A DNA stretch of 64,000 bases from Kappaphycus alvarezii (taxonomy: Eukaryota; Rhodophyta; Florideophyceae; Gigartinales; Solieriaceae): assembly GCA_002205965.3 (NCBI GenBank), contig NADL03000466.1, positions 1,240,001 to 1,304,000 of the forward strand, in the 5' to 3' direction. The position numbers and the translations under genes were made by a program. Under the pieces are notes generated by a model. It was not told the origin of the DNA. It did not search any database and saw only the letters and a program-made list of their open reading frames with translations. Below, in pieces: positions 1 to 64,000 of this stretch; position 1 is the first letter of the stretch; every line of letters starts with the position of its first letter.

Positions 1-1034
1 TTCTTTTCGTGACATGTATGATACTCATATTGTATTTATCATACACATCATCATTATCTTCTGCGAAATCCTCCATTGCAGGGTTGTGAAAGGACGCAGC
101 TGAAAAGATTTAATCTTGTATCGAGAGGTAGTGAGCAACGGATTCAGATCATGTCCTCAATCAAGCCAAATATTCATAAAATATTCATTTCTATTTCCCC
201 TTTCAATGGTAACAATGCAGCTGTTGATTCATTTCTCTCCAAAACTATCAAATAGGGAAGTCAAATGTTTCTAATAAAAATCAAATAACGTTCCCTCCTT
301 CGCATGTAGAATTTAGCAAGAATTATTCCGAATAAAGCGCCCGCAGGTAAATATGCTGAGTATCTTGTCCTGTCGCGTTCACATCGGAGTTAGATTTGAA
401 TAATTTACCCTCCGCTCTAGTATCATTCAATTTATCAACAAATGTTGGAAACATTTGCATGCAGGGAAAAAGAAATTTATAATATTTCTAAGAACAATTA
501 ACTCAAAAATTCACATTAGGCGTCCTATAGCGCATTGCAATCCATATAACGTCCCCATCATCAACCAAGCCTGTCGGTGAATACGCTTTAATATCACTAT
601 AAATAAAATAAAACTCGTCCAAGGGATGAAAAAAAGACTTCTTATCAGAGCTAAGAACTGAATAGTTAGTTTGGACCAAAGGCTCATTACATGAGAAAGA
701 ATAATAATATACAGATACCCATTCATGAGAGACTTTTTGATCAGGCTTCGCTACAGGTTCATGTGCTTGGTTTTTTTGTCAGCAATTGAAACAGCTTTAT
801 CCAGAGAAATTACAACAATAAACCATGAAACCTACAATCTTTTGATATATCTCGGAATCTACTTGCCATTCCCAAACTTTCGATAAAAGTCAAGGAAAAC
901 AACCTTTCATGTTCTTCTTTTCCTCTATATCTGCGCTCAATCTCGATATTAATGTACTTTCAAGTTGAACTGTCTGTTACACTTCTAACAATAGTGTCTT
1001 AGGCCCTGCGCCCACCAAACTTCGGAGCTCTAAT
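1..1034. other. AT-rich gene-less flank
   Basis: No open frame with a recognisable domain is seen on either strand. The short frames present have no coding-like composition. The stretch ends where a repeated LTR-like sequence begins. Confidence 0.6.
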
Positions 1035-2022
1035 TGTAGTACAATGCGCGGTGAGCACTTGTCCTCGCCTAGGTTTTGAATCCCGTCCGACAATGAGAAA
1101 AACAACACACACACACCAAGAATTGCAGGGTGCTCGCTGCACCTCTTTCTCTTGAAGCACCCTGCGGTGCAGTAACACAGCTCGTTGACTGCGAGGAGAA
1201 GTTGGGATTGTAGAGCGGGGTTGATTCCTTGGACGGCTGGACCGTGTTCCGCGAAATGCAAGAAACTTGACAAGAATCGATTCCAAAGAACCGGAGACAC
1301 AAGGGATTCAATATTTGACAACAAGACAAGTAATATTGGGTCAGCAGTGCTGGTAGTCTCCTTTGGAGATAAGGGTGTTTTCATCGAAGACAACCTTAAA
1401 ATTACTATTTGTATGCAGACGCCGGAGTCTAGGGGGCCAAGTGTGAGACAAATGTCACAAACAAATAATGAAAAGGTTAACAAAATATTGGATTGAATAG
1501 GGGGAAATAAAAGGGGAACCGGGCGGGTAAACGGTGCTATAGTTAAAGTTGTTGGTGGTAAGGTTGCTGCATAGACAGAAGTTGGGGAATCAAGTTCAGA
1601 GCCACCAACGGGTGGCCGTCTTAGTTTCGGAACCCTAGTGGCCAAGTAGGTAAACGTACTAGTTAGCTAGATTAGGGCTATGTACGACGGCGGGTCAAGC
1701 AACGTAAATTTCAGCCACGTACTGGAGATCCAAGTTAGAGATGAGTTAAGTCGACGTTTGGCCCAATATATGCCTTTCATCTGCGAAAATATGTCCAAGT
1801 TGGGGGCCGACTGGTCCGGACTGCAACCCCTCAGACCCTCTCGAGTGGTTATATAGTGCCAAGAGTAATGATTATCGACAATCGAAAATTGCCCTTACTG
1901 TACTACACAGTACAGTGCCTGCTGGTAGCAGTGTGCCAGCATGAATAAAAATTGAATCATAAAAAGACCACTAAACTCAGCTCTGCTTGTAGCAGCACAC
2001 TAATAGTTCCAATTGCATTACA
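1035..2022 (-). repeat. ~1 kb LTR, family 1, diverged solo copy
   Basis: This 988-bp block is a diverged copy of the sequence at 14,150-15,145, 21,856-22,857 and 60,627-61,628. Read on the minus strand it starts TGTAATGCAATTGG and ends ATTGTACTACA, so it has TG...CA termini and a terminal inverted repeat as expected of an LTR. Shared landmarks include the internal run CTGTACTGTGTAGTACAG near its start and the block around 1,340-1,370 (minus: CTCCAAAGGAGA). No gag or pol sequence adjoins it, so it looks like a solo LTR. It is the most diverged full-length copy in the window. Confidence 0.75.
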
Positions 2023-3043
2023 ATAAATGTTTAAATCTCTCTACCTCTTTTATTTGTTACTCTAGATCTAGTCGATACTTTTACTTCTACAATACATTAA
2101 CTATTAATTTTAGTATGCCTCCCCCTGTTCCTCTCCTCTAAGAGAGAAAACAGCAACCGCAATCGAAAGAATATCCACAGACAAGTGCTTCCGTGAATCG
2201 GTCATATTTACGCCGAGTAGAGCTTGCGGAAGTGCTTTTTTGCTTGTAAATACGTAATTTGGTCCACATGTGAGATAATTTCCTTGTGTATTGAGGCCCG
2301 GCTGAGAGGATCGTGCGGGTGAGCTATCGCTTTATAATAAAGAAAATTACACAGACGTCTCACATAAAGAAGTTAGAGGTACATGTAGTGGTCTTTTGTA
2401 CGAAATCTTTCTACCGGTTCAGCATTTTCAATTGTTTAAATAGGGTAATGCAACATGTGACACATACCAAGAATTAATTGTACGGTTTTACTGAATTATT
2501 TTATTGCATGATCTTCATCATCCCGTTTTTACAGTTAGATAAACGGTTTAAGATCTTTTCTTGTGTCAAATTGATAAATTATACCATATTTGGTATAAAC
2601 ATCGGCTCTAACGGTCAATATGTAATTCTGCCATGGGTGAAGCCCAAAAAATGATTTTTTTGGAGCTCAGTATTGACCAATGTGTACATAATGGATATGC
2701 TATCCCACGGTTCGAAATGCACAGACTTTGAGCCCTTTTTGTTACTCTACAAAAAATTATGAAGGCATGGAGCGGATAGCCGGGGCTTCAGTATCTGAAG
2801 GGAATACTTTTTTTTCGCAAGAAGTGCGGGAATGAAGTTACGCCTACGACCAAGTCGGAAGGGTTAGCATTCAGTAAATATAAATATCACTGAACGAGCA
2901 AGTAAAAAGCAGTATTATTGCCCCAACCAGTCAGTCAATGTTTTTCGTATTGTTGGACATCGATACGAATTAACTATATTCCCCAAACCCATTGTAAAAA
3001 GAGAGAATATTCTAAAATAAAAACGCTGTGGAGCTAATTCAAA
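2023..3043. other. AT-rich intergenic sequence
   Basis: Nothing recognisable is seen. Frames are short and interrupted, and there is no repeat of the LTR families found elsewhere. Confidence 0.55.
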
Positions 3044-3075
3044 ATGGGTTCTTTGCTCGAGAACCACGGGAAGGC

Positions 3076-3617
3076 TATGAAAAGCAAAAATTGGTTGCTT
3101 TGTATGTGACGGATACAGCACAGTAGCAGTTTGATATATTTCTGTACTGTACGCTTGCCCCCGACGATTGCATTTGAATTTGTGATGTGGATTATCACAT
3201 TACAGTGCGTCTGGAGAAATTGCGCAACACACGCCGACGACCACTTGCTTTTTGGCTGGATCCAGTTGCTTCAATTTTGTCTATTTAAGCGAGCGCCTGT
3301 GCCCTGCGAAGAGGACTCTTCCATCAACGAACTACTGCAACGAACCAGTTCCACCCCCGATCCTCGAAGCATTGTTCTGATCAGCTCTCGTTCCAAGATC
3401 CAACAGCTGCTCAAGTTGTTCCCCGCTCCACTCTCCGTGGTCTCTGTTCCACTGGTCTTAGCACCAAGTTCTACGGGCTCCCGTTCTTTATTCTGTAGTT
3501 GTTTTGATCTGTTTCACTGATCAAATAAAGTTCTACAGTTGGTCAAAGACCTTTTGTTCCTTTTTGCTCTGTTCTTAAGTCGGGATCCCCTGGTCACCCG
3601 AATCCCGAACTATCTTA
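3076..3617 (+). repeat. 5' LTR of the copia element
   Basis: It begins TATGAAAAGCAAAAATTGG directly after AAGGC and ends CCCGAACTATCTTA directly before the primer-binding site. It differs from the 3' LTR by about three substitutions and one T. The ends are TA...TA rather than the usual TG...CA. A TATTTAAG box at ~3,281 is a candidate TATA element, and AATAAA at ~3,524 a candidate polyadenylation signal. Confidence 0.92.
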
Positions 3618-3630
3618 GTTATGGGCCCAG
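3618..3630 (+). promoter_or_regulatory. Primer-binding site: half-tRNA initiator Met type
   Basis: The 13 bases GTTATGGGCCCAG start at the first base after the LTR. They are the exact complement of the anticodon arm of eukaryotic initiator tRNA-Met (CTGGGCCCATAAC). Drosophila copia is known to prime from an internal fragment of this tRNA. The gag start codon (3,621-3,623) lies inside the site. Confidence 0.85.
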
Positions 3631-4163
3631 GTTCGGCCAACGTTTTACCATCTACACCTCGCTTTTCTTGGGATCCGCGGAATGCGCCGTGGACAGATGG
3701 TTTTGGAGACCAAGAAGCTTATGCAAAAGCTGTTAAGCGATGGTGTGCCTTCAATGATTCGCTTCCAGATGGAAATGCAAACATAGTTGCGAAGGCTTCT
3801 CGCGGCATGATTCTACAATCACAGCTGTATGGAAGAGCCAAAATACGGGGAGATGCTCTTGACGATTCCACCGTTTGTTCTGATGAGGGCGTGGATGCCA
3901 TCGTTGATGCAGTCTACAAGATGGATGCGCTATCGGTTTGCTATGCTGCTTATGCAGATTATTTCAAAATGCTTGGTATTTGTCGTGGATCCAGTGAGTC
4001 GTACGCAAACTACGAAGACCGTTTTAGCACTGCTCTCACCAAACTCAACTCTCATGGCGAAGCTGTTTCAATTCCCGAGAATTTTGCAGCATGGTCATTG
4101 ATCCAAAACGCCAAAATCGATCCTTCGCAGCACCTTGGTGTCATGTCTGCAGCTGTTAACTAG
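3621..4163 (+). CDS. gag: copia gag, N-terminal part
   Basis: The frame of 180 codons starts MGPGSANVLPSTPRFSWDP and stops at 4,161-4,163. It has the helical, Trp- and Leu-rich look of copia-type capsid: ANYEDRF in the middle and ENFAAWSLIQNAKI near the end. The start is chosen because it is the first ATG after the LTR, and no earlier ATG is in frame. The downstream nucleocapsid part continues in a different frame, so the protein is truncated here. It would form the virus-like particle of the element in the cytoplasm. Confidence 0.7.
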   Translation: MGPGSANVLPSTPRFSWDPRNAPWTDGFGDQEAYAKAVKRWCAFNDSLPDGNANIVAKASRGMILQSQLYGRAKIRGDALDDSTVCSDEGVDAIVDAVYKMDALSVCYAAYADYFKMLGICRGSSESYANYEDRFSTALTKLNSHGEAVSIPENFAAWSLIQNAKIDPSQHLGVMSAAVN

Positions 4164-4243
4164 GCGAACTCATCTAAGCTTAGGCGCTCGTCTGGTAAGA
4201 ATGCTATCTTGAAGGCAATTCAATATAAGTCTTTGCAGCTGTC

Positions 4244-4846
4244 GTGCGGCAGTGCGAAAATAAGATGGCGACTGACGCTCCAAGATTCCTTTCATCTATG
4301 TCAGCTGGTCCAAGTGACGTTGCGAATAGGCAAACTCGCAAGTTACGCAAGAAGAAGCTCTCTCCTCAAGAACTTTCCGGTCTCAAGTCAAAATACAAGT
4401 GCTACACGTGTGGTAAGTACGGGCATTGGTCTTCTGAGCACAATGATGATGGTTCCTTTCCAGCTACAGTGAAGTCAACCAATAAGCCGACCAGCAGCAG
4501 TGGGGCAAGCAATCATGCAGGGAACAAGAAGGTTGTCAAGTTCAATATGGCATCTGTTTCCGACGCCCGGCTTGAAACTCTTGAAGATGCCTCTGAGATC
4601 ACTGATTTATCGCACGGTGCCCTCTGGATGACGGTACACCATACTCAGCCATTGGAATGCACGAACTCAAGGCCCTTGCGAAGGACATGCTTCCGCAATG
4701 GAGCGGTCAACTTGATCCGATCCCTCGCAGTCTCAGTGGCTATTCGCAATGGCAGTACGGGGTTGTGCAACACAGTAGCTCTAAAAGATTTATACTTGGA
4801 TCCAATATTCTCTCTGCGCGATACGATAGTGATTGCGAAGTCATGA
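4244..4846 (+). pseudogene. copia nucleocapsid/protease region, frame-shifted
   Basis: This frame continues gag out of phase. It contains a zinc knuckle, CYTCGKYGHWSSEH, in which the last ligand is His instead of the usual Cys (CX2CX4HX4C). A Lys/Arg-rich run KLRKKKLSP precedes it, as expected for a nucleic-acid-binding nucleocapsid. A clear protease DSG/DTG motif is not visible in any one frame between 4,560 and 5,080, so the protease is either broken or beyond recognition. Confidence 0.6.
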
Positions 4847-5081
4847 TACGACATCTGGGTTTAGAAGGATTCTCTCAGTGGACCGTAGGACGCAATGTCA
4901 CAGCAAAATCGGACATTGTTCATATGGGATCTAATTGTGTTCGTTTCACAACTCCTGGCGGTTCTAGTGACTCTATTACACTTTCTGACTACAAATGCAC
5001 TCGTACATTCCGAAATCTACGTTCATGATGCCCCAAGCTCTGTTTTCTCTCTCTTCTTGAGGAATTGGCGATCTAAATAGT

Positions 5082-5695
5082 TTGTTTGGAAGTCTCATTC
5101 AGGAATGCTCCTGGATGACAATCAAGCATACAGTCGATAAGGTTCATCGACATGTATGTGGACATGCGTCGTACTCTGATATCAAGCTCCTCCTCATTCG
5201 TAACAATTTCTGGAATGAATCTGTTGAAAGACATCTGAACGATACTGTAGAAAATTGTGCTGATGTCTCATACATCTAGACCTCAGGGTACGCGAAAGGT
5301 TTCTCTTAGCTCGTTAAGCAGCTCTTTCAAAGATTTGGTATGCGTCGATCATTTCTATCTCTCCAATCTGTGCATCATGCACATCATGGACTCTGCTACA
5401 CGTTATTCGTCTTGCTACATTGTACCGACTATCTCTTTGAAAGACGCGGTTCTTGGCTTTGAGTCTTCCTGTGTGAATCAGTTCTGGCCGCCTGCTGCTG
5501 TGCTTGGTGACCAAGCTTTCAACCATGGAGTGTTCACTAAGTATATGTCATCACTTGGTGTCACGTTCAAGCCCATACCACCCAGAAGACACAGCAGAAA
5601 TGTTCCGAGTCTAAGAATGGTGTGATACGCAGCACATTTCTCCGTTTGATGCATGGAAATGATACGAGCTCGGAACTTGCGGCTATCCAAGCAGT
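5082..5695 (+). pseudogene. copia GAG-pre-integrase and integrase core, frame-shifted
   Basis: The first part (5,082-5,279) reads HRHVCGHASYSDIKLLL and ends in NC, the GAG-pre-integrase zinc region (H-H-C-C). The integrase core follows from ~5,257: VCVDHFYLSN, then MDSATRYSS, then GDQAFN for the second acidic residue. After another frame change KNGVIRSTFLRL gives the region after the catalytic Glu. At least two frameshifts separate these blocks. The role would be insertion of the cDNA copy into chromosomal DNA. Confidence 0.75.
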
Positions 5696-6718
5696 GCGCA
5701 TATCAAATGATCTGTATGGTCTGATATTCAGTACGCCTTTGAAATGGCAAAGGGCTTCACAAGACCAATCACTATGTGCTCAAAAGATCCGAACTAGATC
5801 CTGAGCTTCTTGATGCACAGCTCCAGATCGAAGCTAAGCGCAAGCTCACAAGAATTCTCCGATCAAAAGCTATTACTGATCTAAAGCTGTCTGTTGGTGA
5901 TCTAGTTGAAGTTTTTGTCAAGAGTTGCAAGGAGAAAAGAGGCAGATGATTTCGCCAAGATCTGTTTTGGCAATTGATCGTTCATCTGGAACGGTCACAG
6001 TCCTCGGCTCTTCCGGTCATACTATTAAGCTTTTGAAGATGTACGTCCCGCACTCGAAAAAGACACTTTCGCATTATTAATTCAAGAGAGCATTGACGTA
6101 CTTGACGAGAGGTCGCTTCGCTCTTGATGAATCGGTCATAAATTCTTCGGAGGAACCAGATATATTGGATGATAATGGTACATTTCCGAAAACACTGGAG
6201 ATTGTACTCATTCCTGTTCTACCTGTCTCTGGTGATCGAGTGGATGTTTTTTGGCCCTAGATAACCAAACTACTCCGGAGAAGTGACTTCGGTAAATGAT
6301 GGAAGACATCATGTCACTTACGATGACGGGGATACCGAGGAGTTGGATTCAGCAAGGAAACATGGCGGTTCACCATAACAGAGTCCGGTGAAGGAACTGT
6401 CTCTGCTCTATGTTCTTTTGAGCTAAAAAGTACTCTACAGTCCATTGAATTTAATGCGACTACTTTGGTAACAAAGTATTCATGCTGCATCAAGCTCAAG
6501 GGTTCTCTCACGTTCTGCAGCGAGCATATGATGCCGAAGAAGAAAGTTTCAAGAAAATGTTCGCATTGTCCCGCGCTCTTCAGTTCCTGGTAATGCAAAT
6601 ATCATCTCTTCTCATGTTCTCTACAAGGTCAAGATGGATGAGGACAAACAGCTCAAGCTTAAGCTCGGATTGCTCCTCATGGGAATGAGGACAGAATGAA
6701 GCATGAGCTTCGGTCAGA

Positions 6719-7179
6719 TTGTTCAATGTGTGCTCCATGGGAGTTCGAGTTCTCATTTCAATTGCTACTTTGATGAAATGGCGTCTATCTCGAGTCGATG
6801 TCAAGTCAGCGTTTTTGCAGACGGGTGCTTCTGAACGCAATGTTTATGTAATTCCTCCACGAGAAGCACGGGATAGATATAGGTGTCTTTGGCTTTTGCT
6901 AACAGCTTCTTATGACTTGTCAATGCGAATGCGAAATTTCAAGTGCAGTCAGACAACCTGCTTATAGATCTGGGACTGCTCCGTGTGGTCGATATTCCGC
7001 AGCTTTTTTATGGAATGGTCGAAAACCGTCTGGCTGTCCTTGTGGCCAAAATTGTCGATGACATTCTTATTACTGGACAAGTTCATGCTGTAGATCAATT
7101 GTTGGATGGCATTCAATGCAAAATTCAAGTTTGGCACAGTTGTTCATGGACCTGGAACTCTTCGATATTTTGGATTTAA
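6719..7179 (+). pseudogene. copia reverse transcriptase, frame-shifted
   Basis: SRVDVKSAFLQTG corresponds to the copia RT motif with the first catalytic Asp. VAKIVDDILITG is the YVDD box, with Ile before VDD instead of Tyr. The two lie in different frames (change near 6,945). Sequence between 5,700 and 6,700 has only short interrupted frames, corresponding to the linker and the RT N-terminus in decayed form. Confidence 0.8.
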
Positions 7180-7500
7180 CATTGTGAGACAGAAGACCAT
7201 TGCTGCACTATTGATGCCGAGACAAGCTCAATGCTCTTGTCTGCTCCATTACACGTCTACGTCGAAATCCCACTACAAGCCTTAATGCAATTGAGAGTCT
7301 ATGTTTTCTTCCATTAACAGCTCTCTTGGATGGCTTGGAACCACAGTCTCTCCGTTTGCTTCTCAGCTGCTAGCCGACTGCAGCAATGCTTACCTAATGT
7401 TCATGTTTCCATTTGGTGCGGCAAGGGAACATGCTGCGTGATCTCAAGCACTTGGGTCTGTGGTTACGTATGGACGACCGAGTGATCATCGTGAATACTG

Positions 7501-8037
7501 ATGTCAGTTTTGGTTTTTACGGATGCTGGGAGTCCGTCCGATAGTGCACAAATGTCCACTATCTGTGGTGTACTTATTGTTTGTATGGATCAAGACTCCT
7601 ACTATCATGTCATTTCATGTTCTTCACATACATTCAAGAGACCAGTTTGTTCTATCCTTGCCAGTGAAATTCTTGCGGCTGGAGAGGGTATCGATGAGGG
7701 AATCTTACTCAAGCGGACCTATTCTAAGCTCCTGAGTTTGTCCCTCGAACTTGTCGTTGTTCTGGACTCGAAAGATCTCTACACATCGCTATCAACACAG
7801 CGGCAATCAATTGATCGTTCCGTTCGAGCCGATGTCAACTACATTCGGTATCAGTTTGAAATTGGTAATGCTGATCGAATATGTTGGGTTCCTAGGGGCC
7901 TTAATGTTGCCGACCCTGGAACGAAGCCTGATAGCCCACTCACTCAAGCTCTACGATTAATGCTATCCACTAAAAGACTGCCTTTTGACTTCCCGCAACT
8001 TGAAGCAAGCAACTCCAAGGTGAAGCCTCTGGGATAA
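7501..8037 (+). CDS. copia RNase H domain
   Basis: An open frame of 178 codons is the best preserved part of pol. Visible motifs are FTDAG (first Asp), ASEILAAGEGIDEG (Glu), LDSKDLYTSL (Asp) and CWVPRGLNVADPGTK, the copia WI.G..NLAD-type block. It stops 42 bp before the 3' LTR, as expected for the end of pol. It would degrade the RNA strand during cDNA synthesis. The ATG at 7,501 is only the first Met of the open stretch; the domain was made as part of pol. Confidence 0.85.
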   Translation: MSVLVFTDAGSPSDSAQMSTICGVLIVCMDQDSYYHVISCSSHTFKRPVCSILASEILAAGEGIDEGILLKRTYSKLLSLSLELVVVLDSKDLYTSLSTQRQSIDRSVRADVNYIRYQFEIGNADRICWVPRGLNVADPGTKPDSPLTQALRLMLSTKRLPFDFPQLEASNSKVKPLG

Positions 8038-8065
8038 GAGCGTCCGGCTTGAGATTTGTTTTAAT

Positions 8066-8079
8066 GAAAATAGGAGGAA
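8066..8079 (+). promoter_or_regulatory. Polypurine tract
   Basis: GAAAATAGGAGGAA abuts the 3' LTR. It is the expected primer for plus-strand DNA synthesis of the element. Confidence 0.75.
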
Positions 8080-8622
8080 TATGAAAAGCAAAAATTGGTT
8101 GCTTTGTATGTGACGGATACAGTACAGTAGCAGTTTGATATATTTTCTGTACTGTACGCTTGCCCCCGACGATTGCATTTGAATTTGTGATGTGGATTAT
8201 CACATTACAGTGCGTCTGGAGAAATTGCGCAACACACGCCGACGACCACTTGCTTTTTGGCTGGATCCAGTTGCTTCAATTTTGTCTATTTAAGCGAGCG
8301 CCTGTGCCCTGCGAAGAGGACTCTTCCATCAACGAACTACTGCAACGAACCAGTTCCACCCCCGATCCTCGAAGCATTGTTCTGATCAGCTCTCGTTCCA
8401 AGATCCAACAGCTGCTCAAGTTGTTCCCCGCTCCACTCTCCGTGGTCTCTGTTCCACCGGTCTTAGCACCAAGTTCTACGGGCTCCCGTTCTTTATTCTG
8501 TAGTTGTTTTGATCTGTTTCACTGATCAAATAAAGTTCTACAGTTGGTCAAAGACCTTTTGTTCCTTTTTGCTCTGTTCTTAAGTCGGGATCCCCTGGTC
8601 ACCCGAATCCCGAACTTTCTTA
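8080..8622 (+). repeat. 3' LTR of the copia element
   Basis: It is a 543-bp near-identical copy of 3,076-3,617, ending CCCGAACTTTCTTA and followed by the AAGGC target duplication. Confidence 0.92.
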
Positions 8623-8820
8623 AAGGCATTCAAGCAATTCTACCTATTTTTCATGAGCGAGAGTGACAGGCTTCTGGGCACCGAAAAGGATGAATCCAAG
8701 ATATATGTGGAGCTAATCAAGTACTCCGGTATCCGGAGAGACCTAAGCATTCCATGGATTGTGTACTTTTTTCACAAGCGCGTAGAGAGGGATCCTAGCT
8801 GCATCTGTCAAGAGAATTAA

Positions 8821-9450
8821 GGAGATTTACTGGACTGCAGCCTTTACGTATGGGCAACGTATATTCTTTCTGACTAGGGCTGTTATGATTCGCCCAGATA
8901 TTAAATCAAGTTCGGTATTTCGTGTGCTACGGGTATATTCTCAACACAATATTACGTTTCTGAACTTCTCAAATAATTTTACGGGTGTACACTGCGAGTC
9001 CAGAAGAAAGGACGAGGTTGACAGTCCGTTATTGGTGCTAAATAGTGCAAGAATTTCTGCGAGTGGGAACACGGTAATTTAGGAAACAGAGCAACTGTTA
9101 GAAATTAGCATGCCTGATAGAAGTACCTAAATGAAGTCTGAATTCATCTCCGGGAAAATCGGAGCACATTTATCCTCCAAATGGATTTTCTTCTGGTCTT
9201 TTCCAGATTTATTACTGCACGCCCTGCATGAAAGTTGGACACAAAGTAGGTGCTCTCGAATTACTAGTTGGACCTTCTAGTTTGCAGTGTGTGAGAATTA
9301 AAATCCAAAAGATCTTCATTTTGCAGTTCAAGATAGTTGCAAGGAGGTGGGAATCGCATTTTGGAAAAAGAATTTCGCTTGGCGCAGGTAGGCGTTCACA
9401 GATCGGGGTGTTAACCTAGTTTGAAGTTACAATAGTACTCGCTGAAATAT
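8821..9450. other. Gene-less stretch
   Basis: Short frames only; nothing recognised on either strand. Confidence 0.45.
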
Positions 9451-12400
9451 TACTATCATGCTTTACATTGCAACGTTACACATCTACTTGCCAATCTTGC
9501 AAAGTCAAACAACGAACCGACCACTATTTGCTTCCTTCAGCCCCTCAAGCGTCCGGATCCTGATTTTAGGTCTCTTTGAACGTCAAATCAAAGAAGTCCA
9601 GGGCACAGCTCTCCCCATTAGCAATCACATTCCTCTACCTCAGCTGGCTCCCCTTCCTTGCCCACCGTTTCTCGCACTCCTCCTCCAAGATACGTTCTGC
9701 AGCACGCACAGCGTGCAAAAAGCTATGGAACTCCTCCAGTAGCGTAACATACACCTCTGCAGCCCTCTAATTCCTCTTCCCCCTCCTCCTTCTTCTTTAG
9801 CCGGCTCTACTATTCCCCAGGTGTTACCGGTGACCCTTTTCCCCCTCCTCTTTTCTCTATACCCCCTATACCTATGCTAATAACTCACATAACCACCTTC
9901 GCAGGCGTCTCCTCCCCTTCACAATTCACCCTCCGAGCACCTTCATATTTCAGCATCCCCCATCTCCTTCATCTCCTCCAGATATTCGCACGCCCTGGCT
10001 ATCAGTCCCATCTGCTTCCCCGACACAGCTTTAACCTCCCTTTCAGCTCCTCTTTCTCCCTCTACACTGTGTCCACCATCCTCGCCACACACTCCACCGT
10101 ATCATCCGCATGCCCCCCCCTATCCGACACATCTTCGAACGCTCTCGAACAATAGAAATCACCTCTAGTAACATCCGATACTCTGAAAGACTCAGGAAAA
10201 GCCACCAACCTCACTCATTTCCTCCGCAATCAAATCATCAAACTTCTCCTTGAACTCACCTCCCGTCCTCCTCACTCGCACTTTTATCTCCCTCAAAAAA
10301 AATTCCTCTGGCCATTCCCCTCCATCACCATCTCCTTTGCCCTTGCCCGCGTTCCACCTATTTCTTAACTGGCTCAAGTACACTGCCTTCTCCCGAGACC
10401 TGCCAACCCCCTTCTCCCATCCGGCGGTGGTTGTTCTGGCACCACTTTACCCTCCAACCGCGCAATGAGCTGATCTTCTTTCACTTGCCCACTCGGCATT
10501 TTCGGCGCGCGGCGCAATGGCCACAAAAGTAATCAGAACCTACAACCCCACTATGTTCGCACCTCCCGTTCTGCTGGATTAGGATGCCAATTTTGACAGG
10601 ATCCATTTCTACATGCCCTGGCCTTTTACGGCTCGATTTCACCTATTAATTTTCGCGATATTTCACCCCACTGTATTCAAACCTCCCTCTCGCCTTTCGA
10701 AATTTATAATTCATAAAACATATTCCCAACATTCTTTCTTCTCAAGCTTCGGTTTCCGATATATCAACAAAGTTGAAACCATAAACACATATACTTTAGA
10801 ACTTATGAATAACAAAAGCACCTTTCCCCTTTACATGCTACATGATAACTGCCGAGCTCCCTCCCAGCATACACACCCAACTTATGCATTCGTTCCATTG
10901 CAAAGCCACCCATGTTTTGTTGAGACGAAACTGCATTTTCAGGCTCCATGCTATCACTTGCCCACGAAAGTCTCATCCTTCACAACTCCCTCCTAAGCCC
11001 TCTTAAGTATACCGAAATAAATTTACTTTTTAATCACTCCTCACCTCCCGCATCTAATTCCATTCAAGTAGCATCATCAGCCACTTATTTCAGCAATCAT
11101 CACTCTCAACATAAACTTATACAGTCTCAGAAACATCTCCGTAGTCATCATCGAAACCGGTCTTGCTTCTGAGCAATAGAAACCCCGAAAATATCTCCTT
11201 GTTAACGATTAATTCGTCAGCACAGACTCAATTTCCAACGACTCCATTTTCTTTTGCGGAAGGACCTAATCCCTGGGGAAATTCTTCCATTTATACCCTC
11301 CATCCCGTACGCATGACTTTGTTTTCATACAGAGCGGCAATATAATTCATTTTTTCTCCAAACACGGCTTGAGATCTTGCACCAAACTCGCTATATTCGT
11401 AGCCATCCATACTGCAGACGACCCTCCAGAGAACGGTATCACTCTCACTAGACCACAAGGCCTCACCTTCGCTACCGTTAAGTGGGAGCACGCACTCGCA
11501 GAAGGCTTCTAGATATCAAGTCTCACATACGCCATCTTCAGCAAACAAGAATTCACTAAGCAATACCATAAAACATTGTCTAGCTCCCCGGCTTCAAGGT
11601 CGTTGGCTCATCATATGGCTTTTTAATAATGAATCAAGTCGCTACCAATCACAAACAAGCCATTTCGAATATTATGAAAGAACTACTTTCACTCATGAGC
11701 TCCAATAACAGCATTTTCTTCAATAAAATAGAAAGGTTCGAAAGGCTTCTGGAATATGGCAGAAATCCCACAAACTTCTCTACTTAAACCTCCAATTTCT
11801 ACCTCAGAAACGGCATCTTCTCCCAACTATCCAGGAAGGAAACGAAAGCCGGGAACTATAACCCCGCTCCATTCCATACGAACTATGTCAATGTTCTCCT
11901 CAATTATATTATCTAGTGTAAACTAGTTGCCATTTGTCTCACAATTCCTTGTAACAAATACTTGAACTTCGTGCTCCAATCCCTTTTTTAGTCTGTACAC
12001 CACTCCTTTACCCTATCTTTCTCTAATCTTTCCCTTCAAATCTCAGGCTAGCTTCACGATTCTAGAATTAAGAAAGATATGTGGTTACTGTCACTCTCAG
12101 GTACCAACCCGGCTCTACATCAGGCTGACAAATAATCATCACACGATCAAGAGGGAAAAATAACAGGAAAACCTACGCAACGCCTTAGGCTTGATAGATA
12201 GCCTCAAAAAACGTAACTGCGAACTCTGAAAACTTGCCAACACAGATTAGATTCTCTTCCTTATCCGTACTACACCGCATATCATCTACTGACAGATATG
12301 ATTACCAGGCTGGGTGTCTAATTACATTTCTCTGATAAAAATACATTCTCGACCATTTTTATCCCACGCTCTAAACAAACACAAAGATTTTATCATCAAA

Positions 12401-13150
12401 GTACCTTCCTACCTCCAGTAAAATATTACTTGCAAACCACGATATCCCCGCTCGCACATAGCACTTCTGACTTTCACAATTTAGTACCGAATTTTATATT
12501 CTCTGAACCATTTTTAACGAGACCCAGAGCATCAATATAAATAAATTTCCATCTCCTGCTTCTAAATCATAAAAATACAGCTCTTCATTCCCTCACGACT
12601 ATCGACAAATTCCCTCAGGTATGCAGCAGCACGAAGTTATCACCTCCATCCCACCGCCCTAGCCTTCCAGTCCAATACATCAGTCAATAATATATCACAG
12701 CGCACCGTCATTACAATCAAAAATGACCTACATTTGAAGCTATCAAAAATCATAATTTTTTCGAAGGCCGATGATTTGAATACCAAATGGCCAACGACCT
12801 TCTCGATGAGATTCACGACATTTATAGGAATATCACACGGTTACAATGCCTCAAAATCTTAAGCAAGCAAGATTTCATAAACAAAATCTTCAGCAGCCGA
12901 TATCGTATCAGTTCTTACATCGAGCACTCCGTAGACCTCGGTCAACAAAACCACTTTGCAAGCGTGTTCAGCTTTCACAGGCTGTTTTCCTCCGCACCAA
13001 AAATCACAATTATCCCTACTTAATTTGTTCGGACTTATATACCCTTTTCTAAACTCTGTCATCAACGGGCCGAACCACTTCTTCCTCCCTTTCGCCATAA
13101 GGACCTTATTTCGATGCCTAATCCAAAGCTTTCTCCACATTTTCATAATC
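9450..13150. other. G-depleted, C-rich (plus strand) non-coding tract
   Basis: Over about 3.6 kb the plus strand is dominated by A, C and T, with few G; around 10,021-10,080, for instance, only about five G against some 27 C. Frames in it are Pro/Ser/Thr-rich on the plus strand and Lys/Glu/Gly-rich on the minus strand purely because of the skew. None shows a domain. No tandem repeat is obvious. It may be a decayed element or a tract with asymmetric mutation. Confidence 0.6.
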
Positions 13151-13714
13151 GAAGAAGGCTTTTACTGTGTACAGTCGCACTATAGGTCCCCACAAAGTAC
13201 TTCATTTAGTTGCAAGCAGCTCTACTCATGGAGAGTGACCTACTATGGATACATGGTTGCGTCCATGTTTGGTGGTACGTTCTCCGCGGCCATGGCGTGC
13301 ATGGAGCTGGAGCAATATCTGGAATTCATCGGTTGCGAGCCGGAAACGGCCTGATACGGACATTTAAAGCACGCAGCCGTGGTGGACTTCGCGAGTTGTA
13401 TGTTAGGGAAAGAGAGATACATCGTCATTTTACAGGAAGCTCGTAATGTTGTGCGTAGAGTGACGGGAATGATTCCTGAAACGAAGATGATCCCTTCCAG
13501 GACGTGGAGGGCTCCTTCAAGGTTTCCTCAATACCAATTGTTCCCACCGTACTTTGTGGACTTTATTTCGTCGACTTTGGAAGATGGGAAGCTTGGAACT
13601 ATTAGAAGGGGCAGAGTTTATATTAATGACCGAAAAATGTGCAGGAAAAAAAGAAACTTCTTGACGGCAGGGCGCTTCTGGCAACAGAGGCAACAATTTC
13701 TGGTTGTTTCGTAG
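13150..13714 (+). pseudogene. Unrecognised coding-like frame with one stop
   Basis: One frame runs open from about 13,150 to the stop at 13,714, apart from a single TGA at ~13,352. It includes VTYYGYMVASMFGGTFSAA before the stop and QYQLFPPYFVDFISSTLEDG after it. Base skew differs from the tract to its left. I do not recognise the family; a transposon-derived protein is possible given the LTR next door. Confidence 0.3.
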
Positions 13715-14149
13715 CAAATTCCACATTTCGACATCCCAATGCGAATGTTGGGGTATGTGCGTGTGGTACGCGAAATGGGCTGTTCTAGAGCAGTGATACA
13801 GTCCCCGGCAAATCCGGTCTACGAAAATATGTACACTTGTATTTTCGCTGTCGTAGAGAAGTATTTTTGATCGGCTCTCATTGACGCCGTGCTTCACACC
13901 ACATGCATGGCCGTGTGCGATCACTTCCACATGGCCCAAAAGAGGAAAATTAGGTTCTCCATAGAGGAAGAAGGTAGCAGTATGCGCAGAACCCGATGAG
14001 AGAGGGGAATGAAGCGGAGCCTGGTGGTGGCATCGCTTCGACCTTGTGCGCCGCGGAATGGACTGCGTGGTGGGATAGGGACTGGGCACGAGGTAAAGTA
14101 CGTGGAATGGAGAGAATCAGTGTATTGAGGAGTAGCGCGGCAAGTTTGC
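13715..14149. other. Stretch between ORF and LTR
   Basis: Interrupted frames, one of them reading VYENMYTCIFAVVEKYF on the plus strand, suggest the decayed continuation of the preceding coding-like sequence. No function can be assigned. Confidence 0.3.
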
Positions 14150-15145
14150 GTAGTGCAATGCGGTATACAGTTCTTCTCATCTAGAAACGGAACACGACCA
14201 GACAACTAGAAAAACAACACACACACACACACCAAGACTAACAGCGTGTTCGCTGGCCCTCTTTCTCTTGAAGCACCCTGCGATGCAGTAGCACAGCTCG
14301 CCGGTGTCGAGGAGGAGTGGAGCTGGAAGAGCGGGGGTGCTTCCTTGGACGGCCGAACGTATACTTGTCCTCCGGGCTGAAAGGCCTCACCGTGGTCCGC
14401 GGAATGCTAGAAATCTGATAAGGATCGATTCCAAAGAACTATGGACACCAGGGGTTTAATATTGGGGAAAGAAGATGTAGTGGTGGGTCAGCAGTGCTGA
14501 ATATCTCCTTTGGAGATGAGGATGTTGTCACCAACGACAACCTTGAAGTTCCTATTTGTGTATAGACGCCAAAGTCCGGGGCGCTTAGTATGAGTAAATA
14601 TCACAAACAAACAATAAAAATGGTATTATAGTATCGGATTGAGAGGGGGAAAAGAGAGGGGGATCCGGGGGTTAAACGTGGCTGTAGCCAAAGTTGCTGT
14701 TGGCAAGGTTTCTGCAAAGGCGGAAGTTGGGAGTCAAGTTCTGAGCCAACACTGGGGTGGCTGTTTAATCTGGGGCCCTAGTGCCAAGAAGGCATAAATA
14801 CTGATTAGCCAGGTTAGGGTTATCTACGACGGCGGGGTGAGTGTACTTAGGGTCAGCAAGTAAAAGAGATACAAATTAGAGATAAGTGAATCCGAAACTT
14901 GGCCGAATAGGTGTCTTTCACCTGCGAAAAGATCATGTCCAATTTAGGGCCCGAATGGTCCAGATTGAAAGCCCTCAAGCATCCGGGGGTTGTTATACAG
15001 TGCCAGGAATAATAGTGGGCGAAAAGCGAAAATTGTCGTTACTGTACAGTACAGTGCCTGCTGGTTAGCAGTGAATTAGATCAAGAAAAGATCACCAAAA
15101 TCAGCTCTGCCGATGGCAGCACAGTGTGAGTTCCAGTTGCACTAC
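14150..15145 (-). repeat. ~1 kb LTR, family 1, copy 2
   Basis: Read on the minus strand it starts TGTAGTGCAACTGGAACTC and ends GCATTGCACTACG, with the same internal order as the other full copies. It directly adjoins the duplicated block A. At the inverted partner locus near 59,852 only about the first 70 bp of this LTR remain after block A. Confidence 0.85.
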
Positions 15146-18100
15146 AGTTTGGAGCGGAACTTAAGGGAATCAGTGAGTAATTAGGAGAGAGATGTCAGGG
15201 CAACAGATGTACCTAGCAACTTTATGCCCAGGGTGGGAGTGTCGGCTGAGATGGACGTTAGAGGTAGTGAAGCGGCGCAAAGAAGGTTTTTTTTGGGGGT
15301 GTAGAGCTGGTGCAAAGGGATGCTGCCAGTGCTGGGTGAGTTGTGGATGACGGAGAGAGTGAGGTTGATATAGAAAAGAAAAGTCCCAGCCGGAAACTGA
15401 GGGGTATTTGTTCAAGGAGGGCCACATGAGCGGGTGATAGGTGACGTGGTGAGAACTGAGACGGATGCACGCCGCGGAAGGAGTGAAGAACGTGGGGGAG
15501 CCGTAAGCGACGGAGACTGTTAAGGTCAGGATGAGGTAGAGACGGGAAGAGAGGGTGGTGGTGAAGCTGAGATGAGAGTGACGCTGCGTATGGATAGGGG
15601 ATCGAATAGAGGTTGAATCGGACAATCAGGTGAAAGGAAAGAGCTATGGGGCTAGGGCAGGGAGGGGAAGTGGACGGATAGGTACGGAGGACACTGAGCA
15701 GACTCGAGAACGGCGACATGATCGGGGAGGAGAATGGTAAGAATGTTAGAGGGTGATGAAATTTGTCTGACGTTGACGCTACCTCGGGAGTCCCAACGGG
15801 CGCTAGAGGGGAGGAGAATCGGAAGAAGGAGTAGAGTGTCGTCGGAGGGTTGAATAAGTGCAGTAAATGTGCTAGGGCGCGGGGAGGAAGGAGAGGAAGG
15901 GGTAAAAAGCGGAGGGGATGATGTAAGTATTCTGCCTCGAATGAGGATGGTGGAGAAGGTCACCTCCCTGAAGAGGGAGGTGAGATAGATGAAGGAAGAT
16001 TATAAAAGTGTTATTTTCTGTTTCAAATTTACACAGAATGAGGTAGAGCGAGATAGGGGGAGTAAGAAGGGCAGGAATTGCTGAGTGGCCTTAAAAATAT
16101 AAAAATTATGAAATATGTAGGCTTTATGTATCTGTTCAAGTGAACTTAGTTCAAATAAAGTCATTTTCGGGGAACGTAACCTGAAACTGAAGCCGTAGCG
16201 CCCGAAATTGGACCAGTATTGAGCCTTATTCAGCTCATATCCGTGATTTAAACAGTGGATCCAACAGACACAAGACTGTGGCCCAGTAAATCTCCGGCCT
16301 ACAGATGAAATGATTTGCTTCGATAGTTTTAATATCTGTTAGTAAGGTCTCGTATAATTTCTACAGGGTAACTAGAAGGAGATGGAAAATATTCCGATTT
16401 TTACAGCACTCTATTTTGACATTGTGTCAAACTGCAGTCAGTCAAAGCTTCTGCATTGACTAAAGAAAACCTGATGAAATATATATTGAGTAAAAATAAT
16501 CACTGCATTACATAGACGGCCCTGTGTGGATGAAAGCCGTGACTCAATCTTTCAAGCAACTGCGTACAATGCCTCAGATTTTAAATTTGTTTCTCGTTAA
16601 ATCTTTCCTTTGAACTTAAATGTATTTTAAAATAAACACAGGCACATTTATTTCCAAAAATGCGGCTTTTGGTCTTTAAAATTACCTCGACGGTAAATAA
16701 AATGCGCTACTCATGTTTAATATCAATTATAAATAATACTGTATAATTGGAAAATAATATTGCATATCCGTATTTCCTAACCATTTTCTAGTATCTATCA
16801 GCAAACATATGTAGAGTTTTGAAAAACCTCTTGGTTAACTTTGAAAATAAAAAAATCTTCTGCCTGATAATACTATTAAGACGAAATACCCTTAAAAGGA
16901 AATATATTATCTTAAAGAGCGCTAAAGAAGTGCAGCATTTCAAACAGACACACATAGTTGCCCAGGAATTTTCATCTATAATGGAACTTTTTAAAGCATA
17001 TTTCGTGTAATTGAGCTAATCAATTTTTTTCCTGAGAAATAATTTCCCAGCAACTGAACAGAGCACCTGAATTGGCAGTAAGAAGCAATTTAAGCCATAT
17101 AAGATGACATAAAATCTATCAACTCCAATTTCACGCACTGCATATCAGAGTAATTCGTCGTTTTCTATATACGAGATATGCGAACCTTGAGAAGTACGGT
17201 ATGATAAATTGTGTACTCCACTACAAAAATCCAGAAACGAATCCATACCGACTATAACTTCAGCTCTACCTGTTGGTTCTTATCTTTTTATTGAAACGGC
17301 GAAGTTGTATACATAGATGATCCATACGCGCGGGTGATAAAAAGTCCACAAAATACCCTCAAGAACTGGAAAAGGTTCAAATGACTGACTAGGAGCAAAA
17401 AAAGGATCAACGAATTATGTCGAAAATAATGCCACTGGTCAAGCAAGTCCCACTGCATCCCTGTAGCCTAATCTTGAATGCAGTCCCATGATGAAAAGAG
17501 GATAAATAATACTGAAGTGAGCACTTAAACACAAACATAACCTATGGGCCCCATTTTTTCTACATTCGTATTTGATTACCGTTTTTGCGGAATTGATTAT
17601 GGCACATGCTCTAAACAATATTAAAAAAATATATCAACAGATATGAAGCGAAGAACATGTTAAAAGATAGTTAAATTTATTTTTGGTTGCGTAAAATTTT
17701 GATTATCTATGATCAGAGGAACATACATTTGAAAAATCTTAAATTAAAAGGAACGAAAAGCTTTAAACAATATTTATTTGATATTTGACATCATCGCAGC
17801 TAGTGAAAACCCACAAGTTACTGTACATGGGCCTCTGTATGAGCAAATTGTTCTCTACGAGAAATTATTGCATATATTTGTCGGGAACGTATCTAAAACA
17901 TTCCTTTCAATTCCAAGAGAAAAGCTAAGTGTAAATATTAGAATACGGACAAATGCAAGCATACATACATGCATTAATGTAAAAGAACGTGTTATTTACT
18001 GCTTAATGGAAACGTCTTTTACAATATGAGTAAGATTTCCAAAGCTCTAAAAAAGCTGGTCAATCACTAAGCCAACAGCTAGAGGCTGGATGGCAAATTT

Positions 18101-18417
18101 ATTAAGTGGAAAATTTTTCATTTCAGGTCCGAGTATACTTAAAAAATCTCACAGAGCAATACAAATAAAATGTTCACGCAGAAAAAATCCATTTAAAACA
18201 TACCTATTTTGTGTAAAATAGCGATTCAAAGTTCTATTTTTTAATAGTGCCTCGCTTTTGAATTGATTCGTTTAAAATTTCCCTCGCAATTGGAAGAAAA
18301 TAATACATTCTTAATATGGAAACAGTTTCAGTTTCGGCGGCGTAAATATTCACCGCTCCGAGCATTAAATTACCATAAATCAGTGATGAAACATAAAATA
18401 GTTTATATCTCACAAAA
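15146..18417 (-). repeat. Duplicated block A, left copy
   Basis: The block is repeated almost identically, inverted, at 56,592-59,851. The part 15,146-16,080 is pyrimidine-rich on the minus strand and has open but Pro/Ser/Leu-rich frames in several phases (e.g. 15,170-15,625), which I do not trust as genes. A perfect 9-bp hairpin sits at 15,961-15,982. From 16,100 to 18,417 the block is AT-rich with only short frames. Identity with the other copy stops at ~18,417, after the shared run TTTATATCTCACAAAAAC. Confidence 0.88.
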
Positions 18418-18795
18418 ACCTGCTTTGGCTACAGCAAATTCCGTTATGATTAGAAGATGCTCTTCAGCCGTGAAGCGGGAGTGTCGACCTTTCTTTTCCC
18501 TCTCACAGCTATAATCAGGGGATTTGTTCATGGTGGCCTCTTCATTCGCTCTCTGAGTCGGATTACTCGACGCATCGGCCTCAGAATAAGCTGGTGTAGA
18601 GGTGATCGGAGGAGCTTGTGCAGGGGTATTCGGGTTTAAGATAGGTATAGGCTCAATTTTTTCAGGACTGGCTCGCAAGCAAGGGGCGCCTTGTGAACTT
18701 GCGAGCTGATTTGTAAATATGATCGACGATAGTGATGCTGATAGGGTGGCGGTGAAGAGGAGGATAGTAGCGGGGTGTTGGGGTTGGATAAGCAA
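18418..18795 (-). pseudogene. Truncated fragment with possible SANT/Myb-like segment
   Basis: A minus-strand frame (start ~18,795) has a Pro/Ala/Ser-rich stretch, then EREKKGRHSRFTAEEHLLII, which resembles the first helix of SANT/Myb-like DNA-binding segments found in some transposons. It runs into block A at ~18,417 and stops soon after at 18,403, so the domain is cut at the repeat boundary. The family call is tentative; only one helix is present. Confidence 0.3.
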
Positions 18796-19483
18796 AGGGG
18801 GGTTGGTCGGGATAGGGGGTCAAGGTCGGGGTAGGAGCGGTCTCGAAAGGACAAGTGCAGGATGTTTTCATGTACGGTTCCTGCCAAATATTTTCACAAG
18901 ACTCCTCACTAATTACTGTGATTTCAGTTCCACTCGTCACAAAAACATCATCTCGGATTCCCATAAATCATTACAGTCTGTAATAATTTAGTCATATTTG
19001 AAACTGAAAAGTGGTAGAGTAATCTCTCTAATGAAACAAGCCAATGGATATCTGAATCAAACCTTAATTTGGAATTATTATCTGCATCCAAATTTGATAG
19101 AAAATAAAAGTTTGGAAGAAATATGAAGAGTTTAAATATAGAAATAAGTTTTGCGACTATAAATAAGCACGATTTTTACTGCTTTGATTTGTGAGGTAAC
19201 GCTTGAGGAAATTTAGAAATACTGTTTTGAATGACGGTTATTAATTTCATTTAAAAGAAACTTGTCTCTCATGCTGTTTATATTCACCATTAAGATGAAT
19301 ACATTATGAAAATTCTAGTACGTATCTGTTCGCAAAGTATCATCAATTGATTACATATGTGATCAAATTTAAACATTTTTGAGACATTTCAGATTTACAT
19401 TTTCCTTTAAGTCCCTGCTAGCTGTACAAAGTTATATTTCAAAGCTACCAATTCTTCAATGACTAATTAAACTACTTATCTAT
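18796..19483. other. Unique stretch between blocks A and B
   Basis: AT-rich, with no supported gene. Its counterpart beside the right copy of block B would lie beyond the window end, so it cannot be compared. Confidence 0.4.
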
Positions 19484-19918
19484 CGCAATATCACTCAAAA
19501 TTTCGTTCAAGATAGTGAAATATAAAGACGGAAGTTTGCTCCCTGGAAGTAGGGTTCACACCAAAGTGCGCTTCCTTACATCTGAAGTCAATTGTAGGGA
19601 GTTGTATGGAACCAGCTAGAAGACAAAAAAATTTCAGAAACAGCCGTGGTAATCGTGAAAGTGGCTAACGGTTGAAGTTATGAAAGAATATTTTTCATTA
19701 ATTTGGAAATTCTGGACGATTTACAGGAGCAAGAAATTATATTATCCAGTTTTAAAGGAGAAAAATCTCACTTTCACGGGAAATGTGTAGTTTGATGCCG
19801 AAATCAATGAGCTCTGGCAGGCCTGTAGATGAAAGGACAGTGAACTTCGCTTTGGAAAGTAAGTATTCCAATGTTTGCTCAGCAGGTGAAAATTTAAGGG
19901 TTTAGGAGTTTCATTCTC

Positions 19919-20783
19919 GTGAACCGTTTCGATTTTGGCGATCACAGGAACTTTTGGGTCAATTCTTCTCCATTGAAGTACATGCAGAGTCCAATTTTTG
20001 GTAATATTATGCGACTTAGGAGGTTTGACATTGGCCTCCGTTTCAAATATTTCTCGGAATCCCAAACTCTGACAGAGGAAGAAGAATTCAGTTCCAGCAG
20101 GCGTTGGAGACTGATTAGAGACTTTTTCGAAGCAATCAAAGAGCATCATCCACTTCATATGAAGCCGTCAGACTCAATTTTTGTGGACGCAAAAATGTTA
20201 AGAGTTTATGGAATTAGCGGTAAGGGAATTTTGAGAGGACTTCAGAACTAAGTCGGTCTTGATAAGAAACCGGAAAATGGGTATGAACCTCGAACTGCCG
20301 AGTGTGGAGAAAGTAGCATGAAAATCAAAATAGAGATTCAGAAGTCTTCAGAAGACACTGAAAGTTCAAATACGGTATGTTTACAGCGGACAAAAGCAAT
20401 GATGCAACTTGTACAACATTGGTTCGGATCAGATAGGATTTTATGCGGTGCTTTTTTCTTTTCCTCCCGTTCAGGCTGCCGGAAAGTTGCTGGAGAAGTG
20501 TTTACGTTTCATTGGGGCTGCCAATAATTCTAATTCTTAGTTTCTGGTAGCCTTTTTTCAGGTTAAGAGGTCGCAGACCGAAGTGAGCACATGGAAATTA
20601 AAACTACCGCAGATGAAAATAAGATAGTTGCAGCTTTCATGTGGTTTGATCGAGAGAGGATTATTAGTCAGTACATATGGAACAAACAATGATGGCATTC
20701 CGATTTATCACGAGCGATGGAGATCTACTGCAGGACGAGAACAGCTTCTCAGTTCGGAAAAAGATACTACGAAAGTTTTGAAT
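19919..20783 (+). pseudogene. piggyBac-like DDE transposase, dead and truncated
   Basis: The protein resembles the transposase-IS4-like core of piggyBac relatives seen in algae and protists. FGNIMRLRRFD matches the RFE-type helix region, SIFVDAKMLRVYG the first catalytic Asp motif, and CGESSMKIKIEIQKS the following strand. MQLVQHWFGSDRILCGAFFFSS is the second motif region, where the usual D before the aromatic/F-S run is Gly here. After a putative intron (~20,500-20,561, ending in a pyrimidine tract and CAG), FMWFDRERG and GIPIYHERW match the strand before the third Asp. An in-frame TAA lies at 20,249-20,251, and the C-terminus with the third Asp is cut off by LTR sequence at 20,784. It therefore cannot be active. 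Confidence 0.75.
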
Positions 20784-21258
20784 TGTAACAGGAACTCTTA
20801 CTGTAATCCAACAGCAGAGCTGATCTTGAAGATCTTATTATGATCTAATTTTTGTTCATGTCAGCACAGTGCTCCCAGCAGGTACTATACTGTCCAGTAA
20901 GGGCACGTTTTCGATTGTCTACAACCATTGGTCTCGGTACTGTATATTCAACCGACTGGGACTGAGGGCGTGCAGTCCGGATCACTCGTTCCTCAGCTTA
21001 GACACAATATTATTGCAGGTGAATGGCGCTTATATGGTCAAATATCGACTTTACTAATATATTATTTGGATATATATTCCATGACTGACAATGACTTTAT
21101 CTACCCTGCCGTTGTAGATGGCGTTAACTTAGCTAACTAGTACATATACCTACGGAGCCACTAGGGTACCGGAATAAAGAGCAACCAAGTGTTAGTTCTG
21201 AACTTGAAAACAAACGTAGGCCTTTGCAGAAACCTTGCCAGCGGGAACTTTGGCTATT
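20784..21258 (+). repeat. Partial family-1 LTR in opposite orientation
   Basis: About 475 bp starting TGTAACAGGAACTC on the plus strand is a diverged 5' half of the family-1 LTR. It points opposite to the full LTR at 21,856-22,857. It truncates both the transposase on its left and the gag on its right. Confidence 0.7.
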
Positions 21259-21795
21259 GAGCTCTTGCAGACTTGAAAACATTGCCAACGGAGCGAAGGA
21301 TGGAGGTAGGGAACGCAACATCTTGTAGGTTTTCTCGGTCTCTGATATCTCCGTGTTGTATGCGGCTAGTTCCCCCACATTAGACAAAAAAGATGCCACG
21401 TGCTTATGGAAGTTGCCACTTCCTTGAAAATCAGGGAGTCCAGTTTTTGTTTGATATTCTGGATCACTTGAGTTTTCGACATGGTGAAAATCCTTTCCAA
21501 CTCACCCTACAACTCGCCGGACGTTTTGTCATCGTCGTAAACGAAAATTCTTGTCTGCAAAGCCACGGAATCTCCGAGACAAAAAAATGCTCCCTTTAGC
21601 TATTGCGTTCTTGAGGGTCCATACCTCCAAAGCGTAACTTGACGCGGCTCGACTCGTCGGCTTTGGTTTGAGTCCAAAGAGGAGCGGATCGGACCTAAGT
21701 AAGTAGGCCTTCATTTTTCGGCGCCTTTGTATGAAATCGGCTGGGACTTTGAGCTTTGGCACTCTGCTCAGGGAGTCGTTGTCGTCGCCCGCCAT
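21259..21795 (-). pseudogene. copia-type gag remnant (UBN2-like), left copy
   Basis: Starting MAGDDNDSLSRVPKLKVPAD at 21,795, the product has the capsid signature of plant/protist copia gag: ALEVWTLKNAIAKGSIFLS, then after a frame change LERIFTMSKTQVIQNIKQKL, GELAAYNTEISETE and MLRSLPPSFAPLAMF. A stop and one frameshift interrupt it. It is cut off before any zinc knuckle by the inverted LTR fragment. It lies 60 bp behind the full LTR in the correct orientation, so the pair is the 5' end of one element. Confidence 0.75.
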
Positions 21796-21855
21796 GGTTA
21801 GTCGCAGTGTAAAAAAAAGAAGTGAAAGAGCACGCCTTAACTATCTTCTACGCTT

Positions 21856-22857
21856 TGTAGTGCAATGCGTGGTGCGCAGTTCTTCTCGTCTAGGAACGGA
21901 ACACCGTCAGACAATGAGAAACCCAACAAACACACAAGAAGACCCACAGGGTGTTCGCAGTCCCTCTTTCTCTTTAAGCACCATGCGATGCAGCAGCACA
22001 GCTCGCCGACGGCGAGGAGAAATGGGGTTGGAAGAGCGGGGTAATTACTTGGACGGCTGGACGGTATACTTGTCCTCCTGTTTGCAAGGCCTGACCGTGG
22101 TCCGCGGAATGCTAGAAACTTGGTATCGATCGATGCTAAAGAACCGTATACACCAGGGATGTAACAGTAGCACTGGACAAAGAAGATGTAGTATTGGGTC
22201 AGCTGTGCTGAATATCTCCTTTGGAGATAAGGATTTTGTCACCAGCGACAACCTTGAAGTTCCTATTTGTATATAGACGCCGGAGTCCGGGGCGCCAGGC
22301 GTGAGTAAATCACAAACAAACAATAAAAGGGGTTGTATAGTGTTGGATAGAGAGGGGTGAATAGAAAGGGAGACCAGGGCGGATAAACGTGGCTATAGCC
22401 AAAGTTGCCGTTAGAAAGATTTCTGCAAAGGCGGAAGTTGGGAGTTAAGTTCAGAGCTAGCACTGGGGTGGCTGTTTAATGTGGAGCCCTAGTAGCCATG
22501 TAGGCATAAATACTAGTTAACTAGGTTAGGGTTATCTAAGACTACGGGTGAGTGAGGTTAGGGTCAGCAAGTTAGGGAGATCCAAGTAAGAGATAAGCAA
22601 AGTCGATACTTGGCCCAATAGGTGCCTTTCACTTGCGAAAATATCAGGTCCCATTTGGGGGCCGAGTGGTCCATATTGCAAGCCCTCAAGCACCATCGGG
22701 TGAGGATACAGTACCAAAAATAATAGTGGGCGACAAAAGAAAATTGCCGTTACTGTACAGTACAGTGCCTGCTGGTTAGCAGTGAATCAGACCCAAAAAA
22801 GATCACCAAAATTAGATCTGCCGATGGCAGCACATTATGTGTGCCAATTACACTACA
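21856..22857 (-). repeat. ~1 kb LTR, family 1, copy 3 (left block B)
   Basis: The 1,002-bp LTR begins TGTAGTGTAATTGG and ends TTGCACTACA on the minus strand, giving TG...CA ends inside a longer terminal inverted repeat (TGTAGTG / CACTACA). It is essentially identical to 60,627-61,628. Confidence 0.9.
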
Positions 22858-23562
22858 CGCTTGGCAAAGGATTCTTTTTCTATAACCTTGACAGTCTTCC
22901 ATCACCGTCTACAGCTTTGATAGGGTCGGACCCTTGGCCTTCGAATACTCTTCGTTGAAAAGGTCGGAACTCGGACCTCAGGTAAGATGCTACTGGTGCA
23001 GAAGTCGGACCTCAGACCCCTGGTAAGATTCTCCTGGTGCAGATGTAGGACCCCAGAACCCCAGTGAGAAACTCTGGTTGTGTTCTTGTATACCAAAGAA
23101 TACCGCAACAAAAATCCTCAATAACACCCACAGGCAGCCAACTATTATGTCCAATAGTAGTCCTTCGCACTGCTCCAGACCCGCGCCGGTACCCTAGCGT
23201 CAGCGCTCTCTAGGCTCCAGGCCACGGCTCATTATCCACAAAAGAAGCAGGCGGTATTCCAACAACACTCGAGCACAGCAGATCACTGAACATGACCGAA
23301 GATCAGCGAAGCCAACCAAACGATAAAATAAGAAGGCAACAATCTCCAACCACCTGAAGTTTGTGGGCCTTCGTGTGCTTCCGTGCCTCTTGTCCAGTAA
23401 CCCTGGCCGTAGCACTCTGTAGGTTGCAGGACAAGAGGAGTTGGTGAGGTGGAGAATGGAGACGCGCGGCAAAAGTGGAAGACGAGGGTAGACTGATGGA
23501 TGTGGACGTGAGAGATCCACAGGTAGGTTGAGGTAGACGACTCAGGCGATGCTACCATGCAG
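22858..23562 (-). other. Tail of block B with short direct repeats
   Basis: A ~38-bp unit built on GGTCCGACTTCTGCACCAG (minus strand) is repeated imperfectly around 22,960-23,060. Frames on the minus strand are interrupted and unrecognised. Identity with the right copy ends at ~23,562. Confidence 0.5.
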
Positions 23563-24931
23563 GGATTGAGGGGAAAGGCAAGAGGGCAGTCCAAGCGATC
23601 TTCGCCCTTTTTTGCGTCGGAGAGCCGGCTCGCTCTCCGAGTACTGCTTTCATGTTTGCGTTCTGTTCAAATGAAAACTACTGTAGGCTCATGTGTTGAG
23701 TTCGATAAAAACAACGCGGGTGCGTCGAGGTGCTTTCTGACGCCAGTTTTGACCAATCAATGCCTGACATGGCTTTCGCTACACAACTAGCTCACTTGTC
23801 ATATCTGGCACTGACGGCCATGTTCCGCGCGACGTCGGTTAGCACCCTATATGCGTCTGGGTGCCGACCTCCGAGGGTGGATATGGGGATAGGCACGAGC
23901 GTACCTCTCTTGGAGGTTACAGTAGAAGATTCGTATCTTCTATTCTTCGCGGAGACGGCGGCATTGAGGGGGTGAGCGGATTAAACGTGTGGACCCTCCT
24001 GCGGGAGGGTGCCCGTGGGTTGACGAACTTCACGTCAAAGAAGTCCGTACATCTATTATTTCCCATCGCCCGGACGTCCGGACTCTTGCAATGAACCCCG
24101 TCCCGCGGTTCGATGGCGGGGTGGCGGGGCCGCTTTCTGCAGGCCTTGCGCGAAAGGATGCCTTGGCGGTCGTGTCGTCGGTTCTGCGCACACCATGCCT
24201 AAGTGGGGAGATGATCCCCGAAACAGTCGAGGGTTTCGGGGTAGTTTCGTCTCGGGCACGGCACGTCCAGAGGGAACAGCGGGATTTGGAAAAACACCGA
24301 GCGTACCAAACGCAAGGTGAAAAATTGCCACTGGACATGTGAGGACAGACTACAGTACGTACTGTACTGTACAGTGTACATGTACGGTACTGTACTATTC
24401 TGAATCTGGGTCGCAACCTGAGAACTGAATCAGTTCGATGTTCATGGTATGCATATACACGTGTACTACGCGTGTAGGTGTACATCGTGAGTTGTCATTG
24501 GCGCACATTAAATTGCAAAAATATTGCAACCAACAAGAACTTTACAGGCGGCGTTACATCGAGGACAAACCAAATAATTCATATAAAATCGCCGGGTTGA
24601 CGGTTTGAACATTTTCTTCTAGCGCGACACATCCAGGGTTCGCCTCATTTTCCAGCTTCTGACCGGAATCCAAATTTGTTTTTCCTTTTTGGCAAACAGG
24701 GTCTCTTCACATACGCTACTTCGTCAGAGCCGCAGCTGCACTTTCGACACAAGGCCGGGACTAAACGTTGCGTACGTCATTGTCACTTCCGACATTACTC
24801 AGCCCGTCTTTTCCGCCGTCATCAACAATCCCTCTTATCTTTCTCATCACAGTCCGCAATACACTGCCCAACCTAGGTCTTCTGCGCTGAGCGCAGTACT
24901 CCTTGTCAGTTAACTGCGCGTCTCTTACAAT
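23563..24931. other. Upstream region of the nucleoporin gene
   Basis: No convincing gene is seen; frames on both strands overlap and lack domains. A cluster of TACTGTACAGTA-type palindromes lies at ~24,350-24,400. The last ~250 bp before the nucleoporin start probably hold its promoter and 5' UTR, but no defined element can be pointed out. Confidence 0.4.
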
Positions 24932-27900
24932 ATGTCTGCTTTCGGAAGCGCGTTCGGCCAACCATCTTCCGGCTTTGGCGCTCCATCAAACTCTGGCTTC
25001 GGCGCACAAAGTGCGTTCGGGCAATCATCTCAATCAGCCTTTGGTTCATCGGCGTTCGGGCCCCCTCAGGTGGGCTTTTCGGCGCCTCCGCTCAACAACA
25101 GCAAAACTCCGCATTCGGTTCTTTGGACAATCTTCCGCTCCTTTTGGATCTTCGTCCGTGTTTGGGGCCTCCGCTGCCCAATCAACCCCAGCCTTCGGTG
25201 CCGCTGGTGCCTTTGGATCCTCAGTATTTGGGGTCAGTCGACTCAGGGTTTGGCTCATCAGGGGTCTTCGGCGCGTCTCAATCGGCGTTTGGCTCAGGTG
25301 TTGGTGCATTCGGTGGAGGCGGAGGAGGGACATCGCTTTTCGGAAATAAGCCGTCAACAGGGGGGCATTCGGAGCGTCAGGTTCAGCATTTGGACAGTCG
25401 CAATCTGGATGGGGAGCTGGTTCCTCAAATTTGTTTGGTAATTCCTACGGTTCCTCTGGAGGTGGTGGCATATTTGGTAATTCTAGCTCTGGTTCATCAC
25501 TCTTTGGTAATCAAGGTAACACGGGATTTGGGGCCAGTAATCAAAACCAAAAGGGAACGGCATCAACTCCGTGGCAAATCACAACAGAATATGAAGGCAA
25601 CGCATCCTCTGGGTCCAAGTACCACGCAATAACCATGATGTCTGTGTACCGTGAAAAAGTATCGAGGAGCTGAGACTTGAAGATTATTCGTTGGGAAACA
25701 AAGGTGGCAGTAATTCTGCGGGCGGCGGTGCTCTGTTCGGCCAATCTAACCCTTCGAGTGGACTTTTCGGATCTGGAGCATCGGGATCGGCATTCGGAAA
25801 TACTGGTGGTTTTGGTGCTTCATCCTCAGGATTTGGGCAGCAAGGTGGTGGATTTGGTGCGTCTTCTGGCGGTGGCTTGTTCGGTAGTAATTCTGGCTTC
25901 GGCAATACAGGTGGGGGATTTGGGCAGTCTAGTTCTAGTGGGTTTGGGAATAGCGGTGGCGGATTTGGTCAAACTGGCGGAGGACTGTTTGACCAACAAT
26001 CTGCAGGAGGGTTCGGCCAGTCTTCGGGTGCGTTTGGTGCGTCAAATTCCTTTGGTTCATCTGCATTTGGTTGGATCGAATGCCTTCGGTCCAGTGCAGG
26101 TGGCTTTGGATCTAATGGGACTGGTTTTGGCTCTGGGGGAGGTTTTGGTTCTACAGGAGGCGGGTTTGGGGGTGCAACTAATGCGTTCGGTTCTGGGGTG
26201 CCTTCGGAGGGTCTGGATTTGGTGCCAACAACCAATCTGGGGGCAGTAACCTATTTGGACAATCTGGACCAAGTAATGCCTTCGGTGCCCCCAGTCCCAA
26301 TCTGCTCCTTTCGGAAATCCCAGTCAAGGTGGTGGGCTATTTGGATCAGCAGCTCCAACTGGTGGCAATGCATTTGGAAATCCGCAAAGTGCAGCAAACT
26401 TATTTGGCGGAGGAGGCCAGCAAAGTAACTTGTTCGGAGGGGGATCTTCCTTCGCACCTTCGATGGGTTCTAACCCCATTGGACAGAAACCTTTGTTTGG
26501 GCCCAGCACCAGCTGCTGGGTTTGGTATCTCAAGCAGTAGCGGGGGTGGTCTTTTCGGCGGCGGCGCGGCATTGGACAAAGCGCTCCCAACACTGGATTT
26601 GGATTCGGGGGTGGATTCGGGAGTCAACCTAATCAACAACAAAATCCTCAATCATCCCTCTTTGGGCCGCCAGGGGCCAACAAGTTGCTCCGCACATTCC
26701 ACCGCCCGGTCAAAACCCGTCGGTGATGAACACATTCAAAGCCGTCACTCAGGGCAACGGTGGCACTGTTGCCCCACCCGGAGCTAACTATGGAACTGTA
26801 TTGCACAACTTGCAAGTACTTCAGGGAGAGCTCGATAAACAGAAGAAAATGTTGAACAGCAAGCCAAGGAAGCTCGCATGTCGATCAAAAAGGAAATGCA
26901 GTGTCCATTGTGGTATTGCCGACTCCACCGCTGGTCAACCTTTCCCCCGGTCGAGCAACTGGAGATTACGGTTGGGCAGGCAGAACACCGCATCGAACGA
27001 AGATGAGAAGTGTCGTTGGTAAACTAGGTGGGGCGACTGCAAGAGTATCAGGTACTGCGTTTAGGCTTCCGGGCCTTCTCCTCAATCAGCGCTTGCATTA
27101 GCGAGAGCGCCTGCGCCTGTGACCCTGCAGTCCGGAAGATGCCTTTCTTTTCACCTCAGCAGTTCACTGCCTCGAGACGCCGAACGCTGCTCCCATCAGA
27201 CGTCGACACCCCCCCAAGATTGTGAAAACTCTACTTCCAGTCCCAAACACATTAACGAAACAAAGCCAGGGGCAGTCGGATGTTCCTGGAGTTGGGCCTG
27301 GTTACAATAAGAAGGCTGCTTTGTATTCTTCAACGCAATCTCCAGATAAAGATTCGCAAGCAGGATAGAGATAAGCCTGCGCCTCCTGCACGGCGGAAAT
27401 GTTGACAAGAGGCCGATGGGGTAGTACGCCCGGCAAGAATATCAACAATAAGGCGATATCAGAAGTACCTTCTGGTGTTTCTTGCCGAGGACAATGGTGA
27501 GAACCAGAGATCAACTGTTAACGGGACAGAAGAGCAATTTATGTGGTCCGCAAAACGACCCTCCACTTGGAGCTTGAGGAGGCCAGTTGATGCCGCAGAG
27601 CAATATAACCCTGCGAATTATTTACCTTACCTGACAAAGGATAGTTTTTATACCATTCCAAGTTTGTCAGAGTTGGCATCAAAGACAATGAAGGAATTAC
27701 AGAGCATTGAAGGATTCACCGTGGGACGAGAAGGTTTTGGTGAAATTAGATGGAATGAACCGGTTGATGTGCGAGGGCTCGATCTGGATAATGTGGTGGA
27801 AGAGGGGAGGTGGCGGTATATCCTGAACGGGATGCTAATCAGCTAGACGCACCTGCGAAAGGTGACTTTGAGAGGGATGCACAAAAAGGACAAGAATACT

Positions 27901-28056
27901 GGAGAAGTATCGCAAGACAAGATGCAGGTAGCTAAATACGCCGCCAAGTTAGAGGCATTTTGCGCGGACAATAATCTGCGCTTTTTGGAGTACAATGCAG
28001 ATGACGGGGAGTGGAATTTGAAGCCACAGGGTTCTCTGAGGCCTGAAGTTGGTTGA
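24932..28056 (+). CDS. NUP98: Nup98-type FG nucleoporin, read with frameshifts
   Basis: A nuclear pore component: the FG repeats form the permeability barrier and the C-terminal domain anchors the protein. The product starts MSAFGSAFGQPSSGFGAP. GLFG/FG repeats fill 24,932-25,550 and 25,690-26,600. Between them ITMMSVYREK then, one frame over, EELRLEDYSLGNKGG matches the conserved segment near the GLEBS (Rae1/Gle2-binding) motif of Nup98/Nup100/Nup116. A coiled-coil-like stretch (LQVLQGELDKQKKM) follows at ~26,800. The C-terminal autoproteolytic domain spans 27,600-28,050: LTKDSFYTIPSLSEL, FTVGREGFGEI, VDVRGLDLDNVVEE, then LRFLEYNADDGEWNLK. At least eight frame changes are needed. At ~25,655 a run of five A would need six. 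The protein ends near the domain's cleavage point, without a Nup96-like partner. Confidence 0.88.
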
Positions 28057-28619
28057 AACATAGGATTACATTAAGCTTGCTCAGCACTGGTGTACAGGTT
28101 GCTAGCATACAGCAAGGCGTGTCTCATCATCATGCGTCAGGCAGTGCGGCAATATGTTCAGGGAGTTTTGCATCTGGCGCTCTCGACTTAACCTCGCCAA
28201 ACAAGTTTAATGTTCAAGCTCTCACTCTCCTTTCGTAGTTTCTACTGCAACCGCGAACCTGCACATGTGAAAATGCCCTTTGCAGGTCTATAGTAAAGTA
28301 CATTGGTAGAATTGGGCCTTGGCAAACAAGGCTTTTTTTAGTAAACTCACAAAAGGCCATACATCGATTGCTGGATGAAGTACAGGTGTGGATGAATCTA
28401 AATCCGATAACTAGCAACAATCCACCCTCACTCACAACCTTACCGAAGTAAATTCTATCCCCTGGAGAGACCCCGCACGATTCCTCATATCACCTTCGAA
28501 CCTTCTCCAAAGAAGTGTAAATTTCTAAGACTCTGATATGGCTGAAGCAGAGGCGTAATTGGCGATGAAGTGGACTTATTCTCCGCCTCACTTGCGTCTG
28601 ATCAGGCCCTTCAGTCCTA
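28057..28619. other. Convergent 3' intergenic region
   Basis: This lies between the 3' ends of the nucleoporin gene (plus) and the eIF4B-like gene (minus). No supported gene; it presumably holds both 3' UTRs. Confidence 0.45.
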
Positions 28620-29950
28620 CTAAACTCTTCCTCCACGTCTCTGAAACCCTCGTAGTGTATCCCGGCCTTGAAAACGACGATTCGCACTGGCCGCCGCACG
28701 TTTCTGTGCTCCACTACGCACCATGGTCCAATCATCCCCGTCAGCCTCATTCCGACCTTGGTCTCCCTCTGCCTGAGCAACTTCAGCCGTTTCGCTGACA
28801 TCGGATACACGCCCACCTAGCCCGCGTCGTGGTCTGTAGTCCCTCTCTCTCATCGGCTGAGACCGCCTGCAGCCCCCCAATCACGCTCCGCGGACACTCC
28901 GGCAAAGTCTTGCCCAGTCGAAGCCGGTCGCTCACGGGCAACAGGATCTCTCCGCCGGTGCCCAGACGGCCCTCCCCACGCCAAGAACCCCTCTCCATCC
29001 CCTCCCTCTTCATCTCCTCACCGTCCTGCTTGCTGTGAGTTGCATCCGATTTTCCAATTGCTTCAGCTTTGACCCTCTCATGGTCGTAAGGTCAATTTCC
29101 CTCGGCCTCTGTCCGACTTCAACTTGAGCGTCTACTGGCCCTCGTCGAGTCCATTCCTTGTCTGCTATGTGAAGTTCGTCTATCGCAGCCTCAACAGGAC
29201 CTCTTCTCGCAGAGCTCCAATCCTCATCCGCCCTCTTTGCAGTTACCTCAGGCTCAACCGGACCCTTTCTAGTCCACTTCTTCCTCTACCTTTGCAGGGA
29301 CATCAGCGTCGACAGGTCCCTTTCTCTGTGACCAGTCCACTTCCGGCGGAACACCGCCTGTGCTTCGACTGGTCCCTTTCGCACGCCCCAGTCCACATCT
29401 CTTTTCTGTTCCGGTAAATCGGCGTCGACGGTCATCTTTCTGGCTGATGCCCAATTCTCGTCAGAGATGACACGCGCGAATACTAGCTTGCTCCGGCTCA
29501 ATGGGACCTTTCCTTACCCAATCGCGTTGCTGATTTCCGTCAAAGACGCTATCGACAGTCTGGCCTCTCCTCATTCCATCCCAGTTTCTTTCAGTTGTCT
29601 CTGGTGCTTCCAAAGGTCCACGACGCATTTCCCCCAATCACGTTCAGCACCTCCAAGACCAAAGGAATTTCCACGTTCCTTTTCCTCTAGGGGACCTTTG
29701 CGTGTCCAGTCACGGTCCTGAAAGTCTGCATCGCGATTGTAGTCACGGGGCGGTTTGAAGAGCGTTCCTTGTAGCCACGAGAATTGTATTCGGGACGACC
29801 TCCCACGGCGTCCCACTCCTCGGCGGCCTTGGGTGCAGTGGGAAGGGCAGAAAGGGAGGGGTCGACACCTCCTAGACCTGCATCTTGGTTAAACTCGGCG
29901 AGAGAGATGGTCTGGGTCTTCTTTTTTGACTTTCCATGCTTCTTTCCCAT
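28620..29950 (-). CDS. eIF4B-like translation factor with WxxxRKGP repeats
   Basis: Starting at 29,950 the product reads MGKKHGKSKKKTQTISLAEF, close to the Lys-rich start and TISL.DF motif of eIF4B. Then come repeats centred on DW..RKGPLE, such as DRDWTRKGPLEEKERG, DENWASARK and DVDWGVRKGPVEAQ, spaced by charged linkers. They resemble the DIDW.AARG repeats of yeast eIF4B (Tif3). Near the end DGDDWTMVRSG recalls the eIF4B C-terminal DNWEVV-type motif. eIF4B binds RNA and stimulates the eIF4A helicase in translation initiation. No RRM can be made out, so a repeat-only protein or another RNA-binding protein remains possible. Several frameshifts break the repeat region. A longer upstream frame to 30,310 exists, but the conserved start is at 29,950. 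Confidence 0.55.
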
Positions 29951-32900
29951 TTTGAGCGATTTTCTAATCCGCAAGGGTTGATACAAAGTGTTTCGCGGTA
30001 ACGATGAAGAAGATTTGTTTTTGCTGAAGAGTGGTACGGGTGTCAAGATGACAAGCAAGACGAGCGAGTGTTTGGAGAGTATTCGGAAACGGAATAAGTG
30101 TGTTGAGGGTGCAGGTGTGGAAGAGAATCCGTCGCGCGGAAAGAGGCACAAGTGTCTTATGAGGCACGGCGACGAGGGGCGGAGAAGAAAATTTTCGAAA
30201 TACACTTGGCGTTTGCGTGGGCCGGGTTGAAGGAGTGTGAAAACGAGCAGTTCAGCCGGTGGTCCCATTTGATCCGCCTCCATTACTGAAATATTTTTGT
30301 TCAAATACAATTAAAACCATAAACTATATTTTATTTCATTTTTCGACCCCCAACCCTGTATAGTGAGGTGGGGGTTTGATTTTCCTTGCCTTTTTTTTGA
30401 AAAGAAAGTAAAAATGTTTTTTTCGAAAAAGAATAACGCATGCAAAGAATTAACTGTCGGAGCTAAATTGGAATTTCTAACGGATTAAAATGTGCCAGCT
30501 GTTAAGGCCCAGAGGTCAAAAATGGTGCTGATCCCCAATTCTACAAACTGCAGTACAGTACAGGTACAATACAGCTTAAAGTGTCGAATTATTTGCCCTC
30601 GAATTTTTTTTCCTGAAATAGTGATTCACACAGCATTGCATAAATTAAATTAATCTACACCCTTGGAATCAACAAGGCTTCACCCTATTTCTGCCTACAG
30701 CATTGGTACTCTTTCTGCAGTTTTTGGCCCATTTTGTACTCTGCGCTGTAGTTACTGTACAGTACAGCATTGCCTTGCCACGGTCAAGATTGTACAGCAA
30801 AATTGCAAAATAACACAACTTTGCTAATCACAGCCATGAATGAATTTGTTTCGACGGGTGCTGGGTTTTTGGTTGAGTCAACAATACTGGCCTTACAGTA
30901 AGGGACGAACCGCATGCATACTGCACATGTACCGTATGCATGCGGTTTGTCATGTGCAGTATTTCATAAATTTCCTTGTCGATTTGCGTCTCCCTTTATG
31001 CCATCCCCCACCGCCTAGTGTACTGTACATTGCGCGATTCCTCGACATACTGCACCTCTCGGTTGCGCGCCTTGTGGCATCACCCTCCACGTCTCTTTCT
31101 GCGCTTTCGGTTGGCGAAGGAGGGAAAGGTCTCAGCAAGGAAGACGTTGTACCATGGTCGTGTTTCTCCCCTCCCTGCAGTCTGCCAAGCGATGCGGATC
31201 CCCGTAGACCAAGCCCCTACGCAAAACTTTTACCTTCACCTTGCCAAAAATCGTGCCGTCTGGGCCACCACATCCCTTCCCTCCTTTCGCGGCTATCATG
31301 TTCCCTACTCTCACCATTAAACGCAGTTTAGACATCCTCGGCGTCCCCTCTGGCACCCACAATTCCGTTCCAAAACGAAATCCTGCCAGACAAACTCTCC
31401 GAGTGCGGGGACCTCTGCCCACCCATCGCCTCCATCGCAAACGGCGCACCCGCTTCCACCTCCACCGAGTCATGACCTCGGCGTGCACGGCCCAACAACT
31501 TTTCCGTTGCGTTCACAGCAGTGGTAGAGACCCTCGCCGTTCATTTGGACTATAGTCAAACCACTGCGTACTCGCGTAGGACCCAAGCCCCACCACATCC
31601 GATGCCGAGACTCAAACCCATCTACCGCCTTCAGACGGTGGCCAGCGATTCCCGGCATCCACATCGCCCTCTTGCGTGCGATGTGACCATCCTATTTGCC
31701 GTTCAGATGACTGCCCGTGAAGGGGTGATCCAGCTCGCTGGGGGTGCGGCCGAGATCCCCACTGGCTCAGGCGCAGATTCTTTCATCACCGACTCAACCT
31801 TCACGATGACACTGCAGCTGTTTAGAGCTCGTACGGAACTTGCAGGCGCCCTTCTCACGTCCCTCTCGCTTCTTTGATGCATGGAACAACGTCCGCCCTG
31901 TTTCCCGTACGCTAAAGGGTCGCTATGAATACTGCTACATTATGACTGTCATGCTAGTGCACCTGTTACCGGAATTTACCCGGGTGCATCCATTTTTCTC
32001 ACGGCCCATGCTACGCTGATAACAAAAGTGTCTGCTCAGCTCTGGTCAGTCGTGCTTTGGCGAAACATGGACTCCCAGCCTATGAGGACGCAGGCCGATC
32101 TGCTCAAACTGCTCACGATGCATGGATGTGCACAAAGATCATGCACTTATCTGCAAATCCGGCTTTGGCACTGTTTGTCGCCATAGCACATTAGTAATAC
32201 CTTTGCATGTCATAAATGTAATGATACAGACCGCCTCGCAAGTATGAAACACCCCGCCTGGTTCCGCAGTGCACCCTGCCGACATGGTTACACCGTTAAG
32301 CATGCCGAAAACCTCCGAGGGACCAAACCTATCCACCCACACCGTTCGATATCGCCGTGCGCAGTCCAAGCCCATATGCCCGCTGAAACATATCCCGCGC
32401 TGTAATTAGCCTAACTGGAGCCATGGACCAAGCCCACAGCAATAAGCTCGGTGACATTCGATGCAACGTGTGCGATCGTCTTAGAAAGGTATTTGACAAG
32501 TTTTGCTTAGACTGTACTGAACTGTACCTAAAGTTCAGTGGACTTTGAAATACTGTTCACAGTATGCACAGTCCCGGACAGCCTTAAAATGCAGTAGTTT
32601 AACCAATAAATTGCTTGAACCGAACTTGCTATCCCACTATTAACTGTACTGTACTGTATGTATGTTACCGTAAATGACGGGAATTGCCTTAATTTTACCT
32701 GCTTTCACTGTAATTCAATGCGAAAAAGAAAAAGAGTAAAATATCAGCACACATAAACTTGAGCTTGCAACCCGAATTAGTTCCCACATACGATTAACGC
32801 ATCAATATTGATATTCAACAAGTATGCATTATTTGTTGAAAACACAAACTAACAAAGCACATTCAACTCAATACTCTGTCTATACCGTAATCCACCTGCC

Positions 32901-33045
32901 CACCATTTCTCTTCCCCTACAAGCTGCACCGAGTCCACCACATAATTCCAAACGCATATCATCTGCATCCAACAAACGCCTCTACTGCAATCACCTGCAC
33001 CTCCCTGATCTCAGCACAAAAGCAAGCGCCGGAGCGCATGTCGCC
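29951..33045. other. 3.1-kb region without a supported gene
   Basis: 29,951-30,840 is AT-rich with two TACTGTACAGTA-type sites (30,545; 30,755). A strong hairpin lies at 30,908-30,947. From 31,000 to 31,900 the sequence is GC-rich, and several frames on both strands are open for 60-120 codons (e.g. minus 31,132-31,488). None shows a domain and they overlap, so I cannot call a gene; a decayed or frame-broken one may be hidden there. 32,400-32,820 is AT-rich with more TACTGTA-type sites. The last ~200 bp should include the ARL5 promoter and 5' UTR. Confidence 0.4.
30908..30947. repeat. 14-bp perfect hairpin
   Basis: Arms AACCGCATGCATAC (30,908-30,921) and GTATGCATGCGGTT (30,934-30,947) are perfectly complementary around a 12-nt loop. 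A second overlapping inverted pair, ACTGCACATG (30,920-30,929) and CATGTGCAGT (30,951-30,960), shares the loop, so two alternative stems are possible. Confidence 0.8.
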
Positions 33046-33714
33046 ATGGGTATTCTCTTCTCGCAGCTTTGGCGCCGGATATCTGGCTTTCGAGAGGTCA
33101 AAGTAAGTCCCCTCTTCTCCCGCTCCTCCACCCACGTCGCCCCTCTCGCCACACCCACCCCTCCCAACAAACAGCTTCCCCACCAACTAACATCCCCACC
33201 CGTGCTGATTACCTCCGCCTGAACAAAGATATGCATGATCGGACTCGACGCCGCCGGCAAAACAACCATCCTCTACAAACTGCACCTAGGCGAGGTGGTG
33301 TCAACCTACCCAACCATCGGCTCCAACGTCGAACAAGTCACATACCGTAACATGCGCTTCCAAGTCTGGGATCTAGGTGGTCAAGATATGCTCCGTCAAA
33401 CCTGGAAAACGTACTTTATCAATACACATGCTCTAATCATGGTTGTCGATTCTGCCGATGTCAAACGTCTCGACCTGGCGCGCAAGGAGCTCCATGCCGT
33501 TTTAGATAGCGACGAATTACGCGACGCATGTGTCCTCATTTTTGCAAACAAGCAGGACCTGAAGGATGCGGTCAAGCCCGCCGAATTGTCAGAGGCACTT
33601 GCACTGCACACTATTCGCACACATGATTGGCATGTGCAGGATTGCAGTGCAGTGAAAGGGGAGGGCTTGTATGATGGCTTGGAATGGATCTCCAAGCACG
33701 TCCGTCAAGACTGA
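33046..33714 (+). CDS. ARL5: ARF-like small GTPase, ARL5 type
   Basis: Two exons (33,046-33,102 and 33,229-33,714) give 180 residues, the usual ARL5 length (~179). The 126-bp intron has GTAAGT...AAAG borders and splits the protein exactly before ICMIGLD. Gly2 in MGILFSQLW is the expected N-myristoylation site. GTPase boxes are GLDAAGKTT (P-loop), the switch I Thr in YPTIGSN, WDLGGQ, NKQD and a final CSA. ARL5 proteins act at the trans-Golgi, recruiting GARP and tethering factors for endosome-to-Golgi traffic. Unlike its neighbours this gene reads intact. A TATA-like element cannot be assigned. Confidence 0.92.
33103..33228 (+). other. ARL5 spliceosomal intron
   Basis: The 126-bp intron starts GTAAGTCCCC and ends GAACAAAG before ATATGCATG. 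A plausible branch site lies in GTGCTGATTAC ~20 nt upstream of the acceptor. Splicing restores VK-ICMIGLD, as in the family. Confidence 0.85.
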
Positions 33715-33964
33715 GGCTGTGAATCAGAAAAAGTACTGTCTAAACACATCACGTTGCAACGTCACCTAGTTTGGTACTACAATCTCTTGGAGCCATATAC
33801 TAGACAGGGTACTATGTACAAAAAAAAGTCAGTGTAATGGATACATGCAACCCATTAATCGCTCTCGCACGCTGCGGGATTTCACAAGCAGCCCAGGGCC
33901 CGCGATATTTCTGCGCAAGCTGTCAACCTATGACGGATGTCCAAGTCCGGCAAACGGGTCGGAA

Positions 33965-34705
33965 TCATGCGGACGATTTCCTGGTCATCGGGGCTGGGCG
34001 CATGACCTTTTTTGGGTGGATTTGGTGTATTGGCTTCTTTCTTGCGGATGGTTTTGTTTTGCGATTCTCAAAGTAGAGTTGGAGCGCAAATGTGTGGGAA
34101 TCCTTGTCCCAGTTGGTATAAAACTTGCCCTCGGCCTTGTCGATCGGCATATTGGGTATTTTAAATGCCACGGTCTCATACGGCTCTGCGGCGAAGAGCA
34201 AATACTGGTATCGACGGTCTGGTTTTTCACGCTTCTGCTCATAGGCGCTCATGAAGCGATGGCGAGGTTGCAAACCGAGGTATTTCTGGATACTCGATCT
34301 GAAAAAGTAAACTGAGCTGCTCGTGTCCGGCTGGCGTTGCTTTGTAATCCGATAGCCCGGGCGGCCAATTTTCATTCGGCGACGTTGATAGCACGCACCG
34401 ATGCGGCGATAGGCGGACGTGGTTTCGCGGCTGCCTTTTCGACTCCATGGCCGCTCGTCGTCTGAGATTTCCCTGATGTCTCCTCCCCTGTGCATGGGCA
34501 AGGTAATTCCCCTCGTTGGCATGAAGGGTGAGACATAGCTTGCATTCGTAGGTGCCGAGATGGTTGCGCATGAAATAGGGATCGTTTTTAAGATCGACGG
34601 TGTCCATGGCGAGTTGACGTAGGCGCTCCTTGCGTGCGAGGTTCTCATGGTCTTTGGAGGCAACGCCGCCACCGCCGGTCTTGGCACCCCAGTCGGGTTG
34701 GACAT
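33965..34705 (-). CDS. SF3A2: Splicing factor 3A subunit 2 (SF3a66/Prp11)
   Basis: A subunit of the SF3a complex of U2 snRNP, needed for branch-site recognition in the nucleus. The N-terminus starts at 34,705 (MSNPTGVPRPAV). After a frame change the sequence reads DPYFMRNHLGTYECKLC, then LHANEGNYLAHAQGRRHQ. That is the U1-type C2H2 zinc finger with both Cys and both His present. Further on KIGRPGYRITKQR, LLFQIEYPEI, PRHRFMSAYEQ, YQYLLFAAEPYETVAFKIP and KAEGKFYTNWDKD follow the family order exactly. At least three frameshifts separate these blocks although the residues are conserved. The product ends soon after the core (KKVMRPAPMTRKSSA) and lacks the long proline-rich tail of animal homologues. 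It converges with ARL5 across a 250-bp gap. Confidence 0.9.
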   Translation of the reverse strand: MSNPTGVPRPAVAALPPKTMRTSHARSAYVNSPWTPSILKTIPISCATISAPTNASYVSPFMPTRGITLPMHRGGDIREISDDERPWSRKGSRETTSAYRRIGACYQRRRMKIGRPGYRITKQRQPDTSSSVYFFRSSIQKYLGLQPRHRFMSAYEQKREKPDRRYQYLLFAAEPYETVAFKIPNMPIDKAEGKFYTNWDKDSHTFALQLYFENRKTKPSARKKPIHQIHPKKVMRPAPMTRKSSA

Positions 34706-35273
34706 GGTTGCGTGGAGCGGGTGAATGGGCTGTAGAGGATAGAGGTAGAGGACGGTGGGCGTGGGGCGGAAAACGCAGGTGTGCCGAGGGTGTGCTGGGC
34801 GATGGGCGTTGAGGGACCGGGTCGTGGAAATGGCAAAAAATTTCTGCCTGGCTGGGATTTCAAGGATCCGCAGGTGCGATAAAATGATAAAATGGTCGGC
34901 CGATGCGGCGATACCGTACGGTACTGTTTATGAATCGAGCAGTTAGTGAACGCTTACTGTATAGTACAGTACAGTGAACCTATGTTGGATATCAACCCGT
35001 GATTGCATTACAGAAATAGTAGTTTACAGTTTTTACAGAACGTTGTAAATGAAAAACAATTCGCAACGGCAGGACACGACTGGTACAGTATTTACGTATT
35101 TACAGTATGTTGCCACCCTCGCGGTCCAAGATCTGGATGGCGATGGCTTAAAAAGCCGCCGCTGCGTTGGACAGTGGATCAGAAAACGGAAGCCGTACCA
35201 ACCACAACTGGCGCTTCCCCCGACCCGGAGCCCCACCACCTCTCCTTTTGTTCTCTGGCGCCATAAGGGCCCA
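34706..35273. other. Divergent intergenic region
   Basis: This lies between the SF3A2 start (minus) and a putative plus-strand gene. It holds TACTGTACAGTA-type sites at ~34,950-34,975. No gene is supported. Confidence 0.4.
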
Positions 35274-36325
35274 TGCGCAAACCTAGGTCTTGCAATGTCC
35301 CAACCCTAAAAAGATCTCGCGCTAATAAACCGATGCCTCCGCACTCAACCAAAAGGTAAGCCCCGTCACCTCTCACCCATGCCCCATCCCACCACACACC
35401 CCTCAACCAAACGAGCATGTCCCTGATGTCACCAATCACAACCTAGGATACACCATCCCCAAAGCTCTTCGAATCGCCCAATGCGCAACCCGTCTTATTT
35501 GTCTCTCCACGAGTCAAAAGCACGGCATCCCCAACGCCAGGCAAGCTGCGCTGTTGGTTCGGCATATTTTCCTATGAAAACGCCGCACTCCATGCCTTTT
35601 GAACGGCCCTTGTCGTCGATGTTTGGTGCGCTGCTGTTCATTATGAGAGCTGAGACACTCGTGCCAACCTCCCCGCATCCCCTTGCACTAGACTGCAATC
35701 GACAATTCCCACTAACCGTTCTCCCGCCGTGTAAACCGACCCGTCACTTGCCTTGTGTCACACAGTGTGATGTCCTCGTCGCATCGCGCCCACTCCGCCC
35801 CGGGTCACAAGGCGCACTCATTTTCAAGTTAGCCGTAACGAGTCCTCCCTGTTGTGTTCAAGTCACGTCAGTCATTCAGCACTCCCTCTGCGTCTTCCTC
35901 TGCGCCCGCTCCCCCTGCATTTCCGGCTACTCAGGTTGACATGAACGACTCGCTCCCGATTGTACGTCAGTGGCTCGTGACCCATCTGAACGCATGTATC
36001 GTGTGGGAACTATGAATGCAAAGCCAGGCTCACTGGAGACACCGATGTGCTCCGGAACCGCAAGTTTTGCTTCACGCTCTGGTTTGAACCTACCGCTGCA
36101 ACTTTTGCGCTGATGACGCCTAGGAACAGTGCTCGAGACGCGGGGGAGGCGAATCTGATCTGTTTGATGGATATGTTCCGAACCACAAACCCTATACATA
36201 GTGGCAGAGTTGGAGGAGTAGGGGCCGGAACAACTCTTGGATCGCTGCAAGCGGTCGCATACTGGCAATACGAGGTGAAACGATGTAGGAGACGCCTGTC
36301 CGTGCAGAAAGCAGTTACTTTATAA
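35274..36325 (+). CDS. Putative spliced gene of unknown function
   Basis: A first exon could begin at 35,274 (MRKPRSCNVPTLKRSR) and end at a GTAAGC donor (~35,356). The acceptor CCTAG near 35,446 leads into a frame reading YTIPKALRIAQCATRLICL and NARQAALLVRHIF, then, after a frame change, SYENAALHAF. A Ser/Ala/Pro linker follows at ~35,880, then MNDSLPIVRQWLVTHLNACI (35,941) and, one frame over, RNRKFCFTLWFEP and EANLICLMDMF up to about 36,180. The residue pattern looks like a real folded protein broken by frameshifts, as in the neighbours. I do not recognise the family. The exon structure is a guess. Confidence 0.35.
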
Positions 36326-36364
36326 CATCTAATTGCGGTGACAAAATAAATGGGACTGTTGTCC

Positions 36365-37719
36365 TTAGTCCTGATGAGCACTAGCCCTAAAGAAAAGAGT
36401 CTGGTGAAGCAGCTCAGCGACAATGGGGCATCTGATTGCACCGAAGTGGCCTTTCCGTCCTCAATGTAATAGATGCTGCCGATGGATAGAGCATGCGCAC
36501 GTCCAGTCTCTTCTCTTCCCACTCCGACGCTCCCAACCACCCTGTCCCACCGAGAACCATGATGACACTTGGTCCCTTTACAGCAGGCACGTCATAAGTC
36601 TTCCCGGCGGTAAAACAGTCCTCATAAGCTCAAATTCGGTGACAGGTGGCTTGTAAACAGTGGAGTAATCGTCGACGACATCTCCGTTCATGATTGTAGG
36701 CATGCCATCGTTGTACGTAAGCATGTCAACCAGCACATCGACATCCTTAAACTTTGGGGTTAATCCAGCACGCACGACATTGTCACTCAGGGCCATGATC
36801 TCTACACACTGCCCCTTCAAATATGCATGCGGCTCATTTGCGGCCATGAAGAAAGCTTGGCCGGGGGTAATACGAACGTGGTTGAGCAAAAAGGCGGCAA
36901 AGCAACCGACATCACCCGGATAATAGCTTACAGACGCAGGAAGAGCTGGTGGCATCATCGTTGAGGGTGGGTGCTGCCGTGGTAACCTTTGGCGCTTTGA
37001 CGGTTGCTTCCAATGCGTGGTACGGCGGTCGGGAGCGGACATGAGGGATGCAAATAGAGACTGTAATGCGGAGCGTTTGTGGTCGGGTGTGGTGGCGTTT
37101 CGGAGTTTGGCGATGGCGTCCTTGTCGCAGAGAGAGGCGAAAGATGGAACGGCATCTAGATTGGCGACGATCTCGTGGGTGGGGCGGAAGTTGCACATGC
37201 CTTCAAAATCTGGCGCAAAGAATTCGGTCAGCGATCAGACGGTGTGACAAGGGCACGGGTTTTGGGATTTTTTTTGCCGGGAGGGGGTGCAAACGTACCG
37301 GTCAGCGCGACACACATCTCGGGTTTGTGATTGTCATCCTTGTACTTGTCTGGTTTCTCCAAATGGAGTTTCTGGGCAAGTTGCTTGTGTGGATGGGCCT
37401 GAATAGAAAGAGGCTTTGCCACACTGAGATCTTGAGTAGAAACGGGGGAATGGCGTTTGGTGAATCAGGAAACTTTGTTTGGAGATAGTCGAGTAATGGT
37501 TGACGGTTATGGCGAATTAGAGCGGGCCGCTCGGGTGAGTTCCAATCCAGAGTTCGGCGTAAGGACGATTGGCATCAACTTGAGAGGATGTGGCGTAGGC
37601 GTGGACGCGAGCGACGATGCAATCGGCAGCGGCGGGTACAATACCCCATGCGTAGTTTTGTACGGCGGGAGGAGGGAGGTGATGGGCGGGTCGTACTTGG
37701 CGAGTGTTGGGGATGACAT
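36365..37719 (-). CDS. MPI: Mannose-6-phosphate isomerase (type I)
   Basis: It interconverts fructose-6-phosphate and mannose-6-phosphate in the cytosol, feeding GDP-mannose and glycan synthesis. From the start at 37,719 ([12 protein letters not shown]) the frames give [41 protein letters not shown] and [11 protein letters not shown]. Then an intron (donor GTACGT ~37,302; acceptor CAG ~37,216) leads to [10 protein letters not shown]. Later blocks are [67 protein letters not shown] and the C-terminal [10 protein letters not shown]. Zinc ligands Gln and His (QAH), Glu (KPEM) and the later His (PHAY), and the catalytic Arg (VVRAG), are all visible. At least four one-base frame changes interrupt an otherwise complete protein. 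Confidence 0.93.
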
Positions 37720-38312
37720 GGTGGTTGCTTTTTTTTGTTTGTTTGTTTGTTTCGAATGGAAGAGTAGTGACGGAAGGGGAAATTTAGTTGTTATTTCCAG
37801 TGGGGGGAGGCGATGATGGACGGGTTAGTAATCGAGAAGATGTAAAAGTGACGAGCGGTGGGTCTGCCGGACGGGGCTGTGCGCCTGGGCCTGTCGTCCA
37901 GCGCCGTACAGTACAGTACAGGTATAGTTACAGCAAGTCGAATCCAACTGTTCCGTTGACGATTGGATAAAAATCTGAGCAGTATCTCGTCTGTTGCGAT
38001 GTGTCACATGTATCATACAATATCTCACCGAATTATAAAACCCTGGCGATGCGATCAATTGCCGAAAGGTGGACCTGCTAGACTAGATAACTTAATATAC
38101 CCGCCAAGCGATTCAACTCAACATTTGGCTAGAGGCAGAGCGACTCCCACCAACTTTGGTCCCAATCTCATCATGAAATAACTTGTTCCATGCTCTAGCG
38201 AACAGAATTTCCCTCAACGTATAGTAATATTGTAATCGATCACCGCATTTTCCACACGCACATGGCCAACATTCCCACATTCCCACATTCACCAATATAA
38301 ACCCGAAAATCC
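37720..38312. other. Intergenic region with TTTG repeat and palindromes
   Basis: A (TTTG)n microsatellite lies at ~37,735-37,752 and TACTGTACAGTA-type sites at ~37,905-37,925. No gene is supported. Confidence 0.5.
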
Positions 38313-40040
38313 TCATGCCGCCAACTCATCCTCCCTTCCATAGTCTCGAACAAACGCCCGAGAGTTACTCTCCGAAAACTTGTCCGGCGTCCCCCGTCGT
38401 CGCCACAACCCTACTCTCAGCTCATCCACCACACCATCTACTTCGAAAACAACTTCCGCTTTCTCGCATCCCATCACCGCACGTTCCGCCAGTTTCTCAA
38501 ACACGCTCCGCGCTGAAACCCTGCCGGCGGTGGTCTCGGTCCTCGTCCCGCATACTTTTCCGAAACTCCCCAACACAACTCCCCTGCCAACCCTAGAAAC
38601 ACCTCATCCCTCCAAACTCGAAACGTTCGCATGCCCCTAAAATCCCGTGCCAAACCACATCCACCCAGTCTACCTCCTCCCCATGCACCAACATCGTTAT
38701 TTGTGCCTCCACAAACGATACTACATCCAACTTGCTCCTCGCCTTTACCACCCTGAATATCGCATCCTTCCCCCTTCTCTTGTACACTCTCTCCGTCTTC
38801 CCAATCAAACACCCATCCGCCTTTTCCGCCCAGCTCCAAAAGTCCTCCTCTCTCCTCCTCAACACCCGTCCCACCGCTGAACATCCAACCACTCCAAACC
38901 CTCCACTTCCGTCACATACAATCCCCCTTCAAACACCCGTACCGCCGGTGCATACGAAACAAGTCCCACCCCTTTAAACCACTCCTGCATCGCCTCAAGG
39001 TACGAAATTACAGCATTCGGTACATGCAAGTGCTCAAACCGCCTCTCAAATCCATCCCCCTCCTCCTCCCCTCCTCCTACCAACGCCCCCAACCCGCCAA
39101 CACATGCCCATGCCCAACACATTCACCAGGCAACCACTCCCCAAACTTGCACCCCGCTTCCTCCTCCCCAAACCCCAGTATCCTCCACATACTGCATGCA
39201 TGCAACGGCACCGCACGACGCGCCGCGCCAAACGCCTCGCTGTCTTGACGGAGCCGACTCAGACTCTCCGCATCCTCCACCTGTGTCGACCCCACCTCTG
39301 GAAGATATCTGAAAAGCCGGTGCGCACGTAACGCATCCCAAGACACACACAGCCAATACCTGTTGCAAAGCCTCCACACCCGGGTATCTGCACCTCCGTG
39401 TAACGCTCCATCCTATTCATAGTGTCGATAATGTCACGAGGCAAGTAATCATCAAAGTTAACCGCCACTTCAAGCTGCGAGTGACGTACTAGCGCAGCAG
39501 TTAGCATCGACATGTTGTAAAACATATCACCAATCGCACCATCAAGCGACATACGGTACGCCAAGAAATGCGGGTGGTAATTCGGCGCGTCAAGCGTCGC
39601 AAGCACCTCTGTAAACTCGCGGTAGCCGGGCAACGCCGCTTGGTGTGTGCTTGAAGTCGCAACGCGGCAGTGTTCACCTGGTGAACAACGCCACGAATTT
39701 CGGCGCTGCTAGGCGGCCTGTCGTCGTCGATAAGTGCAGTGCGGAGATTTTTCAACTGGTAAAAGTGTGTCGGGATTTGGCGCTGGAGAGCTTGGAGTTG
39801 AGTCACGGATAATGGGCCCCAGTTCTCATCCTCCCAGTTGGTCGTGAATGGGGAGTCTAGCTCATGTTCGATGGGGACGAGTGCCGATTTTAGGTTGGCA
39901 GCATGTTGCGTGGGGGCAGGCGAAAGTTACACGGCGTGTGCAAATTCCTCTGTGCTGCAGCTTGAATTGTGGCAGAGCGTTTGAGGGAAGGGGCTCCTCA
40001 TTCCGACGGAGCCTAGTGGGCGTGGAGATATGAAGCCCAT
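38313..40040 (-). CDS. Conserved-looking protein of unknown function
   Basis: A minus-strand gene can be followed from MGFISPRPLGSVGM (40,040) through NLKSALVPIEHELDSPF, NWEDENWGPLSVTQLQALQR and HFYQLKNLRTALIDDDRPP. It continues with ALPGYREFTEVLATLDAPNY, HFLAYRMSLDGAIGDMFYN, MERYTEVQIP, SLSRLRQDSEAFGAARR, NAVISYLEAMQEWFKGVG, EDFWSWAEKADGCL, FVEAQITMLVHGEEVDWVD and finally REDELAA (stop ~38,313). A TAA (~39,933) interrupts the first frame in phase; it may be error or lie in an intron. At least four other frame changes occur, and a 60-bp stretch at ~39,310-39,370 with GT...CAG borders may be an intron. The sequence is largely helical and soluble-looking, with no membrane segment. I do not recognise a family. 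Confidence 0.5.
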
Positions 40041-40605
40041 GGTTATGTTCTGTTGAGGAGTTTCACTGAGTTGTGCCTTCTAAGTTGATGCATGTGCCAC
40101 TGGTACCTCGCCAAGACAAGCAAAGCAAAGAAATTGCGCTGATTTCAGGTTCGGATGTAAAACCGCCGACTCGCAATATATGAGCAAGACCTTTTTCACT
40201 GGTTGCCCGCTGGTTGGGTCTGACATAGATATGGCTCCCTTTTTGCATTGCTCACAAAATATGATTACCTGAAATCGACCTCATTGCCACCTTGCGATGA
40301 CCAGCACTCGTGTATTCACGAGATACCCCTCGATGTTCCACTGATCCACCCAATTAGTTATCCTTACTACGCAGCAATCACCCAGATGCCCACTATACCG
40401 AGTGCGACCAGCACTACTACAAGTTAAGCTTACAACCACGGCAACCCAAAAGTCCCGTCAGCGCGTTAATTTCTGATGCTGTGCATTGCAAATTGTTTTA
40501 GTTAGAATCATCGATACTACCTGCGATATACTGCTCTTCTCTCCAAAAGTTAACTTTGTTAGGTAGAGGGCGACTGCATCCTCAGCGCGACATCTAATAC
40601 CAATA
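40041..40605. other. Intergenic region
   Basis: No gene is supported. Sequence at 40,458-40,605 could continue the 3' end of the VPS18 gene in another frame (a His/Cys-containing frame to 40,458). Confidence 0.35.
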
Positions 40606-43600
40606 TCACATATGCCTCGCTCCCTTCCGCGGCTTGGCAATTCCCAGTGGAAGTGTATGGCCGCCATCAAATGGGGCATCAATCGACATAATTGCATTAA
40701 TCCCAGACCGGCCGCCTTCTTTTGAATTTACGCCAGGGACACAGTCCGCCGCTGAGCGAGCGGATTTTCTCCGATGACTCTGTCGTTGCTGGGCTCTCCG
40801 GCTTTGCCATTCTCGAGCCTTCTCCAAGTCTTCTCTGAGACTGCTGATAACTTCCAATGCTCCCGCTGCGTCGCTCTTCGCGACGTTTGCTAGCCTCTTG
40901 TGCTCTTCAAGAGAGCTCTCCACTGCCATTTTCACGCGTTCAGTTGCAGACTCAAATTGAACCATGCTCCTCAGTACGTCCTCAATGTGCAGTAATCCCT
41001 TGCTTCGCTCAACCACACCACGGATCATCACTTTTGCTGGCAACAAGGCACCACAATGACTTTTTGAGGTTCTCTGGCATATCTGTGTGACGTAGCATTC
41101 CCACTTTGGCCTCAGCCAGCTTGGGATCGATTTCAACCGCGAGCTGAATCGCCGTGACATGAAGTGACAGAGCCTGATACAAATGAACTCGGAGTCTTTG
41201 GAACCCACCGTTTGCTGATGAGCGAAGGATCGCTCCTAGCGCATCTAAGTCAAATCTGACATCTCCGAAACATCCCCCGGCAAACGAGGAGCGACTAAAT
41301 GATCAAATGACCGCTGAGCCTCTGCTTCGGTGCCAAACTCGGAATGCAACTGAAACAGAAAAGTGATCAAGTTATGCCACTCTGATGACGTCGTTCCATC
41401 TACAACACTGGGTCACCTGGTCCGGCTCCAATCTTCCAATCGTGAAGCAGATCAAAAAGGTACCCTGTTGCAGCGCGGTAAGCTTCAGTCGATACTTCAG
41501 TATCCTTCGACCCCCGCGCAACTCTCGCAAGGCCCTGAACAACGGTAATGTGATCTGAACTCTGACCGTCCTTCTTCACTGTGCGCCCAATAGAACTGCT
41601 CACCCTGTATGGCGCTTGAGGAATCAGAGTATTTGAAAAGCTCACAAACGAGCTGACTCATCTTTCGCCGTCTCCAGTAATATTACTATTCTTCAATAAT
41701 GACAACGTCTGGTCAATGTGTCCTCTTCGGGATGATATTTCTGACGCCATCGAAATGTCACCAGACAGCACAGCAAGCTTCCAAGCCTCCTCATGGCACC
41801 CATTCTTATTTAGGATCGCAACGGCAGTGCTAGTATCGAGGTCCTCATGGCGGTCCGCTAGGAAATGACCAAAATCCTCACGTACCTCCTCACGGAGTTT
41901 CTCATCTGTTTCCGAAGAAAGACGGGTCGCATAAAGTTGCACGAGCATCGTTGCTATGATTGTTCGTTGCATTGGCCTTGAGCTCTCAGTCCTATCCAGC
42001 TTTCGAACAAGGTAAGTTATCATATGGGTAGTCATGAGAAGCCGAGGTCCAATGCCGAGGGCTCGAAGCCGTGAGATTCCGTCCGGCTCCGCAGAGGTTT
42101 CCTCCTTGCCCTTTGATGGTGTGCTACAAGCATCAACAATGTCCAAAAGAACTGACTCGATGGGGCGATTCGTCTTTGCATACAATTGAGCTGCCACATC
42201 CCAGTTTCCCTCTGCAGCCTCGTGATCGGCCTGCGCCTCCAACACTGCCTCCCTCGTTTGAAACATTAGTTCATCATCTTGCATCCCACTAGAAACGAGC
42301 GGTGCAAGTGCCATTGCGAGATCAAACCGATTCATGGCCTTGGCCGCCTTCCACGCCTCTGTCTGTTCCTCTTCTGACGCTACGAGCTTTGAAAATTCGC
42401 CATCCTCAGTGTAAATCCACAATGCATCTGTCAAAACATCTCTCGCGAATCCCGCCGCTGGACTTGATAGTAACTGATCCGGCCTACCTGACTCTTCCCA
42501 CGCTAGCGTCCCACGCACGGGAGTGGAAACCTCACTCGCAGGTGGACTCCTTCTTACCCTTCCCCCATGTCTCGACCAATCAGACCCCTTCTTATCGTCT
42601 GCCACCGCAGTCCCCGTGGGACTCCAGACAGTTACTCGCTGCGTCAGTTGACCTGAAATCTGATTAAAGGCATAAACACTTGCCGGATACAACACCAAGA
42701 CATGAAATGCGGATAAATTGCAAGCCAACGGCACAGAACTGCCACTAGTATCCTTCAGCCTCGTCCAGGATATTACCTCCATATCCTGCACAGCGGCCAT
42801 CACCGTTGATCTAAACACTTTCCCACCGTCCCCTTCCCCTCCGCCTTTTCAATCGATTGTCTCCTCCTCTTTACTGCCAACTGAGCATGCATCACTCCTG
42901 CAGCAGCAGCCCACACAAATCGCCTCGAAGCGACACCCGAATTGCCTGTCATAAACTGCAACTCTGATGGCAACAACTCATCGACGCCTCCGCCCCCCCA
43001 GCTTCCTTGTCTTCCCCCACCACATTTTCCGGTGCGCGATTCACTACAGTAACATGTTCCTTTTGAAACAACTGAGTCAAGTTGAGGGCATCGGAAAACA
43101 AATACAAATCTGAAGTAGTAGCGACTGTGCCAACAAACTTTCCAGCCACACGCTCTACTCTAACGCCATCGATACGCTCGCCGTTCGGCGCTGCCCAAAG
43201 CTTTTGCAAAACGTCATCAGTCTCATACTTGTCATCGATGGCAAGAGAAAAAAGGGCACCAAATGCAGTACCCAACAACACGGTGGACACATCAGGCTTA
43301 CTGTCATCCGACGCCGGCACACGAATCCAGGAGGCACTGACTACGCGCAAGCCACGCAACTTGGACAACCAGCGCGGTCGAACTGGGCCTGTAGCATGAG
43401 CATGATACCCATCTGCATTTCGCAGGATAACGAGGGCGGCTCTTGAATAAGGGTCCGGATAGATGCGATGGACTGCATTGTTGAGAGAATGGAGGCCGAG
43501 TGGGCCGCGTAATTCATCATGTGTTGAGGTTCGGGTGTCGTGGCGAATGACTCGACCGAGTGATGTGCCGACCCATAGCAGGTTTGCTGGCGGCAACAGC

Positions 43601-43713
43601 GGTGACGGTGTCGGAGGATGAGAGAGGGAGGCGGATGGGATGAAGGAGGTGGGAGAAGACGGGGGTGTTGGAGTTGGAGGGAGTGTGCAGAGCCATGTGG
43701 AGACGGTGGTCAC
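40606..43713 (-). CDS. VPS18: VPS18 (Pep3), HOPS/CORVET core subunit
   Basis: A membrane-tethering subunit acting at endosomes and vacuole/lysosome. From 43,713 (MTTVSTWLCTL) the N-terminal propeller includes LLWVGTSLGRVIRHD, RPRWLSKLRGLRVVSASWI and STVLLGTAFGALFSLAI. After a frame change, ASRRFVWAAAAGVMHAQLA leads to a long open stretch 42,818-41,658. It contains FHVLVLYPASVYAFNQISGQ, ARDVLTDALWIYTEDGEFSK and NWDVAAQLYAKTNRPIESV, followed by alpha-solenoid repeats such as AWKLAVLSGDISMASEI. Then LARVARGSKDTEVSTEAYRA, an intron ending CTGTTTCAG (~41,350), FQRLRVHLYQALSLHVTAI, EIDPKLAEAKVGML, GLLHIEDVL and a coiled coil ending REDLEKAREW follow. This matches VPS18 order. The C-terminal RING-H2 domain cannot be made out in any single frame. 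Several frameshifts are present. Confidence 0.85.
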
Positions 43714-44012
43714 TACGAAGGGAGGGGATGCCAGAACGTTGAAAGGCAGAGGGAGCGTGGCGATAATGGAGGGGCGTGTCGTAGAAATGGATGACGGCTA
43801 ACACAGTACTGTACGTATGATTGTTTCTTGTGCGTACAGTACAGTACAGTACAGTACTGTACTGACTGTATTTGCACAGTGCAAAATCTGAATCTCGCGT
43901 CATTCTCCAGGATTGGATGTACTGTACAGAAAAAAGTACAGTATTGGGCGTGTGCAGTGCTACTGTACCGAGGGCCTAATGCCACTCGAGGCACACATGC
44001 TACTGTACAGTA
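43714..44012. repeat. Cluster of TACTGTACAGTA-type palindromes
   Basis: The region upstream of VPS18 has at least eight overlapping units of GTACAGTACTGTAC-type sequence (43,805-43,865; 43,916-43,945; 43,968-43,980; 44,000-44,012). A retrotransposon lies directly at the cluster's right edge. Confidence 0.85.
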
Positions 44013-44391
44013 TTAGAATTGAGTGCACCGTATACGCGTACACGTTGGTCTGGTTAGCCAGAGGGATACGGGACGAACACAGATGGGCGTGATGGATGAC
44101 GTGAGCAAAGTTCAATCGGCACAACACTGCCGGCTGCCTCCCCTATTTCCGAAGGAGGCCCGCTATCCTACCCCTTAATACTCACGCGCACTCTACCTCG
44201 CTGACGCTTCGTCAGCTAAATTCGAGCCGCGCTACGATGATTCCACTAAGTGCGACACTGCATTCGGTCGTACCCTTTCCTATCCAAGAATAGCGTCCTC
44301 CGCATCTTCAGTACGCACCCTTATGACTTACTAATTGTCCTTGACTACGGTCTCGCCACAGGTTATATCTATCCATCGATGACACATCTCA
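44013..44391 (-). repeat. 3' LTR of the minus-strand copia-like element
   Basis: This 379-bp sequence is repeated at 49,154-49,535, with more divergence than the LTR pair of the 3.1-8.6 kb element, so this is an older insertion. On the minus strand it begins TGAGATGTGTCATCGATG. Confidence 0.85.
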
Positions 44392-44559
44392 TATACCCAC
44401 TAGTCACAACAATTCCTTTTTGCGACTGATCGAAGTTCTCATCGATGATGACTCAGGCATTTACTCCAAGAATGATTACCAAGAGTACTTATCGACTATC
44501 TTGCTCTCAGTATATATCATGTCTGATACGCGCGATGCGCATGTCCTGTAAAGTCTCTC

Positions 44560-44780
44560 TTACGCAGTGATGTTTCTCTTCGTGAATGCATCGGCTAAGT
44601 TGTCATAGCCAGGTATCCAACAGATGATGTTGGTTTCCTTGCTCTCATACTGTTTCTGATACGCCGAACAGTTTGCTGTTGGCGGTATTCTTTTCCTTCA
44701 TTCAAGGAGGTGATTGTATCCGACGGGGCTCTGGAATTGACGTTCAACTCTGGCTTCAATAGTGTCGCAGGGAATAAAGT
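44560..44780 (-). pseudogene. RNase H fragment of the minus-strand element
   Basis: Minus-strand frames give TITSLNEGKEYRQQQTV and, one frame on, ICWIPGYDNLADAFTKRN, the copia RNase H block with NLADA.TKRN. Confidence 0.7.
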
Positions 44781-45442
44781 ATTGATAGCGATCTTAGTAT
44801 AGTACCCTTTGTCATCGCCAATCGCTGCAGCAAAGATTTCAGCCCTATTAGAGAAATGGCTATTTCTATGCTGTTTGTGCGAACTCTAATCGATTACATG
44901 AATGAATTCATTTCCTTTTCGTCCGGTGCGAGATGGAATGCCGCAATTAGCCTTGCTTGACTGTAATTACGGTCAGTTGGGTGTGAAACATCAGAGAGAA
45001 CGCATAGAACCACGTCATTCGGAAACTTACAAAGGGATAAGTAACCTGCGGCATAAGTTTCTTGACATCTCTTATCATCTGGTTCGCGACGACGACGAAA
45101 CGAAATGTCTCACCGTTACCTTCCCTAGTTTCTGATGCATCAATACCACAACATATGAAGCTTGGAGAAAGATTCTATTTCAAAGATACAGCAAAGTCCC
45201 GGCGAGGCTTCTATATCGAATGATCTCAGACGGCTTAGCAAGGGCAGTGCACATCTTCTAACGTCTTCTCGTCATGAAAAGATCCCTAATACGTTTCCAA
45301 TATGAGTTTATAGACAGTATTATGGTCCCGTCTACTCTATTTACGATATAAAACCCTCCAAATGTAAACTTTAGACGTCGACGATTTTATCTACTTCAAA
45401 ACTTTCCCTCAAACTATCCATATAACAATCTATGTCAACGGG

Positions 45443-45911
45443 TTATCCAGCTACGAGAAAATCATCGCTAAGCTTTGCGAAAGTAGAAGGATTTTTCCAT
45501 GCCGCCACGCCTTTCAAAGAGCTGAAGTATCCAAACACCTTTTCTTTGCTCCAGCTGTCAACATCCAGTTCTCGATTGTGATCATCAACTGTCACTCGGC
45601 CTCCACCATCCCATAGGGCAGTTTGTAAGCATCCAAAGTATTCACTTTCTCCCAACATATCGAAGCAACCACTCCCTGGGAGGCCTTACATACAATATCT
45701 TGCTCGATGGGTCCGCTCTGCAAGTATGCGCCTTTATGTCGGCGGTTTTGATGTTGCACTGTAAAAAGGTTACTAAGCTGAGCAAGAGAAGTATGATAAG
45801 TAGCTGAGCATTCGCAGAGTCTTTGCGAGCAGTATCTTCTTCTTGATCTTCGTTACCACGTGGTACAATTCTTGCCTTGAGCTTTCCAAATCCTTCCTCG
45901 TCAGTTTTCAC
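45443..45911 (-). pseudogene. Reverse transcriptase fragments of the minus-strand element
   Basis: KARIVPRGNEDQEEDTARKD, then KTADIKAH (first Asp motif) and LYVRPPREW lie in one frame (45,911-45,642). The DD box appears as LSDDFLVAG in the next (45,658-45,443). Confidence 0.78.
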
Positions 45912-47541
45912 TTTATATACGATATGGGAGGAGAGGATGTTGGCGTTCTTGGATATGTGTTTATTTTACTTGTTTACGCCTGTATCCAATTCGAGGAATT
46001 CTCTGACACAAATGCTTCGTCAAGTATCCAAGCGGGTGCGAATTCCATCTTGTTCCGTGACACATGTTGTGATCCGACTTGCTCTTAGATCTGGTCCAGG
46101 ATACGTAGTTTCATAGATACGTTCTTTCATAGATTCCACTGTAATCATTGTCTCTAGTGGCCCAGAGACATCTGACGGCTTTCGATCTATATCCATTTCT
46201 GAAGCTTGATTCCCGTCGACCGTCATAACATTGTTCGATTCCATATGACCTTCCCCACAGTCTGGGCCTCGGGCTGATTGAGTATCTATACCAGAGTCCA
46301 TCGTGCTTCTCGAGACACCATATTAGATTGTATGCGAGATGAGCTCTTTTACATCGGTCGTCGGATGTGCTTGGTGATCTGTTTTACAGCCATTCTCCCC
46401 CATCCGCCATAAGACCCAACGCATCCTCTAGGGAACAGCTCATTAGTTCCCTGGTCAATTCGGAACTTGGGCGGAGACGCGTGTCCTCGTATGCCGGTTT
46501 TATCGGCGGGCCTTGTGATAAGACTCCATCTTTGAAGCGTCTGGCTTCCATGTAGTGATCGTATGTCTTCTCGACAACGGCGAAATTCATCCATTAGATT
46601 CTGTCCCCGTGTATTTATACTATACCCACGCCCTTTGCCCTTCTTGTACGAATCCCGGATGGATAGTCTGCAGCGTTTGATGTCACGACCCTCTGAACTG
46701 CCCTTGTAGACATCTGCTCCACATGGGCGTTGAGTAGCTCCGGCATGACCACTGTGGCGGGTATCCCTAATATGGAAGGCTAATAGCCGCGTGCCAACTG
46801 GAATGAACTAAGAATACGAGACCCTGAGAATAAGTATGACCCGAAATCGCGCGTTGGAATAACTCTGCAAGTGTGTAGCAGATGAGACGTCCTTATCAAG
46901 TCGTTTCACGATAGCCTTGATGGTTTGTATTTTGCGTTCTTCGATCCCAGTCTTATTATGGCGACGCGCTGGTCGTGATTTGAACACAATGTGATGTGCA
47001 TTCAGGGTGTTACGGAGCGGCTTTTGTTGTACTAATTATCAGGTGATAAGATACGGGCGCCCCATGGCGAATTATCCACAATCCTTCCAGTCCTATTATA
47101 ATTTGATTCATGTCTTTGCGAGGTGTAAGCATACTCGTATAAAGCCCGTCCCGGCGTCAATGATAACCAGCATGGTTCGTTTTTCTCGCCTGATGTTTGC
47201 GAAGGAGCAGTACAGCTGTATCTCCATATTGATCCCTTCGTTTACGGAGGGGGAGAGATTTTGAAGCTAGGAGCGGGATGTCCAGATGTTGCGCTGATAC
47301 CGCAAGCATCTTGCACTCTGTCTATCATCTCATCTAAAGTTTTGTCAAGGATGCCGGCCTGGCGGCAACTATATTTGATCTGCTCTGTGGGTGCATGCGT
47401 GAGTCGATGAGTACGTTTAACGAAGACCTTAGGGTTACGTTTTGATCGAGCTGCTAGGCTTACTCAGGTGAGGGATTTGATGTATCTCTGAAGCTGTGCT
47501 ATAAAAAGAAGTCTCATACGAGGACTCAGCGGCTGGTGTCC

Positions 47542-48219
47542 TCACACGGAAATGTATACCTCGAATGAGCGCGGTGAGTCATCTGTTGGTCTCCGAAAGG
47601 AAACGAATGTGGGTGGCGAGATGCAATTCGTAGTAAAGTATTCACTAACATCTAATCCCACATTGACGGATGAATCTCCTGGCAGTGGATCGAATACGAG
47701 TGTGCAGGGATTACCTTCCGAGTCGAACAATGTAATTTCCCACACACTTAAGATTGGTTGCGGGTCAATTCCGTATTCTCCCCATCTATGAATGCGTTCT
47801 TTCTTGGCTGGAGAGATGGTAAGATCCAATTCAAGCATTTCATACGATAAAGATGCGCTGTTAATGCCATCAGTTGACCGAGGAGCCCCGTGTCGAAGAT
47901 TGTATTGGGATCTTTCATTACGGTCTTGACTAGTTCCTGAAGATCCGGTCTCCATTTCGGGCTTGATGAAGTTGGGATCACAGCCATCCGAGCTACTGTC
48001 TTTGTCTTCGTTAAGCTCTAAGTTCATCTCCTTATGGCAATGTTCCTGTTTTGGATTCATAGTGCGACCCTTCTTCTTGCGACCGTTTGCAGCCTTGCTG
48101 AATAGAGGGTATTCTTCATTCCTAGCGCAATACCCGATTTTGCCACATGCCAGACAATTCGAATTATTCCTCGTCTTGCGAACTTTCCAATTCTCTTGAA
48201 CCCGAATCTCTCGACTCAT
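47542..48219 (-). pseudogene. Gag-pol fragment with degenerate zinc knuckle
   Basis: An open minus-strand frame of 225 codons starts near a degenerate CX2C knuckle (CLACGKIGYCARNEEYP; the His and last Cys are Tyr). A Lys-rich run KAANGRKKKGR and an acidic Asp/Asn/Ser-rich stretch follow. Further on VWEITLFDSEGNPCTLVF could be part of the protease region. The intact Met is not a natural start. Confidence 0.5.
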
Positions 48220-49132
48220 AAGATTACCGACTACAGCTGGAGTTCTACCATCAGGAACTACCTTAGCCCCGATCTAGTCTGATCTGATAGTCTTCAAAGC
48301 GTCAATGGCATCCTATAGGTCTAAGTCTAGCCTTGATGGTTCTTCTGGGTTCCTCGATGAAATGCGACTGAGAAATTTTTGATGATTGCCTTAACTTTCC
48401 TCAATCCTATATCTGTGTTGTTTTTAGCCAATTCGAATGTGACCGGAGAGATATTATTTCCCAATTCTTCGACCAACGTGCTCGATTTTTCGATTTACTG
48501 ATCATCTGCTTCAAATCTGCTTCCGATATCAACCTGGTATCCCTTTTAGGCGCACTACAGACCTCTGCTTTATAAACCATAATAGTCAAAAGATTGTTTT
48601 TAAATAGAGTCGGGTAGGGACGCAATGTCCAATAAGAAAAGCGCAATGTGCTTTTTTTCTTGACTCGTTGGTGCATGAGCGAATCAATTCATGTGCTCTT
48701 GAGCTGTTCCTCTGAAGCGCTCTGAGAAGTCAGAGTATCCCTCATCTTACATCCGTTTACAATTTAATGTTCTTCTCCTTGTGAAGATAAAGCGTTTAGC
48801 AGTATCTGTGGTAGAATCTTTAGCGACAGTCTGAAGAACCTTCTCAACTGTATCTTTATGTTCACAGAAAGTCAGAACTTGTTCGTCATCAGTAGTTCCA
48901 AGGCTCAGCTATCCTCGCATCAATTCGGATTCTATTACCTTCTGATATGTACTTTCCATATTGGCATACAAATCGTGACAATACCGATTGATATACCTTT
49001 CGCCTTAGAATCTCCTCCGTTGGCGAGCACGCGAACTCTTTTCATCCACAGTCGCACATCGTTTCTATACTGAAATTTGTTCGACTTGACAGTTAGTTGA
49101 GATGCGTCAACTAACCCACGGTTGGAGGTCTC

Positions 49133-49152
49133 CTGGCCCTCTGGGCCATACT
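49133..49152 (-). promoter_or_regulatory. Degenerate half-tRNA primer-binding site with gag ATG
   Basis: Right after the LTR the minus strand reads AAGTATGGCCCAGAGG. It matches GTTATGGGCCCAG except for one T and one G missing from short runs. As in the 3.1-8.6 kb element, the ATG of a gag frame (MAQRARRPPTVG) lies inside it. Confidence 0.55.
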
Positions 49153-49153
49153 T

Positions 49154-49535
49154 TTAGAATTGATTGAGTGCACAGGATGGCGTACACGTTGGTCTGGTTG
49201 GCGAGAGAGATAGGGGGCATTGACAGATTGGGTGATGGATGACGTGAGCGAAGTTCAATCGGCACAACACTGCCAGCTGCCTCCCCTACTCCCGAGGGGA
49301 GGCCTGTTATCCTACCTTTAATACTCACGCGCACTCTACCTCGCTGACGCTTTGTCAGCTACATTCGAGCCGCACTACGATGGTTCGACTAAATGCGACT
49401 CTTCGTTCGGTCGTACCCTTCGGTATCCTAGAATAGCGTCCTCAGCATTCTCAGTACGCATCCTCAAGACGTACTTACTGTTCGTTGACTACAGTCTCAC
49501 CACAGGTTATATCTGTGCATCGATGACACATCTCA
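49154..49535 (-). repeat. 5' LTR of the minus-strand copia-like element
   Basis: This 382-bp partner of 44,013-44,391 ends on the minus strand CAATTCTAA, followed by the primer-binding site. Confidence 0.85.
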
Positions 49536-49561
49536 CAAAAGTACAGTACAGCACCTGTAAT

Positions 49562-49915
49562 ACCACTGGATGACTGTTGACTGTCAGTCGACTGGGAATC
49601 CAGTCGGCACTGTAATTTTGACGATTTGACTGGATTTATTGTCCAGTCAACTACCCTTTCCTTGAAGCATTCAAAAAAATACTGCCAGTGAAATGGGCAA
49701 ATTGCGATCGAGATGTTGTCCAGTCTCCAGTCGATTGCGTTTGTAATGATCCAGTTGTTCTCCGGTCTACAGTTGACTGGGTAGAAATACCAACCAGTTT
49801 TTTCCAGTCTTCAGTCCACTGAGTTATTCGCGATCCAGTTGTTCACTGGTCGACAGTTGACAGGGTAGAGCTACCATCAAGTCGTTTTCCAGTCTTTAGT
49901 TGACTATTCAACGGA
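49562..49915. repeat. CCAGTCGACTGG-like repeat array, left
   Basis: About two imperfect ~98-bp units (from ~49,716) and shorter ones, rich in CCAGTC, CAGTTGACTGG and GTCGACTGG motifs, fill the array. Its outer edge GGATGACTGTTGACTGTCAG is an inverted match to the outer edge of the array at 54,733-54,885. Confidence 0.75.
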
Positions 49916-50030
49916 AATTATATCTGTAAACACACATTTTTACTTCTTATCGCGTATATATTGTGATTTCTTCCCTGTTTTTATTGTTCGGTTTCCTCCA
50001 AATCCCCCCGAAGAATCAGGGAAATTACAG

Positions 50031-50048
50031 TGGCGCCGCGGGCACTCC
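50031..50048 (+). promoter_or_regulatory. Primer-binding site, tRNA 3'-end type
   Basis: TGGCGCCGCGGGCACTCC follows GAAATTACAG. TGGCGCC is complementary to the 3' end of tRNAs ending GGCGCCA. This contrasts with the internal-tRNA priming of the other two copia-like elements. Confidence 0.65.
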
Positions 50049-50740
50049 AGGTGACCACAGGAGGGTGACCTGTGAGGCACTTAACTATCACCCACAGTAA
50101 ACTACCTACAGTATGTTTGGCACTACGAATTTAACTTGTCTTCCGTCCCTTGTATTGCGACCCGTTTTACCATGTATATGGCCGTACTTGTAGCGAAGCC
50201 GAAATCACTGTCGGAATTTGGGATCTTACTATCGCGGACTTTAGCGGCAACGAGGTGAAGTTCGCCTTTTACATGACCAGTGGGTATTGTTTCTTTTACT
50301 CGGCAACGAAATACTCCATCAATCCATTTAGAGTGGTCCTGAAAACCTCCTTGGGATTCCTCCTGGTGTTCAAGACCTTTCGAGGAGCAAAATTGTGTTG
50401 CCAAATACTCCGAGTCAGTGTCTCATTCTGAAACAGACGCAAGAAGGACTTACCTTCTTTTCGTTCCCTCGAAAATATCCTCCATTTCATCCTTCTTCTC
50501 CTTGCATCGTTCTCCCTTCTCTTGCAAACGTGGAAACAAATTGGTCAACAAAAGTCGGATGTCCGACGGCAAGGTTTCCACGCGATTCGCTATCAAGCTG
50601 CATGGCTACAATCACCTGGCGTTTGAAGATTCGGCCGAGATTTTCAGTGAGCGGGCGTCATAAAATCTGTCCTCAATCAGGCGCTTAAGTCGGCATCGGA
50701 CAAATGTACGAGCTGCAAAAGGACTAGACGACCTCAACGC

Positions 50741-51899
50741 ATGCGAAAAGTGTCGCCACCTCTAGTTTTAGCTCAATTCGATGAGAACTTGCAGCTTGAC
50801 TTTCTTTTCATCGTGGAATTCCAAAACTGTCCGATATTTCATATTGTTGACGTGTCCGCAGCTTTCTCAGTCGCTTCCATGCTCAATTCAAGGAGTATGA
50901 AAACAGCCACTCCAGCATTTGAAGTCGCATGGGGCAATGTAACCGGTCTTCCTGCTAGAGTTATCAGTGACCCTGAGTTCGGAAATCAAATATTTTTGGG
51001 ATGCTCTCAAGTATCCAGGAATTAAATCCAGCCCAGCCCCCGCTCGTCGTCACAACAAGGTTGGTGTTTTATAGTGAAAGAACTCAGTCATAAGGACGAT
51101 CGTTCAGAAATTGCTCGCACATGCGGAGTATTTCTCTGTTCAAATGAAAGCGCAGGCTGTTCATGAAGAGGTTCTTTAGCACGCTACGTTTTTAAGCAAC
51201 GTGCTTCTTGGTAACAAAAATATATGCTCTTTCGAATTGGTCAAAGGCCATACTCCAGCTTTAGTAGGACTACCTCAAAGTCTCGTGTCGGAGGAGCTGG
51301 CCACGGCTCACCAAGAGCAAATTGCGAAGAGAGCCTTGATTCGTATGAATGATATTCCCAATCCTCATTTTCTCAAGGAAGAAGACTTGCCGCGTAACAA
51401 CGTCGTCTACTACTTAAAGCGAGGACAGAAGTTTGGTCAATGGCTCAAAGGTTTCGTAAGATCGACAAAACCTCACATGGTACTGCTCTCATCGTCGCTC
51501 CAACATCGCGGAGCACCAATTCGTACAGCATACGAAGATGTTCGTAAGGCTCCCGAATCATGTTTGCTTAAGGATTTGGACGAGATTGGATTCGTATTCC
51601 TGAGGTCTTCTTCTGTTCTGTATCTCAAAAGAGAGCACATTGATGTGCCTCATCTGCGCGGAAATGATCCTGAAATAGACAATCACGATGCAACAACGCC
51701 CGAAAATGAAGTAGATTCCCCGTTGCAATTTCCCGTTATTCAACGTCAAAGACGTTCTGAGGATCAAAAATGCAGTTATCTGATGTTGCTGATGTTGCTG
51801 AAATGTTTGAGGACGAACACGCGTTATTCGTTCACCATGATTACAATGGCGCTTTGCTCAGGAAACATCGTAAGTTGCAGGTTTCATTATCGGATGTGA
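50741..51899 (+). pseudogene. Integrase and linker of the plus-strand remnant
   Basis: LQLDFLFIVEFQNCPIFHIV and VDVSAAFSVASML (integrase core), then PARVISDPEFGN (second acidic region), lead after frame changes to SNVLLGNKNICSFELVKGHT, with AHQEQIAKRALIR and YYLKRGQKFGQWLKGFV. This order is typical of a protist copia clade. Confidence 0.72.
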
Positions 51900-52197
51900 A
51901 TAGTTCCATCGTGGGAACAGCTCTATCTTTCATCGGAAAGCAGCTGAAAGGCTCTGCGGATTTAAGTCAGGCCGATGAACCACCATAACTTCACAAGGAT
52001 ATTGGTACAACGAAACTAACCTCGCCATTAATGCTTCCCCCACAATTGGAATCGGACGAGAAAAAGGTTCTTCAAGACATCAAGCGTGTCGTCGGTGATG
52101 AATCAGTTTCAGAGTTTCAGCTCCAATTCGCCCTCAATGGATTCTTGACAAGTCTATTTCAAAGAAAAACGCCAATTACAACGGCGCGTATGAAGAA

Positions 52198-52928
52198 GTG
52201 GATCTTCGCACGCTCCGAGGAATTCTAACATCATTTCTTCTCATCACTTTTTTCAAGTCAATAATGATGGCTCCGCTGCCAAACCCAAGCTTAAATGTCG
52301 TTTGGTACCACATGGAAACAGGGAAAAAGCCAAAGAGTCTCTTTGAAGAGACTCTGCGACCGCTCAGTTGCCGACCATTTTGTCTGGTCCTGTCCATCGC
52401 TCGCCTAATCTGCATGCGTATTGCGACCATAGATATCAAAGGCGCGTACCTCCAGAGTGGAACTCTCAGTCAGGACATTTTCGTTCGACCACCCAAGGGA
52501 TGGGCATCCAGCTCTAAATCCTTAGGGAAGCTGTTTAAACTTGCCTACGGCCTGGTTGAATCCGGCCGCCTTTGGAAACTGGCAATTGAGAGATGTTTTT
52601 ATCTGATGAGGGATACACAGAAGTTCCTGGACTTCCTCAGCTGTTTATTAAAAGAAGAACTGATGGCCGAATGGGCATCGCTATAGAAAAATTTGTTGAT
52701 GATATTCTCATCGCTGTATCTCCTTCTGACCTGGAGAATTTTCATGAAGACATTGCCCGTCGCTTTACGGTTGGCCGTTTTCTAACTGGTTACGATTTCA
52801 ACTTCTACTCTTTCACTATACACCAACAAGAGAACTTCTCGGTCGTCGTTGATATCAAGGAGTACCTGGAGAATATAAATCCGTTGGATTCGCCGAAGGA
52901 CCGTCGCAAGCCATTAGATTGCAATTGA
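52198..52928 (+). pseudogene. Reverse transcriptase of the plus-strand remnant
   Basis: RIATIDIKGAYLQSG holds the first Asp, DIFVRPPKGW and KLAYGLVESGRLWKLAIE follow, then, one frame on, EKFVDDILIAVS is the DD box. Confidence 0.82.
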
Positions 52929-53163
52929 ATCATGAAGGAGCGGACAGATTATCTCTCACTCGCTGGTTCGCTCAATTTCCTGGGATATGGTTTTCTTCCG
53001 CAAGCAGCCTTCGCTGCCAGCTATCTTCAGCAATCCGTCTGTTCTCTCAAGGTCTGAAATATCTTCACTGTAAACAACGTCCTGCGTGAAATCAAGGTCT
53101 TGGACCCAGTTCTCTCTTCATCTCACCATCTCCCCTTCACTCTACAGTTTAAACTTACTTATG

Positions 53164-53695
53164 CTTCTTAGACGCTAGTCAAGGTTCATCCGCATATGGG
53201 CAGAAAAGATACATATCTTGTGTGTTCCTGCCTGCAGGGGTGATTGTGTATATTACGTCCTTGACTGGGCTAGCAACAAGCAGTCTCGAGTTTCGATTTC
53301 TTCTATCGGTGCAGAGATTCACGCTGCAGCCACCGCTTCTGAAGCGGTTCATTTTGTTCGCAGAACGTTTGCAAGTCGCTCACGGATCCCCCAATTCTCT
53401 TCTCTTCGTCTTGACAGTTCACTCGTTTGGGCTTTATTCAACCTTGGCAGCCCTTCAAGAAGTTTCGGACTATCGTATTCGCCCAGCAGTAGCACGTATT
53501 ATATATTCATTCGAGTGTGTGGTAATCTCCTTTCTTCAATGGATGCCCGGTCACTTCAATTACGTGTACGTGCTGACCAAGAGGAACCTGGACATGTTTC
53601 GTCGCCTAAAAGAAGTCTTGAAGTCGGGGGTTGTCAAACCCACAATATTCGGTAGGACAAAGCGTCGCAATAATGATCAGCAACCTTCCTGGTAA
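53164..53695 (+). pseudogene. RNase H of the plus-strand remnant
   Basis: DWASNKQSRVSISSIGAEIH in one frame (53,218-) and HSFGLYSTLAALQEVSDYRI, then FLQWMPGHFNYVYVLTKRNL in the next give the copia RNase H order ending in the LTKRN motif. Confidence 0.82.
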
Positions 53696-54732
53696 ATCAG
53701 AAGAGCAGACTTACAATTGTTTCGTTATCAAATGGTTAATTCATTGGTCAGGGTAGAAGAGCTAGTTTTTTGTCTGTGCCTCGAGTTCTGAGCTGGTCTA
53801 CTCGCTTCTCTACGCTTACGTGCTTACGTTTGCGCTTATCATTTTTCTTTCCCCTTGGTTGCGAAAAAGCTCGCAAAGGCCCGTCATGGCATGAAACTTG
53901 AAGCAGTCGCCCACGGAAGCATCGAAGACGCGCACGTCGAGTCTCATCGCATTCTACTCCGAAGAGTTAAATACAAGTCTGGAATTGCAGTTAATGGCCA
54001 CTGTGTGTTCGATGACTTCTCCCTTTTCATCCTTGCCCATCACTTGGATAAGAAAGGAACCATCTTCTCGCTCGAGTAACCATTGTACTGTTGACTCCAC
54101 CTCAATGTAAACGAGAGGCAGGGTGTACAATCTCATGTGATGCTCAAATCATCTTGCCCAAGAACCTATACATCGATCGGGTACTGGTCCCTTTACAAGT
54201 AGTTCTTTCGCAACCATCTATCCTTTCATCCTCCACGGCAAGTTTCATAAAGCCGCACGCATGCACTCGCGACTCACGCATTGGACAGGTACCTTTGTTC
54301 CGTGTATTATCAAGTCGGCAGAAATCGAGGATGGCCCTCTGTTTCCGGGACTAGTGAGATCTTAAGAGGAGTCTTTGTTCTTCACGCACCAAGAGTATAT
54401 CTTGGCTGCCAAGTTTGTTGCTGATTCTTCTTATAAACGGAGCACAACTCCCCCAATTTCCCCTTCCTTCTCGATTTCGGATAGAATTAGGCTTCCAGGA
54501 CACCGCTCAATTAAATCTGTCCACTTTACCCTGCTGACGTTGACGGAGTAGAATTTCACTTCCCAGAAGTCTGCCACGCAAACCCCTGCATGCTCGGATG
54601 CATAAAAGCAGCTTTCCTTTCAGACATGTCGCCTTCATGATGCGTACGTAATCCTCTTGATTGAATATGGTGTGAAGTCAACAAGTTGACGAGAATCCAT
54701 TGCATCCATGTCATCAAGAAAAGCCGAACCGC
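53696..54732. other. Gene-less stretch with an odd minus-strand frame
   Basis: The minus strand at 54,136-53,870 reads VQWLLEREDGSFLIQVMGKD and, past one stop, RVFDASVGDCFKFHAMTG. This looks protein-like but is unrecognised, and may be a further transposon relic. The rest shows nothing. Confidence 0.35.
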
Positions 54733-54885
54733 AGTTCAGTTGACAGAATTTCTCCGTAACCCAGTTAATATCCAGTCTCCAGACGAGTGCCTTTCTCAGT
54801 AAACCAGTTGACAGTCAACTGGACAGTCATCCGTATTTTTCAAGGCGGTTGTGTTATGACTTCCAGTCGACTAGGTGAGTAATGG
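54733..54885. repeat. CCAGTCGACTGG-like repeat array, right
   Basis: It contains CAGTTGACAG, CCAGTTGACAGTCAACTGG (itself palindromic) and CCAGTCGACTAGG. Its outer edge is inverted relative to that of the array at 49,562. Confidence 0.7.
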
Positions 54886-56591
54886 ACCCAATCGTTCAGG
54901 AGTTGACAGTCAACTGCGCAGTCGTTTGGGGTGTGCAATGTAGTATCGTAATAGGGAAGAAATTCTTGCCGTACTGGGGGAACGAGAGGACAACATCACT
55001 AACAGCAGCGCGCACGCTTACATCACATCGTGGTGCCACCTTCGAGAAAAATATAATGAAAGGGGAGCTGGAGCTAGTAGCCCGGTCCGGATGTGATCTA
55101 GTTGCGGTTGGTTTAGGGGGAGTTATGATGCTAAAATGTGACTGCACTAAAACAAAGGAGCAAAGACACCAGTTTCTGTAGCCTGGAATTCGGAGAGGAA
55201 ATGCGTTCCGTTTCTCGCCATTTGCAGTAGTTGTGGATAGCCTGAAGCACGGACAGTCCATCTTTTCAGTTGATATCAATGTCAAGTAGTGTTTGGTCTA
55301 TTAATTGCGCCTGGGAAGGGGATTTATGGCACTTTGACTCAGCTTTTGCTTTTTCCGTTGACGAATGTAGTACTTCGGTACAAATCTACTGGATACCAAC
55401 CCACATATCTACCACAGTAAATTAACCCCCCATTTACACATGTAGTACTGGAATCGCCTTGCATGTACAGTACGGAATATTGTATTTTAATACATGTTCC
55501 ATACAATCAATCCCTTCTCCGACACACCCTACCTCGGCTTTCGTTGCAGTAAACCATCTTCTGGTTACTTATTAAGTCAGTTTAAAAAGCCTGTGATTCT
55601 GCATTACCATGTTAATTACTTCGCGAGGAGAATTTCTTCTACACTGCGCATACTAATCTCTTAAGACTGACATGGCTGAAGGACCAACCTTGATTCTCTC
55701 CAATGGACGAGGTGAGCATAAGTTCAACCAATTCAAACTTCCTCCGCAGCCTGTTATTGAAGTGAGATGACAATGATTACAGAGATCTGCCACCAAATTC
55801 GTGAGATGAAAAATGTCTGTGAAGTCTACGTCTTTTTTTGTTGAAAAAAGAAGTCTGAGAAGGCTATAAACGGAGAAAAGGTCGTGTGTTAGGACAGGGG
55901 GACTTCTATTTCCGTCCGATGTTATCAGACATCACATGTAGCTGTCTGCGAGGCCTTTCGTTTTTCATACTAGCGCTTCAGTTGCAGTACATTTAAAACG
56001 CACCTGATAACGGTTTCACGCAAAAAATCTTTGATTATAACAGAGTCTTTAAAAATTTATTGGAAACTAATGTATTGCATGAAATTCCTTCCTTAAATAA
56101 ATTCCCGAAGTACCGAATGTGGCGTGAATTCTGACAGAAAGTCTATATTTCAGATGAGAAATCAAAAATCACAATTTAGCAGTTGCAGCATAGTGCATTG
56201 GCGACGCTTTCGGCGGATTTAAGTAGCGTAGGCTAATCGAGAGGCACTTATTGCGTGAAATAATTTAATTTTATAGAGCTTATTATGGTGATTTTATAGT
56301 AAAGTGAGACTGCTAAATCACTGTTGGGACTAAATTTTAAATAACCATTTTATATTGTAATGTATTCGTATCCACGGCAAAAAAATTTGTTCCATGACAT
56401 AGGAGCATACATAGTACATTATTTAAGTATTTAATCGTATTTCTTTTGTTCTAGTAACATTTTATGATGTTTAGGAAGTGGAGAACATATTTTAATAAAG
56501 TTAAAGTTACTTAAAATTTATCTCTTATGTAATCATTATATTATTTTATAAAATAATAAACTGTTTGCTTTGGAATTTTGTTGATGTTTTT
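54886..56591. other. Mostly AT-rich gene-less stretch
   Basis: A 100-codon plus-strand frame (54,882-55,181) and an overlapping antisense frame exist but show no domain. From 55,300 the sequence is AT-rich with nothing recognised up to the edge of block A. Confidence 0.5.
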
Positions 56592-59500
56592 GTGAGATAT
56601 AAACTATTTTATGTTTCATCACTGGTTTATGGTAATTTAATGCTCGGAGCGGTGAATATTTACGCCGCCGAAACTGAAACTGTTTCCATATTAAGAATGT
56701 ATTATTTTTTCCAATTGCGAGGGAAATTTTAAACGAATCAATTCAAAAGCGAGGCACTATTAAAAAATAGAACTTTGAATCGCTATTTTACACAAAATAG
56801 GTATGTTTTAAATGGATTTTTTTCTGCGTAACATTTTATTTAGTATTGCTGTGAGATTTTTTAAGTATACTCGGACCTGAAATGAAAAATTTTCCACTTA
56901 ATAAATTTGCCATCCAGCCTCTAGCTGTTGGCTTAGTGATTGACCAGCTTTTTAGAGCTTTGGAAATCTTACTCTATTGTAAAAGACGTTTCCATTCAGC
57001 AGTAAATAACACGTTCTTTTACATTAATGCATGTATTTAGTGCTTCATTGTCCGTATTCTAATATTTACACTTAGCTTTCTCTTGGAATTGAAAGGAATG
57101 TTTTAGATACGTTCCCGACAAAATATATGCAATAATTTCTCGTAGAGAACAAATTTGCTCATACAGAGGCCCATGTACAGTAACTTGTGGGTTTTCACTA
57201 GCTGCGATGATGTCAAATATCAAATAAATATTTTTAAAGCTTTTCATTCCTTTTAAATTAAGATTTTTCAAATGTATGTTCCTCTGATCATAGATAATCA
57301 AAATTTTACGCAACCAAAAATAAATTTAACTATCTTTTAACATGTTCTTCGCTTCATATCTGTTGATCATATTTTTTTAATATTGTTTAGAGCATGTGCC
57401 ATAATCAATTCCGCAAAAACGGTAATCAAATACGAATGTAGAAAAAATGGGGCCCATAGGTTATGTTTGTGTTTAAGTGCTCACTTCAGTATTATTTATC
57501 CTCTTTTCATCATGGGACTGCATTCAAGATTAGGCTACAGGGATGCAGTGGGACTTGCTTGACCAGTGGCATTATTTTCGACATAATTCGTTGATCCTTT
57601 TTTTGCTCCTAGTCAGTCATTTGAACCTTTTCCAGTTCTTGAGGGTATTTTGTGGACTTTTTATCACCCGCGCGTATTGGATCATCTATGTATACAACTT
57701 CGCCGTTTCAATAAAAAGATAAGAACCAACAGAGAGCTGAAGTTATAGTCGGTATGGATTCGTTTCTGGATTTTGTAGTGGAGTACACAATTTATCATAC
57801 CGTACTTCTCAAGGTTCGCATATCTCGTATATAGAAAACGACGAAGTACTCTGATATGCAGTGCGTGAAATTGGAGTTGGTAGATTTTATGTCATCTTAT
57901 ATGGCTTAAATTGCTTCTTACTGCCAATTCTGGTGCTCTGTTCAGTTGCTGGGAAATTATTTCTCAGGAAAAAAATTGATTAGCTCAATTACACAGAAAT
58001 AATGCTTTAAAAAGTTCCATTATAGATGAGAAATACCTGGGCAACTATGTGTGTCTGTTTGAAATGCTGCACTTCTTTAGCGCTCTTTAAGATAATATAT
58101 TTCCTTTTAAGGGTATTTCGTCTTAATACTATTATCAGGCAGAAGATTTTTTTATTTTCAAAGTTAACCAAGAGGTTTTTCAAAACTCTACATATGTTTG
58201 CTGATAGATACTAGAAAATGGTTAGGAAATACGGATATGCAATATTATTTTCCAATTATACAGTATTATTTATAATTGATATTAAACATGAGTAGCGCAT
58301 TTTATTTACCGTCGAGGTAATTTTAAAGACCAAAAGCCGCATTTTTGGAAATAAATGTGCCTGTGTTTATTTTAAAATACATTTAAGTTCAAAGGAAAGA
58401 TTTAACGAGAAACAAATTTAAAATCTGAGGCATTGTACGCAGTTGCTTGAAAGATTGAGTCACGGCTTTCATCCACACAGGGCCGTCTATGTAATGCAGT
58501 GATTATTTTTACTCAATATATATTTCATCAGGTTTTCTTTAGTCAATGCAGAAGCTTTGACTGACTGCAGTTTGACACAATGTCAAAATAGAGTGCTGTA
58601 AAAATCGGAATATTTTCCATCTCCTTCTAGTTACCCTGTAGAAATTATACGAGACCTTACTAACAGATATTAAAACTATCGAAGCAAATCATTTCATCTG
58701 TAGGCCGGAGATTTACTGGGCCACAGTCTTGTGTCTGTTGGATCCACTGTTTAAATCACGGATATGAGCTGAATAAGGCTCAATACTGGTCCAATTTCGG
58801 GCGCTACGGCTTCAGTTTCAGGTTACGTTCCCCGAAAATGACTTTATTTGAACTAAGTTCACTTGAACAGATACATAAAGCCTACATATTTCATAATTTT
58901 TATATTTTTAAGGCCACTCAGCAATTCCTGCCCTTCTTACTCCCCCCTATCTCGCTCTACCTCATTCTGTGTAAATTTGAAACAGAAAATAACACTTTTA
59001 TAATCTTCCTTCATCTATCTCACCTCCCTCTTCAGGGAGGTGACCTTCTCCACCATCCTCATTCGAGGCAGAATACTTACATCATCCCCGCTTTTTACCC
59101 CTTCCTCTCCTTCCTCCCCGCGCCCTAGCACATTTACTGCACTTATTCAACCCTCCGACGACACTCTACTCCTTCTTCCGATTCTCATCCCCTCTAGCGC
59201 CCGTTGGGACTCCCGAGGTAGCGTCAACGTCAGACAAATTTCATCACCCTCTAACATTCTTACCATTCTCCTCCCCGATCATGTCGCCGTTCTCGAGTCT
59301 GCTCAGTGCCCTCCGTACCTATCCGTCCACTTCCCCTCCCTGCCCTAGCCCCATAGCTCTTTCCTTTCACCTGATTGTCCGATTCAACCTCTATTCGATC
59401 CCCTATCCATACGCAGCGTCACTCTCATCTCAGCTTCACCACCACCCTCTCTTCCCGTCTCTACCTCATCCTGACCTTAACAGTCTCCGTCGCTTACGGC

Positions 59501-59851
59501 TCCCCCACGTTCTTCACTCCTTCCGCGGCGTGCATCCGTCTCAGTTCTCACCACGTCACCTATCACCCGCTCATGTGGCCCTCCTTGAACAAATACCCCT
59601 CAGTTTCCGGCCGGGACTTTTCTTTTCTATATCAACCTCACTCTCTCCGTCATCCACAACTCACCCAGCACTGGCAGCATCCCTTTGCACCAGCTCTACA
59701 CCCCAAAAAAACCTTCTTTGCGCCGCTTCACTACCTCTAACGTCCATCTCAGCCGACACTCCCACCCTGGGCATAAAGTTGCTAGGTACATCTGTTGCCC
59801 TGACATCTCTCTCCTAATTACTCACTGATTCCCTTAAGATCCGCTCCAAAC
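56592..59851 (+). repeat. Duplicated block A, right copy
   Basis: It matches 15,146-18,417 in inverted orientation nearly throughout. It starts after a clean break at ~56,592 and ends where the family-1 LTR begins. Hairpin CACCTCCCT-CTTC-AGGGAGGTG lies at 59,021-59,042. Confidence 0.9.
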
Positions 59852-59921
59852 TGTAGTGCAACTGGAACTCACACTGTGCTGCCATCGGCAGAGCTGATTT
59901 TGGTGATCTTTTTTTGATCTT
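59852..59921 (+). repeat. 70-bp stub of a family-1 LTR
   Basis: TGTAGTGCAACTGGAACTC to TTTTGATCT equals the first 70 bp of the LTR that follows block A in the left copy. The rest of the LTR is absent and block B begins at once. Confidence 0.8.
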
Positions 59922-60626
59922 CACCTGCAATGGTAGCATCGCCTGAGTCGTCTACCTCAACCTACCTGTGGATCTCTCACGTCCACATCCATCAGTCTAC
60001 CCTCGTCTTCCACTTTTGCCGCGCGTCTCCATTCTCACCTCACCAACTCCTCTTGTCCTGCAACCTACAGAGTGCTACGGCCAGGTACTGGACAAGAGGC
60101 ACGGAAGCACACGAAGGCCCACAAACTTCAGGTGGTTGGAGATTGTTGCCTTCTTATTTTATCGTTTGGTTGGCTTCGCTGATCTTCGGTCATGTTCAGT
60201 GATCTGCTGTGCTCGAGTGTTGTTGGAATACCGCCTGCTTCTTTTGTGGATAATGAGCCGTGGCCTGGAGCCTAGAGAGCGCTGACGCTAGGGTACCGGC
60301 GCGGGTCTGGAGCAGTGCGAAGGACTACTATTGGACATAATAGTTGGCTGCCTGTGGGTGTTATTGAGGATTTTTGTTGCGGTATTCTTTGGTATACAAG
60401 AACACAACCAGAGTTTCTCACTGGGGTTCTGGGTCCTACATCTGCACCAGGAGAATCTTACCAGGGGTCTGAGGTCCGACTTCTGCACCAGTAGCATCTT
60501 ACCTGAGGTCCGAGTTCCGACCTTTTCAACGAAGAGTATTCGAAGGCCAAGGGTCCGACCCTATCAAAGCTGTAGACGGTGATGGAAGACTGTCAAGGTT
60601 ATAGAAAAAGAATCCTTTGCCAAGCG

Positions 60627-61628
60627 TGTAGTGTAATTGGCACACATAATGTGCTGCCATCGGCAGATCTAATTTTGGTGATCTTTTTTGGGTCTGATTC
60701 ACTGCTAACCAGCAGGCACTGTACTGTACAGTAACGGCAATTTTCTTTTGTCGCCCACTATTATTTTTGGTACTGTATCCTCACCCGATGGGCTTGAGGG
60801 CTTGCAATATGGACCACTCGGCCCCCAAATGGGACCTGATATTTTCGCAAGTGAAAGGCACCTATTGGGCCAAATCGACTTTGCTTATCTCTTACTTGGA
60901 TCTCCCTAACTTGGCTGACCCTAACCTCACTCACCCCGTAGTCTTAGATAACCCTAACCTAGTTAACTAGTATTTATGCCTACATGGCTACTAGGGCTCC
61001 ACATTAAACAGCCACCCCAGTGCTAGCTCTGAACTTAACTCCCAACTTCCGCCTTTGCAGAAATCTTTCTAACGGCAACTTTGGCTATAGCCACGTTTAT
61101 CCGCCCTGGTCTCCCTTTCTATTCACCCCTCTCTATCCAACACTATACAACCCCTTTTATTGTTTGTTTGTGATTTACTCACGCCTGGCGCCCCGGACTC
61201 CGGCGTCTATATACAAATAGGAACTTCAAGGTTGTCGCTGGTGACAAAATCCTTATCTCCAAAGGAGATATTCAGCACAGCTGACCCAATACTACATCTT
61301 CTTTGTCCAGTGCTACTGTTACATCCCTGGTGTATACGGTTCTTTAGCATCGATCGATACCAAGTTTCTAGCATTCCGCGGACCACGGTCAGGCCTTGCA
61401 AACAGGAGGACAAGTATACCGTCCAGCCGTCCAAGTAATTACCCCCGCTCTTCCAACCCCATTTCTCCTCGCCGTCGGCGAGCTGTGCTGCTGCATCGCA
61501 TGGTGCTTAAAGAGAAAGAGGGACTGCGAACACCCTGTGGGTCTTCTTGTGTGTTTGTTGGGTTTCTCATTGTCTGACGGTGTTCCGTTCCTAGACGAGA
61601 AGAACTGCGCACCACGCATTGCACTACA
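60627..61628 (+). repeat. ~1 kb LTR, family 1, copy 4 (right block B)
   Basis: The 1,002-bp LTR starts TGTAGTGTAATTGG and ends GCATTGCACTACA; same sequence as 21,856-22,857 inverted. Confidence 0.9.
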
Positions 61629-61692
61629 AAGCGTAGAAGATAGTTGAACAAGGCGTGCTCTTTCACTTCTTTTTTTTACACTGCGACTAACC

Positions 61693-62225
61693 ATGGCGGG
61701 CGACGACAACGACTCCCTGAGCAGAGTGCCAAAGCTCAAAGTCCCAGCCGATTTCATACAAAGGCGCCGAAAAATGAAGGCCTACTTACTTAGGTCCGAT
61801 CCGCTCTTTGGACTCAAACCAAAGCCGACGAGTCGAGCCGCGTCAAGTTACGCTTTGGAGGTATGGACCCTCAAGAACGCAATAGCTAAAGGGAGCATTT
61901 TTTTGTCTCGGAGATTCCGTGGCTTTGCAGACAAGAATTTTCGTTTACGACGATGACAAAACGTCCGGCGAGTTGTAGGGTGAGTTGGAAAGGATTTTCA
62001 CCATGTCGAAAACTCAAGTGATCCAGAATATCAAACAAAAACTGGACTCCCTGATTTTCAAGGAAGGTGGCAACTTCCATAAGCACGTGGCATCTTTTTT
62101 GTCTAATGTGGGGGAACTAGCCGCATACAACACGGAGATATCAGAGACCGAGAAAACCTACAAGATGTTGCGTTCCCTACCTCCATCCTTCGCTCCGTTG
62201 GCAATGTTTTCAAGTCTGCAAGAGC
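61693..62225 (+). pseudogene. copia-type gag remnant (UBN2-like), right copy
   Basis: It is the same broken gag as the left copy: start MAGDDNDSLS, one frameshift/stop near 61,977, end in the LPPSFAPLAMF region. One Leu codon region (SDPLFGL) differs from the left copy (SDPLLFGL). Confidence 0.75.
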
Positions 62226-62703
62226 TCAATAGCCAAAGTTCCCGCTGGCAAGGTTTCTGCAAAGGCCTACGTTTGTTTTCAAGTTCAGAACTAACACTTG
62301 GTTGCTCTTTATTCCGGTACCCTAGTGGCTCCGTAGGTATATGTACTAGTTAGCTAAGTTAACGCCATCTACAACGGCAGGGTAGATAAAGTCATTGTCA
62401 GTCATGGAATATATATCCAAATAATATATTAGTAAAGTCGATATTTGACCATATAAGCGCCATTCACCTGCAATAATATTGTGTCTAAGCTGAGGAACGA
62501 GTGATCCGGACTGCACGCCCTCAGTCCCAGTCGGTTGAATATACAGTACCGAGACCAATGGTTGTAGACAATCGAAAACGTGCCCTTACTGGACAGTATA
62601 GTACCTGCTGGGAGCACTGTGCTGACATGAACAAAAATTAGATCATAATAAGATCTTCAAGATCAGCTCTGCTGTTGGAATTACAGTAAGAGTTCCTGTT
62701 ACA
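62226..62703 (-). repeat. Partial inverted LTR, right copy
   Basis: Counterpart of 20,784-21,258. It faces the full LTR head-on with the gag remnant between them. Confidence 0.7.
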
Positions 62704-63568
62704 ATTCAAAACTTTCGTAGTATCTTTTTCCGAACTGAGAAGCTGTTCTCGTCCTGCAGTAGATCTCCATCGCTCGTGATAAATCGGAATGCCATCATTG
62801 TTTGTTCCATATGTACTGACTAATAATCCTCTCTCTCGATCAAACCACATGAAAGCTGCAACTATCTTATTTTCATCTGCGGTAGTTTTAATTTCCATGT
62901 GCTCACTTCGGTCTGCGACCTCTTAACCTGAAAAAAGGCTACCAGAAACTAAGAAATTAGAATTATTGGCAGCCCCAAAAACGTAACACTTCTCCAGCAA
63001 CTTTCCGGCAGCCTGAACGGGAGGAAAAGAAAAAAGCACCGCATAAAATCCTATCTGATCCGAACCAATGTTGTACAAGTTGCATCATTGCTTTTGTCCG
63101 CTGTAAACATACCGTATTTGAACTTTCAGTGTCTTCTGAAGACTTCTGAATCTCTATTTTGATTTTCATGCTACTTTCTCCACACTCGGCAGTTCGAGGT
63201 TCATACCCATTTTCCGGTTTCTTATCAAGACCGACTTAGTTCTGAAGTCCTCTCAAAATTCCCTTACCGCTAATTCCATAAACTCTTAACATTTTTGCGT
63301 CCACAAAAATTGAGTCTGACGGCTTCATATGAAGTGGATGATGCTCTTTGATTGCTTCGAAAAAGTCTCTAATCAGTCTCCAACGCCTGCTGGAACTGAA
63401 TTCTTCTTCCTCTGTCAGAGTTTGGGATTCCGAGAAATATTTGAAACGGAGGCCAATGTCAAACCTCCTAAGTCGCATAATATTACCAAAAATTGGACTC
63501 TGCATGTACTTCAATGGAGAAGAATTGACCCAAAAGTTCCTGTGATCGCCAAAATCGAAACGGTTCAC
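62704..63568 (-). pseudogene. piggyBac-like DDE transposase, right copy
   Basis: Minus-strand copy of 19,919-20,783 with the same in-frame stop (at ~63,236), the same Gly in place of the second catalytic Asp, the same putative intron and the same C-terminal truncation. It therefore duplicated after it had died. Near the intron the two copies differ by small indels. In this copy FMWFDRERGLLV reads without the frame change seen in the left copy. Confidence 0.75.
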
Positions 63569-64000
63569 GAGAATGAAACTCCTAAACCCTTAAATTTTCA
63601 CCTGCTGAGCAAACATTGGAATACTTACTTTCCAAAGCGAAGTTCACTGTCCTTTCATCTACAGGCCTGCCAGAGCTCATTGATTTCGGCATCAAACTAC
63701 ACATTTCCCGTGAAAGTGAGATTTTTCTCCTTTAAAACTGGATAATATAATTTCTTGCTCCTGTAAATCGTCCAGAATTTCCAAATTAATGAAAAATATT
63801 CTTTCATAACTTCAACCGTTAGCCACTTTCACGATTACCACGGCTGTTTTTAAATTATTTTGTCTTCTAGCTGGTTCCATACAACTCCCTACAATTGACT
63901 TCAGATGTAAGGAAGCGCACTTTGGTGTGAACCCTACTTCCAGGGAGCAAACTTCCGTCTTTATATTTCACTATCTTGAACGAAATTTGAGTGATATTGC

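Follow-up and report, generated by a model that had tools for sequence, protein, structure and literature searches.

How does a group of genes come to be bracketed by long inverted repeats whose blocks follow each other in the same succession on both sides? This question is raised by a stretch of 64,000 nucleotides of the Kappaphycus alvarezii genome, the window analyzed here, which corresponds to positions 1240001-1304000 of contig NADL03000466.1 (C462); coordinates given below are window positions, some of which run past 64000. Judged from the sequence, the odd order of the repeats is most readily understood as a scar that a chromosomal inversion left behind.

Structure of the repeats

Self-BLAST matched block A (15078-18419) to the reverse complement of 56586-59920 with 98.69% identity (15 mismatches, 24 gap openings) and block B (19485-23563) to the reverse complement of 59924-64000 with 99.27% identity (2 mismatches, 19 gap openings), an inverted recurrence at about 99% identity that is far beyond chance. 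Both inverted matches had been reported in the initial annotation with coordinates that proved right to within about 70 bases, and self-BLAST likewise bore out the reported order of A followed by B on the left and of their reverse complements in the same succession on the right. The 1,065 bases between the blocks on the left (X, 18420-19484) also belong to the repeated unit, which has a size of 8.48 kb and is present once on this side (15078-23563). The right side consists of two complete head-to-tail units, 56586-65061 and, outside the window, 65062-73542, each of them a circular permutation of the left unit, as had been claimed for the two sites. In the first of these units the inverted copy of A (A', 56586-59920, minus strand), delimited by self-BLAST and by comparison of the units, precedes that of B (B', 59924-64000, minus strand), which continues as X' to 65061 outside the window. 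The match of B up to 64000 had been correctly recognized, while its end at this position is only the window edge, since the array continues to 73542; an illusion of permutation created by that edge was rejected, as the right array comprises exactly two permuted units. The bracketing of a gene island by inverted repeats also stood, while its size, estimated earlier at about 33 kb, is 38.2 kb (18420-56585) when measured from the breakpoints.

A genome search, in which 40 of the 1902 first-look candidates for B were scored, found near-identical copies of A, X and full B in only three places, all of them in C462. Comparison of X with the sequence beyond 56585 gave a best score of 30, below the shuffle maxima of 31 and 36. 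Another near-identical pair is present in C462 at 1400001 and 1443188 (43 kb apart, 99.85% identity).

Comparison with an uninverted contig

Another contig of this assembly, C7, served as the uninverted comparison; it may be homeologous to the C462 region and not its other haplotype. When matches of at least 120 bases were considered, C7 aligned in the order 424-18418 (plus strand), 56585-55026, 44013-22857 and the rest of X-B (minus strand), and 73571-94000 (plus strand), with the island in the opposite orientation to C462. Within the inverted segment (18420-56585), minus-strand matches to C7 cover 25,833 of the 38,166 bases, and one LTR match lies on the plus strand. Both flank segments, which are duplicated in inverted form at opposite breakpoints in C462, are single in C7, where one diverged A, one diverged X-B and no repeat pair were found. 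A 10-kb probe from 90 kb to the left of the window matched 41 times, always with its last approximately 530 bases and never in C7, and its own place was also unlisted, so that this result bears only weakly on left-hand synteny.

At both outer ends of the right array the C7 sequence is continuous. At the ancestral join 56585/56586 a 1-kb probe runs through in C7, with bases 3-999 of 1001 in one piece, and the probe across 73542/73543 is continuous for 35 bases in C7 and resumes after about 630 extra C7 bases. Likewise, a 1-kb probe across 23563/23564 is continuous in C7. Two kinds of join are private to C462. The first connects the end of A to the start of X at 18419/18420, which is one end of the inversion, and its 1-kb probe splits to two places in C7 that are 46 kb apart; this join is repeated at 65061/65062, where 119 of 120 bases equal the left copy. 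The second connects the end of B to the start of A at 59920-59924 with a 3-bp loss just inside A, and its probe also splits in C7. It is repeated outside the window at 68396/68400, the two copies being identical from the join into A, the 3-bp loss included, and differing by one T about 5 bases inside B. Inspection by eye showed no shared bases at the A/X join, and at the B/A join GCAG lies near both ends, offset by one base. Transposon insertions apart, C462 has at this locus the four joins of C7 plus these two new kinds, both of which lack long homology. A and B were set aside as independent mobile elements, because the blocks end where the inversion joins lie. A 528-bp insertion with a target duplication at 18420, proposed from a 14-mer spanning the 56586 join that occurred in none of 20,000 Markov sequences, was dropped, since C7 continues through this join.

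Origin of the inversion

In the dupINVdup segment order a segment is inverted, both of its flanks are duplicated and two new joins are formed. The window probably represents such a paired-duplication inversion, of the staggered-break type, to which an extra unit on the right was added later. The ancestral order, which is kept on C7, would be L-A-N-D-R, where A is 3.3 kb, D denotes X-B in C7 orientation (5.1 kb) and N the gene island. If the break was staggered on one side over the length of A and on the other over that of D, or if a replicative template switch acted to the same effect, a single step would have turned N around and placed both edges at each end, giving L-A-D'-N'-A'-D-R with A/X and B/A as the only new joins needed. 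In this order the left copy of A (15078-18419, plus strand) would be the left-breakpoint flank segment in its original place, where it adjoins L as in C7 apart from an LTR insertion, and X-B on the left (18420-23563, plus strand), including 18420-19484, would be the inverted copy of the right flank segment. Later, one extra A'-D unit would have been gained on the right; the left breakpoint is its most likely template, via inverted homology, because the unit carries the same A/X join.

The initial annotation had suggested that the repeats can drive inversion of the island. While the island is indeed inverted relative to C7, the repeats look like a product of this inversion and are more likely its result than its cause, given that C7 has no repeat pair, that the outer joins are ancestral and that A/X and B/A lack long homology. 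The repeats are absent at both ends of the island in C7, a contig that is only a proxy for the uninverted ancestor of C462. Recombination between the repeats after, or instead of, the duplication-inversion event is possible, and the A/X join shared by the second right unit and the left unit suggests exchange between inverted copies.

Possible traces of such exchange lie at three sites for which C7 shows which shared state is derived. Among the copies of A (left A, a1 and a2) and of X-B (XB1, XB2 and XB3), site 20627 groups XB1 with XB2, site 18380 groups left A with a2, and site 16873 groups a1 with a2. With one informative site per segment, the three agree with one contiguous copied tract. 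It is conceivable, if somewhat doubtful, that the two inversion breakpoints still exchange sequence, and that a tract which starts in B (at or beyond 20627, perhaps beyond 22050), passes through X and the A/X join and stops near the end of A, somewhere between 18380 and 18181, was copied from left to right, adding a whole unit. If this is true, duplicated inversion breakpoints would serve as a relay through which copying enlarges tandem arrays, and the island could flip again.

If A/A' and D/D' arose in one event, they would be expected to show equal divergence. In filtered columns, left A differed from a1/a2 at 26 of 3,342 positions and XB3 from XB1/XB2 at 10 of 5,143 (p = 1e-4, A being higher), and a plain pairwise count within the window gave 15 differences for A and 2 for B (p = 0.0003). 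A hand count without edge and indel-shifted rows, from which the four X-B edge rows 18420-18423 and clustered A rows were dropped, gave 12 of 3,104 for A and 6 of 5,143 for X-B (p = 0.014); 10 of these 12 A sites stand alone and 2 lie beside shifted columns. Tallies of private differences varied with the alignment, because indels shift neighboring columns. The unequal divergence counts against a single-event origin of both duplicated edges, and gene conversion or uneven assembly quality could be its source.

Alternative explanations

A reversed order of events, in which the repeats came first and the inversion second, is unlikely. It would start with inverted A between tandem D copies in C7 orientation (L-A-N-D-A'-D-A'-D-R), and homologous recombination between A and the nearest A' would flip the island and leave the permutation as a crossover scar. 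Reversing a crossover of left A with the first A' does restore the exact C7 order plus a tandem array, and the same three informative sites fit this route equally well as the preferred one. At 18380, left A and a2 carry T while a1 and C7 carry C, and no difference private to left A follows 18181, which would place the crossover at 18181-18380; however, a 238-bp tail without private differences has a probability of P = 0.10 by chance. Moreover, this route takes more steps and requires the same two illegitimate joins, no chromosome with the intermediate structure was seen, and the unequal divergence is left unexplained here too.

That C462 was mis-joined at the repeats or by chimeric reads is improbable. 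The reading frame of SF3A2 alternates between frames, and for this reason the assembly seems to contain uncorrected indels; a misassembly would also be in keeping with the additional near-identical pair in C462 (43 kb apart, 99.85%). However, assemblers mis-join at long shared sequences, which the private joins lack; each kind of private join occurs twice, private substitutions and indels distinguish the three copies of A and of X-B, and both outer joins are independently present in C7.

Circularization of the 8.48-kb unit at the B/A join, followed by reinsertion of a dimer on the right, opened between 18419 and 18420, appeared attractive from the two permuted units, whose first and last bases are neighbors in the unit and whose closure joins match, and from an order flip that agrees with the signature published in PMC7450558, but is highly improbable and largely refuted, as C7 runs through both outer ends of the array, which are not new insertion joins, and the supposedly native donor join A/X is itself private to C462.

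Relation to known rearrangements

An inversion around housekeeping-type genes can, as seen here base by base, leave inverted duplicates at both ends, and the locus is a new, well-resolved example of a known rearrangement class. In human genomes dupINVdup is a named class of complex structural variants (PMC5338099). The present locus shares with this class the inversion with both flanks duplicated and the two new joins, while differing in its second A'-D unit and in the transposon-derived sequence of its flanks. For Drosophila, PMC4965816 attributes 17 of the 29 inversions fixed since the melanogaster-yakuba split to staggered breaks, with duplicated breakpoint stretches ranging from a few hundred bases up to 8 kb. 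The duplications described here fall within this size range; in contrast to the longer duplicated pieces in Drosophila, which include complete or partial genes, nothing beyond gag and LTR-like pieces was found in the edges, and one of the units was duplicated a second time. Circular-DNA-mediated segmental duplications (human cSDPs and eccDNA duplications), as described in PMC7450558 and PMC7188851, resemble our locus in the permuted order between copies and in joins of microhomology scale, whereas here both outer joins of the permuted array are ancestral, which leaves no insertion site. A permuted inverted repeat that resembles a circle insertion is here explained by an inversion with duplicated edges, which advises caution in circular-DNA readings. 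As in NAHR inversions between inverted repeats, long near-identical inverted repeats now bracket the island, but they are absent from the uninverted C7. The later growth of the right copy provides a testable case of breakpoint-to-breakpoint copying.

Transposon-derived sequences and genes

A solo LTR-like element of 1.0 kb (14149-15150, ends CG...CA, read by eye) has the 5-bp target duplication GTTTG on both sides, and C7 holds its empty site with a single GTTTG, as is characteristic of a solo LTR; alternatively, it may be a 1-kb terminal-inverted-repeat element. Block A begins inside its last approximately 80 bases, and the solo LTR that is cut by the B/A join is complete on the left. A second solo LTR-like copy inside B (21856-22863) has TG...CA ends, a 10-bp terminal inverted repeat and the target duplication CGCTT. 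Of the 40 candidates scored out of 1902, many match it over about 1,002 bp at other genomic places. The third copy, at 1034, has TG...CA ends without a clear target duplication. The idea that A and B carry the two LTRs of one element was rejected, since the approximately 1-kb repeats at 14150 and 21857 share 82.8% identity and are each flanked by a target duplication of their own, so that they look like separate insertions. A search of viral contigs with a 26-base LTR pattern gave no hits. RIP-type mutation found no clear support, only two LTR-like copies being slightly positive on the composite index (0.07 and 0.10). B also contains a Copia-type gag piece (21136-21501, minus strand; PF14223, E = 2.8e-4, 20.8 bits, below the curated cut-off of 27), and a second frame (21532-21805), which had no Pfam hit, resembles the upstream part of this piece by eye. 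Pfam searches of 10 open frames, of which 8 lie within A-X-B, gave only the weak gag match and a weak DUF3314 match (E = 0.023), and Rfam and tRNA scans of the whole window gave no hits. The genes of the island, at about 24 to 44 kb, are of housekeeping type and comprise an FG-nucleoporin-like gene (a reading made by eye), an Arf family member, SF3A2, a phosphomannose isomerase and a Vps18-like gene, whose family match scored below its cut-off.

Structure of the duplicated array

The initial annotation had described two blocks recurring in inverted form on the right, with A preceding B on the left and rc(A) preceding rc(B) on the right, and this arrangement was borne out by self-BLAST of the window, in which 19485-23563 (B) matched the reverse complement of 59924-64000 at 99.27% and 15078-18419 (A) that of 56586-59920 at 98.69%. 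The match of B stops at the final base of the window, which by itself therefore does not show where the block ends; flanks of 30 kb on the right and 20 kb on the left, numbered in continuation of the window, were added to obtain the full structure. The right side proved to be a head-to-tail pair, 56586-65061 and 65062-73542 (99.1% identical), and the left unit (15078-23563; A, X at 18420-19484, and B) aligns full-length, inverted, to 59924-68396. Read on the minus strand, the right array starts at its 73542 end with unit base 18420 and finishes at 56586 with base 18419; since these bases are neighbours in the left copy, the proposed circular permutation is real and the right array consists of exactly two units.

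In the assembly (336 Mb, 884 contigs) the window corresponds to C462:1240001-1304000. Genome searches placed near-identical full copies of A, X and B only in the left unit and the two right units, with all 14 candidates scored for A, all 38 for X and 40 of the 1902 first-look candidates for B, the last being limited because B contains an LTR. This 1-kb LTR-like element, which has many copies in the genome, lies at 21856-22863, 14149-15150 and 1034-2010, and a portion of it is also inverted at 20791-21257.

An Arf-family GTPase, SF3A2, phosphomannose isomerase and a Vps18-like reading all fall within approximately 24-44 kb of the window; the Vps18-like reading scored 21.5 bits for PF05131, under the cut-off of 23.1, and an FG-nucleoporin was read by eye. 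Judged by its genes, the source is a eukaryote. Solved SF3A2 chains match two alternating frames inside a few hundred bases, which we read as apparent uncorrected indel errors, so that indel counts between copies are less trustworthy than substitutions.

Comparison with a second contig

A second contig of the same assembly (C7), which we take to be either the second haplotype or a sister subgenome, carries the island in opposite orientation. Comparison of C7:144001-233999 with window coordinates -19999 to 94000 gave 41 matches of at least 120 bases, on the plus strand in both flanks (424-18418 and 73571-94000) and on the minus strand in the island (including 22857-38284 at 92% and 38299-44013 at 97%), where they cover 25,833 of the 38,166 bases of 18420-56585; a single plus-strand match there is to an LTR. 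The island inversion thus exists. No C7 match of at least 120 bases was found for 44014-55025, which holds transposon pieces.

C7 carries one copy each of A and X-B. Its A continues into what lies left of 56586 in C462, and its X-B, broken up by approximately 15 kb, continues into what lies right of 73542. This segment (C7:190832-206024), missing from C462 at 21257, terminates in a related LTR (C7:205500-206503) and also carries a second copy of 23558-23805. When the joins were tested with 1-kb and shorter probes, the probe across 56585|56586 aligned to C7 as a single piece over bases 3-999 of 1001, that across 23563|23564 aligned over bases 1-1000, and that across 73542|73543 aligned 35 bases beyond the join and picked up again after approximately 630 extra C7 bases. 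Probes across 18419|18420 (A to X) and 59920|59924 (B to A) were split between far-apart C7 places. The right array is thus bounded by old joins at both outer ends, and the only new joins are A|X and B|A. A 14-mer across one outer end (56582-56595) recurs inside X (18937-18950) and occurred in 0 of 20,000 sequences generated from a Markov model of X, yet that join is old according to C7.

A Vps18 probe had three matches, namely C462, C7 (99%) and one 88-base fragment elsewhere. C462:1400001-1410000 was matched by C7:294.7-308.7 kb, indicating that synteny reaches approximately 100 kb further right, while a probe 90 kb left of the window returned neither a C7 match nor its own place. Pieces of 1400001-1410000 recur near-identically at 1391439, 1443188 and 1465884 (one pair compared, 99.85% over 9.4 kb), and these recurrences across C462:1391439-1471719 are either recent duplications or an assembly loop. 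Substitution divergence between C462 and C7 is very uneven: five tested gene intervals differ by 0.3-1.9%, the stretch 27000-33000 by 4.6%, two pieces of X-B by 10-11% and A by 19%.

Origin of the rearrangement

Transposon insertions aside, C462 holds the joins of C7 plus two more kinds, so that the C7 order is the older one. With L and R as outer flanks, N the gene island, D the X-B block in C7 orientation and primes for inverted copies, L-A-N-D-R would have become L-A-D'-N'-A'-D-(A'-D)-R; if the unit in brackets is left out, the arrangement is that of a paired-duplication inversion, for which A|X and B|A are the only new joins needed. Because it needs fewer events than its main competitor, we favor a one-step inversion of this type followed by copying of the extra unit as the probable history. 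The initial annotation had suggested that the inverted repeats could drive inversion of the island; this is supported in part, in that an inversion exists, but it more plausibly gave rise to the repeats than resulted from them. At the B|A join a solo LTR is truncated; the left copy has it whole, and C7 has an empty site with a single GTTTG. To judge from these sequences, the LTR most likely entered once C462 and C7 had diverged but ahead of the inversion.

From the junction into A, the two B|A joins are identical and share a 3-bp loss; approximately five bases inside B they differ by one T. At 65061/65062 the A|X join agrees with its left-hand counterpart at 119 of 120 bases. Three sites were informative, in that C7 reveals the derived state: 20627 (XB1 = XB2), 18380 (left A = a2) and 16873 (a1 = a2), the labels denoting copies of X-B and A. 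A single tract copied from the left breakpoint, over A|X, into the right array would fit all three. They fit equally well with an array that existed beforehand and an island later flipped by crossing over at 18181-18380 between A and A', and left A has no private differences beyond 18181 (by chance P = 0.10); this order of events, costlier in steps, appears less likely to us.

Unequal divergence of the duplicated edges speaks against the inversion-and-copying history, since edges duplicated in a single event are expected to be equally old. In filtered columns, 26 of 3,342 differ between left A and a1/a2, and 10 of 5,143 between XB3 and XB1/XB2 (p = 1e-4); after hand pruning the figures are 12 of 3,104 and 6 of 5,143, respectively (p = 0.014); plain pairwise differences number 15 for A and 2 for B (p = 0.0003). 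This may reflect conversion between copies of X-B or a consensus of uneven quality. A circle-mediated duplication, which shares the order flip with this locus (PMC7450558, PMC7188851), was set aside as the source of the permuted array because the new insertion joins it requires are absent, both outer ends being old in C7.

The rearrangement belongs to an already known kind, of which this locus is a new example. In Drosophila, inversions of the staggered-break type leave duplicates ranging from a few hundred bases up to 8 kb, and one count attributes 17 of 29 fixed inversions to them (PMC4965816); this route is contrasted with recombination between repeats (PMC6861252), and a dupINVdup class is named (PMC5338099). 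Of the 10 papers listed for inversions with inverted-duplication breakpoints in fungal and haplotype contexts, none was recognisable as this locus.

Other repeats and base composition

An LTR retrotransposon with copia-like pieces lies at 3076-8622; its 543-bp LTRs are 99.3% identical, and it has an apparent 5-bp target duplication (AAGGC) and is absent at the corresponding C7 place. At 44018-49535 and 51180-53695, towards the right end of the inverted island, there are an LTR-like direct repeat pair (86% identical, spaced by approximately 5.1 kb) and, apart from it, copia-type reverse transcriptase pieces; this stretch lacks a C7 match. Strand asymmetry is strong in transposon-rich DNA at 9001-13000 and 15001-16000, with a GC skew of -0.49 between 10 and 11 kb and of +0.48 between 15 and 16 kb.
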